Origin: Asterochloris sp. CNOR1
Lineage: Eukaryota; Chlorophyta; Trebouxiophyceae; Trebouxiales; Trebouxiaceae
DNA: 64,000 bases
Reading direction: 5' to 3'
Assembly: GCA_963969365.1 (NCBI GenBank)
Contig: OZ017749.1
Location: 3,782,001 to 3,846,000, forward strand
This document shows positions 1 through 64,000 of this stretch, in pieces. A program made the position numbers and the translations under genes. The notes under the pieces were generated by a model that worked only from the letters and a program-made list of their open reading frames with translations, was not told where the DNA came from and made no database searches. The first letter of the stretch is position 1. Every line of letters starts with the position of its first letter.

Positions 1-82
1 CCAACACGACATTGCCCTCCTAAGAGGTCATCTCCAGCCACCCTGGGACCCGGAGATTGATGTGGGTTGTGTATTCTTACAG

Positions 83-3000
83 CAGTGCTGACTCTGAGGT
101 GGTTGCGCTGCAGGAGAACCAGGACTGCTACCTGCTCCAGCTGGACCGCCCTGATGAGTGGTGCGTGATGGGAGTCTTTGACGGGCATGGAGTCTACGGC
201 GGCAAGGTCTCCTCGCACGTGCGCAATGCCTTCGCAGAGGTCCTCGGCTCTATGGATGGGCGCAGGGTGGGGCAGGACCCCCGCAAGGTAGAAACAGCGT
301 TTTTTGGGGGCTGCAGGAGGCCGCTGCAACGAGTAAAGATGGCGAGCCTGGACCTCTGCAAAGTACTGCTGTTTACTTGATCACCGCAACGAGAAATTGT
401 GTGCAAAGGCTGCACACAAAGAGGTGCTCAGCACTGTGAGCGCGCGCAGGATGGCACGACAAACCCTGAACCCTGCCAGACAGGTGCTCCTCATGGGATC
501 GGACTCAGGTGCGCGTCCTGGCAGGAGGGCGAGCACCTCTGCATGTCCTGCGTGCTGCTCAGGGCAGGGCAGCCGTAGGATGACAGGGCATGACCGTTGC
601 AGGGTCTGGCACCAACCGTGGCATGGCAAATAGTGACTGTGGCGCACCCTGGCAGGGCAGTGGGCATGCTCTCTCTGTCCTGCTTCACCAGCCTGACTGG
701 TCTGCAGCTATTTCGGTGGCTGCTCAGGACATGGTGTCTGCAAGACAATGCAAGATGATGTTCCTCTCGTGAGCCAGCCAGAGGGGTCCACCCAGGCTCC
801 GTCAGGGCTGACCCTGGCCGCCTGTGATTTGGCCAGTCAACCTATCATCTGCAGGCTCCCCTGCTGGCCCCTGCAGGCGCTGTGGACAGCCTTCCGTGAT
901 GTGCACGAGTCGCTGTCGGCCCTGCCCTACAACTTGGCTCGCAGCGGAACAACGGCTGTGGTCTGCATCGTCACTAAGAAATGGTGAGGATGGCGACTGC
1001 TTGTTTGTTGCAGATCCAGGGACTGTGGGTGTTAGGGCGTGTGTTGGTGTGTTCCTCGCCCCGGCACTGATGGGCAGGGCAGTCACTGCTTGCTTCAGAG
1101 TGCGGGCTGCCAGTTGCTCAGTCTTGAAGCGCTGATGATCAGTCAGCTAGCCCCCGCCTCACAGCACAGGCCCATGTATGCATACTTCTTGAGCCCTGCA
1201 ATCACAGCTAGTTTGCGCTCGGGAGTGCACATGGCATGGCTGCATTGTCATGAGGCAACGCTGGCGGCAGCTGTGGCTCCCAAACAACACAGGTAGCCAC
1301 AGCTGGGGCCAGTAGCAATGCAGCGAGCAGCTGCTGTGCACCTCACTTTTTCTGGCAGGCTGCCAGCGTCACTTGTTGAGGCTGCCTCTGAGGGGACCAC
1401 AGCCTGCCATGCCTGGCTCCTCTGCACCGCAGGCAACAGGAAGTTGCAGGCATTGTAAGTAGATCAGTCAGGCAGGGAGGAGCTGTGGCACAGGTCCTGC
1501 TAGGGCACCAGCATTGTGTTTGAAGACCTGCACCTACTGCCCCTGTAGGGTGGCCACAGCCTGGGCGGGCGACTCCCGCGCGGTGTTAGGTCGCCACACA
1601 GGCGCTGCCGACCCCTTCAGCCAGACGGTGGACTCGGCCGACGGGGCGGTGCTGACCACCACCCCTGGCCACGGCTCTCGGGAGGGGTCCCGAGAGGTTT
1701 CTCGGATTCCGCCCCGGACGCGCTCTGCAGAAAGCGTCTCCACCCACCTGGAGAGCGCTGTGCAGGAGGTCAGCCGCATGGCAGGTTGCCCACACGCCCT
1801 GGCTGCTGCAGCATGGTGTGGGGGTGCAGCATGCATTGAAGGGGGTGTGCTGGTAAGGCAGCTCCTGCCAGCCACGTCCACCAAGTTCAGGAGCGCAACG
1901 TCAGTCGTACCCTTCAGCACTTCCTGTCTTGCCACACAGAAGGCATCAGAATCTGGCGCAGGCAGCAGTGCAAAAACAGTTTCCAGGATTTGGGAGCTAA
2001 GCAGGAGGTCATGGCGCCTGACTCAGGTGGTACTTATGCGCGGTGTGAACCAGGAAGGGCAGCTCCAGGGTTGCATGCGTCAAGTTTGAACAATCACCAT
2101 CATCAGCACCCTCAGCATGCCAACGTTGATCAGAACCCCCTGTTATGAAGCAAGGCCCTGAAGGGTCTGGTCCTGCAGTCAGCTCCTTTCTGTCACAGGT
2201 CAGCTGGGGCTGACTGCAGGACCAGGCACAGGCAGATTCTCCAGGGCCCGGCTGACTGCTTCATGGAAAGCAGTTCAGCTGGGGGCTGACTGCAGGACCA
2301 GGCACAGGCAGTAGGAGGCATGTCTGGTGCTGCCAATGCGTGTCACGCTGCCTGGCGCCAAGCGGTCTACGCGCAGCTCCCAGCAGCTCCTGATGTGATC
2401 CAGGTGGAAGGAGGCAGCCTGGACGCAGCTGCGCAGTCCTCCGCAGCAGAGGCTGCAGCCGAAGGCGATGGGGCCTCGCCCAGTGGGGATGACTTGAGGC
2501 ATGGCTGCACACATCAGGTGGGGCTCGAGGTGGGTTTTTCATAGCACGGCGACCGTCTGCAGGGTGTCCAGCATTGCTGCCCACCCGGATTGCAGCCACA
2601 CCCTTGCCAGTCCGGCAAATGGCAGCATGCCGCTGACCAGCTGTCAAATTGGTACCATTGTGCAGCAAGCAGCTGCCCTGCTTTAGAACCATGAGAACTG
2701 AGCCCCTGAGCATGTGGCTGTGAGCCTCAGGGCCTGAAGGCAACCTGTGACCCTGCAGCCAGTGGCGGTGCCGCAGTCCCGGGGGGCACACTCTGGAGGC
2801 TGTGGATGTCTCTCAGGACTCCATTGAAGCTAACCTGTGACCTTGCAGGCAGCGGCAGGTTTGCAGCAGGGAGGGCACACACTGGAGGCTGTGGATGTCT
2901 CTCAGGACCACAAACCGAAGGATCCCCGGGAGGAGCGGCGCATCAATGCCTGCGGCGGGCGTGTGGACCGCCTCGTTGCAAGTGAGTGCCTTCGTGAGGT

Positions 3001-5738
3001 GCAGAGAGGGGGCATCAGTGCATGAGGCGGCTGTATAAAGTGCCTCAGGCCAGTGAGGGTAGAGTCCGGGCTTCAAGAGGTGTATTGAGGGAGGCATCAG
3101 TGCCTGTGGCAGAGTGTGGACTGCCTCGTTGAGAGTGAGTGCCCAGGGCTTTGCGAGGTTCAGAGAGGGGGCATCAGTGCTTGTGGCAGCTGTGTAGACC
3201 GTCCCAGGCCAGTGAGGGCCCAGGGCTTCTGAGATTGGCAGGGCCAAAATTCTTGTGGCAAATGGGTGGACCACCTGGTGGCCAGTGAGTGCCAGGGTAC
3301 TGGGGAAGCCTGCAGACTAAGGCATGACGCACTCTGGGGCACATCCACTGCTCTCAGTGGCTGTGCAGCTCGTTGAGGGCACACTTCTGGTGTCCTGCTG
3401 GGCACAGCATTCGGGCCTTCTTGTTGAGGCCAGCGAGCACAGCATCATCCTGCATGGCGGGGCGAGAGAGATGAGGATTGAGCTTGCATGCACAGTCAGC
3501 AGCTGCCCACTCCTTGCAGCAGGGTACAGCAACAAAGCAGTTGTTCATGCCCGGCCCTATGGATCAAGAGGCACAGCGCTGTTGAAACCTGTGGCAAGGG
3601 GCTTGCACAGGCTAGACACTCTGCAGCAGTGGCTGCAATGTGCACATGCTGTTGGTCAGACCAAGTGCCGCCCAGTTTGGCTGTCTCTGATCTGATCAAG
3701 GGTGCATGCAAATCAGTGGTGCGCGCTGGCGACATGCTGCTGGAAGAGGTCGTGGGTGAGCACGCCAGGAGAGGTCTCCCCTCCTCGGCAGTCTCCACTG
3801 CTTTTTGCTGAACCTGTGCTTGAGAGCCCTTGTGGAGGTGGGCGGCTGGTCACATCAGCTACCATGGCTGCACTTCTTCAGAGCTTTGTAGCCAGAATGA
3901 AGCTGGGCCACTCCTGGGAAGCGTCTGGCACCGCATGCACTGCCTGTGAGCAGCACAACTGAGGCAGCATCACACATGTCATCTTTGGGTCGAGCAGGGG
4001 ACAGTCACCAGCTGCCCACAGACCCTTTCATGCTGTGCTTCAGGGAAAACCTGGGGGGCGGCCTTAGAGGCTGACGCATCCCCATCAGGTCAGCCACATG
4101 CAGGCAGCTGCTGGAGTCTGCCGCCTTGCTCCAGTCTCTGGACATGCACAGCAGCCGGAAGGGCTGCCCGATGGAGCATGCTGCTGCTGCTGCAGTCTTG
4201 CCTGCTTCCCACTGTGTCTGACAGAATTTGGTTGGTGTGTGGATGAGGCTGTTCATCTGGCTCCTGGTGGTGCATACAACCTCCAGAGACGAGAGTGTTG
4301 GCCAGGCTCTGCACCTAATTGAAAGCAAGCAGTAGACAAGATGCATGGCTTGCTGGCATGGAGGCACATGCTTTGACCCCAGGTCAGCAAGACACGTATC
4401 CACTTTGTGATAGCGTGGGTCATTTGACACCTCTGTCAGCGGTAAACCACAAAACATCTGCCCAGCTGCCATGGTGCTCTCGCTCTGAAGAGCGCAGGAC
4501 TGTGCTCCCCAGGGCCTGTGCTAACTTACGCTCTGCCAGCTCAATCCTGATCTTCCATAGTGGTCACAGCATCAGCCCCCAGGCATGTGCTGTGCAGGTG
4601 ATAATGTCGTGGTTGGACCCTATCGGGTCTTCCTCAGAGATTCGTGGTCCCCGGGGCTCGCGTGCTCACGTGCACTGGGGGACGTCATGGCGGCCCAGGT
4701 GTGCAGGTCACAGCAGGCTCGAGGGTTTGTTTGTTTCAGATAAGTCGCATTGACTTCCTGCCCTCCGTATCAGAGACATGTCCTGCAAGGGACCCGTTGA
4801 GCACTCACACGGGTCTGTGCTCACGCTCCTGTTCTGCAGCACTGACTCTGTGAAGCTCAAAAATGATTGTGAAGAGGACTCCAAGCTTGATGACATCTGC
4901 GCTTTCTGCAACTCTGCATGCTGCAGTCATATGCGACCCTAAACCCTGAACCCTCTGATGGTCTGAGCAGCCTGCAGTGACGCGGCGCCCCAGCATTGGC
5001 ATCCACAGTTCAGGAAGCTTGGCCATGTGCTGCAGGCTGGTGTGACATGGCGCCCCAGCATTGACGTCCGCGAGCTGAAGCCCACAGATGAGTACCTCGT
5101 TCTGGCAAGTGACGGAGTCTGGGAGCTGCTCTCGTCCCAGGTAGGGTCAGCGGGCTGCCAGACGGCAGTTGGCGGTTACTCTCAGCGCCTGACTGGTACC
5201 ATTTGCCACTGCTCCATGTGACCTGCCTGGTGCAGCTGGATGACACTGCGCAGCCACATGCTGTCTGGCAGGTCACGCCTGTGCACCTCCTGCGCTTCAA
5301 GCGTTCGACCAGCAGCTGCAACACAGGCAGGCACATTGATTGGCAGCCACTCTCTGTGCAGTATCTTTGCGTTGCCCTGGCCATGGGCTGCATTGTTGAG
5401 GGGGAGACATTCCAAGGTTTCACGGCCAAGGGCCTGGTGTCGCCTGCAGGACCCTTGTGGCTGCCTGGCGTGATAATGGCAAGTGACCTGCCAATGCCAG
5501 CCCCAAACCCTGCCAATGCTGTGCTGAGGGGCCTGCTCACTCAGCAACTCCTGCCTGTGAATCGGCACTGACCGCTGCTCCCGCGTCTGTGCAGGAGGGG
5601 CTTGACATCGCTGGGAGCTGCCCATCCAGCAAGGAGGCAGCTGCAGCTCTGGTGCAGCGCTCCAGGGAGCGCTGGGCCACCATTCAGTCTGGACAGACAT
5701 GCGACGATGTCACAGCCATTGTTTGCAGGCTGCACTGA
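83..5738 (+). CDS. PP2C-type protein serine/threonine phosphatase (5' end outside window)
   Basis: Metal-dependent phosphatase that removes phosphate from Ser/Thr residues. Exons I can join in frame are 83 (or 113)-287, 877-983, 1549 to about 1767, probably about 2390-2517, about 2870-2981, 4598-4698, 5036-5140 and 5595-5738. They carry the family motifs in order: GVFDGHG (metal-binding Asp and Gly), SGTTAVVCIV, AWAGDSRAVLG, SQDHKPKDPREERRI with GGRV, GPYRVF...PGLACSRALGD, LVLASDGVWE and CDDVTAIV before the stop. Codon phase agrees at the junctions 287/877, 983/1549, 2981/4598 and 4698/5036. The exon at 2390-2517 is rich in Ala and acidic residues and lies in the usual variable loop. The N-terminus lies left of the window. 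The introns after 2981 and before 2870 and 5036 hold degraded copies of the neighbouring exon edges. The substrate is not predictable. Family assignment is firm; some exon limits are not. Confidence 0.9.
2155..2315. repeat. 77-bp tandem repeat in a PP2C intron
   Basis: A roughly 35-bp core (cagctggggctgactgcagg plus accaggcacaggcag) occurs at 2200-2234 and again at 2277-2312 with one base difference. A partial copy lies near 2165. It lies between the third exon and the next predicted coding exon. Confidence 0.7.
2755..3300 (+). repeat. Exon-edge echo arrays around the DHKP exon of the PP2C gene
   Basis: Upstream side: the start of the exon (tggaggctgtggatgtctct, real copy near 2883) occurs 88 bp earlier near 2795. 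Downstream side: after the real donor at 2982 four degraded copies of the last 45 bp of the exon follow. Their donor-like GTGAG positions are near 3053, 3135, 3212 and 3285, a spacing of 71-82 bp. The coding frame is lost in the copies but the splice-site core is kept. Confidence 0.8.
4937..4956 (+). repeat. Short telomere-like tract
   Basis: A single ccctaaaccctgaaccct stretch resembles plant-type CCCTAAA telomere repeats. It has only two to three imperfect units inside a PP2C intron. It is probably chance or a tiny interstitial remnant. Confidence 0.25.
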
Positions 5739-6163
5739 CCTGCTTAGTGACTCTTGTGCTCCAGTCAATGCTGCCCATTGCATGGATGAAATCCTGCAAA
5801 GTATGAACTTTTGTGAACCCTCGGCTGTTGTCCCTTGCCTTCTGAAAAGCAGAGTGCCTAAAGATTCGGACGCCTCAGACCCCTCCCAACCCCTCTCAGC
5901 AACTGATTGCTTCATGTAAGGCTGAGATTCGGGTTTCAGTGGCGACACTGTGCACATCATGCAGATATGTTGTTTGCAGAGCACTCACAACAGGAAACGT
6001 TTGCTGTGAGAGCAAAGACAGCACAAAAACAGGGACAAGCCAGGACAGGCACATGAGATACAGCATACTTCAGCACCTGAAGGTCACAAGCAGCCTGGTC
6101 CACAAGTGCATGAAGTAGATACACATGGTCTGTGCTGCTGTTGAGCACTACAAATCACCTACC
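5739..6163. other. Intergenic space between two convergent genes
   Basis: 425 bp between the PP2C stop and the APMAP-like stop. A TGTAA at 5915-5919, 177 bp after the PP2C stop, fits the usual chlorophyte polyadenylation signal. I see no further gene here. Confidence 0.5.
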
Positions 6164-9100
6164 CTATTGCAAGTCTTTGAGATGCACTTCTGCAACATAA
6201 TCAGTTCCCAGGTGCCCCAGATAGAGGTTCCCCTTGTACTCATTGACAGCTGTGATAGAATGGATTCTCTGTGTGTCGTCATGGCTGAAGAGCTCCACAT
6301 GGCCTGCAGTGTTGACCTGCACAACCAGCATTTGCATGAGAGTCAGATGACCAGCTTGCTGACATATCGGCATGCTGTGCAAGCTTGGAACCTTGGGAGT
6401 CTAGGATATCTGCTGGCACAGAGCAGAGGGCACAGCATGTGTCCCATGCTCTTCACCACCATCATCTTTGCCATATACAGAAGGTTGAGGCAGAGCTAAA
6501 GGTCCCACACCAAGCCACAGCCCAGCCCCCTGTTTCCTCTGCTTTGGGTGCTGGGGGCAAGGTAGTGGGGGGGGTGGGGGGGGGGGGGGGCAAGTAGCCT
6601 TGCAAAGAGCAACTGACATCTTGGAACAGTGCAGCCCTGACCTGTCATGGCATGCAAGATACACAGCTGGGCCCCAGACCTGCAACAGACAGTTACCAAA
6701 CCACTCCGGTGCCCACCTTGATGATGGCACTGTGCGGAGGAGGTATGGGCTGCAGTCTGTGAGGCAGCCAGCTGACCAGCCAGCGCATCACAGGGCTCTT
6801 CATAGCTGCCACCAGAGGGGCCGTGAAGGGGGCCGGCATCGCCAGCCAGAACCCCCCATCGCTGGCCGTGCTGATGCTGTCGATCATGCCGGGGAGGTCG
6901 CGAACAAGCACCTCAGAGGTTCCCGCCTGCAGCAGCCATACTGTGGTGAGCGGCCTTGCAGCTTGCTGACTTATCATTAACCAGCTGGGTGAGCAGACAC
7001 GTCAGAGGACCCGTTCCAGAGCGTACCGAGGATTGGTTAGCAATCTTGCAGCCTGCTGAGCTGCCCTTGGTCAGCTCCATGATTAAGCACCTCAGCGCAG
7101 CCCTCTTGCAGCTCATAACATGCTGGTGAGCAGCCTTGCGGTGTGCCATGATCTCTCCAACCACAGTCACTTGTCTCCACCAGTGTTGTGCCTGGCAAGC
7201 CCTGCTAGACACGGTTGAGCAGCCTTGTAGCATGTTATGTGGCCCTCTGGGCAGACCACTGGTGCTGTACTTGAATGACGACACTGAACACTGCTTGCAA
7301 GCCTTGCAACTCGCTGAGTCCCCCTATTTGCAGCATACAGCTGGTAGATGGATAATGTGCTTGACAGACCCACACACTAAGAGGCCCAGATGGGCAGCAA
7401 CTGCCATGTACCAGTGCCGGTGGCAAGCAGCCTCTGGGGCAGCATGCCCACAAGAACTCACCCTGACCACAGCCTCAGCCTAGAGGCACATGCTGCACTG
7501 ACCCACCTCGGGTGCTTCCAGCCAGATGTGATGCTGACAGGCAGAGTTTCAACGATGATGACTGCAGAATTTGCAATGTGCACCGACCTTGGGCTCTTCA
7601 GTCAGATGTGCCACTAGCTGAAACAAGTGCTGCAGAACCTGCCACAGCACCCACACGGGGCCCCTGCCCAGAAGTCTCACCAGCAAGCAGCATTGCTGCA
7701 GGGCTTGCGGCAAGCACCAACCTTGCGCCCTTCACTGATATGCGCTACCAGCAAGCCGTGGTGCTGCAGACTCTATTTTTACCCCATGCACCTACCTTGG
7801 GCTCTTTACTGAAATAAGCTACTAGCAAGCAGCATCGCTGCAGAGCCTGTCATAAACCCCCACCTTAGAGCCCGTGAGCCAGTATTGCAGCAGGCAGGCC
7901 GTGTTGGTGCTGGAAACCACGACTGAGGCCTCGTCTTGAGCCAGCGCAACACCGTTGGCAGCCCATATCTGGTCCAGCAGCACCCTGGTTGTGCCAGTTA
8001 GAGGCTCATATGCCAGCAGTCGCCCGCTGGGTTCTCCCTGCAGATGGGCAGCAATCAATGTGAGTGTCAGGCTCTTGCTGCTGGCAATGCCCCTGATCTG
8101 GGCTTCCCCTGCAGAGTGTGCTTGAGACCCTGGCTTTTGCTAATGGCACTTCGTCGAACTGGCCTTTTCCCCTGCAGACAGGCAAGCCGTGTGCGTGAGA
8201 CTTTGCCTCTTGCTGCTGGTGCCCCTCTTGAATTGGGCTCCCTCTGCAGACAGGCAAGCAGTGTGCTGGCCCCTCTACTGGCCTGGGCCCTCCTCTCTTC
8301 AAAGGCTTTTGCTGCAGGCAGACAGGCACTGAGCTCTCAAGCATCTTGTGCAGATGGTCTCTGCAGCAACTCTGGTGTGGCAGCCTAGGGTGGTGCACCA
8401 CCAGCTGCCAGCCAAGCTCCCCTTGCAGGCAGACAGGCCAAAATGCCATTCACCAGCTCAGTGCTATTTCAAAAGCAAACAGCAGCAGGCACGTGCATGA
8501 GGTCCCGCTAGCAGGCATCGCTTGTGGCACCAGACCGCAGATCATCCAGGTGCTCTCTTGCTGTTGCACAAGCACCCAAGCTCGCCCTGGCCGCTTGCCT
8601 GCAGCAGGTTGGCCTTGTGCGCCGCCAGGAGGTCGTAGTGACCCTCCTCATCCCTGACGGGCTGCACGGCGGCCATGTCGGTGAAGTAGATGGTCCCATC
8701 GGAGGCGATGTCCAGGTCGTCCGCAAACAGGATCTCCGAGCCCTCCCCGGCGCCGGTGCCGGGCGAGACTCTAGCAGCCAGAATTGTTGTCTGCCGCGTC
8801 CTGGCGTCCACCTTGATCAGGCCCTGCAGGCGGGCAGGCACTGCATGATCAGATATGCAGTCAGCTTGGCTTTACCCAACCCACTGCATTTCCCCCCTCC
8901 CGCCCCCGCAGGCCTCCCAACCCCCAGCCGAAAGAGGCAGTCTAGGGCCGCTTCCACAAACCCAGCACACAGCTGAAGCCCACCTGCCCCTGTTGCAGTG
9001 GTGCACTTTGTGCGGCAGGGTTCCTTCCACAAGTCAGCACATAGCTGGAGCCCACCTGCTCCTGTCGCCGTGGTGCGGCAGCAGGCACAAGGTCAGCAGG

Positions 9101-9720
9101 ACTGCTGTGGTGCAGCTGCAAAGGCGCCTGCAGGTGAGGCGGGCACGAGAGTCAACACAGTTGGCTCACCATGGGGACGTGACACAGGATGAGGTTGCCA
9201 TCTGCGTCGACCTTCCCTCCCAGCCCGCGGCCGCCCGTGAAGGCCCACTCCTGGAGAGTTGCTGACCCTGAGGGTGCCATCAGCACCTGGCCCCTCTCAT
9301 TGGGCATGAACAGCTCGCCATGGGGCCCCACAATGGTGGTCTCTGCAGTGAGAGGGGCCTGCTTCAGCCTGGCACTCCCCATGAGCCTCTGGCGCAGACT
9401 GAGTGTGGCACCAGAGGGGTGTCCCACGCCTGCGGGCAACACGAGCAGCTGTTCTGCTCAGGTGGTGCAGAGCTCTGCGCACCTATTCCCCGCGCCTTGC
9501 CCTCAAACAGTTTTGTGCCAATCAGGGGCCTCTTGCTGTCCTCAGGTGCTGGCCGGGGGTGTGGGATGTGCTGAGGGTGCACAGGCACGACTCGCAGTGA
9601 CCAGGGGCAGGGCAGTGTCTTCCTTGTCACAAGGAAGGGAGCAGCAAATGCAAGCAGCACTGGCAGAATGAACATGAGCTTGACACTTGGGAATGAGGCA
9701 TCATGTGAATTCTTGACCAT
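6164..9720 (-). CDS. Strictosidine synthase-like / APMAP-type six-bladed beta-propeller membrane protein
   Basis: Six exons join with correct phase into 390 codons: 9720-9483, 9342-9170, 8823-8599, 8037-7864, 6926-6717 and 6316-6164. The N-terminus has a hydrophobic segment (residues about 14-30, LMFILPVLLAFAAPFLV), a signal anchor. It is followed by the family's LFEGKARGIE-TTIVGPHGELF, GGRGLGGKVDADGNLI, GLIKVDARTRQT, SEILFADDLDIASDGTIYFTD, GRLLAYEPLTGTTRVLLD, WAANGVALAQDEASVVV and SDGGFWLAM blocks, and ends near NEYKGNLYLGHLGTDYVAEV. Arylesterase or hydrolase activity is known for some relatives; true strictosidine synthesis is unlikely in an alga. The intron after 8599 appears to use a GC donor (CAG|GCAAGC). 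The start is 170 bp from the divergent SPF45 start. Two introns carry splice-junction echo arrays. Confidence 0.9.
6567..6590 (+). repeat. Poly-G tract
   Basis: A run of G interrupted once by T, in the last intron of the APMAP-like gene (poly-C in the transcript). It could form a G-quadruplex on the + strand. It may also be a sequencing-prone homopolymer. Confidence 0.9.
7500..7870 (-). repeat. Donor-side echo array, APMAP-like gene
   Basis: The end of exon 4 (real boundary 7864) is echoed at about 7796, 7722, 7588 and 7507. Each copy keeps a ctt preceded by ac or cac on the + strand, the complement of AAG|GT. Coding sense is lost. Confidence 0.7.
8037..8435 (-). repeat. Acceptor-side echo array, APMAP-like gene
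   Basis: The start of exon 4 with its CTGCAG acceptor (real start 8037) is repeated at about 8108, 8171, 8243, 8311 and 8422, at intervals of 63-111 bp. Four copies keep CTGCAG and the fifth has CTGCAA. A shared flanking acaggcaag-like motif shows that they are copies of one another. Confidence 0.75.
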
Positions 9721-9890
9721 CTTTAACGGTCCTGTGCTGCTGTAGAAGATTGCTTGTGCGTCTCAGTTTGCGTTCCCCTGATCTGATGAGATCGGTTACA
9801 TCATCGTCATTGAAAAGCCACAGCTGGGGGCCCTAGTTGAATCTGAAGTCGAAGTCTAAGGGATCCACTTTCGACAAAACAATTGACTCC
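9721..9890. promoter_or_regulatory. Shared divergent promoter interval
   Basis: Only 170 bp separate the ATG of the APMAP-like gene (-) and the ATG of SPF45 (+), so both promoters and 5' UTRs must fit here or overlap. No clear TATA box was recognised. Confidence 0.5.
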
Positions 9891-12800
9891 ATGTTGGGAG
9901 GGCTGTATGGATCTCTGCCCAAGGCCAAAAATGCAGCCGAGCAGGAGGCAGAGGAAAACAAGGGGAGGCAGGCTGGCTGGGCTGCAGGAAGCATGGCTCC
10001 TCCAAGGGCCAAATCCAGCCTCTTTGCTCCATCCTCGTTGAAGGGTGCCGCCCCCAGGAGCAAGCCTACAAGTGCCACGCAAAGACAGCTGGCGATGAGG
10101 ACAGAGGCAGCAGCAGAGCCCAGCATATCAGGTGCGAAGTGGTGCTCGGCCTGTGCGGCTGGCACTAGCAGTGCAGCATCATCAAGGCCAGCACACAGGT
10201 ACTGGCGCCAGCGACATTAGCAGAGGCAGTGGGTCGGTGCCTGGCTGCCAGACATTCACGCTCTGACACTACTAGGCAGCTGGTGACACTGCGGCCTGAC
10301 ATCCATTATGAGCAGCGCAGCACTGTCTGAAGCTGCATGCTGTGCCTGCAGGTTTGGCTGCCTTTCCAAAGCACAACACAACCAGCGCATGCTGCACATT
10401 GATGCTGGGCCAAATAGCACTTGTTGAGCAGTCTATGGCGCCAGTGCGCCCTCAGAATTGGCAGCGGCAATCTGCCATCACGTCGGACTCGTTATCACAC
10501 TGACCTCACCCTGGTGCGTGGTTGACCCTTAGTTGTTACAGGGTTGTAGGCGGGGAGGGGTGCTGCTGCTCATGCCCAGCCTTGGAGGGAAAGTCAGGGA
10601 CCCAGTTGCACATGCCGTGCAGGACGCGTGGTGTCAGTGCACCAGCAGGGCGGCACAGGCAGCTTTGACCTGAACCTGCGGGATGAGTATGACCCAGCCA
10701 AGCCCAATGACTACGAGGAGATCAGGCGTCAGAGGGAGCAGCAGCGCATCAGTGCAGAGCAGGCCGCGCAGCAGCAGGAGGCCCTGCGGGCGCAGCTGGT
10801 GGCTCAGGAGGTGAGGTCAATTGTCCAAGCAGTTGTTAATCAGACAACGCCTGCATGCCAGAGTTGGAGCAGGAGAGGGAGGTGAGAAGCGGACTGCGCA
10901 GCAGCAGGAGGCCCTGAAGCCACAGCTGGTCGCGTTCAGGAGGTGAGGGCAACGTCTTACCCTATGTCTCTCAGACACCGGCGTCATGTCAGAGTCAGAG
11001 CAGGAGAGGGAATAGAAGCAGGCTGCACAGCAGCAGGAGGCCCTGGAGCGGCAGCTGACTGCTCAGGGAGGTGAGCTTTACATTCTGCCTGTGATGTGCT
11101 CCAACATCACCAGTATGCCTGTTCAGGAGGTATGACTGGATGTGCAGGCCCCAACAGCAGCAGAAGTGCCAGACTGGTGCCTCCGCCTTGCATGTCAATG
11201 CAGCTGGCCAGTGGTTTCTGACAGAGGGTGCTTTGGTGCTGCAGGCAGCTGCGCGGGCGGTGCTGGCGGCGGCAGTCAAGCCAGAGGAGCGGGAGGTTGC
11301 ACTCAACGTGACTGGAGAGGAGGCCTATGCACGACGTGCCAGGTCAGGCCAGAACGGGGGCGGTCACCGATGACCCCTGCAGGCACATGTTGCAGCAGGA
11401 GTGCAAAGGCTCGTGCACTTGTGCAGGGGCCAGCGCCGACAGCTGCATGACTTGGCATGCAGCAACTTTGTCAGCTACTGCTGTGTTGGCTTCAGAACAG
11501 CCAGTCAGGGACTCAGCCGTCGGCAGTGAAGGTGAAGTTCATATACAGGCGCAGGGTGGGTGGGGTACGCACTGAGGGATTGTGTCGCTTTCTTGTGATA
11601 GGCCAGCTGCTTTTGCTAAAGACAATGCATCCAGCGCTTCTGTGGAACCCGCTGCGCGCTGCAAAGCCCTGGCTGCCTTTGCGGTGCAGATTGACTGCTG
11701 GTGGCGGGGCAGTGCCAGACGGCCTGACGGGCAGTGCGGCAGAGCAGCTCGAGCAGGCGGCACAGGCCATGGGCGGAGGGGCGCGCGGGATGGACCTGGC
11801 AGCCAAAATGATGCAGCGCATGGGCTGGAAGGAAGGTAGGCAGCATGGCAGCCATCCTCTGCCTGCATCTTCCCCTCTGCCCCTGCCTATGTCTCCCCCG
11901 ATGACATGTCAGCGCCGCCATGCCCACCATGGGATCAGCTGCTAAGCAACATGCACCCACACGCACGGACAAGGTGTGACGGACCTGCTGCAGTGGCTTC
12001 GGTGCAAGCAGCCCACTCGCGCGCCTGCAGGCTCTGGGCTGGGGCGCAACAAGCAGGGGATCGTCACCCCCCTCATGCACCAGAAGACGGACAAGCGCGG
12101 GGGCGTCATCGTCTCTGGGCCTGACACCTGGAATGCAGACGCCAAGGCTGAGGATGGGGGTCCAGAGCAGAAGCCAAAGGTTGGTGGAGTCCTGCATTGC
12201 TGCCTGTCAGGCTGCGTATCCAGGGGCACAGCACAGGACGACAGTGGGGCAGGACTTATAAGTGCACATGTGGCAGTTCACATCTGGGCTGACCCAGGCT
12301 CTGCAAGCCAGCTCAGGCCACTGGGGTATGTCAGGAGGTACACAGTGTCAGCTCCGGCTGGGCATGCCTGCAAGACGCTGCCAGAAGCTAGCAAGGCCGC
12401 CGACTCCTGGCGCTACCCTGCGGTGGGGCCTTGCTCAATGTGCGCTGGCAGGCCTGCAGAGGCGCACCCGCAGAGTTCACAGATGTCTGGGCACACTGTG
12501 CACCTGCTGGGGTCAAGTGGCCCAGGCATGCTCATACACTGCTTGAGGTGTCTGCAAGAAGCAGCGAGCTCTGTGCCTGCAGGTCGCAGCCATGAGCCCA
12601 CTTTTCTGTTGGTCCTGAATTGCCTGGCGGGTAGGCATGAACTGCTTTGTCTGCTTGTAGGGAGCAAGCGTCCGAGGCACGCCTACGCGCGTCATCTTAC
12701 TCCGCAACATGGTAGGCCCGGGTCAGGTGGATCCCGAGCTAGAGGAGGAGGTGGCACAAGAATGCACCACCAAGTATGGGGCAGTGCAGTCAGTGATGAT

Positions 12801-13377
12801 CTTCGAGGTCACCACTCCTGGATTCCCGCCGGAGCAGGCTGTGCGCATCTTTGTGGAGTTTGAGCGCGTGGAGGAGGCTACCAAGGTAGGTAGGGGCCTT
12901 TCCCCCTGAATCACTGCGTGCTAAATGCATACTTTGTATGCAACATGCTGGCAGCCACGAAGTGGTATGATTGCTTTGGAAATTCGCAAGGGCATCTGAG
13001 GTATTTCAGTTGCCCAGGCTCTCTGTTTGTCTCTGGCATGTCTGGCCTGCTGTGCAGCTTGTGGCTGACAGCTGCGAGGTGCTGCTGACATTTGCTTCGC
13101 TGAAACCTGCTTTGCCCCACTGCGGTAGGATGGCAGGCTGACCTCAAAGCATATCATGGCAGCCCCTAGCATGTCTTGTAGTATCTTGCACTGCATGCTT
13201 CCCATGTCCAAGCAGTTTCAATCCTATGCCCTGATGATGAAGCAAAACTCGTTCTCTGTTACACAGGCCCTGGTGGACCTTGATAACCGCTTCTTTGGCG
13301 GCAGACAGGTCTCTGCAGTCTTCTTTCCAGAAGAGAGGCTTGAAAAGAACGACTTGGGCCCCAAGCCTGGAGACTAA
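9891..13377 (+). CDS. SPF45: Splicing factor SPF45 / DRT111 (RBM17) with G-patch and UHM-type RRM
   Basis: Seven exons join in phase into 385 codons: 9891-10131, 10623-10810, 11245-11342, 11690-11835, 12031-12179, 12661-12885 and 13267-13377. The start MLGGLYGSLP matches the plant DRT111 N-terminus. Next come EYDPAKPNDYEE (about residues 100-111), a Gln/Glu-rich helix, LNVTGEEAYARRAR, and the G-patch (MMQRMGWKEGSGLGRNKQGI, followed by TPLMHQKT). The C-terminal RRM of UHM type begins TRVILLRNMVGPGQVD and includes VRIFVEFERVEEATKALVDL and RFFGGR. SPF45 proteins bind ULM ligands of U2-type splicing factors and help select 3' splice sites. Its second intron carries copies of a splice donor. It converges on NDUFB9 with only 61 bp between stop codons. 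Confidence 0.95.
10738..11140 (+). repeat. Donor-side echo array in SPF45 intron 2
   Basis: The last 50-70 bp of exon 2 (gcagcagcaggaggccctg up to caggag|gtgagg, real donor 10811) is repeated with donors near 10943 and 11071. A short copy has its donor near 11130. Spacing is 132, 128 and about 60 bp. The copies also share an extra upstream segment (gagcaggagaggg). All keep a GT donor. Confidence 0.9.
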
Positions 13378-13438
13378 GGCTGCTGCACTGCCATCACTTT
13401 TCCCCTCTATCACTGAGTGGCATGTCCCTCCCTTATGC

Positions 13439-14439
13439 TCAGTGGTAGCCTTCACGCCCAAAGTCAAGGTGCTGTTGCATCTGCATGCATAAGTTGACCC
13501 TTAAGACTCCATGAAGGGTTGCAATGGCCCATGCATGAACAACATAATACAAAGCCATACACACCTTTGGCATGGGAGGGTTGCGCTGAAACAACGAGCC
13601 ACCAGGGTAGTAGGGCACTGCAGGAGACAAGCTTGTCAGCTGTTGTGCCAAGTGGATGCATGCGTGCCTTAAGAGCTGGAGATGCGTAGGACAAATTTGT
13701 ATTCAACCCCAATGTCGCACCAATGATGGGGTCTGGATGAAGCTTCTCCTTCAACCTCTGCTCTCCCTTCTGCAGCAGCCTCTCCACCTGCAGGGTGTCC
13801 TTCTGCAGCACGGCACAGGTGCAGCACATGTCACCCAGCGGCCTCAGACCCAGCAAGATGCGGCTGCACTGGCCTTTGTGGTGCCAACGCAGTCCCAGGG
13901 TGCCATCCAACCTTTATCATGAACAAGCAGTCTGAGCTGCAGCTGCAGTGGCTCTCAGGGTGCCAGTGAAGCAACTTGCACACTATGCTGCAGCAGCCAC
14001 AGTAGCTTTCATGGTGCCAACGAGCATGTCACAAGTTCTTGAGCAGCAGCTCACCACATGCGCGTTCTGCTCAAACTCTCCCCGGAGCTTGAGGCCCTGC
14101 AGCAACAGGAACTAACCTCAAAGGTGAAATGCTGCATAAATTTGGTCATAGGACAGCAGGAGTGTATTGCAAGGCTGCCAGGCCACATGACCGGTCCCAG
14201 TGCAGGTTGAACAACCCCAGCAGTCAGGCTGGTAATTCGAACAGCATGCTGCCTGCTATTGCTGGGCCACAGCTCAACATCAGCCAAGCCTGTGGGCTGT
14301 GCTGTAAGCAGAAGCAATGCTGATGGCCGCGCACCTCCTCCCACCACAGCTCTCGCCTGATGGCATAGTACAGAATCTGCTTGAGCCCATGGCGATACAG
14401 ACGCATGGCTCTCTGCCTCTGCAGAGCCTGAACGGACAT
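13439..14439 (-). CDS. NDUFB9: Mitochondrial complex I subunit B22 (LYR protein), plant CIB22 type
   Basis: Five exons join in phase to 107 residues: 14439-14335, 14096-14055, 13802-13721, 13617-13565 and 13480-13439. The LYR-type motif RAMRLYRHGLK (residues 10-20) is followed by RRELWWEE, GLKLRGEFEQNAHV, an amphipathic VERLLQKGEQRLKEKLHPDP helix, IIVPYYPGGSLFQRNPP and a short FGREGYH tail. This is the block order and length (about 117 residues in Arabidopsis) of the plant complex I B22 subunit. LYR proteins bind acyl-carrier protein and act in the matrix-side assembly of the membrane arm. The start is the first ATG before the LYR helix. The gene is compact compared with its neighbours and divergent from SRPRB. 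Confidence 0.85.
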
Positions 14440-14774
14440 CCTGCTGGCCCTGTCTCAGCCCCTGGCTCTCTCTGGAGCTCACTGCATGGCAGGGTCACAG
14501 GGCAGCTCTGACATGGCCTGCTACGAGCTTGCGGAGCTCATGCTGACGCAATTGCAGACATGCTGATGCTCCCAATGCGTTGCTCACGATCTGCACTCTC
14601 CCAAAATCGGCTTAAACGAGGCCGTGTATGGCTTGGGTACTGAGACCTGTGCTGCTTTGGTGAAGGATTCCTCTGAAGGGGCTTGAGGCAAGCCAAAGAG
14701 GCCTGGCAAAGGGTTCAGAACCACTTGCTTTCTTGGGGTCCAAGGCTTTGGTGGGGCAGACTGATACAGCCATT
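14440..14774. promoter_or_regulatory. Divergent promoter interval NDUFB9 / SRPRB
   Basis: 335 bp between two ATGs on opposite strands, with no open reading frame that looks coding. No defined promoter element was recognised. Confidence 0.4.
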
Positions 14775-17006
14775 ATGGTGGCCATGAATGCAACACCTGT
14801 GCCAGAGCTTCTGGATCATTTCTCAAAGCCAGATGCAGTCTCCATCTTTCTGGCTCTGGCTGCCCTGCTGCTCATGATAGGTGAGCCAGGCAGAGCATCC
14901 ACGCTGCCGATATTTTGGATGTCTCTTGGCATGAACGAACTCAAATCTTGGGCTTGCACCGTCCCTTGGAGAGACTCAGAACACACAGCATGCCACAGCA
15001 GATTGCAGTGTCTGCACAGCTGCATTGTGTCTGCAGGCCTCCTGCGCATCCTGTTTGCGGGACGCAAGGGGGACATAGTCCTCTTCCTGGGACCAGCAGG
15101 CGCAGGGAAGACCACCATGTACCTGCAGCTGCGGGATGGGACACTTCACAATGGCACAGTGGCCAGCATGGCAGAGAATGTCAGCCGCTGCATGCTGATC
15201 CATGAGAAGGTGCGGGCTTTTCCAATGCAGCGCTTTCAGGCCTGCATCTTGCTGCAATTGCCTTGCGGCAGCGTGTCGCTGCATGTGCACAGCCCGCCTG
15301 GGTGTGCAGGTAGTGTGCAATGTGCAACCTCACCTGCGACCTGCATGGATGCTGGAACCTTGTGGTGGTGATGTCTCATGCATTAGGCAGCTGTACCAAA
15401 GCACAACCATCTGGCATCTTTCAAAGATGCATGTCTGATGGGGGAAAGGCGCCCCTGTGTAGCACATTGGCCTGACACATGATTGACAATATCTGCTGGT
15501 GGAACGCTGGCGAGCAGGCCAACGCAGCTGGTGGTCAACCCCTGGCAGTCTGAGGGTGTGACAGATGCACTGCCTGCGTCTGCAAGGCTGGCAGAGCAAG
15601 CCTGGCTAGACGGTAAGCGTTTGCTGCAGTGTGTGTGCAGAGGCCTGTGCAGCTGGCGGATGGCCAGTGCAGTTTGTGGGTGACCCTTGGGCAGTGCGAT
15701 GATCTGTTAGGAATGCCGCCACTGCTCCTGACGTGTATGTGCAGGGGCGTCGTGGACGGCCAGTGCAGCTTGTGGGTGACCCTGGGCAGTTCGATGATCT
15801 GCTTGGAATTTTGCCACTGCTCTTACTGTGTGTGTGCAGGGGCGGCGTGGCCGGCCAGTGCAGCTTGTGGATGTCCCAGGGCACCCCAAGATTCGCGGCC
15901 GCTTCAGGAGATATGCGGACCAGACTCGCGCCATTGTCTTCGTCGTGGACTCGGTCGACTTTATGCCCCAAAAGACTGACATTGCAGAGTCAGCCACCTG
16001 CTTTTGGAAGTTTACGTTTGGTTGCATGGACAGTGACCCACCTTTACCGCATGTTTGCAGACTGCACGAGCTCCTTAACAGCCTGACTTCGTTTGCTGGC
16101 ACCTGCCAGCCCCTAGCTTGTCTAGCCGGCGCTCAGGCTGCATGGCTTCATGCTCCTGTGGGGAGTGCTGTGTCTGTCTTTTCAAGGTCCTGGCCAGCCA
16201 TGCATCAGCAGACCTCTGAAGATCACCTGCATGCAGCTGACTGCACATTTCTTGCAGCATGAGGCTGTCCATGACTGCAGCACTAGTCATGCAGGCTGCA
16301 TCTGCAGTGTTCCAGGTTATGCAGAGGTAAATGGACCACCTGAACCTGCATGAAGAGTCTCACGGCATGGCTGCCGTCCTGCAGGCAGCTGCTTGAGGTT
16401 TTGTCAGAGACCCCCATCCAGAAGCATCGTGTGCCCCTCATGTTGGCCTGCAACAAGGCCGACGAAGGTGCCAGGGCGCACACAGTGGACTTTGTCCGAA
16501 AACGGCTGGAAAGGGAGATGTGAGTCTGAGTGGCATCTTGTGCGGAGGTTGGCTGGGAAGGAGACACAAATCTAAGTAGTAAATCAGGCAATAATTGAGG
16601 GGCGGCAGGCCTGCGGACTCTAGGCAGCTGCGCAGCATATGTGGAGGTCATGCGTGGGCCGCAGAGATGTCTTGGTTGGGTGTGCAGCAGCACAATGTGC
16701 CTGTGGGCAGTCTTTCTTCCACCATGTTGGCGGTGCTGACAGCTGCATGGTGCAGTGGTGGTCGACCGCTTTGGCCCAAGCTGTGTGTGGCTGTTGTGCA
16801 GTGACCAGCTGCGGTCAACCAGGTCAGCGCTCGGGGATGGCACATCTAGCAAAGCCTCAGACATCTTGGGGGACACAGGTAGACCCTTCAATTTTGAAAC
16901 ACTGGCCAAGTGTCGGGGAATCAGATTGACTTGCATCAGTTGCTCAGCCAAGGAGAATGAGCTACAAGAGGTCCAGACCTTTGTCAGGCAGCATGTGCGC
17001 ATCTAA
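14775..17006 (+). CDS. SRPRB: Signal recognition particle receptor subunit beta (small GTPase)
   Basis: ER-membrane GTPase that anchors SRP receptor alpha. Exons seen: 14775-14880 (N-terminal anchor, AVSIFLALAALLLMI), 15037-15209, 15840 to about 15980, about 16385-16515 and about 16811-17006. GTPase motifs are G1 GPAGAGKTT, G3 DVPGHPKIRGRF (here DVPG rather than the usual D-x-x-G spelling), G4 ACNKADEG and G5-like SCSAKENE, with RPFNFE before the C-terminus. Phase agrees for 14880/15037/15209/15840. The join between the third and fourth blocks is unresolved and may contain a small exon near 16045. The intron before 15840 carries three tandem copies of the acceptor region counting the real one. 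A TGTAA lies 17 bp after the stop. Confidence 0.9.
15610..15900 (+). repeat. Acceptor-side echo array in SRPRB
   Basis: The intron end plus the first 45 bp of the exon (gtgtgcag then ggccagtgcagcttgtgg) occur three times, with acceptors ending at 15640, 15744 and 15839 (spacing 104 and 95 bp). Only the last copy leads into the GTPase G3 exon. The region between copies (gatgatctg...ttgccactgctc) is repeated too. Confidence 0.9.
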
Positions 17007-17022
17007 CGTTGCAGCAGTGGTC

Positions 17023-17027
17023 TGTAA
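17023..17027 (+). promoter_or_regulatory. Candidate TGTAA polyadenylation signal of SRPRB
   Basis: TGTAA lies 17 bp after the stop codon. UGUAA is the usual green algal poly(A) signal; the short distance makes the assignment uncertain. Confidence 0.35.
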
Positions 17028-17162
17028 AAGAATGAACTTGTGAGCTGAATATGTAAGCAAAAGCACTTGCAAGTACGCATTTCAATTGTTGGAAGGCATC
17101 AGTTTGAATGGTACATTGCCTCCTCGATCCAGTGAACAAGCCTCTGCTTCATAGATGTTGGG

Positions 17163-20100
17163 CTAGTGCTGCGGGGGTGCCTGGTAGAGGGTCTCAGACT
17201 CCTCAGGGAGATTCTCATAGAAGGCGAGGCTGCTGCTCTGCCTCCTGCGCTCATAGTACTTGTACCCCGCAATGAGTGCCAGGACTGCGGCAGCGAGGCC
17301 CAGCAGGGTGAAGCCCACGCCCATGGCCACTGATCCCTTGGTTGCCGACTTGCTTGCTGGTGGGCCTGCACATACAAAGACCCTCAGCAAGCACCTCTGA
17401 ACATGCAGAGTAGGCAGGGGGGGAAACCTGACATATCAGGTGTGCTGCAGACCTCAATTAAACCTGCTTGCTGCTGCGGAGTGCAGTGTGGAACACTTGA
17501 CACAGAGGTAAGGCAATGACCGCTACCCTGCCAATGATTCTGGCATGGTCTCACAGCTGCTGAGAGCAAGGGGGTTGGCACATACTGACAGAGGGTGGCT
17601 TTGATCATGCAGCGGCAGGAGCTGCCCAGCACCACGCCTGTCAGGCCGCAGCAACATGAACCTCACCTCCGGGGGCGACATACTTCTCTTCCCACTTGGT
17701 CACAGAGTCCTGCGAGGCATCATCGATGATGCTGTGCTCCTCCCCAAGCAGGCCGCCCTTGCCGGCCATCCAACCAAAGACAGCCTGCACAGGAGGCATA
17801 CAAACGTCAAAAATGATGCTCTGTATGTCCTACTCCACCTTGCAGGCATCCAGTTGAAGACAGCCTGCACAAGGGGCAAACAAGCGTCAAACGAGATGCT
17901 GTGTGCGTCACTACGCCTGATTGTCATCCACCCAAAGACAGCCTGCGCACAGGGCAGACAAGCGTCGACAGTGATGCTATGTGCTCCAGTCCACCCTGCA
18001 GCCATCCACCTAGAGACAGCCTGCGCAGGACGCAGACAATCATCAGAAATTTTGTGCTGTATGCTTCACTTCACCCTGCAGCCATCCACCCAAATACAGC
18101 CTGCGCAGGAAGCAGACAATCATCAGTACTTCTGCTGTATGCTTCACTTCACCCTGCAGCCATCTACCCAAAGACAGCCTGCACAGGAAGCAGACCAGCA
18201 TCTGAAGTGTACCTTATACTTCAGCAGTAGGTGCAAGCGGGCCCTGCCTAGTATTCAGGCACAATTGCACACGGCGTAGCGCCCACTCCAGCCAAGGGTG
18301 CCACACAACCTTGGTGGTGGAAGTGCCTGACAAGCTGCATGCATTTGTGCACACAGGATGCTCTCCTTGGCCAGCTGCACCACCTCCTGCTGCTGCACTG
18401 CCTAAGTCGCCCCCCCTTAATGCTCTCCACAATACTGCGAGGAGCCCACTCTGGCCAGCTGCAGTGCCATCAGCTGCTGCATCACCCTGAAGCCAAGCAT
18501 GTGGGTCCCCGCGCTGTTGTACACAACAAGCTCATTCCAGCCAGCTGCAGCGCCATGAGCTGCTGCACTGCCTTAGGAGTCCCAGCTTGCCTTCAAACCT
18601 GCTTACAGGCTCGGGCGAGCAGCCTGTGTGAGCCTTAGCCAACACCAGCCATCCTGGAGCGTGTCACCAGCAGTCACATGCTCTCACCTTCGCCAGCTGC
18701 AGCGCCATGAGCTGCTGCACCGCCTTGGGGCCGGGGTTGTTCGTCCCTGCGCACCACTTGCCCGCATCGGTGCAGGTGGTGACCTCGGGGGTGGCGCAGA
18801 AGCCGACGAAGCCGGGAGCGCTGCTGGGGCTGTACAGGGAGCACAGTGGCTGGTTGGCGATGCCGCCAAACATCTGGACAGAGAAGTCGGCAGGGATGCG
18901 GTCGTCGGTGGCCTGTGGGCAGCAGCGTGAGCAGTGGGCCTGCGCAGGAGCAGCGTGACAGCACCAGCGCGACAGCAGCAATCAGCAGAGAGCGCGGCAG
19001 CACCAGCAAGACAGCAGCCACCAGCAGGGAGCGTGGCAGCCATCAACATAGAGCATGACGGCACCATCAAAACAGCAGCCATCAGCAGGGAGCATGGCAG
19101 CCGCAGAACAAGAGCTCAAGAGTTGCACGACAAGAGCTGCGGGACAGGAGCGGGGAAACACGCATTGCATCAGCAACAGTACACATTGCAAAATGCCAGG
19201 AGGCTCCAACCACTGCAGTCTTGCCCAGCACCGAGACTGCACGATGGCCACAAGCCTCTGCCTCAGCAGCAACCTCAGACCACAGATGATACAGCAGACG
19301 CTCCAGAACCCCACACTGCCACAAAATTGCCCATTTGCACTTCTGACCCTGACTTGCCGTCCGGCAATATCACAGATGGGTCAGGGACCTCATTGGCATG
19401 CAGTGTAAGCAGGCTATGGCAGCAGCTGAGCCAGTCAACTGCTCACCCGGTCAATGCCGGCCACGACGCCCGACAGGAGATCGCCAAAGGTGCTCTGCTC
19501 CCCGCAGCCGCAGCTGTCGATGACTGCCTCACACATCTCGCGGCAGGGCCATGCCAGGCTCATGGCCTGCAGGCACACAGCGCGGAACGGTCAACACAAC
19601 ATGCCAGCTGTTAAGGCACGATGTAGCAGGAAACAGCCCAACACTCCGACCACACAGGGTTTCACACGTCAGCCATGCAACACTTGTTGTAATCAATGTT
19701 GGCCTGGCAGGGGCTTTCAGCACACCCCCAGGTGTGCAAGAAGCCAGCAAGGACGGGAAAGGCAGGGCTTGCCTGAAGAAGTCCTGGAATGGCCTCTCCA
19801 AGGGCCTGCACTGCATTCTCGCCAAGCTCCTGGGCATTGAGCACACTGGCAACGGCTGGCAAGACGCCCGTCTCCACGTTGCTCTGGAAGCTGCCACACT
19901 TGGGCACTGTCTGGCTGCACCACTGCAGGTGAAAACAAGGAGAGTAGATATTTGAATCAGAGCAGTGGTGAGCTGCACGCCAAGGCACAGAGGGCAGACA
20001 AGCACCGCTGTCCCACCCAAGAGCAAGGCAGAAGAGAGTGTGTGTGCCCTGAAGGCACAAGGAGGAGCGCCTCAAGCAGCACGGGGGAGCTTGAAGCTGC

Positions 20101-22031
20101 CTGCTGAAATGTGTGTACAGCAGCAGACGGTGGCAGGCTAGACTCTCAATCCCAAGCATGCAGCGTGCATCGCTGCTGCAGTCTATTTTGTTGTGTGTAG
20201 TGAGGCCCGCCATGCCCAGCGCTGGGGCCGACTGCCCAGTCCAATCTAGCTTCACAGTTCAACCCTTGGCTCAATTGTTAAGATTTTGGGGGAAAGACGC
20301 AGCATCTTGCCCCGGCTGACCTGCGCTTCACATCCGTGCTCTGCAACGCCCTTTGGCACTGAGAAGTGTCACCGGCAAGCAGGCAGGGGAGTTCCGCATT
20401 GCGGTTCTGTGCTGCCATCCAGCACCATGTGGGAGCCCGGTGGCCACAGGCAGTCCAGGCCTCTGCACCTGCCATGCATGTGCACTTGTCACGTGATTGC
20501 ACTTGACAGGTTAGGATGTAGGGTGTGTGCTCACCATCCTGCGCTGCGCGTCCCAGCACTCTGGGCAGGCCTGCTCCAACAATTCCAGGCCTGCGTTCCT
20601 CATGATCCCCCGTACAGCTGCGGTGGGGTCTTCGTTGATCTCCTCCAGATCGTCTGCAGCACCAGCAGCAGTTGTGTGAGGTGGGGCAGCATCATGCCGC
20701 ATGCGGGACGTCAGGTGGACGTGCTCTTCTGCCAAGTCCCACTGGCAGCAGCGGCACTCAAGTGACTGCTGGGCATTGAAATGGCGCAACGGCCAGCGGC
20801 AGTGTATGCTGCCCAGTGAGGCTGCAGGCCAACATTCAGAGGCATGGGCTTGCTGGCATTGTCGTTGGAGCTGAAAATGTAAGGCAGCAGCCTGGGCTGC
20901 TGTAGGGTGGCAGGGCATGTAGCGGCACAGACTTCTGCCCTGCTCAGATATTTTTCTAGCTACCCAGAACACAGAGCTCCTAACAAAGCATCAGGCAGCC
21001 ACTCAAGAGGGGCACAGCCTTGACACCCAATTGAGCAGCCTTTGTGGCGCGCCACCTGCCACCCTGGTATCTTCATTTGCTGAGAGCACTTAGTCCTGAT
21101 CGCCCTACAGGCCCCCTGGCAGGCCATTTTGGCCAGATGGACTAACCTGTATAGTAGCCACAGTCAACCTGCAAAGCAGCACATTGTCAGGCGTCAGTGT
21201 GTAAGAACAAGCGCCCCTTACGCTGACCCCAGCTATGACGATGCAAGGTCAGCTGCGACAGCACATTTCTCATGACATGTACTGTTTTGTGATCGAACTT
21301 TGAGCAGCACATTGCCAGGCTGCCCACCTTAAGATCGTGCTCCTGGCAGATGGACGCAAACTGGGAGTCCTCTGGCAGAGCCATGCAGGAGTCAGTGCCT
21401 CCAAAAGGGTTGCAGCGCTGCAGGGCAGAACTGACTATTCAGCGGTGCATCAGATGGCTTGTCTACACCTTCGCAATGGGCCTAGCAACCACACTGGGCA
21501 GAGCCAGTCAAGTGCAAGCTGCAACATTGCATAAATCCTCACCAGGCCCTGCTCTGCCTGCAGATTGCCACCAACAGCCCTCAAGAATTCCCTCTGGTCC
21601 TGCAGCGAAAAGAGGGTTTTCAGCTTAAGCCAGATGTTCAAGGGTGCCCACCCCTCTGTGGCAGACAGCTGGTGAGGCAGTGGTCTGCAAGACTCAATAG
21701 CAGCGCAGAGTGGGCTTCAGGCTTAGCCACAACCTGAACATGCGTTCAAGCAGTTGTTCGGTGGGGCAGCAGTCTACAAGACGTGGTGCCCACCTCCGCT
21801 GGCATGTTTGCCAGGGCCTTGATGAACTGCAGGGGGTTGTCCTGTGCCAGGGCCTCCAAGACTGCACACAGAGGGTTGTCGGTGACTTGTCATCCTGGGC
21901 ATAGCTTATGAAACTTGCCAGTCATCAAGGTGCAGGTAACATGAGATGTATCTCGGCTTACACTGCTGCTCTGTCTGGGCCCTGGCACAGCAGCAGATCG
22001 CTAGCACCAGCAGAAGCCACCTCAACGCCAT
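17163..22031 (-). CDS. Secreted/type I membrane protein with Frizzled-like cysteine-rich segment
   Basis: I do not recognise a named orthologue. The start at 22031 gives a clear signal peptide (WLLLVLAICCCARA) followed by a Cys-containing stretch. Predicted later exons lie at about 21780-21870, 21540-21600, 21315-21400, 20530-20650, 19745-19925, 19445-19570, 18688-18910, 17656-17784 and 17163-17367. Cys-rich pieces include CNPFGGTDSC, ACPECWDAQ, WCSQTVPKCG, WPCREMCEAVIDSCGCG (similar to the P-C-x-x-x-C-E core of Frizzled domains) and CTDAGKWCAG. The C-terminus has one membrane helix (GVGFTLLGLAAAVLALIAGY), an ERRR stop-transfer and a 25-residue tail with two Tyr motifs. Topology therefore suggests a single-pass surface receptor or adhesion protein. 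Several exon joins are unverified. Confidence 0.65.
17784..18240 (-). repeat. Acceptor-side echo array, 78-80 bp period
   Basis: The first bases of the penultimate exon with its CAG acceptor (+ strand aaagacagcctgcac, real start 17784) are repeated at 17864, 17942, 18020, 18100 and 18178. Spacings are 80, 78, 78, 80 and 78 bp. The whole period is repeated, including a ctgcagccatccaccc block. The array fills the 3' part of the intron. Confidence 0.92.
18355..18735 (-). repeat. Donor-side echo array in the same intron
   Basis: The end of the preceding exon (+ strand gccagctgcagcgccatgag then ctgctgca, real boundary 18688) recurs near 18535, 18449 and 18364. The first of these is almost exact. 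The donor GT itself is lost in these copies. Together with the 17784-18240 array this intron is built almost entirely from copies of its two flanks. Confidence 0.85.
18945..19115. repeat. Degenerate minisatellite of about 36 bp
   Basis: Four to five imperfect units of the form acagcagccatcagcaggga plus gcatggcagc lie in an intron of the Frizzled-like gene. Confidence 0.6.
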
Positions 22032-22493
22032 AATGTGTGCCTGTACCTGGTCTACCGATGGTTCAGATGGCCGGAAGAGAGCTAGCAAGGGGGCCGTGAT
22101 ATGGGCTGCAACTGATTCTCGAAGAAGGTAAAAGCAACAGCAGCGGCCGCCGTTCCCAGACGGGCCCTGCCTGGCTAAACTTCCGAAGACTGGTTATAAT
22201 GCAGCTGTCACGCAGGCCATGCACACGCAACCTACGCCACAGCACTTACTCTCACACACAGAGATGCTGATCTGATGTCGCCCTGACTGTTGATGTGCCC
22301 AGGCATGCCGTCGCCAGAGAGAAGTCTACTCCCTGCTGCAGATGCAGCAGCTGTAGGAGGGACCTAAGGGATCCTTGCCTGCCTGCAGACCAGGCAGGTC
22401 CCGATCAGGCTGACTGCTGACATCATGTAGGCTGCTGCATGCGCAGGGGTGTAAAGCTAGGATACTGCACCCAAATCTCTGACCAAGCATGGC
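22032..22493. other. Intergenic interval between two minus-strand genes
   Basis: About 460 bp between the ATG of the Frizzled-like gene and the last likely codon of the XEG113-like gene. It must hold the terminator of one and the promoter of the other; no specific site was recognised. Confidence 0.4.
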
Positions 22494-25400
22494 TCACCAG
22501 GCTCTCACGGCCTTGCCTCGCACCACGCCCACACAGGCCCTTCCCCACAGAACCCCCAGTGCTTGCAGGTTGGCCTTGCACTCCCACTGCTCCGTCAAAT
22601 CTGTCCTGGGCAGCACGTCCTCTGCTTTGTTGTGCCTCTCCAAGAAGGTTTGCCAGAATGCAGGTAGTCTGGGATGTTGTGGGGTGGGGGAAAAGGAGAG
22701 TGGCATGTCGGAGGCCACTGCGCCCGCACCCACTTGATCCCAAATTACTCTTGCTTTTGTTGCGAGGGGGTGTTTGCAATTGCTGGATTTCTTGATGCAA
22801 GTGCGGCCAATGAGAGTGCCCCCAACAACCCCTGGTGCTTTAGCATTAATCAGGCCCACATGGCTTGCCATCAGCCTCGGCCTGTACCACATGGCTTGCC
22901 AAACAGCCTTGGCCACTCTCTGTGCAAGGCCAATACTCTGCCTGGACAGGAGGGTCAGCCTCCTGTTTGGCCGGACATGTGTCTGAGGACATCATCACAT
23001 GACCACAGTTTCAGCTTACATCATCAACCCTGCTTTTCTAAGACTGATGTGCTGTCTTTTAAATTTCCTGATAGCGTTTTGCACTCTCTCTTGCCTCTGC
23101 CTACCATCTGGACCCTTCCAGGCCACAACTTTCTTTGACTGCATGGCTACATCACTGAGAGTGAGCTCCCCATTGGACACAGGATCCCACAAGTCAGCTG
23201 CGTCCGGGCAATGCACAGCCAGGGAGTTGCATGTCACAAACAGCCATGCCAGACGGGAAGGGGGAGCCAGAGTTCCTGCCAGTGCGACCATTTGGTGATG
23301 CCTGCCATCTGTGCAACAGACCCAGCTTGCACTTGTCTTGCACGACCCAGTGCACCTTTATGTGCGAGCCCAGAGTGACTTGGTCTGGGTGCCAGCCACG
23401 TCTCTCATTAGCTTCCCAGTCCCACTCAGCCAGCAGGTGTGGTGGTCGTCACTGATGCTGGGCTGTTTTGTCCTATGGAGGCGGGCCTCATGGGCACACT
23501 CGGGGCATCCAGTCCCATGGACTTTAGTTCTGTGACAAACACCTGTGGTCCAGCTGTTGCCGCTTAAGCCACACCTCCAGGCCGCCTCGACTGCGCTGCT
23601 TGCTGTCACAGTCTCTGGTGTCCTTTCCCTGTTGGCATTCCAGTCCCACTCCGCTGCCACCTCTGGGTGGTTTGTGGGCCAGATTATTGCAAGATCTCAC
23701 TGCTCTGCCACTGTCATAGGGGCATCCGGCGCCGTTTGTGCGATCGCTGACCCTTGCCTGCCACCTGTGCGGCTGCCCAATCTTGCACATGCCGCTCCTC
23801 CACCAGGCCTTCCTGAGGCTATGGGGCGCAATGATGATCTTGCCCAGGTGGGTTTTAGCCTTATAGTCCCACTCCTGCTGCAAATGTGGAGCCAGCCGGC
23901 TGATGTTGGGGCCAGCCTGCTCCTCAAGCTTGCCTGAAAACACAGCAGGAGTTTGCTGCTGTGATGAGGCGAGAAAGGATGCTGAGTGACATGACTGCTG
24001 CACCAGGCAGGTTTGCTTGCCTTGAATGCTACTCATCTGCCTTGGTATGCTCTGGCTCAGGGTGGCTGCAAGGTTGAGCCTGTGCAGCTCTCGCAGCTTT
24101 GCTGCAAGGTGCATGCATGACAACAGCATCACAGCTGGGATCTGGTGGGCCAGTGACCTTGAGCATGCTATTGCTCCAGTCTGATTGTTCGCCCACTATT
24201 GAGGAGGGCAGCATGGAACCACAGCTATGGTCCATCTCATGCACAGCCCTTGAGGTGGCCTCTGGCCTCGTTGCCTCTAAGCCAACTGTCCACAACAGAA
24301 GCATACAGCTGTCACAGCAGGGGCGGTGCCCACAGAGGCCACACCTGCATGCTGATGTCGCTGCCTGACGCCGCTAGTCTCTATCTCCTGCTCTCCATTG
24401 CTCACACAGTCCCACTCTGCTAAGACAGCTGAGTGGTTGTAGACCAGGTTTCTGACAGGGGGAGGCTGCTCTCCCACTTTCAACAAGACAACTGTTGCAT
24501 GAGAGTCCATTTGCCGGTTGTCGCGTGCCACTTGTGCAGCTGTCGCGTCTTGCAATGGGTCCAGCAGCTGTTCCTCCCACTCTGAGATGTGACGGTGATC
24601 CTACCCAGGTGGCCGTGGCCCACTCCTGCTTCAGGTGCAGGCCCAGGCGGCTGGTATTGGGGCTAGCCTATTGCCCCAGACTGCCACTTTCGTCTGCAGA
24701 CATGGCAGGTGCTGCGCTGCTCTGCTGAGGCAGGCACGCTACCCATTGTACAAAAAAGGTGAGGTACCTGTATAGAATGCACCATGCTCTGCAGTCCCAA
24801 GCACTGTGCATCTTTTCGACAGTCTTGCAGGCAGCAGTGCTCAAATCTGCAGTTTTATACATCAATCTTGTCAGGTGAGTGTTGCTGGCACTTGCAAGTG
24901 CCAACAGACCGGAACCGTCAAGACTACAGGGGCCTCAGGCACAGAATTTTCATGTTGCCAACATGAACGTCAGATCAGCATTAGCAGGCACCAGTCTATA
25001 TGAGACTCCTCCATCCTGCCCCTCAGGCACCTTTCTGCAGCACCAGAACCCTGGCAGGTGCTCCAGACGCTTGAGAAAGCTTTGCTGTGCAGCAATATCA
25101 GTGAAGCCGCGAATGGCAGCTGACACGTTGCTGAAGTGCAGCAGCTTGGCGCCAGCATGGGGTTTCAGGACCTGCTGGAGGTCTGTGTCTGTCAGCTGCC
25201 CTGGCAGGTGCACCTGAGTGTGTTGTCCAGCAGCAGGTGGCCCCACGCCGATGTTGACTTGAGAGCCCTGCTCGTCGCACAGCAGCAAGGTCAGAGCATG
25301 TCAAAGCACGGGCCAGCATGCCTGAAGTTGGTGTGTCAAGGGATTTTGGCCTCACTTTGATGGCAGCCTGCACTTCAGGATGCGTCAGGAAGGAGTGCTC

Positions 25401-28400
25401 CCTGAATGGCAGGGGGGGACCCAACTCCTCTGGCTTGTCATCAAAGTGCCACGGCTCAAGAATCTGCATGCAGGCAGCGACCGACAGGTTATCAGCCTTG
25501 ATGTTGTGATCATGTGGCTCTCTGAGCAAGCCCAAAGGCTGGTGTCCGCCAGCTCGCTCGGCGGCGGGTGCTTCCATTGTCGCCCTCTGCTGCCCGCACA
25601 GGTCTGTGCAGCATCTGCTGAGTAACAAACACAATGGAAGGCCACATTGCAGCAGTGCCTGCCATGGGCAACATTGAACATACACGGCAGACATATAGGT
25701 CCATTGCCAAATCAGGGCAGCCCATGCCAATGCGCTCACATGATCAAGAGGACAGACATAGGGCAGCCGCGTCTTGGCAGCCCCAGGCACTCTGCAGCGC
25801 TCCAGGGGACCCCTGCAGAGAGGAGCAGTGGTCCAGGGGGCCCCTGCAGAGGAGAGCAGGCCACAGGCACCAGGCCGTCTCAGGCAACAGCGAATAACAG
25901 CGTTTGCCGCTGTAGCAAACACCTGCAAACCCTGCATGATCTTGAGGCAGCAATGGCTGCTGTTATGCGCAGAGAAACAAGCAGAGAGCAGTGCTTGGCT
26001 GCAGTGAAGTTGGATGGCAATGCGGGAACAGTTTGGTGCAGTGAGGCACCTGCAAGCCCTGCTTTCTTTCTTGAGCCCCCGACCGCTCTTGCCTGGTGGC
26101 CAGGCAGCCTGTCAGCCTCACCAGTAGCGGTCGCAGTAGCACAGCATCACAGGGAAGACGAGGGTGCGGTTCAGTATGAGAGCCAGTGCCAGCGCGTACG
26201 TGATCTGCAGAGGTGCAGCCCGCCTTAGCAGGCACGACAAATATTGGCGTCCCAGCAGTTCTTGGTGGATGCAGGGTGTGCCCTGCTCTCAGTGATTCAA
26301 AACCTCAGCAGGCACTGTCAGGGTGCTGGCAGCCAGGATCGCTGAAGCCAGGAGTGCTGCCGGCCAGTGATGAGCGCTGAATGTTCCTGTCCACACACCT
26401 GTGACAGCACCTGCCCCATGTTGGTCAGATGCACCGCAATCATCTGCTCATCGGTGAGGGCATCCAGTTCTGCAGGGGCCAGGTGCAGCTGGTGCAGCTG
26501 AATTGACAGCAGCCTGGGCTCTGTCCGGTACGCAGGGGAGTCCCGCCACAACATGGCTTCCCGCAATCTCGTCTGCTTGCCTCGGACGCCTCCAAATTGA
26601 AAGGTCGCATGTACCACAAAGGGGGTCACCTCCTGCACCTGCAGGCGTGAATTGAGTGGTAAAAGTCAACCAAGTGTACCTCACATTGTCCAGGGAGCGG
26701 CTGCCTGGGCTCTGCGCAAACACAGGTGGTCCTGCCACAGCATGGCCTCAAGCAGGCACATCTGCCTGCTCTCGAACTAACAGGTGGCATGCACCACGAA
26801 GTGGGAGACCGCCTGTACCTGCAGACAAGCAGCAAGCTAAGATTGCAGATGACTGACACTCAAATGATGGTTGCAGCAACATGAGCATGCAGCTTCAGGC
26901 ATGCAGGCCTTGCAACTCAGACAAGCTGTTGCCGCAGGTGCAAGCTCACATGCATGCAGACCTTTGACAGCACGCTTGCTGCCCAAGCCTGGACTGCACT
27001 CATCCCAGCAGCAGATTTGCCTGCTCAACACACCAGCAACCCGTCCAGCCCTGCACCACGCTGTTGTTATGAACACGTCATGCAAAACAGAACAGAAGAG
27101 CCTGTAGGCATGTCTCGGCAAGGCGTCGCCCCTCACCTCATGACAGCTCAGCGCAGAGAAGCGTGCACACAAAGCAAGCGCGCAGCCATGTTCTGGCAAG
27201 TCGTCACCCCTCACCTCGTACAGGCTCTGCACAAAGAAGGTGTGGCCCCCTGCAAAGCTCGCAACAGGAAGGACCCCCACTGTGAGGGCGCCCCCATGCC
27301 CCTTCCACAGCCGAGACTCGCTGCCAGCACCTCCTGATAGGTCCACTCCCTGGCGTGCCAGATTGTTGAACACAGTCTGGTCCCAGGCTGTCTCATGTGC
27401 TTGCAGGGCAGACTCCCAGGCTGCCAGGAAGGCTGTGGTGGCTGCCGTTGGGCGCAGAAGCATCAGGCCTGCACATGAAAGCATTAGCTGATTGTACAGG
27501 TGAAGTGGGGACACGTTCGGGTTAGCAGGCATCCAGGAAGGGCGTGGTGTCTGGGGGCAGGCTGCTGAAGTGTCAGGCCTGCAAAGCAAAGGACTCCAAT
27601 GGTTGGCATGGGCCTGATAGCTTGGCAGGGTGCATGGCTTGCAGAAAGTGCCGCAGTGGCAGCTATAGGCTGCGTAAGCGTCAGGCCCACACAAAAGGGA
27701 TGCGGTTGCTGCAAAAGGGTCCACTTTTGGCCTGGCAGGTGGCAGCTGCCTTTCTATAGCATGTCAGGCCTGCTGTGGTAAGGAATGATAAGAGATGATG
27801 AACACATTGAGTGATGAGCTGTGGCCTTGAAAGGCCAATCAGGAAGGCTGTTATGGGTATTCAAAGCAACAGGCCTGCACAAGTGGGCAACGGAGCAGCC
27901 GTGGGATCTGAGCATCTCACACAACAACCAAGAAGGCTCCAGAGGCTACTCTGACCCGCAAAGCATCAGGCCTGCTCAGGTGAGGTACCATGGACGCCCG
28001 CAGCAGCAGGGAGGGCAATCTTGGAGTCAAAAATCGTTTCTTGCAGACAGCATACCGTGCAACCCCCTCCAGCTTGGCCAAGTGAGATGCAGTGCCGGTG
28101 CAAGTGATGGACATGCATACAGCATGGGAGCAGGTGGAGATCTGCTTGGCGCACCGATGTTCATGGCGGTGTAGGCAGCATGTGGCAGCTCCAGCCCCGT
28201 ATCCCCTGGCTCCAGCTGAGTGTCCAGGGCATCACTGCTGACCAGCAGGTCGGCCTCAGGGAAACGGCCAAAGTAGTCTGCAGGGTTGGCCAGCCATACC
28301 TGCAGGCGGCAGGGGTGGGGTGTTTTGGCATTCCGGATGGGCGGCAGGCAAGGGCGCATGGATCGGCCAGCCAGGTCTGCTGGCGGCAGAGGTCGGCGCA

Positions 28401-31095
28401 ATAATGCCAGCTGTTTCAAACGACTTGCCGTCAGCAACATCATCTAGGCGTTGCAGGTGATGGGGCTAGCGACCCAAGGTAGGTGCTGTTACCAGATACA
28501 TGAACAGAATCCACCATGTCCATGTTGGGGACGACCACATGCACCTGCAGCTCAAACTGGGCTAGCTGCCCCTAAGCAGGTGCTGTCAACAAACACCTGA
28601 ATGAGACCCACCATGTCTGCATTTCAAATGATGGGCTGAATATCAATGCCTGGCTGGCCCAGTTGCCCCCTGGAAGGTGCCGTCAGCAACACCCTGAGCA
28701 AGACCTACCGTGTCAGCATCGCAGATGACCACCTGCACCTCAAAGCCGGCCAGCTGCCGCGCCAGGGCCAGCTTTTGGCGCTGGAGCTTGTGGAAGTCCC
28801 CGCCGCCCCAGACCATGTTGCCTGCAGGCCACAACCTCTGTCAGATGGTGGCAAAAAATGTCCTGGCTCACATGAACGCAGGGCAGCCCCATTCTGTGGA
28901 AGTCCTCAAGACCCTTCAATCATGTCGCCTGCAGGCTGGGGCAGAAATGGTCTTTGTTTTCCACGGTGTGAAGCAAGGGACACGCCTTTTGGAGTTGGCC
29001 AGGCCAGGCTGTGCCACTGCCAGAAAATGCATTTTGCAGCAAGGCTTCCCCTGGGGTGTACACCTCACACCTAATTGAGCGCAAAGACATGTCACCACCT
29101 GCCTGGAGTGGCATTCACATGGTTGTTTAGACTCTCGTGCCACGTTCAGAAATTGTGGGCAGCTTGCACAAGAGGCATGGCTTGGTCCTGGCATATGCAG
29201 TGGCAGGAGGAGGCCTGGCCGCGTGGCAAGAGGATCAAGCGCTGTGCTCACATGTTTGAGGCCTGCTGCTTTCATTTCAAGATGCTCACAGGGCAGCCCC
29301 AGCACACCTGTCGGCAGCCCTGCTGACCCACCCTGTGCGGCAAACATGGCAAAGGTGGGGATGCCCTGCTGGGTCAGAAGCTGCCCTGCCGCCTTGTCCA
29401 GTGCACCTGCGCGCAGCAGCAGAGGGCTTCACCTTCATCCTGCCAACAGCAGAGAATGCTGTTGCACAGCTGCTGTGAGTGCTTGACGGCGTCCTGACAG
29501 GCCACTTGGCTGTGCAGTCTTCAGCTTGCATGGACAGCTGGAGCACATAATGGCCAGCAGCAGAAGGTCAGATGCTCCCATCAGCAGAAGATCCTCCTGC
29601 AAGGCAGGCTGTATGAAGACTGGCAGGCTGCTCCAGAAAGCTCTCTGCATCCAATCTTTTGCAGACAGCAGCTGAGGCTGAAGCAGCACATGTTGCAGAT
29701 GCTGGTGGCATCACCTCAAGAGATAGCCTGTGCTGTGAGGCAACAGCCTGGAATTGCTTTGCTTCACTGCTGCCATCATCTGCCTGGAACAACAGGCCAA
29801 AAGAACCAACTGCAGGCACAAGGCAGCAGCTCACCCACAAGAAAGTTGTTGATGCCTGCTGCGCGAGCATAGTGCGCCCAGTTGGCAGCAAAAGGCACAT
29901 AGTGCTGGTTGGCCCAGGTCACAAACAGCAGGTTGCCATGACTGTGCTGCTGGGCTAACTTCTTGGAGAGGTGCGGCAGGGAATGGCCAGATGCTGCCTC
30001 CTGCCGCCCTGCAGCAGTGTTTGCTGTCAAGCCTGCTCGGCCGGGGAATAGTCGTGCCAGACTCACTGGCAGGAGACAGAGGCAGTCATGTAGCACAGGC
30101 AAGCTTGGCCAGCGCGGCAGCATCAGGGCTCAGAGCCACATTATCGGTGGGCCGGTCCAGGGGGCAAGGTGGCCACCTTCGAGATGGCTGTCGCCTGTCA
30201 ATGGCTGGGCTGCCTTAGTTGTGGCGCTGACAGCATGTTCCAAGGGTAGAGTAGGGTCTGCATGGTCTGCAGAGTCAGCCATGGGCTGTCCGCTCCCGAC
30301 TGTGGTGGCGGTAGCTTGTGCATGTACAGTGGGCTCACTTGTTGGCGCTTTAGGTGGGCTCTGCACGGCACCTGCAGGCGAGGCTCAATTGCGGCCCCTG
30401 CGACACCAGGAGGAGCAGATAGATAGAGACTTGTCTCATGCCTCCGTTGATGTCGCGCAAGTATGCTTTGGCGCAGTGCTGGCTGGCATGCCTGATCGGT
30501 GCACCCTGGCTGCTGGCAACAGCAGCACAAAGGTCTGACTGCTGTACAGTCGTCTTGCAGGCCACTTGATAAAATTTCATTTTTCACCTGTTGCACCAGC
30601 AGCTGTCCCGGTTGACAGGGGTGTGGTGGTCACTGCCTGGTGGCTGGCAGTGGCAGCATCAGCTGCTGCTGCCTGTGCTGGGGTAGCACCAGCTCTGACA
30701 GCCTTGCCTGATTGCTGCAGCAGGACGCTGCTCCTGTCGAGGCTGTCTGCGCTGGATGCATTCTGGCTGAGGTTCCACACATGGTGCCAAAGGGTGCTGT
30801 TTTCGGTGTGATTGGCACTTAGGCCGGCAGTCCCTGCTGCCGTTGAGAGGTAGCTTTGCTGCAGGTGCAGGCACATTGACAGAAATGTGCTGAGTCTCAG
30901 AGGCCATCGTCTTGTGATGCATGCAACAATCTCTTTTCAGACTCAACATAGGCGCCGGCCACAAAGCACCCTCTCAAGACAGCGCGGAGACACACCTGGC
31001 ATGGTCCTCACCTGGTGCATCAGGACCATGCCTGACACAGCAAACAAGAGAAAGAGTGAACCTAGGACCACTGGGGGAATCCGCAAGGGACCCAT
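22494..31095 (-). CDS. XEG113: XEG113-like GT77 arabinosyltransferase (Golgi type II membrane protein)
   Basis: Homologue of plant XEG113, which adds arabinose to hydroxyproline-rich wall glycoproteins. Exon 1 (31095-31012, 28 codons) is an N-terminal signal anchor (VVLGSLFLLFAVSGMVL). Exon 2 (30858-30587) is an Asn/Ser/Ala-rich stem with N-glycosylation sites. Catalytic blocks follow: LLFVTWANQHYVPFAANW (about 29940-29900), NNFLVG-ALDKAA, NMVWGGGDFHK and VVICDADTV with the D-x-D motif (about 28829-28709), VWLANPADYFGRFPEADLL-SSD (about 28310), WDQTVFN and VGVLPVASFAGGHTFFVQ (about 27390-27215), VHATFQFGGVRGKQTRLREA (about 26610), ALILNRTLVFPV (about 26180), RLPYVCPLDHV (about 25770), LGPPLPFREHSFL (about 25400) and FWCC (about 25040). 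The C-terminal exons between 25.0 and 22.5 kb are unclear because this stretch is full of echo copies, so the end at 22494 is tentative. Its expected substrate class is encoded by the neighbouring SPPPP-rich channel gene. Confidence 0.85.
22560..24690 (-). repeat. Degraded repeats in the 3' region of the XEG113-like gene
   Basis: A + strand 'cagtcccactc' core (complement of a GAGTGGGACTG coding motif) recurs near 22577, 23190, 23427, 23646, 23862, 24407, 24570 and 24627 with variable flanks. The copies near 23862 and 24627 also share a longer gccagccggctgatgttggg-type flank. I cannot say which copy or copies are coding. Confidence 0.5.
26520..26830 (-). repeat. Long acceptor-side echo of a GT77 exon
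   Basis: The first 110 or so bases of the exon starting at 26638 have a degraded copy starting at 26818, 180 bp upstream in the gene. The copy includes gccacaacatggc/gccacagcatggc, ggtcgcatgtaccac/ggtggcatgcaccac and the CTGCAG acceptor. Confidence 0.8.
27050..27240 (-). repeat. Donor-side echo of the GGHTFFVQ exon
   Basis: The real exon end at 27215 (+ strand cccctcacctcgtacaggctctg) has a copy 78 bp away, with boundary at 27137 (cccctcacctcatgacagctcag). Both keep the GTGAGG donor. Confidence 0.75.
28470..28745 (-). repeat. Donor-side echo of the D-x-D exon
   Basis: Three units about 97 bp apart, with a cctaccgtgtc/caccatgtc-type boundary at about 28709 (real), 28612 and 28515. Neighbouring blocks (ccacctgcacctcaaa / ccacatgcacctgcagctcaaa, and the gctgtcaacaaacacctgaa stretch) are repeated with them. 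Confidence 0.7.
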
Positions 31096-31290
31096 GTGAA
31101 TCTTTCAATGACTGTCAGGGACCAGGCGATGATCTGGGTTCCATGTTGCTGGCTGCAAATGTGTTTCCATGGCTGTCATGAATTGCTGCAAGAGATGGCG
31201 CCAAGGCAACCTAACAACTGATCTCGGGTTCCCCGGCTCGCATTGGCATGGTGCCATCAGACAACGGGACGCTCAGCACGAATCCCGGTG
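31096..31290. promoter_or_regulatory. Divergent promoter interval of XEG113-like gene and its neighbour
   Basis: 195 bp between the GT77 ATG (-) and the first in-frame ATG of the gene on the + strand. No element was recognised. Confidence 0.35.
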
Positions 31291-33230
31291 ATGCAAGCAA
31301 GCCTTGATGATTCAGACCAGAAGACAAGTGGGACAATGCTGACAATGATGGCAGGCTGCAAGGTTATTGTTAGGCCCAAGGCCTTTGAGCAGCAGGTACT
31401 GGCATGGCGCCTGGCCACATTTGCATTGTGGCTATTCATCACCGGCACATTGGCAGTGCTTCCATATCCGGCAGCTGGCAGAGTGGGCCTGCTATGTCCC
31501 CAATTCAGCCTGCAAAACTTGCTCTCACTGAGGGTTTGGGGATCTTCTCTGAGCGAATTTGGTGCAGCTTATTTATCTGGCGGGCCTGATGGCCACTGAC
31601 CCCGAGCCTTTCAGCAACAGAACGCCGGGCTGGCTGATCAGGTGATTTGCAATGATTCAGCTTGATTGATCTCCCTGCCGTTCTTCAACGTGCGTCCAGC
31701 GGCGAGGACAGGCAGCTTCCCAGGAGGAGGCCCTCACATGCCTCTGGTGCCTGCTGACGCAGCTATGCTGACACAGTGGCCCTGCACAGCATCTGGCTCA
31801 CCCGATGTGCAGCCCCGTGCCATTCATCAGGAGCCTGTCCCACCTGGCGTCCCAGGCACTCCAGTGCCTGGCTGTGCTCCTCAGCGGCAGCTCAGTGGTC
31901 AGGCTCAGGAGCCACCTGTCCACCTGCCGTAGTGCTGGCAGGCGCTGTATGCAGCTGCAGCAGCCGTCACAGGAGTGCAGTCAGTGTGGGCTGTGACTGC
32001 AGCCCTGCGCGCCCTCTGGGTCAGCACGCTTTCTCTGTGTTGGCCTCAGGATAGCCAGCCTTCGCTCAGGCAGGGTCCAGTGCTGGGGATGCTGCTACTT
32101 ACCCTCAAAGTCTGAAAAATCTTTGCAGATGCTCCTTCTTTGTGGTCTGCTGATGACATCTGTGCTAACCCAAGGTCTCTCCCAAGCCTTCTGCGCCTGG
32201 TTGACACGACTGCTGAAAGGCAGAAAGTGGCTGTCCAGATGCAGGCTGGCAGCGCAGCGCTGTGCTGGGCGCATGTGTTGAGATTGCGCACTGGCTGCTG
32301 ACGAACTGCCAGGGGTGTGGTCACAGCGTTCTTTCTTGCTGCTAGGCACGTCCTGCATTTTAAACGCTTTAACTCAATGCTGAAGCAGTAGGCAATTGAT
32401 GCTGACAGCCAGCATCCTACCTCTAGTGTCTTGTGCTGGCCCATGTGCCGGCAGGGGCAGAGCCCTGATGCAGCCCGTTCCAGAAGGCAAACCTGTGCTG
32501 TGCAGGGGAGGTAATGTGCATGTTCCCCACTGTGCACAGGCCATGACTTATCAGGCTCGGGAGCGAAGTGCCACAGCGTGAGTTACACAGGTGCTGCCAA
32601 GCAGGTGCTGCCATGCTGCCATGCTGCCATCACTGTCTGTGTGCACACTACTCAGGTGCATTGGCAGCTGGCATGGGAGTTGGAGGCTGGGGCTTAGAGG
32701 CAGCAGCTGTGCAGGCTAAGGCAGCTGTGATGCTGTTACATGGTCCAGGAGCCCACAACTTCGGCAGTGCAGCGGATGCAGTATATGAGTTGGATTGTGG
32801 GGCTGGGAGAGGCAGAGTTTGTGCCTGCTGGGCTGAGGCGGCTGTCCTGCAGTCACTCTGTCTTGCTGCACCTGGCCTTGCCACTGCAGCTGGTATGCGG
32901 GAGGCTGACAGTGCAGCACCTGTACCGGCTGCAGTGGTGAGGCAGCTGGAACTGTGCCTCTGTGTTGTGTTGCACACACCCTGGGCACTGCTGTAATTGC
33001 AAGCAGGCCAGCATAAAGCTGGCTCTGACTGCGCAGCAGCTGTGCCGCATGGCCCAGACAGCAGAGCATTCACCGTGCAGGAAACTGAGAGTGCAGGACC
33101 TGTGGTAATGCAAGCTAAGGCAGCCGCCCTACTGTCGATTTCTTTGTGTGCACACAGCCCTGGCACTGTTGGCGCAGAGGTTGCGTTAGTGCCGCAGGTA
33201 TGGCGCTGCAGGCTCAAGTAGCTGATCCCA
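31291..33230 (+). CDS. Unidentified gene, possible membrane protein
   Basis: Open stretches suggest a spliced gene. An N-terminal exon from 31291 (or ATG at 31336) holds a basic stretch and a hydrophobic helix (LATFALWLFITGTLAVLPY). A second region lies near 31805-31960, a third near 32125-32280 (DAPSLWSADDICANPRSLPS) and an Ala/Leu-rich region at about 32650-32940. The N-terminal WR plus helix and the later 'TAERQKVAVQMQ' piece recall the nucleoporin NDC1, but the match is weak and the locus seems short for that family. Intron-like parts around 32560-32720 and 33060-33220 share repeated blocks (caggctaaggcagc, tgtgtgcacac). Product unknown; exon limits not determined. Confidence 0.35.
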
Positions 33231-33817
33231 AAGTGACAGGGACCTAGTCCCAGGTGCCAGGGAATGACTGCACTCTCTCACTGCTGAAGCTGATGCGCCT
33301 CTCATAACATTCTCTGGTCAATCATCCTGGCGCTCAAGGGCCCAGACCTCAGCCAGTCTACCATCGCTGGCAATTCAGTGCCTTATTAGAGGGCAAGCGC
33401 TTCCTAAAGTTTAAGGCTCATCTGTGAGTCAGCCTTGCAGCTGCAGAGGGTTGTGTGTGGCAAGCAGAGGCTCCGCCACATGTTGTCAGTGCATGAAACA
33501 GCCCTGCCCCCCTGGAGGAGCTGGACACCGACGGACTCTTGCATGCACAGCTCCATGGCCCATCCGATATTGAACTCTGCTGCCTTTTGGTTAAAACCCC
33601 TTCACTGATCAGCACCCAGCATCTTCTATGTCTTGTTGCCCCTTGCTGCCCCTTGCATGGATGCTCAGATAATGGATGCACCAGTCTCACCGGAAATCAC
33701 AAAGACAGCTCATTGCAGGTCAAACGCGACAACGCTGGGCGACCATTTCTGCGGTGATTTAACGAAGTGCTAATTATGAGTCAACACGGGATGAGGCTGA
33801 ACTTCAGCTGAGCCAGC
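33231..33817. other. Intergenic region upstream of the channel gene
   Basis: Nearly 590 bp with no convincing coding stretch on either strand. It should contain the channel promoter; no defined element was recognised. Confidence 0.4.
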
Positions 33818-36800
33818 ATGTTCAGTACTACAGACATACTCTTGAGGGTCACATGGGGGGTCACATGGGCAGCCACATATGCATTGCTGCACCTCATATC
33901 TGCACAGGCAGCTCAGTCCGACGATTGTGAGTACCCTCCCAACATGCCATGTGAATCTGTACTGATGCTGATCCCAGCTTGTGCGTGCGGTCGCATTGTG
34001 GTGCCTCTGCTTGTCCATGGTAAGCTGTGGCCCCTTGACATGGCACCTCTCTTGCCTTGCAGACACCTGCATGTCTGGCTTGGGAGCAGGCATTGGGGAC
34101 CCTCAGGGCCAGTTGACAGGCTGGAAGCCACCAAACAACCCTGTCTGCGTGGCCGCCTTTTATTATGGGATATTCATAGGCTACGCCTCCACAGCCACAG
34201 GGGTGACCTGTAGTGGCAGTGGCCTTATCACAGCAATGTGAGTGCACTGTTGGAGCAGCACTCGTGGTACACTGCTTTCCACAGGCGTGCAAGCGCATGT
34301 CACACTGCTTACACTGCCGAGGCAGCAGTGAGTCTGCTGCATGCCATAATCCCACCAGAGCAGCTTGAGGGCACTGACTCCTGGGGCTGCACTGACTGCT
34401 GGCGTCCTGTCAGTCTTGAACTCCCTCTGGGAGGCTCTGGGCTCTCGTCTGCTACAACAATTGCAACGCCAGCACGCTGATTGCACGCCAGCCGATTGCA
34501 CGCCTCGGGCGCTGTCATGGACTGCAGCAGCAGGCGCTTTGCTGCTTGCCAATGCCTCGCCACATCCTGTGAGCTAGTATAAGAGTGCACCTGCCTGCTG
34601 CTTGCCAAGATGGACACCTCGCCCTCTGATGGCCGTGAGCCCTGTTGGACTTGCGCTGCAAAGCCGCGTGGTGCCTTGTTTGTATATCAGGGCTGCAAAA
34701 GATCTCCCTGCTCTTGCTGTCTGCAGTGCTGTGAACAGCTTGGGGCTAACAGGCACCATCTCTCCCAGCGTCTCATCCTGCACTTCCATGACCACCTTGT
34801 GAGTTTGGCAAAGCACACTTCTCGGCCAGTCTGCACTGCTTTGGACGTCTGCTGCCACATGGCTGCCAATGCTGTTCAGCAAGATAATGCTACTTGATCT
34901 GCGTGGCTTATTGCACATTGCAGCAGGTGCCTGTTGACACCGCTGTGTGACAGTGGCTGCCTGTTCCGCAGTGACATTGACACTAATGTCTTGGTGGGAT
35001 CGCTGCCTGCCAGTCTGTCTTCTTCAACTCAAATCACATCCTTGTGAGTCCCTTTCCTGGCATGCTTGCTGGCTGATCAAGTCAAGCAACAGCCAGTCCT
35101 TGTTGATTTGCCGTGGCATGTGCAGTCTTGTGAAAGCTTCAGCATGGTCAATGCTGATTTGTTTTGGTGTTCTTCTTCAGCAATGTGGCATACAATTCTG
35201 CGATGTGCGGGGCCAACCCCTTCACAAACCCCTCAGTACTCCAGTCCTCAGGCACAGCCATTGGGACCACATGCGCACCGTGAGTAAGGCTAAGCCACTG
35301 TGCCCCACTGCACTCTTGCAATTGAGGCAGTAGGTGGCCTGGAGAAGCACAGTAAACACGCCCCTGCCTGCCAGCTTGCTCATCGCATCCCTGAGCTGCC
35401 TTGAGCACCTTCAGATCCTCACAGTTGTTGCTGCTCATTGCTGGCCTAGCTTTCTGAGCAACACCTCTGCTGTCCTGCAGTCCGCCGCCACCTCCGAGTC
35501 CTCCATCGCCTCCTCCGAGGCGGGCAGTGTCTTTGTGCACGCTATGTCAACTACCAGATGTTGTACAATTGAGCTGTGCTGGCACACTTTCCACACTTGC
35601 AGTTACTGCTGTCATGCGCTCCGCAGCCTGAACCTGTTGCTTTGTTGCCTGCAGTCCGCCACCGCCTCGCCCACCTCCAAGCCCTCCACCTCCGCCCCGC
35701 CCACCTCCTCCCAGGTGCTGATTGCTGCACTGTCTTGCACTCACTGCCATCTGCTTCTGCAGTCCGTCCCATGCTGCCTGGGGCTAGCAGCTTTCTCAGG
35801 CGGCCCGATTGCTGCACTGCATGCTGCCTACATGTTTTGCTGCTGCTCATGCCTAAGCGCAGAAGCGTCTGCCTGCAGTCCGCCACCGCCAAGCCCACCT
35901 CCACACCCTCCACCGCCGCCAAGCCCACCTCCTCCCAGGTGCTGATTGCTGCACGCACTCCCATCTGCTTCCCACAGTCTGTCTGATGCTGCCTGGCTTG
36001 TCGCTCTCTGAAGCGCTCTAGTCACTACACGACATGCTGCCTACTTCAGCTGCTGCTGATCATGACCTCAAGCAGCCTGCCTGCAGTCCGCCGCCGCCAA
36101 GCCCACCTCCCAGCCCTCCACCGCCGCCCAGCCCACCTCCTCCCAGGTGCTGATTGCTGCGCTGTCTTGCACTCACTGCCATCTGCCTCCTGCAGTCTGT
36201 CTGAAGTTGCCTGGGGCTTGCAGCTTTCTAGTACCGCCGCGGTTGCTGCGCGGCATGCTGCCTACATCTGCTGCTGCTGTTATGCTGAAGTGCTTACCTG
36301 CAGTCCTCCACCGCCAAGCCCACCTCCCAGCCCTCCACCGCCGCCCAGCCCACCTCCTCCCAGGTGCTGATTGCGGCGCTTTCTTGCACTCACTGCCATC
36401 TGCCTGCTGCAGTCTGTCCAAAATTGCCTGGGGCTTGCAGCTTTCTCAACCGCCCCAGTTGCTGCCTACATTGGCTGCTGCTGGTCATGAAATGAAGCGC
36501 CTGCCTGCAGTCAACCACCGCCGCACCCACCTCCAAGCCCTCCACCGCCGAACCCACCTCCAAACCCTCCGCCGCCGCCTCCAAGTCCGCACCCACCTCC
36601 AAGCCCTCCGCCACCTCCGCCGCCACCGCCATTGAGGCAAGACTGCTGCTGATTTCAGTGCCAAGCTGATGAAGCATCAGCTGTGACACGACTGGCTCTG
36701 CTATGTTTGTCCGCAGTGTCGTCTGGCTGCCCAATACTGCAGGCGCAGTGCATGCTACCATGTTGTTTGCTCCCTGACCCTTTCCTTGTCTGCCTGCAGT

Positions 36801-39800
36801 CCACCACCGCCACCTCCGCCTCCAAGTCCTCCACAGCCACCAAGGCAGGCACAGTGTTGGCCATTGCTTTTTGCTGCGCTGCACTGCGCTGCGCGGCGCT
36901 GTGTTAAGCGCTGGCTTTTGCCTTCTTGAGCTCGACAGCTCTCGAAGCTGCCAACTCACCCTTGGCAGACATGAGGCCCATCCTGCGACTACAGTTCATG
37001 CTCATTGTACCTGCTTGCCGGTGCACATCTTTGTGCCCAGTTGCCTGCATTGCACCCTGTCCTGCCTGCAATACATGCTCATGGTACCTGATTGCCTGTG
37101 CACGGCTGCCTGAGCACATGCCAATGTGTCTTACTAGTCTGTCTGAGCACCACTCCTGACCGCCTGCAGGCCGCCTCCACCTCCAAACCCTGCGCCGCCA
37201 CCTCCACACTCTCCACCTCCACCTCCAAACCCTCAGCCTCCTTCTCCAGAGCCCCCACCACCGCCCAGGCAAGGCTGTTGCTGACTGCGGTGCCAAGTTG
37301 ATGATGCCTCAGCAGTGCTCAACTGATTCTGCTGTAGTTGTCCACGGTGCCTTTTGGCTGCTCAATACCGCAGTTGCAGTGCATGCCACTGTGCTCTTTG
37401 CACCCTGACTCTGCTGTGTTGTGTGTGCAGTCCCAGACCGCCACCACCTGAGAGCCCGCCACCATCTCCAAGGTGTATGCACTGAGCTTGAGACTGCTGC
37501 CTGGCACAGACAATGAGGCTTTCATGGCAGCATCCTGCCAAAGTGCTGCAAAGGCTGGAGCTGGCTTGTTGATGCACTGTTCACGACCTGGTCACCCAGA
37601 CCCCACCCTGCTGATCCCCTGTTCTCCCTGTTCAAGCGCTTCAGCCCTTGCCTTGCAGTCCACCACCAATTACCACGACAGCACCCCCAACCTCCACAGA
37701 GCTGCCTAGCTCGACCTCCACAGAGACGCCGAGCCCAGCTTTCACAGAGCCATCCAGCATGGTGACGCCCACCACAAGCAGCACAATGGCACCTACAACG
37801 ACCGCAGAAGCGCCCTCCACGCTGGCCCCCAGCACCACCACAGGGGAGCCCTCATCAGAGGCTCCCTGCATCACCACATGGGAGCCTTCCTCAGAGGCTC
37901 CCAGCTCAACCACAAGTGAGCCTTCAACGGCATCTCCCAGCCCCTCTACAGAGCAGCCCGCCACCGCTACGCCCAGCACCATAAGCAATGAGGCCACCAC
38001 GGCTCCTCAGAGCACCACCACAGCGGAATTCACGACGGCACCGCCCAACAGCGCCACAGAAGCATCCAGCACAGCTCCGCCCACCACAGATCCGGCATCC
38101 ACATCAGCTGCGCCAGGCACCACCAATGAGGAGCCCACCACAGCTTTGCCCACCGCAGCTCAGGGCACCACATCAGCCGCACCAGGCCCCTCCACAGGGG
38201 AGGCTTCATCAGAGGCTCCCAGCTCAACCTCAGGCGTGCCTTCAACGGCGTCACCCAGCTTCTCTACGGAACAGCCTGCCACTGCTCCGCCCAGCACCAC
38301 TACCAGTGAGCCCACGACGGCACCGCCCACCACCAATCCAGAGTCCACGCCAGCTGCGCCAAGCACCACCAGTGGGGAGCCCAGCACAGCTCCGCCCACC
38401 ACATATCCAGAGTCCACGTCAGCTGCGCCATACACCACCAGTGAGGAGTCCACCACAGCTCCGCCCACCACAGATCCTGAAACCACTTCATTTGCTCCAA
38501 CCACCTCCACAGAGGAGCCTGCAGCATCTGCACCTGTCCCTGCACCAGCTGTGCAGCCAGGGATGGCTTCACCCGGCTTTGCAGCTGCTCCCCCCAACAT
38601 CACAGCTGAAGAGCCTGGCACAGCTGGGCCCAGCACCACACAGGCAACCTCCACAGGACCCCCTCTAATGCCGACTGTGGAGCCCACCACAGCCCCTGCT
38701 AGCACACAAGGGCCCACCTCAGCTCCTCCTGCTACCACAACCAGGCAACCCACCACCCCTGTGGCAACCAGCACAACAGCTCGTCCCAGCAGCACAGCAC
38801 AAAGTGAGCACGGCCAAGCATGGCGCTTTGACCCTGTCAGAGGTGCAACCTCAAAGTGTATTGCTGCAAGCTGACAAGCAATCTGGCATTGACCGTCTGG
38901 GGCCTCTGCAGCTGCACCCTCAACCACAACCCAAGCGCCAAGCCCATCTCTGCCCCCAGGGCCCAGCATTGTTCTCAATGGGCAGGCCAGCATCACAGTC
39001 CAGCAAGGCACCACATACAGCGACCCAGGAGCCACAGCTGTAGACTCAGCTGGCAGCGCCCTGAAAGTCACTGTCACCATCGAAGGTGAAGCCTCTGAGC
39101 GTTGCAGCACCTGCCTGCCCAACCTGCAGACAGCAGCGCTTGCAATACGGTCTGCTGCTGAGTCTGCAGGCAACAGAGCGTTCAGCACTGCCCAGCCCAC
39201 CCCTCCTAACGGTGCTTCCTCCCCACAGCCCTTCGTCTTCGTCTACACAGCAATTGATGCCCAGGGCCGCACTGCCATTGTGAATAGAACAGTCACAGTG
39301 CTGGACCCCTGCACACTGCCTGAGGGCTGGTGCAGCAACATTGGTGAGTGTGGCTTGCCTCCAGCCTGTTTGGTACGGGGCAAAAAGTGTACGTCCAGGG
39401 TTCATATTTTACCTGCAGGTGCCTGCTCCAAGTTTGGCGTCTGTCTGCCAAGCACCTCCCTGGCGTCCAACACAGCGCCAAATCTGACCCTGGACACCAG
39501 CGTCCTGGGGCTGACAGTCCAGGTCAATCAGAGCAGCACATATGCCGCCTGCAGCTCAGGTGTCAAGCCATCCCTTGCTGCACCCTGCGAGCCTGGAGGC
39601 AGTGCAACAGACAAACAGGACGGCAACTTGACTGCCAGCATCCTGGCCTGCCCACCCTCCAGTTGCCTGCCTACCTACTGCACAGGTGAGGCCTGTCTCA
39701 AAAATGCAAGTTGCCACTGCCCTGCACAATAAAGATCTCCTGCACCATGCCAATTGCATCTCCTGTGCATGCAGGGCAGGAATTCAGCCGAGTTGGCCTG

Positions 39801-42800
39801 GCCAACTGTGCCATCAACACCAGCCAGCCTGTGGGAACACCCATCAGCATCAGCTTCCTGGTCTTCGACAGAGGCACTCCTGTGCTGAATGCAACCGCTG
39901 GGCGCACCTTGGTCATTGGATCCCCTTGTGCAACAGGTGATGTGGACACAATGAAGATCATCATCACACTTACTTGTGCCCAGCAACACTGTGTCCAGCA
40001 GCCAGTCACGCTGACAGAGTTGTCCTTTCGCAGGGCAGTACCTCTGCGGCGGGAAGTGCTACCCAGTGACCTGCTCTATGGCAGCATCACTGGGGCTCAT
40101 CCCCTCACCTCCCGTCATCAGCCTGTCCACCACAGCCACTCGATTGCTGGGGTCAGAGTCAGACATCAACTTTGCCTACGGCTCTGCAGCCCCACTCTCT
40201 CTGTCACCATGCCGTACTTCTGGTAGGTTACACCCTGTGTCCCCTGCATTCGTTGACCTGCACTGACTAACTTTGTCTGTGATGCCTTCATGCAGCGTCC
40301 CAGGCCAATTGTGCAGTCACTGCCTTTGACAAGCAGGATGGTGACATCTCTGCTTCTGTGACAGTGGTCCCTACCGTGCTGTGCCCATACACCAATGGTA
40401 GCACATGCGCCTCATGCTCCCTGGCCCCTCTGCAAGCAGGCCAGTGCTTCCCAGCCAGGTGGGTCTCAGACTCCCCCGCTTTTGCCCAACCAGTGAGATT
40501 GCTCAGTCCCATGCAGGTGTGACCAACCCCAGATTTGGCCCCTGACTCCATGCAGGTACCAGCTCACGTACTCCGTCACAGACACCTCGGGCACAGCGGC
40601 TTTGCCCCTCATCTTGAACGTGAACATCTATGAGTCCGGTCAAGTACTGGCCAGCCTTCTGCTGATGAGCCAAGCCCCCAGTGCATCAGTTGCAGCAGCA
40701 TGGGCAGCTAACCTGCCCCGCACGAACTACAGCGGCAATGCTGCCCTGCGCTCAGCGCTGGCCAGCTCCCTGTCAGCATGGCTGACCACGGTGGGGCCCA
40801 GAACTGCAGTGGCAGAGGCAGCCACAACTGTCTTTGACAGCGTGGACGCCTTTCCTTATTCGGCAGTCCAGCAGAGCGACGTGGCCCTGCTCAGTGCAGT
40901 CCTTGTACAGAACCTCAGCTCATACATCGTGAGCAACACCTCCAACACCTCTGGCAGTGTCCCCAGCGGGCACTTTGCTGTGCTGGTAGCCGTGCGAGTT
41001 GTCGTCAACACCACGGCTTATGCCATCACCGTCAATAGCAGCAGCTATCGGCGGCGGGAGCTGCTGGCGCAAGCAGAGGCTGACCCTGACTTCACGCTGG
41101 CAGCCACCCAGACCAGGGCACCGACCTCTGCTGCTGCGGCTGCTGGCAGGCCCCAACACAGGCACCTTCAAGCAGACACCAGCACCACCATCCCAGCTCT
41201 GCAGCTGAAGCTGAATCTACTGATCAGGGCCTTCCAGAGCGTGTCAACATGCAATGCAACTGCCATCACCTCCCTCTACTATGAGGGAGTGGCTCCCCTT
41301 TTCCTGGCTGCCAGCTGCAGTGCTGCCAACAACAGCGCTCAGTCCAGCAGCACCTCGGCAGCCCTGAATGCCTACCTGTTGCAGGCAGCTTCAGTGGCCA
41401 GCAACAAGCTGCTGCCCTATCAGGTGCTGCAACTCTCAGGCATGCCGGTGGCAGCAACCATCACCCCAGCTGTGGATTCATTGCTTGCTGAACTGGCAGC
41501 AGTGATGGAGGCGACCCAGCAACTCGTCCAGCAGGGCGCCGGGAGGGGTGCCATCGTCACAGCTGTGGCTGTGGCAGTGACGTCCCAGTCTCAAGGGGCA
41601 GCGGCAGCGAGATCAATCACATTGCAGGACTTGACAGCCCTGTCAGCTGCATCCTCAGCCTCAGAGGATGCCTCAATGAGCAATATACGGGCCGCCTATG
41701 ATCCCGTCTCTGGTGCTGCCACAAATTATTCTTTCGGCTCTGTGTCGGTGAGTAACAATCAGATCTGCTCAGAGTATAGCATCCGTGGCAAGCACTAGTG
41801 CAAGCCCAATGGCTTTGTGTGCACTGCATCCTTGAGTTGCCTCTGGCATGCAGGCAACTGAGCAGTCCATGCGGATATCACTAGCCAGCTTGCAGGTGCA
41901 GCTTCAGAGGTTACAAGCTGCCACACTGTCAGCTGCACTGGCTGCACAGTCCAGCACACCATGCGCTAGATTGGATGGCGAGGGACAGTACTACTTCCAG
42001 GTCTGGACACAACGCTTTTGCATATTATTTGCTGGCCCGCACTCAGCATAGTGACTTGCCTGCAGGTCATTGGGAGTGACAGCCCCAGTGCCAATTCATC
42101 AGTGACAGCTAGTGCATCAGCAGAGATTGCAGTGCCTTGGCTCAAGCGTCTGTGGTACGGCTACAACGTGTATAGCACCAGGAATCGTCACCCTGCTGAG
42201 ACTGTCACAGAGCAATACAGGGAGCGCTTCCTAGGCTCAAAGGGCAGCAACAGGTTGCTGACAGGCCTGTTCTTACAGCAGGTGCGGCACCTTCACAGCT
42301 GGCAGCACCACATGACTGGGTCACACCACTCACAACCTGGCTCCTTTGTCACACCCTGAGACATCTTGACTGTGTCTTGCAGGAACGCTTTGTGCTGAAG
42401 TGCCAGGGCCACTTTGGGAGGCTAGGATTTGCATGCCAGGACCAGCAGTTTGCCTACCTCAGTCAGTGTGAGGCAGAAGCTGGTCCTCATTGTCTGCTGT
42501 TATTTCCATGCCTGCCTACTGGCTGTTGACAAAGGGTTGCTTGGTGCAGCCTCTGCAAACCGGACAGGATCGACAGCCAACAGCCCTTATGGCTATGACC
42601 CTGTGTTTGGCACCTACTCCAGTCTGTGGAACATCCAGCTTGTTGGGCAGGAGGGGTCTTTCTACAACCTCACAACAGTGAGAACGCCATCAATGCGTTG
42701 CCCCTGAAGAAAGCTTGCATGCACAGCTTTCCTGCCTGGTGATGCTTCAATTCTATTGAAGCCCACTTCTGCAGGGTTCTGGAGAGTCAGATTTCTCTGG

Positions 42801-45800
42801 CAATCCCTTTGGCTTCATGGATGAGAAGATGCCTGGTGCCCTTGTGAACTTCCCTGCATTGTTCACGACACAGATGTCAGCACAACGCAGTGTAGATGTG
42901 TTGCAATACCTCCTGGTAAGGACCATAGTTGCCCTGCTCTTGCCATGACAATGTGTTTCAAACTCACGCCATAGTCTGATGGTGTGCACCCCAGCTTTGC
43001 GTGTCAATTTGCAGGACGGCAAGTACTTGACAAATGGGGTGCAGCAGGTACAGCTGAAGATGGTGGCCTTCAATGGCAATGCACGGCTTTTTGGCTACTT
43101 TGCATTGACATTCACCTGGAATCGGGACGGCTCCATCACCAGCAGCATGTCCTTCTCTGCGCTGCAAGTGGTTCCCTACAGCGCTGCGCGCACAGAGTGA
43201 GTCTTGAGCTGCCTCCCAGGCTTGCTGAGGATGCTGTGCATCCATCTGCATCGCATCAGTAAAAACCTCAGTGTGACACACATGCCACCTAACTGTTTGA
43301 TTTGCTGCTGCTGAGGCTGAACTGCTTTTACCAGTGATTCTGCTTGGCAATGCAGGTGGCGCCACATCATCATAGATGCGTTCTTGGTGGTTCTGGCAGC
43401 ATGCTTCACAGCATTCACTGTCATCAAAGTGCAAAGCGCTCAGCGGGATGTTGGCGGATCACTTTGGAAGGCCTTGAAGGAACACCCCCAGCTAGCCAAC
43501 GACTGGGCCATCTGCATCGCGCAATGGACGGGTGACATCTCTGCAGTGCTGTTGTTTTAGGAGCCAACACAACTTGACGTAGCTCATGCTTCTGGCTCTT
43601 GCTTGCAGGCCTGGCCTTGTACCTGACATTTGCCGTGCGTCAGTGCATCAATCTGCAGCCCCAGCCGTACTATGAGGTCTATGATTCAGACGAGTACGCT
43701 CAAGCCAGGTTCTTCCTGCTCGACCGCATGGAGCCTCCTGCACCGCCTCCACTCGTCGAGAGCCCTCCCTTGCCACCACTGATGCTGGCCTCTCCCCCAC
43801 CAGCACCTCTGAGCAGCCCTCCAGAGGCCTCCCGCAAGTTGCAATCCCTGGCAGATGGCTGCTGGTCATCTGTGCCAGCAGCTGAGCAGCCAGATCCTGG
43901 TCTGGACAGACTTTGGCCCCACGTGCCACTCAGCCATGCAGAGAGTCCTGGCGATGCAGATCCCACAGGGCACGCACGGCACCTGATGGTCACCAACACA
44001 ATCACAACCCCCACAGAACGAGGCGGCCCAGATCGTTGGGAGTTGCCCAAGAACACCACAGGTGATGTGCTGTGTTACTGTCCTCGTGACCTGAACCCGC
44101 ATTTTCCTGTCAGAGGTGCACTGCTGGCAGCAAAAGAGTCCACCGATGAGTTGGCTGGCGCTTGGCTTCAGGGTTCAAGCAGTATCTTCAGTTTGCTGAG
44201 GCCATTGACACACTTTACGAACTGCACAACTGGTTCATATTCTTTCATTCCAGCATTTTAGTACAACTAGTGATTCGCTGGCTGCAACAATGGTGAGTTG
44301 TGGTCTCCTTCCCGTTGCTTTGGGTTGATCACCAGCATCACACACTGAACAGTGTGTTCCAGGGACTTCCAACCCCGTCTTGGAGTGGTGGCCAGAACTC
44401 TGGCAAGGGCCTTGCCAGCTCTGTTTCACATGATGCTGCTGATTTGTGTCTTACTCCTGTTCATTCCATACCTCCTCTGCATCATGTTTGGGGAGACCAC
44501 AGCCCAGCTGTGTACCTTCAGAGGTACGCATGCATGATGTGCCTCCCAGCACAGCAGAGGATGCGTAATACAATTTGAGTTTCTGCCATCAATGCAAGAG
44601 GGATGACGATGGCTGCAGGTTCATCGGAAACCTTCTTCAGCTTGCTCATAATCGGCGATTTCATGGGAACAAGGGATGATTTGCATGCTCAGCAAAATGT
44701 CTTCATCTTTTCCTGGACAGACAATCTTGCTCAGGTGAGTGGCATGTGCTCAAGTGTTTGCGTCCTGATTGCTGCTGATGCCTGCAGCTATGGCACAAGG
44801 ACTCAACTGCCCTCTTATGTCCTTCAACATGCAGTCTCTTTACCTGTGGGGCTTTCCCTTCTTCATCAAGGCTTGCTTCCTTGGCATCATCATTGGAATC
44901 ATCATTGACACTTTCCATGGGTAAGGGCCGGGCAAAGTTTGACACTGTCATGCTGAAGGCGCTCACCTTCTCTGCGCAATGTGCAGACAAGAAATCAGAG
45001 CACGGCGCCTTGTCAGGGAGGCTAAAGCTTCCTTGGAAGTGGCAGAGAACTTGTACTGCCTTGGCCTGGACCAATGGCGCATGTTCGTAAGGTCTGCCTG
45101 ATGCTGCACGCTTCAGGTCCATGCTTCTGACCAAGCTCCTCACCGAATTGCCCTCATGCAGTCACAAGCCATCTAGCATCCGCGTCCTGCAGCTGGTCAT
45201 GCGACTGCGCCAGCGCAGGAATCAGCCCACAGGCGTCCGCAGCTCAATGCTGTTGATGAGGTAGGGACATTGTCAACTTGCCGAGGTTTTCATCATGCCT
45301 GCTCTGTAATTCACACAGCAAGGACTCATCTGAGCTGGCCATCACGCACTAGACACAAAGCGGTCAGCTTGTCTCGTGAAATGCTTTAAGCGCTGTTTTT
45401 ATCCAGTCATCACACCACCAGCTGTCTGTTGCAGGATCTTTGGTAAGAAGCTGCACGGGCCTCATGAGCCTGGAGAGGGCAGCCCCGCTAATGCCTGGCT
45501 TGCAGCGCTACAGCAAGCCAGGGCCAGCACGGGCATGTCTCGGGATGCCACGCGTGGTCTGCTGACTGCCTTTCACCAAGGAGGCACTCATCAGGAGGAG
45601 ATGAAGGGGGACCTGTGGGCAGGCGACCAGATGTTGCGCTTCGAGGTTGATGAGGCAGTGCGTCTGCTTGTCAGTCTGGCGCATGCACCTGAGGCTCTCT
45701 TTGGCTACAAGAGCAGTCGCTGGTGAGTCCGCCCTGTACAAGACCCCATGTGCAGGCCCCCACCTGGATTTCAGCAATACATGTCATTGCAGCCCCTTCA

Positions 45801-48800
45801 CAAATGTCAGGCTCGGCATCATGTTCTGTGTATCAAGCTGCTCACAGCTGCTCTGCATGTTGAGATGCCCCCTCTCCATTTTGTACTGTGCAAGACCACA
45901 ACAATTCATGTTTCTCCCCACAACATGCAGGTATCGCACTTGTGGCTGGCTTGTGGAGAGGTTGCAAAGCTGCCTCAGTAGCAACAGCCGAAGCGGCCGG
46001 TGGGCCCTGCCATATGACAGCCTGCACATAGAGGCCCTCATAGACTGGGCGGAGAAGCTTCTTGATGACATGGGACACAAGTCTCAAGCACAAGTTGGCA
46101 AGGTACATTGGCACAACAGCTTGCCACTCTCCAGCATCGCGTTGATGTCTATGTTGTCTGCCTGTGATACTGGATCAACTGCACTGGCTTAGAAGAGATG
46201 CTGTTTAGGCTAGCAAATGGGTGGACCTCCATCTGTGCACTGCAAGTCCACTGCCAAAGGAGGATATACCCTCACTCAGCAGTTGCTCAGCCTGCGCCGG
46301 CTGTGCTTGTGCAAAAAAGAGACTGAGCTGCCTGCAGATGCGTTACATTGAGGACTATGCCAACAGGCATCGACGGCACACATTGACTGTGCTGGCAGCC
46401 AATGCACAGAAGCAGGTTGCTGCCAAGCTGGTGCGGCAGACTGCCAGGCGCAGCCAGTCCATCTTCGGCATGGCAGGACGATCCAAGAGCACCTTGCTGG
46501 CAGGCCTGTCTGGCAGTGTTGCCTTGGAGGGCTGGGTGCAGCCAGCGGCAGTCACCTTGGGAGATGGTCGGTGAGCTTGAGAGTGTGATAGCTGCTGTTG
46601 CATCCCGCCAAAGCCCAAGCTGTTTGTAGCCTGAGGCAAGAGCATCACCACAGCATCAAGCCAGTCACAGCGCATGACCTGTAGGCTGGAGAAGACCAAA
46701 AGCTCAACAGCAGACCTGCTGGAGGTATTGGGTGACATAGCAGCAGAGGAGAGTGCCCAGCCCAGGTGAGTACTTGGGGCTTCTGTGGGCACCGTCTGCT
46801 GCATCTCCACCTTGGGCATCAGGCGGACAGCCGCATGTGCAGAATCTGACTGTAGTCAATTGTCTTGATGTTGCAGCCATGATTGCCATGGGAGCACTCG
46901 ATCAGGTTCTGAGGCTGACAGGTCAGCTACTTGTCTGGGCTGACTAATGCTGGCACCTGGCCCTGTTTGCTGGTCTCGCCTTTGCGACGTCAGGTGGCCA
47001 CACCTGCAGGCAGGATCTGTCAGCTGGCGAGCACGTCCAGACTGGCTCCCTGGCAGACGTCCTGACGCAACCGACACGCAGGTCAGCGCAAGCCTGGTGC
47101 TGCAGCTGCAGCAGGCGCTGACATGTTGCATCTGCCACAGGGTCGCTGACGATGTTGCTTGCTCCTGCAGCTTGTTGCTGCGCCAGCACAGCTCCATACG
47201 CGAGCTGCTCGCTAATGCCAGGCCGTCTGTCTCTGGAGACGATACATCACACGAGACTGCTCACAGGTAGGGCTTTCTCTGATGCTGTCCTACCAACCTG
47301 TGTCACCCTCCTATGAAACACTGATCTACATTCTTGCTCCTTCATGTCCACCCTTGCTGGCCTTCTGATGGTGATGCCATGTGCCAAGCAGTTGCTGGGG
47401 CTGCAGTGCAAAAACAGATGGAAGGCTGATCCCCGGCTGGCCAGCAATCCTGCCAATTTATCTGCCAGAGCCGCAGACCGCGTTGCACAACACGACTGCT
47501 GAGCTGCAGCGGCAGCTGATCGAGAAGCAGCTTGACAAGCTCAGCCCTTTTGAATGCAGGGCTGCTGCCGTAGTGCACTTTGCCTCAGAGGAAGCCGACG
47601 TGCCAGCGGACCCCACTGCAGCGCCCGCGAGGCAGTTGTCGCTGCGCCGGCACAGCTCCATGCGCGAGCCGCATGCTGGTGCCAGGCTGGCTGCTTTTGG
47701 AGATGACATGCCACCTGAGCATGCTCACAGGTAAGGCTGTCATCTGTCATTGGCAAAATGTGTCACCCTCCAGAAGGCTGTTCTACATTCTTGCTCTTCA
47801 TGGCCACCTTGCCTGCCTTCTGATGTTGATGCCAAAGTGCCAAGCAGTTCTGGGGCTGCAGTGCGATGACAGGTGAAAGGCTGACCCCTGGCCAGCCAGG
47901 AAAAAGGAAGTCATGCCAATAAAACAGCCAGAGTTGCAGGCGGCGCTGTGAGGCACAAGTGCAAAGCTGCAGCGGCAGCTGACCGATGGGCTGCTTGACA
48001 AGCTCAGCCCTGCCAAATGCAGGGCCGGGCCAGGAGGGGCTGCAGACAGGGCTGCTGCCGTAGTGCACTTTGCCTCCGAGGAGGCCGGCGTGCCAGCAGA
48101 CCGCACTGTAGCGCCCCCGAGGCAGTTGTTGCTGCGCCAGAGCAGCTCCATGCGCGAGCTGCATGCTGGTGCCAGGCTGGCTGTCTCCGTTGATGAGATG
48201 CCACCCGGGCCCGCTCACAGGTAAGGCCCTCTGTCATGACAACTTAGCACAGTGTGTCACCCTCCATGGAATGCTGATCTACATTCTTGCTCCCTCATGT
48301 CCACCCTTGCCTGCTTACTGATGGTGGTGCCAGGTGCCAAGCAGTTCTGGGGCTGTAGTGCAATGACAGATGGAAAGCTGACCCCTGACCAGTCCAACAG
48401 AGGAAAGCCTGCCAGTAAGCCACCCAGAGCCGCAGGCTGCGCTGCAAGGCACAACTGCATTGATGCAGCTGAGCTGACTGAGTGGCAGCATGACAAGCTC
48501 AGCCCTTTCAAATGCAGGGACAGGCCAGGAGGGGCCGCAGACAGGGCTGCTGCTGTAGTACACTTTGCCTCAGAGGAAGCCGGCGTGCCAGCAGACCGCA
48601 CTGCAGCGCCTCGCAGGCAGCTGCATGACCTCGTCTTGCGCTCCCCTATCGCTGGGCGGGAGCCAAATGCTGGCAATGTAAACTCCAGCCGCCTTCAACT
48701 CCCCGAGCCTGGCCAGCAGCCCAGCCAGCAACACTTTAACGGCCGCCTGACCGATGGTACGGAGGCTAGCATGTACACAGAGCAGAGTGACAGCACTGAG

Positions 48801-51800
48801 AGGGAGCCCGTGCAGTCGCTGGCAAGCGTTGCAGCTGGACCTGCCTCCACCACAGTCTGCAGCCCACGTGGGGAGGCGCGAACATTGGGCCGCACGGTGG
48901 CGCCCAGGCGGCTCCCACCATTGACCATTCCCAAACAGGGAGCAGCCGGCCCCACCCTGCTGAGTGGCGACTGGGTGAGCTGCGACACTGAACTGGAGTT
49001 TGTAAGGGCGGGCCCAGTCCTTCTCAGCTGCTGCTTTGTGTATGGCGAGGCCTCACAACATGTTACCCTCCTTGCCCTCAACATGGCCAATCACAGCCTG
49101 CAGCCCAACGCAACATTGAAGTGAACCCTGCCTGCTCTGTGCAGGGTTTGAGTTGTCCTCACGATGGCTGGCTGGCTAGGCCCTCAGTGTGTGCACTGCT
49201 GACTGCTGACCACCACACTGCCTCTGTGCAGCACGCACCGGCTCACATCTGTTGGCAGCCAGTATCTGCAGGTTGTCTGGCCCTGTGTGCAGATGACTGT
49301 CTCAGCAGCAGATCTGCAGCCTTCCGCAAGCGATTTGCCAGCTCGTGTAGGGCCAAATGAACTTTGTGCACCATAGCACAAGCTACAGTGGAGAGAGCTG
49401 CTCTCTTTATGCCATGTCACCACCACACCTGCATTTCTGTCTGACATCCCATTGCTGCTGACATGCAGAGAGCGCTACAGCTGCAAAATGAGAGCTGCAC
49501 AACCGACTACTTTAGCACAGGCAGCCCTCTGGTGCAGCACTGCCAGGGCTGGACATGAGCCTGGTTGACCTGCAGGTGCAATGCAAATTGCATCACCATA
49601 TAGCTGCGCCGAGGCGCTGTTTTCAAGGTCTGACACAAGTGGTTTACTATGGAGTGCCAGTGCTGCAGGCTGAGATGGTCAGCCGGCAACCCAGCCATGC
49701 TGCCACCCCAAAGGCAGTGGTGCTGGCAGTGGCCGGCCCTGGGCTGCCAGGGGGGTCCTCTAGGCAGGTTGCAGGCGAGGCTGGAGGACTTGATTGCAGT
49801 TCGAGTGGTGTGTCGCGCGAGATGGAGGGCACCACTCAGCGGGTGAGCTGGCCCACAAGCTCAGGCACCCGCTTGATCCTGTCTGCAAAACACCTCACAC
49901 ATGAAGGGAGCCTCATTGTGTGCTCAGCCACCCTTGCTGATCTTGACATGCTTGGTCGCGCATACCCACTGCAGCCCATGCTGCACTTCCAGTTCATGCC
50001 ATGCTGTCAGGCTTGTGAGTACAAAAAGCGTATCCTTACAGGGGTGTCCTGACCAGTGGCTCCAAGGCAGTCTCAGGTACCTGCTTGCTTCTGTCTTGCT
50101 GTGCAGGAAGCTGTGCAGGATCCTGCTGATGGACCCCTGTGCCTCATCACCAGCCAGGGTGGCTGCGTGGACGCGATGCTACAGGGTGCACCTGCCCAGC
50201 CCCAAGCAGGTGTGGAATCAGTACCTGCCTCAGGCAGGGGCCTGAACAGGACAGCCAGCCTGACAAGCCTGAGCTCGGCAGCAGCTGGGTCTGCTGAGCA
50301 TCAGCAGCCAGCAGCCCCAATGCCCAGAGCCCTCGTCACCACAGGGGGCCAGTTTCACTCCCCACGGTCACGCAGGGCCTCCCGCTATGGTCCCGCTCAG
50401 GTGGTGCCGGCCCCTCCAGAGGGGAGCCAGCACCCAGACGGCAGCAGGCCTCTGCCGGCAGTCCAGCAGAGGCAGCAGTCTGCCCAGCCAACCCCCAGCC
50501 TGGCAAGGTCGATCCTGTCCTGGGTGGCTGTCATCGGCAGCAGGCGCATCCTGCCTGAGCAGCAACAGCACAGGGCTGCTGGCTCTGCAGCTGGTCAGGA
50601 GGAGCTGGAGGCAGCCCAGCTGGGGTCAGGCACGTGCGCAGTGCCTTTCCAACTGCAGCTGGGAGTCCCAGAGCGCCCAGAAAGCCCAACAGAAGCAGCC
50701 AGCAGAGGCATGGCTGCAGCATCAGGTCGTGAGGGTGGCGGTGTTATGGGTGGCGCCACCCTCACGCGCAGAGGCAGCAGGTGAGTTGCTAGTGCTTTGC
50801 GTGATCTGAGCACCGAGAAAGGGCTTGCTTGAAGCTTTTCAACTGCTTTGTATGCGTGCCAAGCAGGGCTGATGCCTGGCAGGCCTGTCAAGCAAAGGTA
50901 GGGAGGAAAGCGAAAGCCATCTGGACAGACAAAATTGCATTCCGGTGCAAAGGAAAGCGCCTGCAAACTGCTTGTGCAGCACCTGTTGTGTCCAGCCTGA
51001 AGCTGGCTTGGAAGTTGCATTAGGGCACCTTTTGCTTACATACTGCAAACCTCAGCAAGTCTGACTGACGCCCATGGCCCTGCCCTCCGAAGGTATCTCA
51101 AGTCAGCCCTTTACTGTGGTGCAAGCAGCGTAGGGGCCCAGAGGCCGGCAATGCACAGCCGGTTGCACCTGTTACTGCTGGCTCTGAGAGCCAACAGAGA
51201 AAGAGCTTGCAATTGTTCAAAAGCACAGTGGCCTACCATGAAGCTGAGTGCTGGCAGCTGCTACATTGCACAGCAGCCTGCCGCCGGCCTACAGGCCACG
51301 CTTTGCATGAGCCATCTAGAGCTGCGGCTTGCTGCAAGGAGTGATCAGCCCTCACAGGCATGATGGACAAATCTGCTGCCTGCAGGCACAGCTCCAATGC
51401 TGCATGGGCGCCACTTGGTAATGAGGCAGCCCTCCCAGAGCCAGAGGTGACTGGCCCACGCACCCTTTTCAATGAAGTTGACAGCACAGTGGTCACCACG
51501 GAGGGGGCTGTTGTCAATGGCAGGGGCCTTGAGTCTGAGGTGCACACCTTTGAGGAGCGTGACAAGCTCCTGGCCCGCTTCCTAAAGAAGAGCCTGGCGC
51601 GGCTGGCAATCCTTGGCTCCAGCGAAAAACCCATCAGGCAGACGTACACTCAATTTGTTCAGCAAGCCACCGCCCTGGTGGCTGCCTTTACCCAACAGCT
51701 TGCCCACTTTGAGGCCGTGCAGCGTCATAGTAGAGTTGCTCTGGCTAATATTTTGCTGGAATCACAGGCAATGCTGGATGATGCAGACTCAGAACATGAT

Positions 51801-51818
51801 GTTTCAGCTGGCTTCTAG
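33818..51818 (+). CDS. Giant LRR-extensin-mucin-polycystin (TRP-type) cation channel
   Basis: Signal peptide exon 33818-33926 (MFSTTDILLRVTWGVTW and onward to SAQAAQ). Domains in order: LRRNT-like cap (34063-34237) and 24-residue LRRs; extensin-like SPPPP array (35.48-37.47 kb); Thr/Ser/Pro mucin-like block (37.65-38.81 kb); Ig-like DUF5011-type modules (38.95-40.6 kb); a large Ala/Ser-rich, N-glycosylated segment (40.6-41.8 kb); polycystin domain (about 42.1-43.2 kb); channel helices (43.36-44.93 kb); and a cytoplasmic tail to 51818. The last exon starts near 51385 and contains a coiled-coil-like FEERDKLLARFLKKSL region. Polycystins are non-selective or calcium-permeable channels of cilia and plasma membrane. 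Here the ectodomain suggests wall attachment and force sensing (inference). The 3' half is duplicated in inverted orientation at 55.9-64 kb. Not every exon join was verified. Confidence 0.8.
34063..35279 (+). other. Leucine-rich repeat ectodomain with one repeat per exon
   Basis: Exon 34063-34237 resembles the plant LRR N-cap (W-x-x-x...GVTCSGSGLITA). Exons 34727-34798 and 34972-35043 are each exactly 72 nt (24 residues) in the same phase. They read NSLGLTGTISPSVSSC and NVLVGSLPASLSSSTQITS, the plant-type L-x-G-x-I/L-P repeat. Exon 35181-35279 (AYNSAMCGANPF and a Cys near the end) looks like the C-cap. Further repeats between 34238 and 34726 were not resolved. Confidence 0.75.
35476..37475 (+). 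repeat. Array of small symmetric exons coding for SPPPP (extensin-like) sequence
   Basis: About nine proline-rich exons, each preceded by TGCAG, start near 35481, 35656, 35881, 36088, 36304, 36512, 36802, 37170 and 37435. The exons near 35881, 36088 and 36304 are 60 nt long and nearly identical. They share phase (previous exon ends in AG, next starts with T, giving Ser) and a common donor context cccag|gtgctgattg. Because the exons are symmetric, any number can be spliced in frame. The introns are copies too (recurrent cactgccatctgc, ggggctagcagctttct and catgctgcctac blocks). The product reads SPPPPSPPP repeated, the hydroxyproline glycosylation context. Confidence 0.9.
37655..38813 (+). repeat. 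Thr/Ser/Pro-rich mucin-like coding block
   Basis: A single long exon of nearly 390 codons dominated by T, P, S, A and E. It contains about 20-residue repeats of the type TTSEPTTAPPTTNPEST, best preserved at 38280-38500. It ends at a donor after tcccagcagcacagcacaaag. It is expected to be heavily O-glycosylated and extended. The long open frame seen antisense here is only a shadow of its codon bias. Confidence 0.85.
38950..40660 (+). other. Ig-like (DUF5011-type) extracellular modules
   Basis: PSIVLNGQASITVQQGTTYS followed by DPGATAVDSAG is the hallmark of DUF5011/HYR-like beta-sandwich modules. VFVYTAIDAQGRTAIVNRTV (about 39235-39295) is its closing strand. Related pieces are SATDKQDGNLTASI (about 39600) and TAFDKQDGDISASVTV with YSVTDTSGTAALPLILNVNI (about 40320-40625), so two to three modules are interrupted by introns and Cys-rich linkers. 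Confidence 0.7.
42120..44930 (+). other. Polycystin domain and channel core (left copy)
   Basis: The pre-domain motif RLWYGYNVYSTRNR is followed by NRLLTGLFLQQ, GYDPVFGTYSS, NPFGFMDEKMPGALVNFPAL, DGKYLTNGVQQVQL and ARLFGYFALTFTWNRDGSIT, the conserved polycystin (TOP) fold. Helices: IIIDAFLVVLAACFTAF (about 43362), the second near LALYLTFAV (43610), then VRWLEQ-like SILVQLVIRWLQQW (44250), LLICVLLLFIPYLLC (44440), TFFSLLIIGDFMG pore region (44630) and FFIKACFLGIIIGIIIDTF (44860). The intron 44062-44171 (donor gtgatg) joins NTTG to FKQYLQFAEAID in frame. Confidence 0.85.
47160..48990 (+). repeat. Four tandem exon-intron units of about 480 bp in the channel tail
   Basis: Related exons end at about 47269 (A), 47731 (B), 48221 (C) and in the longer exon D (from about 48362). 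Shared features are LSPFxCR...AAAVVHFASEEAGVPADRT, Arg-rich LRRHSSMREPHAGAR and a CAC AG|gta donor. Introns carry the same ctccttcatgtccacccttg-type block. Units start with phase-2 acceptors and are symmetric. Unit C does not give an open frame across its whole length and is probably skipped or decaying. The right arm has only A, B and D. Confidence 0.8.
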
Positions 51819-52687
51819 GCCTTCAGCTCTGACTCAGCAATAGCCCTCATGACCAGTGGCATGAATAATCTGGGACCCTTTTTGCGCAGCGCAGGCTGCG
51901 CTGCATGTTTCCAGTCTGTGCAGGTTGCGCTGCACGTCCTCAGTCTGCAAATTCTGTCCAATGTTCAGTGTCAACGTGGACCGCTTTGGTCCCTTCTGCT
52001 GGCTTGCATCGCATGCGTCATCTTGCAAAACCACACAAACCATCTCATTAAGCCAAAGAGCCAACACAGTGATGTTGGCAGAGCATCAATTCCCCACCAG
52101 CAGCAAAGCTTTGCAGGCTGGGGGGTCTCAGGTTATTATGTTAGCGGAGCACCCACCACTGACTGACATGTAAGGGGAATGCTGTTCGTGACCACATGGC
52201 TAACACCATCATTGGTGCACCAGCCCCTCTTCTTTGGAAACCTGCTCCATGTACAAGCTGGTGATGAGGGTAAGCAGATGGAAGGAAGGCATGCCGTGGT
52301 CGGCTTTGCAGCAGCAAATCAGTTGAATCATGACCCTTTGAGCAAGACAAAAGGTGGCCAAGGCTGTGACAAGGCAGAAAGTGTGGTCTCTCTATGCTGC
52401 TTTACAAACTGAGCTGCTGATGCATTGCCCCTCAAGCCTTATGAACCAAATGATGATAGTGATGGAAAGTGAGTCACTGCAAGATACGAGCCACTGCTTT
52501 CTTTCTGATGCAGCTGCCAGTCCAGCTTCTAGGCACCAGGGATCTTAATGTCCCTGTTGGCAGGATCTTTGTAAAGCTCTGGGCCGTAGACCAGAAAAGT
52601 GCAGGCCAAACAGCCCATTTGGCAACTGTAGGCAGTAAGCGGCTTCCAAAGCGATCTAGACCCCGGTCCCTGCCGCATTTCTCAAGC
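51819..52687. other. Spacer between left channel copy and methyltransferase
   Basis: Contains the 3' flank shared with the right arm (repeats of cgcaggctgcgctgcatg at 51890-51960), a TGTAA at 52169-52173, the methyltransferase exon relic and about 430 bp unique to this side. No other gene was seen. Confidence 0.5.
52167..52254 (-). pseudogene. Relic of the last methyltransferase exon inside the left arm
   Basis: The minus strand matches the intact last exon at 55400-55504 (YMEQVFKERGW...), beginning Y-M-E-Q-V. It then loses frame through small length changes and reaches a stop after about 14 codons. The homology to the right arm appears to end at this exon's 5' boundary. It is a passenger of the inverted duplication and not an exon of a local gene. 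Confidence 0.8.
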
Positions 52688-55504
52688 ATGGCTTCATCAG
52701 AGCAGGTGAGACCTTTGAACACAGCTGCACATCCATAGCCTCAAGCTGCCATCTGTGCACCTGGCCTGACTGCTCAGACCCAGCGTGGCTGCATCAGAGC
52801 AGTGGGGCAGCTACATTGTCCAGCACATCTGGCTGCAAACACTGGCAAAGCAGCCCCAACAGCACCCAGAGCTGGGCCCTCCTTTCACTCAGGATCGCCC
52901 TGTGAGGGTCATGCCCCTCTCAGGGCTCAACTCTGCTGGTCTTAGGACCTGTGTTTGTTGCAGCTACCCTGGGTCTGGCAGTCAAACGGTGCATCAATTG
53001 GCTGGAGACAGGGACGGCGGACATGGCACTGAAAAGCAGGGGAAGCTGCTGAGACAGCTTGCTGTCTGCAGGCAGCCCCCATTGGTGCGTCAACCAATGC
53101 CATGCGGGCCAACTGGGACCACACAGCAAGCACCTACAATGACTTTGTGACGGGCCAAAATTTCATGGGGCCATCACGTGACCGCATCCTGGCAGCTGTG
53201 GCCACTTTTGCTAAGGAGCATAAAGGCAGGCGCTTGGCATCACTCCCTCATCCTCCCATTCTTGTCGGGACTTTGCTTGCAGCGCACGCCACCAGCTGCA
53301 GGGGATTTCCCGACTCTCACCTGACCTGTAAGCGTGAGGACAGCACTTAGCTGCTGGGTCTGCACTGCTTGTTGTCTCAAGGTCCAAAGCCAGTTTTTTT
53401 ACCAAGGGCTGCAGGCCGCTTGAATGAATTTGACCCGGCTCGCAGGTTCAAAATGACCCTGATGTCCCCATTAGTGCATGCAGCTGCACAGACATGTCAG
53501 GGAAGCTGCCCCTCTGCCTGCAGGCCTCTGGCAGTGCTTGACCTGAAGAATGCATCATGCCACATGGGCGCTTGTTGCTAGTCGACATGCTCAACCTGAA
53601 CAGGCTGGCACTGCATCTGGCTAATCATCCAGCATCCCAGCGCTCGCTGCATGCCCACAGTGTCCAGCCCTGATTGCAGTGCAGCCTTGGTGTTATGAAG
53701 AAGTGCGTCAGCTCAATTGCTGGGCCATGTCCGCCGAGGATACTTTGCAAGGCATCACGCGAGCTGCAGAATTCTGCTGCAGTGCATCAGCCTGAACAGA
53801 TGCCTCTTACAATGGTGGTGTGATACAAAGCAGCCCTAACTCTTCAGCATTCGTGCTTCTGACTGCAGGGTCCCTGAAGGTACCAGACTCGAACGCCTGG
53901 TGGCTGGACCTTCCTGCATACCCTCACAGCATGCAGTGTGTTTCTCCTGGTGGCCTGTCGGCCTGTTTCTCCTGGTGGCCTGTCGGCCCACTCACCGAAT
54001 CTTGCTGCAAGCCCAGTGACCGTTGACGATGTGCACCTGTCCCTGCAGGGCCTCTGACGGTGTTTGACCGGCCGGTGGGCCTGGCAGTCTTGCCACCCCT
54101 ATCTCACAGGCATGCCCCTGCCGCGCTGCCGGCAGGGCATCACCGCAGCTGTCCCTGTGACCTGAGGCACCGATGTCGCTGCACGCCTCACGTGCTCTCA
54201 TTGTGCCTGCAGGGCAGAACCTTCAGGTTCTGGACTTAGCCAGTGGGCCCGGCGACCCCGCCATCCCAATTGCCCAGGCCCTGCCCCAGGCACAGGTCAC
54301 TGCCACAGACCTTGCCCCTAAGATGTGCCAGCTTGCAGCCCAGCGTGCCAGGTCACTGGGGTTGACCAACATCACTGCACAGCCAGCCGATGCCCAGAAT
54401 CTTCAGGACTTTGGGGACAGCAGCTTCGACCTCGTGACGTGCCAGTACGCTGTCTTTGCGCTGCCAGACTGCGACAGCGCCCTGCGCGAGGTGTTGAGGG
54501 TTCTGAAGCCCGGTGGCCTGTTTGTGGCTACCTGCTGGGGCAAAGACTCTGACACAATGAACGTAAGCACTGCAACACCCAGAGTGATTGCAACCACCCA
54601 CCAAAGCCAACTTGAGCAGACATCTCATAGATGAGGCACAGCCCACCCAGGGTGGAGTTGGCTGGGTGTTTACAAGCCTGATCTTTAGTCTAGTTGGCCA
54701 TACATTGCATTCTGCCAGGATGTTTCCTCTGTTGTTGCCAGATTTGTGGTGTGGTGTTGCCATCTGTGCTGGTGCACACAGCAGCTTCTGTCGTGCTTGC
54801 TGATCATGCCTGAATAGCTACGTCCTCAGCATGTTTTCTAAGCTAGTGCGCTAAATCATCTCTCTGCACACTTGCAGTTCACTATGGGCCTGATGGCTAG
54901 GTTTATGCCAGGCTTCAAGGCTCCTGACATGAGCCCCTTCTACCACGACCACCAGTTCATCTCAAGGATGACGGGTGTGGGGTTTCAGCAGGTGGATAGT
55001 TACAAAAGCCACAGTCTATCTCACACACTGGGGTGGCGCACTGCCATTAAGCCAGCAGAAGGGCTGTCGCTGGCACATGATCAGGTCAATGGCAGCCCAT
55101 GTCGTGGGCTGCCACATCAACGTGCTGGGCTGTTCATTCTGCCTCTACCTGTCTCACTTACTATGGCTTGTGGTGCAGGCAAAGGCTGAGGTCTTCCATC
55201 ACCGGCTCGAGTCCTCTGCCGACGCCATAGCCTCCATGCAATTCGGTCAAGGTGGTTTGATGGAGATGCCCTTCAAGAAGGCTGGCGTAGCCTATGGCAA
55301 AGCTCGCGAGGTAAGCAAATTGTCAACACTTGGCCCTCTGGTGCAAGGATGCCACCGGCACCTGCTTGGGCCCAAATTGGGCTTCCCTTGCTGCTGCAGT
55401 ACATGGAGCAGGTTTTCAAGGAAAGGGGCTGGTGCACCAATGGCGACCTTAGCCATGTGGTCATGAACAGCAGTTCCCTTATGTATATGGCTTGCAAGGC
55501 ATGA
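52688..55504 (+). CDS. Class I SAM-dependent methyltransferase (UbiE/Methyltransf_11 type)
   Basis: Six exons join in phase to 290 codons: 52688-52705 (MASSEQ), 53072-53225, 54213-54562, 54878-54991, 55179-55310 and 55400-55504. Motif I is VLDLASGPGDPA, the acidic motif II VTATDLAPKM, motif post-II NITAQPADAQNL, motif IV SSFDLVTCQYAVFAL and motif V ALREVLRVLKPGGLFVATCWG. The N-terminal NWDHTASTYNDFVTG helix is typical of small-molecule methyltransferases. The substrate is unknown. The second intron seems to start with GC (AAAG|GCAGGC), inferred because only this join keeps phase. The last exon and 3' flank lie in the right arm of the inverted duplication. The first exon end is echoed near 52788 (tggctgcatcagagcag). 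Confidence 0.85.
53519..54240 (+). repeat. Acceptor-side echo array in methyltransferase intron 2
   Basis: The real exon start at 54213 (ctgcag|ggcagaaccttcaggttctggac) is preceded by degraded copies at 53524 (ctgcag|gcctctggcagtgcttgac), 53869 (ctgcag|ggtccctgaaggtaccagac) and 54049 (ctgcag|ggcctctgacggtgtttgac). Spacing is 345, 180 and 164 bp. All keep CTGCAG. Confidence 0.75.
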
Positions 55505-55685
55505 CGGACTGTGGTGATGCTCCGTACTCCGCCAATATAGAACCTAAGACCCCCCAGCCTGCAATGTAACGCTGTTGGTGATGAACTGTTGCTCTGCCAA
55601 AATCACTGTGTTGGCTCATTGACTTTAATGAGATGATTTGCGTGGTTCTACTCGATGCTTGTGACGCATGCAATGCGAGCCAGCA

Positions 55686-55862
55686 AAAGGGACCAGAGCG
55701 GTTCAGATTAGATTGAGCAAAAGTGGACCAGAGCGGTTCATATTGATCTTGAGCAAAAGGGGACCCAAGCGGTACATGTTGATCCTGAACATCGGGCAGA
55801 ATTTGCAGACTGAAATCATGCAGCGCAGCCTGCGAAACTGAAAACATGCAGCGCAGCCTGCA
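55686..55862. repeat. Short tandem repeats specific to the right arm
   Basis: A roughly 40-bp unit (gaccagagcggttca...gagcaaaag) occurs three times at 55690-55790; the left arm has a single related copy near 51975. A gaaactgaaaacatgcagcg-type unit is doubled at about 55811-55855. Confidence 0.75.
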
Positions 55863-55951
55863 CTGCGCAGGAAGGGGTAGCAAATCATCAATCCCACCGG
55901 TAATGAAGGCAAATGCTGACTCAAAGCTGAAGGCCGAGAAGCCAGAAATAC

Positions 55952-58900
55952 TCAGACTTCCCATTCTGAGTCCCCCAGATCATACAGCATTGCCTGTGAC
56001 TCTAGCAAGATGTCAGCCAGAGCAAGTCTGCTATGGCGCTGCACGGCCTCAAAGTGGGCAAGCTGCTGGGTGAAGGCAGTCACCAGGGCGGTGGCCTGCT
56101 GAACAAATTGAGTGTATGTGTGCCTGATGGGTTTCGCGCTGGAGCCAAGGGTCGCCAGCCGTGTCAGGCTCTTCTTCAGGAAGCGGGCCAGGAGCTTGTC
56201 ACGCTCCTCAAAGGTGTGCGCCTCAGACTCCAGGCCATTGTCTTTGACAGCAGCCCCCTCCGTGGTGACCACTGTGCCCTCAACTCCAGTGAGGAGGGTG
56301 CGTTGGCCAGTCACCTCAGGCTCTGGCAGGGCTGCCTCACTGCCAAGTGGCGCCCACGCAGCATTGGAGCTGTGCCTGCAGGCAGCAGATTTCCCATCGT
56401 GACCTTGAGGGCTGCACATTCCCTGCACCAAGCCGTAGCATTGGATGGCTCATGCAAAGCATGGCCTGTAGGCTGGCGGCAGGCTGCTGTGCAATGTAGG
56501 CTGTCAGCACAAAGCTTCACGGTCTGCCTCTGTGCTTAGATTGGGTGCAAGCTTGTGTCTGTTGGCTTGAAGCCGTCCAGGGCAGCGACCATCAGGAACA
56601 GGTGCAGCCGGCCGCGCAATGCTGGTCTGTGGGCCCCCGCGCTGCTTGCTTTACAGTGAAGCGCTGACTTGAGCTGCCTTCCAATGGCATGACCGTGGGA
56701 ATCAGTTAGACTTGCTGAGGGTAGCAGTAGGCAAGCAAACAGTACCCCTGCGCCGGTCGTACTGCTTCCAAGACAGCTTCAGCCTGCTTCTGGCCGCGAC
56801 ACGTGCTGCGCGACCATCTTGCGAGGCGCAGTCTCTGACAGGAGCCCAGCACCAGGGCAGTGCCTAGCAGGCTGCCTCACCTGCTGCCTCTGCGCGTGGG
56901 GATGCCGCTACCTGGCCCATCGCCAACCGAATTGTCTGTTGCTGCAGCCATGCCCGGTTCTCTCAGGCTTCCTGAGCACTCGGGGTTCTCAGGCTGCGGT
57001 TGGGAAGGCACCGCGCACGCGCTTGCCCCCACCAAGGCTGCTTGCGGCTCCTCCTGACTGGCTGCCAAGCCAGCAGCGCCCCGCCGCTGCTGCTCAGGCA
57101 GGACGCGCCTGTTGCCGATGACAGCCACCCGGGCAAAGATTGACCTTTTTGCCAGGCTGGAAGATGGCTGGGCAGATTGCTGCCTCTGCTGGGCTGCCAG
57201 CAGAGACCTGCGGCTGTCAGGGTGCTGACTCTCCTCTGGAGGGGCAGGCACCACCTGAGAGGGGCCATAGCGTGAGGCCCTGAGCGACCAGGGGAAGCCG
57301 AGGGGCTCCCCCCCTCGGGTGGCAGGGGTGCCGAGCGTTTGAGGTGCTGGCTGCTGAAGCTCAGCAAACACAGCTGGCGCTGAGCCCAGGCCCCAAAGGC
57401 TGGCTGTCCTGCGCAGCCCCCTGCCTGAGGCGGCAGCAGACGCTGATGCCCCACTTGCTTGGGGCTGGGCAGGTGCACTCTTTGGCACGGCTGCCATGAC
57501 GCCACTCCAGGTGCTGGTAAGGCGCTCCAGTCCATCAGCAGGATCCTGCACAGCTTCCTGCACAGCAGGGCAGAAGCGTGCAGACACTTGAAACCACTTG
57601 AGCGCCATTGGTCAGGAGAGGGGCATCCAATGAAAGCCTACTTCCTGTCACATGCCTGACAGCAAGGCATTCACTGGCAGTGCAGAATGGCCTGCAGTAG
57701 GTTTGCGGAAGCAGGCATATCGGTGATTGCAAGGGTGCTTGAGCACAAGATGAGAGGCGCCCTCTATCTGTGAGGTGGTCTGCAAACAAGAGTATGCGGG
57801 TGCCCTGAGCATGTGTGCCATCTGACCTGCTGAGTGGTGCCCTCCACCTCCCGCAACACATCACTCCAGCTGCGGTGCAGGTCTTCAGCCATGCCTGAAA
57901 CCTGCCTAGAGGACGCCCCTGGCAGCCCACGGCCGGGCACTGCCAGCAGCACTGCCTTTGGGGTGGCAACATGGCTGGACTGCCGGCTGTCCACCTCTGC
58001 CTGCAGCAGCAGCACTCCATGGTATCCCGGTTTCTATCGAAGTCCAGACAGTGCCTCAGCTCGGCTACATGGCACTGCGACCTGCATTGCACCCGCAGGG
58101 CAGCCTGTGGTGAGGTAGTGGGTTGTGCAGCTCTCATTGCAGCCGCGCCACTGCTTGCCTGTCAGCAGCAAAGGGATGTCAGGCAGGGTTGCAGGTGTGG
58201 GGAGGCATGCAGACAGCAGCTCTTTCCCCTGCAATTTGTGCTGGCTGCACATACATCATCTGGCCCCACATGAGCTGCCTGGTTGCTCTGCAAAAGGCTG
58301 CAAATACGCCGCTGAGAAAGCCATCTGCACACAAGGCCAGACCACTTGCAGAAACTGGCTGCCAGCACAAGTGAGCCAGTGCATGCTGCACAGAAGCAGC
58401 TCACCCAATCGCCGCTCGGCTGGCTGGAGGGGCCGGCTGTTCCCTGTCTGGAGATGGTCAGCGGTGGGAGCCGCCTGGGTACTGTCGCGCGACCCAATGT
58501 CCAGGCCTCGCCACGTGGGCTGGGGACTGCTGTGGAGGCACCTCCAGCTGCAGAGCCTGCCAGCGGCTGCATCGGCTCCCTTTCAATGCTCCCACTCTGC
58601 TCTGTGAACATGCCAGCCTCCAGACCAGCGGCAAGGCGGCCGTCATTGCTGCTGATGTGCTGCTGGCTAGGCTGCTGGCCAGGCTCAGGACTTGCCAGGC
58701 GGCTGGAGTTTGCGCTGCCAGCATTTGCTTCCCGCCCAGCGATGGAGGAGCGCAAGGCGGGGCCATGCAGCTGCCCGTGAGGCGCTGCAGTGCGGTTTGC
58801 TGGCACGCCGGCTGCCTCTGAGGCAAAGTGCACTTCGGCAGCAGCCCTGTCTGCGGCCCCGTCTGGCCCAGCCCTGCATGTGGCAGGGCTGCGCTTGTCA

Positions 58901-61900
58901 GGCTGCCCCTCGGCGAGCTGTCGCTGCAGCTCTGCACTTGTGCCTAACAGCGCCGCCTGCAACTCTGGCTGTTTTACTGGCACAAGCTCCCTGTGTCTGG
59001 CTGGCCAGGGGTCAGCACTGCAGCCCCAGGACTGCTTGGCACATGGCGACACCAACAGTAGCCGGCAGGGGTGGACATGAAGGAGCAAGATGTAGCACGG
59101 CCTCAATTGGACGGTGACGCAATTCTCTGGGACATCATGACAGAGGGCCTTGCCTGTGAGCATGCTCGGGTGGCATGTCATCTCCAAAAGCAGCCGGCCT
59201 GGCACCAGCATGCGGCTCGCGCATGGAGCTGTGCCGGCGCAGCGACAACTGCCTCGGGGGCGCTGCAGTGCGGTCTGCTGGCACGCCGGCTTCTTCTGAG
59301 GCAAAGTGCACTACGGCAGCAGCCCTGCATTTGGAAGGGCTGAGCTTGTCAAGCTGCTTCTCGATCAGCTGCCGCTGCAGCTCAGCAGTCGTGTCGTGCG
59401 ACACAGTCTGCGGCTCTGGCACATCAACTGGCAGGATTGCTGGCCGGCCGGGGATCAGCCTTCCATCTGTTTTTGCACTGCAGCCGGGCATCACCATCAG
59501 AAGGCAAGCAAGGGTGGACATGAAGGAGCAAGAATGTAGATCAGTGTTTCATGGGAGGGTGACACAGGTTGGTAGGACAGCACCAGAGAGAGCTTTACCT
59601 GTGAGCAGTCTCGTGTGATGTCTTGTCTCCAGAGACAGATGGCCTGGCATTAGCGAGCAGCTCGCGTATGGAGCTGTGCTGGCGCAGCAACAAGCTGCAG
59701 GAGCAAGCAACATCGTCAGCGACCCTGTGGCAGATGCAACATGTCAGCGCCTGCTGCAGCTGCAGCACCATGCTTGCGCTGACCTGCGTGTCGGTTGCGT
59801 CAGGACGTCTGCCAGGGAGCCAGTCTGGACATGCTCGCCAGCTGACAGATCCTGCCTGCAAGTGTGGCCAGCTCATTTGCAAGGGCGTGACCAGCAAACA
59901 GGGCCAGGTGCCAGCATTGGTCGGCCTAGACATGTAGCTGACATGTCAGCTTCAGAAATGGATCGAGTGCTCCCATGGCAATCATTGCTGCGACATCAAG
60001 ACAAATGGCTATTGTCAGGTTCTGCACATGCAGCTGTCCGCCTAATGCCCAAGGTGGAGATGCAGCACACGGTGCCCACAAAAGCCCCAAGTACTCACCT
60101 GGGCTGAGCACTCGGCTCTGCTGCTATATCGCCCAACACTTCCAGCAGGCCTGCTGCTGAGCTCTTGGTCTTCTCCAGCCTACAGATCGTAAGCTGTGAC
60201 TGGCTTGATGCTGTGGTGATGCTCTTGCCTCAGGCTACAAACAGCTTGGGCTTTGGCGGGACGCAACAGCAGCAGTCACACTCTCAAGCTCACCGACCGT
60301 CTCCCAAGGTGACTGCCGCCGGCTGCACCCAGCCCTCCAAGGCAACACTGCCAGACAGGCCTGCCAGCAAGGTGCTCTTGGATCGTCCTGCCATGCCGAA
60401 GATGGACTGGCTGCGCCTGGCAGTCTGCCGCACCAGCTTAGCAGCAACCTGCTTCTGTGCATTGGCTGCCAGTGCAGTCAACGTGTGCCGTCGATGCCTG
60501 TTGGCATAGTCTTCAATGTCATGCATCTGCAGACAACTCGGTCTCTGTGTTGCATCAGCACAACCGGCGCAGGCTGAGCAACTGTTGGGTGAGAGTGCAT
60601 CCTCCTTTGGCAGTAGAATTGCAGTGCACAGACGCAGGTCCATCCATTGGACGACCTGAACAGCATCTCTTCAAAGCCAATGCAGTTGTTGCAGTATCAC
60701 AGACAGGCAGCATAGAGACTCACAGCAATGCTGGAGAGTGGTAAGCTGTGATGCCAATGTACCTTGCCGGCTTGTGCTTGAGACTTGTGTCCCATGTCAT
60801 CAAGAAGCTTCTCCGCCCAGTCTATGAGGGCCTCTATGTGCAGGCTGTCATTCGGCAGAGCCCACCAGCCGTTTTGGCTGTTGCTACTAAGGCAGCCTTG
60901 CAATCTCTCCACAAGCCAGCCAACAGTGCGATACCTACATATTGTGGGAGACAGCTGGCTCTTTGGGCAAGTCATCGTGCGAGCAGCTATCAGCGGCTTG
61001 ATACACAGGGGATGATGCCGAGCATGACATGTATCCATGGCACAGCTGAGGTAGCCTCCGAAGACATGCACTGTCGCAACTCAGGTGCGGGCCTGGACAT
61101 GGGGTCCTCAGCATGAGGGACTCACCAGCGAGTGCTGTTGTAGCCAAAGAGAGCCTCGGGTGCATGCGCCAGACTGACAAGCAGACGCACTGCCTCCTCA
61201 ATGTCGAAGCGCAACAGAACTTCGCCAGCCCATGCACCCCCATTCATCTTCTCCTGCTGAGTGATTCCCTGGTGAATGGCAGTCAGCAGACCACGTGTGG
61301 CATCTCGAGACATGCCCACACTGGCCTTGGTTTGCTGCAGCGCCGCAAGCCAGGCATTCGCGGGGCTACCCTCCGCCGACTCATGAGACCCTTGCAGCTT
61401 CTTGCCGAAGATCCTGCGACAGACGACTGGTGGTGTGATGAGGGGAGCAACGCAGCGTTTATCTCACCTCACGAGACTAGCGCATTCCTCTGTGGCTAGT
61501 GCCTGATGTCCAGCTCAGATGCATATGATTCTTAGAACAGGCATGATAAGACCTCAGCAGATTGACATTGTTCCCACCTCATCAACAACATTGAGCTGCG
61601 GATGCCTGTGGTCTGAACCTTGAGCTGGCGCAGTCGCATGACCAGCTGCAGGACGCGGAAGCTAGATGGCTTGTGACTGCATGGGGGCGACCCGGTGAGG
61701 AGCTTGGTCAGCACTGGCTTGAGGTCAGCAGCATCAGGCACACCTTATGAATGTGCGCCATGTGTCCAGGCCAAGGTTGAACAGGTTCTCTGCCACAGCC
61801 AAGGAAGCTTTGGCCTCCTTGGCAAGGCGCCGTGCTCGGATCTCTTGCCTGCAAATTGCATTCAGAAGGTGAGCACCTTCAGCATGACAGTGTCAACAAG

Positions 61901-64000
61901 CATGCCCAGCCCTTACCCATGGAAAGTGTCAATGATGATCCCAATCATGATGCCGAGGAAGCAGGCCTTGATGAGGAATGGAAAGCCCCACAGGTAGAGA
62001 GACTGCGTATTGAAGGCCATAAGAGGGCAGCTAAGTCCTTGTGCCATTGCTGCAGGCACTAGCAGCGATCAGGACGCAAACACCTGAGCACATGCCACTC
62101 ACCTGAGCAACCTTATCTGTCCAGGAAAAGATGAGGACATCTTGCTGAGCATGCAAATCATCCCTTGTTCCCATGAAATCGCCGATTATGAGCAAGCTGA
62201 AGAAGGTTTCTGATGAACCTGCAGCCATATTCAACATTCATGCATTGATGGCAGGAGTTCGAACTGTGAAATGCAACCTGTGCCATGCTGGAAGTCACAT
62301 GTCGCCTGCTTACCTCTCAAGGTACAAAGCTGGGCTGTGGTCTCCCCAAACATGATACAGAGGAGGTATGGAATGAACAACAGCAAAATAAAGATCAGCA
62401 GCATCATGTGCAACAGAGCTGGCAAGGCCCTTGCCAGAGTTCTGGCCACCACTCCAAGGCGGGGCTGGAAGTCCCTGCATTGCACTGTCTAGTGTGTAAT
62501 GCTTATCTCACCAAAATCAACAAGACAGACAACACAACTCACCATTGTTGCAGCCAGCGAATGACAAGCTGCACCAGAATGCTGGTCTGAAAGAATATGA
62601 ACCAGCTGTGCAGCTCATACAGGATGTTGATGGCCTCAGCAAATTGAAGATATTGCTGAAACCCTGAAATCAAGCGCCAGCCAAATTCATCAGTGGACTC
62701 TTTTGCTGCCAGCATTCCACCTCTGAGAGCCAACAGACTCAGCTCATTGAGGATACCATCACAGTACATCACCTGTGGTGTTTCTTGGCAGCTCCCAACG
62801 ATCTGGGCCGCCTAGTTCTGTGGAGGTTGTGATTGTGTTGGTGACCATCAGGTGCCGTGCGTGCCCTGTGGGATCTGCATCGCCGGGAATCTCTGCATGG
62901 CTGAGTGGCACGTGGGGCCACAATCTCTCCAGACCAGGATCTGGCCGCTCAGCTGCTGGCAAAGATGACCAGCAGCCATCTGCCAGGTATTGCAACTTGC
63001 GCGAGGTCGCTGGAGAGCTGCTCAGAGGTGCTGGTGGGGGGGAGGCCAGCATCAGTGGTGGCAAGGGGGGGGCCTCGACGAGAGGAGGCGGTGGAGGAGG
63101 CTCCATACGGTTGAGCAGGAAGAATCTGGCTTGGGCATACTCATCTGAATCATAGACCTCATAGTACGGCTGTGGCTGCAGATTGGTGCACTGACGCACG
63201 GCAAATGTCACGTACAAGGCCAGGCCTGCAAGCAAGAGCCAGAAGCATGAACGACACAAAGTTGTTGTCGCTCCCTCAGCAGCAACATCATACACACGTC
63301 ACCTGTCCATTGTGCGACGCAGATGGCCCAGTCATTGCCTAGCTGGGGGTGTTCCTTCAAGGCCTTCCAAAGTGATCCGCCAACATCCCGCTGAGCGCTT
63401 TGCACTTTGATGACAGTGAATGCTGTGAAGCATGCTGCCAGAACCACCAGGAATGCATCTGTGATGATGGGGCGCCATCTGCATTGCCAAGCACTATCTT
63501 TGGTAAGATCCTTTTGCCTCAGCAGGATGCGGGGGGTGTGCTTCACACACGAGGCCAACCTGCTCATCTTGATGCACAGCCAAATGATGCACAACATGTT
63601 TCAGCTAGCCTTGGAGGCTCACTCTGCGTTCGCAGCGCTGTAAGGAACGACTTGAAGCGCAGCAAAGGAGACGCTGCTGGTGATGGAGCCATCCCGATTC
63701 CAGGTCAATCTCAGTGCAAAGTAACCAAAGAGCCGTGCATTGCCATTGTAGGCCACCATCCTGAGCTGCATCTGCTGCACCCCATTGGCCAAGTACTTCC
63801 CGTCCTGCAATGAGACAGACGTCAGGTAAGGTGCACACCATCTAGATATGGCTTGAGGTCTGAGATCACTCAAATTTTCACTGCAAGTACAGGGCAATCC
63901 TTGGGTGCTCACCAGGAGGTATTGCAACACATCTGCACTGCGATTGGCTGACATCTCTGTCGTGAATAATGCAGGGAAGTCAACAATAGCACCAGGCATC
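55952..64000 (-). CDS. Second polycystin-type channel gene, inverted copy (5' part beyond window)
   Basis: The stop at 55952 ends a last exon equivalent to that of the left gene (FEERDKLLARFLKKSL, HTYTQFVQQATALVTAF). Going up the gene are the tail units (58.4-59.7 kb), the IFGMAGRSKSTLLAGLSGSV segment (about 60400), the SLHIEALIDWAEKLLDDMG segment (about 60830), the pore and helices (61.9-62.6 kb), a proline-rich loop MEPPPPPPLVEAPPLPPLML (about 63110), AFLVVLAACFTAFTVIKV (about 63440) and the end of the polycystin domain (ARLFGYFALRLTWNRDGSIT, about 63700). It reaches the window edge within MPGAIVDFPALFTT. All compared exons remain open, with mostly conservative replacements against the left copy, so both copies look usable. 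Whether this copy also has the LRR/SPPPP ectodomain cannot be seen. Confidence 0.85.

Follow-up and report, generated by a model that had tools for sequence, protein, structure and literature searches.

The window, a 64-kb stretch of the genome of Asterochloris sp. CNOR1 (G000:C4:3782001-3846000), contains a row of predicted genes whose introns carry degraded copies, here called echoes, each paired with a template at the edge of a neighbouring exon. Pfam matches identify PP2C, a strictosidine-synthase-like protein (APMAP-like), SPF45 with G-patch and RRM domains, SRPRB, an LYR protein, a nucleotide-sugar transferase (XEG113-like), a methyltransferase and a polycystin channel fragment; the Frizzled-like fragment submitted to Pfam had no match at E≤0.001. 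The small gene of the complex I LYR family lies at 13439-14773 (minus strand), between SPF45 and SRPRB. All gene models are ab initio predictions, made without transcripts by a simple predictor trained on this sequence, and SPF45 is the sole model that was compared with a homologous protein: the top named entries among the best 120 of its at least 827 matches come from Trebouxia spp., at 55-57%. The SPF45 intron at 10811-11244 is absent from the Trebouxia protein, with which the intron-removed protein aligns at this point without a break.

Most echoes in the window are about 75-95% identical to their templates. In PP2C (plus strand), the acceptor echo at 2196..2235 matches its template 2271-2311, with the predicted exon start at 2296, at 39 of 40 positions and an offset of 75, and a second one at 2735..2808 has its template at 2825-2897 (exon start 2849, 62/70). 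Downstream of the exon ending at 2981 lies a donor-side array (2996..3229) with a unit of about 77 bp, whose best donor echo, 3094-3180, matches template 2940-3021 at 71/81 positions; a weak acceptor echo is found at 4967..4995 (template 5032-5060, 24/29). The APMAP-like gene (minus strand, Pfam Str_synth) has a weaker acceptor echo at 7085..7139 (template 6906-6959, 44/52) and a weak donor echo at 7682..7707 (template 7824-7849, 23/26). SPF45 (plus strand) contains a donor array of three copies at 10758..11075, in which a unit of about 130 bp combines 53 bp of the exon end with about 77 bp of intron; the echo at 10888-10952 matches template 10758-10820 (exon end 10810) at 54/63 positions, and a further copy ends at 11075. 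The acceptor array of SRPRB (plus strand, 15658..15883, exon start 15840) has a unit of about 95 bp, and its echo at 15710-15788 agrees with template 15805-15883 at 68 of 78 positions.

On the minus strand, the Frizzled-like region carries an acceptor array at 17765..18206, with about 5.6 copies of a unit of about 78 bp and a best echo at 17838-17904 (54/67), and an echo of the exon near the donor 18678 at 18540..18577 (template 18692-18729, 36/38). Also on this strand are a weak donor echo at 23299..23335 (template 23755-23791, 29/37) and an exon-side echo of the predicted exon 23765-23933, located at 24619..24669 with its template at 23868-23918 (40/51, offset about 750). The XEG113-like gene (minus strand, Pfam Nucleotid_trans) shows a donor echo at 27106..27161 (template 27184-27239, 47/54), an acceptor echo at 27526..27591 (template 27417-27481, 49/65) and a weak acceptor echo at 28365..28396 (template 28288-28319, 26/32).

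A match at 36049-36140, a candidate intron echo, belongs instead to a whole-exon tandem array at 35645..36550 (plus strand), in which each unit of about 217 bp comprises a predicted 60-bp (20-codon) exon and an intron. This array appears as an in-frame exon duplication, with coding repeats of SATAKPTSTPSTAAKPTSSQ-like segments, beside a polycystin-like gene. The polycystin-like gene has a tandem duplication with a 490-bp period at 47557-48610, spanning predicted exons and introns, and two similar polycystin-channel-like gene parts, at about 43000-51000 (plus strand) and 56000-63900 (minus strand), flank the methyltransferase gene as an inverted segmental duplication. The methyltransferase region contains a perfect 25-bp tandem repeat at 53939..53988 (plus strand) and repeated CTGCAGGG-like acceptor cores, and none of the intervals of this gene rises above the echo threshold. 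A sequence-only reading of the window had placed echo arrays in at least seven genes; they are clear in PP2C, SPF45, SRPRB, the Frizzled-like region and the XEG113-like gene, weaker in the APMAP-like gene, and the methyltransferase drops out of the list.

Exon-edge echoes across the genome

The analysis covered the window together with 25 stretches of 10 kb taken at random from this genome (20, then 5 more), whose assembly comprises 56.38 Mb in 21 contigs; GC content was 0.56-0.61 across 26 chunks of 10 kb. Asterochloris glomerata is described with a genome of 56 Mb, a GC content of 56-62% over 98% of the genome and 9 introns per gene (PMC6652019). A stricter second predictor was used, the first version having over-split genes, and it called 60 genes with 681 introns in 264 kb. 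The predictor fuses neighbouring genes, with only 5.8 kb called intergenic, and tests were therefore run on intervals between strong exons, namely the 150-2500 bp between predicted exons scoring at least 15 and at least 70 bp long. The set held 311 intervals initially and later 346 (68 in the window, 278 in the random stretches); some include short exons or intergenic stretches, and 207 of the 346 have no predicted exon inside. As controls, each edge was compared with other intervals of similar length and with its own interval in reverse complement.

When exon edges with their splice sites are compared with their own interval, about one interval in five (71/346) contains at least one echo. The 99.5% control is exceeded by 38/346 donor and 44/346 acceptor edges, against 1.7 expected for each; the window alone accounts for 9/68 and 13/68. 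The random stretches give 29/278 and 31/278. Exon-only edges of 60 bp match their own interval above the 99% control in 26/311 donor and 31/311 acceptor cases (3.1 expected for each), so the claimed resemblance of introns to their own flanking exons survives comparison with unrelated intervals; the reverse complement of the own interval yields 4 and 2 (n=311). The corresponding numbers for the 20 random stretches are 20/243 and 25/243, with 2.4 expected and 3 and 2 for the reverse complement. Within intervals free of predicted exons, exon-only edges give a weaker donor signal (8/187 against 1.9 expected, reverse complement 4) and 17/187 at the acceptor (reverse complement 1), and edges with splice sites give 12/207 and 19/207. 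Of 82 echoes, 70 lie clear of every predicted exon and 12 overlap one, which scores at least 15 in 3 cases.

Echoes are commoner in longer intervals (3/81, 15/116, 20/71, 25/62 and 8/16 by length class), which also offer a larger search space. As the sequence-only reading had stated, they sit on the side of the exon that they copy: 28/33 donor and 33/40 acceptor echoes have a relative position below 0.5, nearer to the copied exon. Genome searches with four arrays (PP2C, SRPRB, Frizzled-like and SPF45), in which only the best candidates were scored, found no match outside the own locus. With own-interval matches far above those to other intervals, this agrees with the earlier judgement that the arrays are not a dispersed introner element. 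The sequence pattern is thus real and widespread in this genome; no description of exon-edge echo arrays was found by title or abstract in the open-licence literature.

Local tandem units and their size

Repeats in the analysed DNA are predominantly local and direct. At 40 bits or more and offsets below 1.5 kb there are 69 near direct and 8 near inverted repeats, and between chunks 11 repeats reach 40 bits over an 83-fold larger comparison area, 5 of them exceeding 200 bits. At score 32, direct pairs number 144 and inverted pairs 7, and the copies are arranged head to tail in tandem, as TRF arrays. The window holds 76 of the 144 direct pairs, though it makes up 64 of 264 kb, and is therefore richer by repeat count. 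In older duplicates, the alignment does not extend over the full unit.

Plain diagonals in the 20 random stretches gave 96 segments at offsets of 10-499, 49 of them at 70-150 bp; 300 control offsets yielded 2 segments. The offsets form a broad peak at 70-150 bp and a smaller one at 15-20 bp. An offset floor near 60-80 bp, seen in a BLAST self-comparison, was discarded, as the plain diagonals show shorter offsets, mainly of 15-20; near-diagonal culling by the program is the suspected cause of the floor, and the 70-150 class stands. This class could be taken to reflect minimal intron length, through a ratchet or zero-length-exon splicing at AG|GT, a reading that was set aside because mid-intron pairs show similar offsets. 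Short-period repeats (10-49 bp) rarely touch junctions, with 2/25 arrays in the random stretches and 0/15 in the window.

The echoes have lost the coding pattern, as had been claimed: along 70 diagonals the mismatch is 0.167, 0.170 and 0.181 at codon positions 1, 2 and 3, without a codon-position pattern. Offsets between exon and noncoding partners show no in-frame excess, with 19, 18 and 33 pairs for remainders 0, 1 and 2 modulo 3, an unevenness that is borderline.

Duplicates at splice junctions and probable intron growth

Duplicates are most often detected at splice junctions and also occur inside introns. In equal 60-bp blocks from intervals no shorter than 330 bp (score 30; frequency in controls not above 0.26%), a duplicate was present in 20/195 and 29/195 junction blocks, 16/195 and 15/195 exon-edge blocks, 8/195 and 14/195 intron blocks beside the junction, and 3/136 and 1/134 inner-exon blocks. 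Mid-intron blocks had one in 10/273 cases (control 0.11%), so that internal direct repeats are above chance and the same process is indicated inside introns at a lower visible level. The 25 random stretches contain 46 exon-involving and 22 noncoding arrays, a ratio of 2.09, with 6 more arrays in which both copies are exonic; neutral simulations at a constant rate give 0.61-0.68, i.e. the observed ratio is roughly threefold higher. The window, with 10 exon-involving, 20 noncoding and 8 both-exon arrays, shows no junction excess.

Detected pairs score mostly low, meaning that they are old, and the counts are best fitted by a neutral model in which ages are free and junctions are not preferred. 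Its -logL is -110.19, against -103.86 for a threefold excess, which is 6.3 log units worse, and the six count classes are fitted as 10.8, 6.4, 2.6, 25.1, 15.0 and 8.0 (observed 12, 7, 3, 25, 15 and 6). With an age trend fitted jointly with a free junction excess, the excess is 0.62. When constraint, indel rate and exon cut-off were varied in six further settings, an excess of 0.5 or 1 was best in 6/6; a threefold excess was worse than one by 3.0-6.4 log units and a twofold excess by 1.2-3.0, so that a twofold excess is disfavoured relative to one, though not firmly. The estimate of total events is too variable for use (453-1436 per 250 kb at an excess of 1 in the six settings, 627 in the age-trend fit).

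Introns in this genome have probably been lengthened by neutral local tandem duplication, which is seen through the conserved exon edges. Segments mostly of 70-150 bp would duplicate locally in tandem anywhere in introns and thereby lengthen them. Where a segment spans a donor or acceptor, one copy would continue to serve as exon edge and functional splice site, the outer copy presumably always being the spliced one, and the other would be left in the intron; the coding sequence would therefore remain unchanged while the intron grows. The intron copy would decay unconstrained, the exon copy being held by selection. Inside an intron both copies of a duplication would decay and it would disappear from view earlier, whereas across an exon edge only a single copy would be lost, and for this reason visible fossils would concentrate at exon edges. 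The duplication events themselves are taken as neutral, and their units may be generated by repair of staggered or paired breaks, and breaks or slipped repair are the most likely source of the head-to-tail copies, about 100 bp in length. Selection would purge copies that add codons, and intronic or one-edge copies would be tolerated, as splicing would continue at the outer junction.

Several results count against neutral growth or fit it poorly. The constant-rate model requires a 2.41-fold junction excess and still fits poorly, and the explanation thus rests on there having been few young events. This deficit of young events in the fits weighs against it, and young copies that are still identical could be removed by recombination, giving such a shortage. 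Simulated echoes reach further into exons than those observed, with a coverage of 0.56 against 0.06 at acceptor +45 and of 0.39 against 0.05 at donor -55, and a larger share of them spans the junction. Mismatch at codon position 3 does not exceed that at positions 1 and 2, whereas neutral synonymous sites in the template would predict more.

A junction-specific process, with a preference for splice sites in the origin or retention of duplications through a mutational hotspot or a benefit of spare sites, is unlikely. The array ratio of the random stretches and the roughly 3-4 times higher frequency of duplicates in junction than in mid-intron blocks argue for it, but models with free ages do without the excess, the window shows none, and homology is no more junction-centred than simulated (10/21 and 22/32 echoes span the junction, against 0.80 in simulations). 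It is improbable that selection maintains the splice cores of echoes, whether as decoys or for alternative or stepwise splicing. To keep the core from aiding echo detection, it was masked in the query and read off afterwards. Acceptor cores were identical at 143/180 positions (0.79), above exon blocks (133/186, 106/174) and intron blocks (120/228, 74/144), and donor cores at 84/126 (0.67), with 100/168 and 89/144 in exon and 59/150 and 33/66 in intron blocks. A neutral echo of a fixed template predicts, by arithmetic from the exon and intron values, about 0.70 for the acceptor and 0.61 for the donor core. Donor retention thus fits a neutral echo of a conserved template and acceptor retention lies slightly above it, a small excess to be read with the fact that positions within one block are not independent. 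The earlier reading held that splice cores are often kept; donor cores are often lost, with GT kept in 8/18 masked-core blocks, and TGCAG is kept in 18/30 acceptor blocks. Interval interiors show no sense-strand surplus of TGCAG (972 sense, 1115 antisense, trinucleotide expectation 933) or of GTGAG (186, 190 and 177), and the offsets have no in-frame preference. The small acceptor-core excess is weak evidence in favour of selected decoys. Together with the constant-rate junction excess, the units of about 70-150 bp and the short reach into exons, it keeps in play a reading somewhat less probable than a junction-specific process at large, namely junction-focused duplication or retention. Putative echo acceptors (branch region and TGCAG) would then be spare or stepwise splice sites, and introns would have grown as series of such junctions, spaced at about 100 bp, which is close to a minimal intron length.

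The Rogers model, in which tandem duplication of exon segments containing AGGT gives rise to introns, has a close to negligible chance of explaining the pattern. AG|GT donors and tandem duplications do coexist here, but that model predicts the upstream exon end at the 3' end of the intron and the downstream exon start at its 5' end, and such crosswise homology is absent (0/346 own intervals against 1/346 controls at a score of at least 24). Hardly more credible is an artefact of assembly error, gene-model error or chance similarity from CTGCAG-rich composition. In its favour are the ab initio gene models, the weak donor signal in exon-free intervals and the very frequent CTGCAG (197 in the 64-kb window). 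The last cannot be counted as fossil acceptors, as it reflects mostly trinucleotide composition (470 in interval interiors, 395 expected from trinucleotides). The controls, however, were other intervals of the same genome, the excess survives masking of the core, most window echoes have diverged from their templates as assembly duplicates would not, and the great majority of echoes overlap no predicted exon. Neutral growth explains the pattern better than a splice-site process with selected decoys. From the sequence-only reading, intron growth by local, direct duplication is retained, and longer intervals do carry more echoes. Its tie to splice sites is not, given similar duplicates in mid-intron and a junction excess that vanishes with fitted ages, and little speaks for the selected decoy sites that it suggested. 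Copies that seem to cluster at splice sites may do so through better visibility, and such clustering should be interpreted with caution.

Relation to known systems

Intron growth in this genome is best read as a variant of internal gene duplication, a process reportedly described by Gao and Lynch in 2009, whose work is cited in PMC4974935 and PMC3443670. In both, the duplicates lie wholly inside genes, touch introns and exons, have their source in the same gene and are arranged head to tail. They differ here in the unit class of about 70-150 bp and in the detection of old copies through exon anchoring. In this setting one source of intron DNA can be seen and counted: like a slow clock, an exon edge keeps one copy legible, and old intron duplications could be dated and counted in well-annotated genomes.

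Introner elements are dispersed similar copies, by which many introns of one genome share a common process of origin. Such a shared process also applies here, whereas the four arrays searched, with the best candidates scored, match their own locus only. Green algae have unusually long introns. A comparison around Chlamydomonas describes median intron lengths of 198-343 bp and regards the driver of length as likely ancient (PMC8226300).

Tandem genomic duplication is listed among the mechanisms of intron gain in a 2012 review, with 188 events (PMC3443670). In the potato RdRp gene, a tandem duplication across an acceptor boundary is described as having made a new intron (Ma et al. 2016, PMC4974935). 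As in the echoes, the duplicated segment crosses the acceptor boundary and carries an exon edge with splice signals; in the potato case as described, a new intron arose and part of the copied exon is used, whereas the copies here appear within a longer intron. For Daphnia pulex, 55/90 new introns are reported to have internal direct repeats, read as lengthening at staggered breaks (Li et al. 2014, PMC4202315). Internal direct repeats are likewise above chance in the introns studied here, but the Daphnia introns described are young, with listed exon-intron repeats of 4-12 bp, and the present copies are long, old and located in established introns. Fill-in at break ends is reported to make small tandem duplications in mouse and human cells, where the human genome is described as having them as its commonest short insertions, those below 100 bp (Schimmel et al. 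2021, PMC8355091). The local head-to-tail copies of Asterochloris resemble these duplications, whose mechanism is demonstrated in mammalian cells according to that source.
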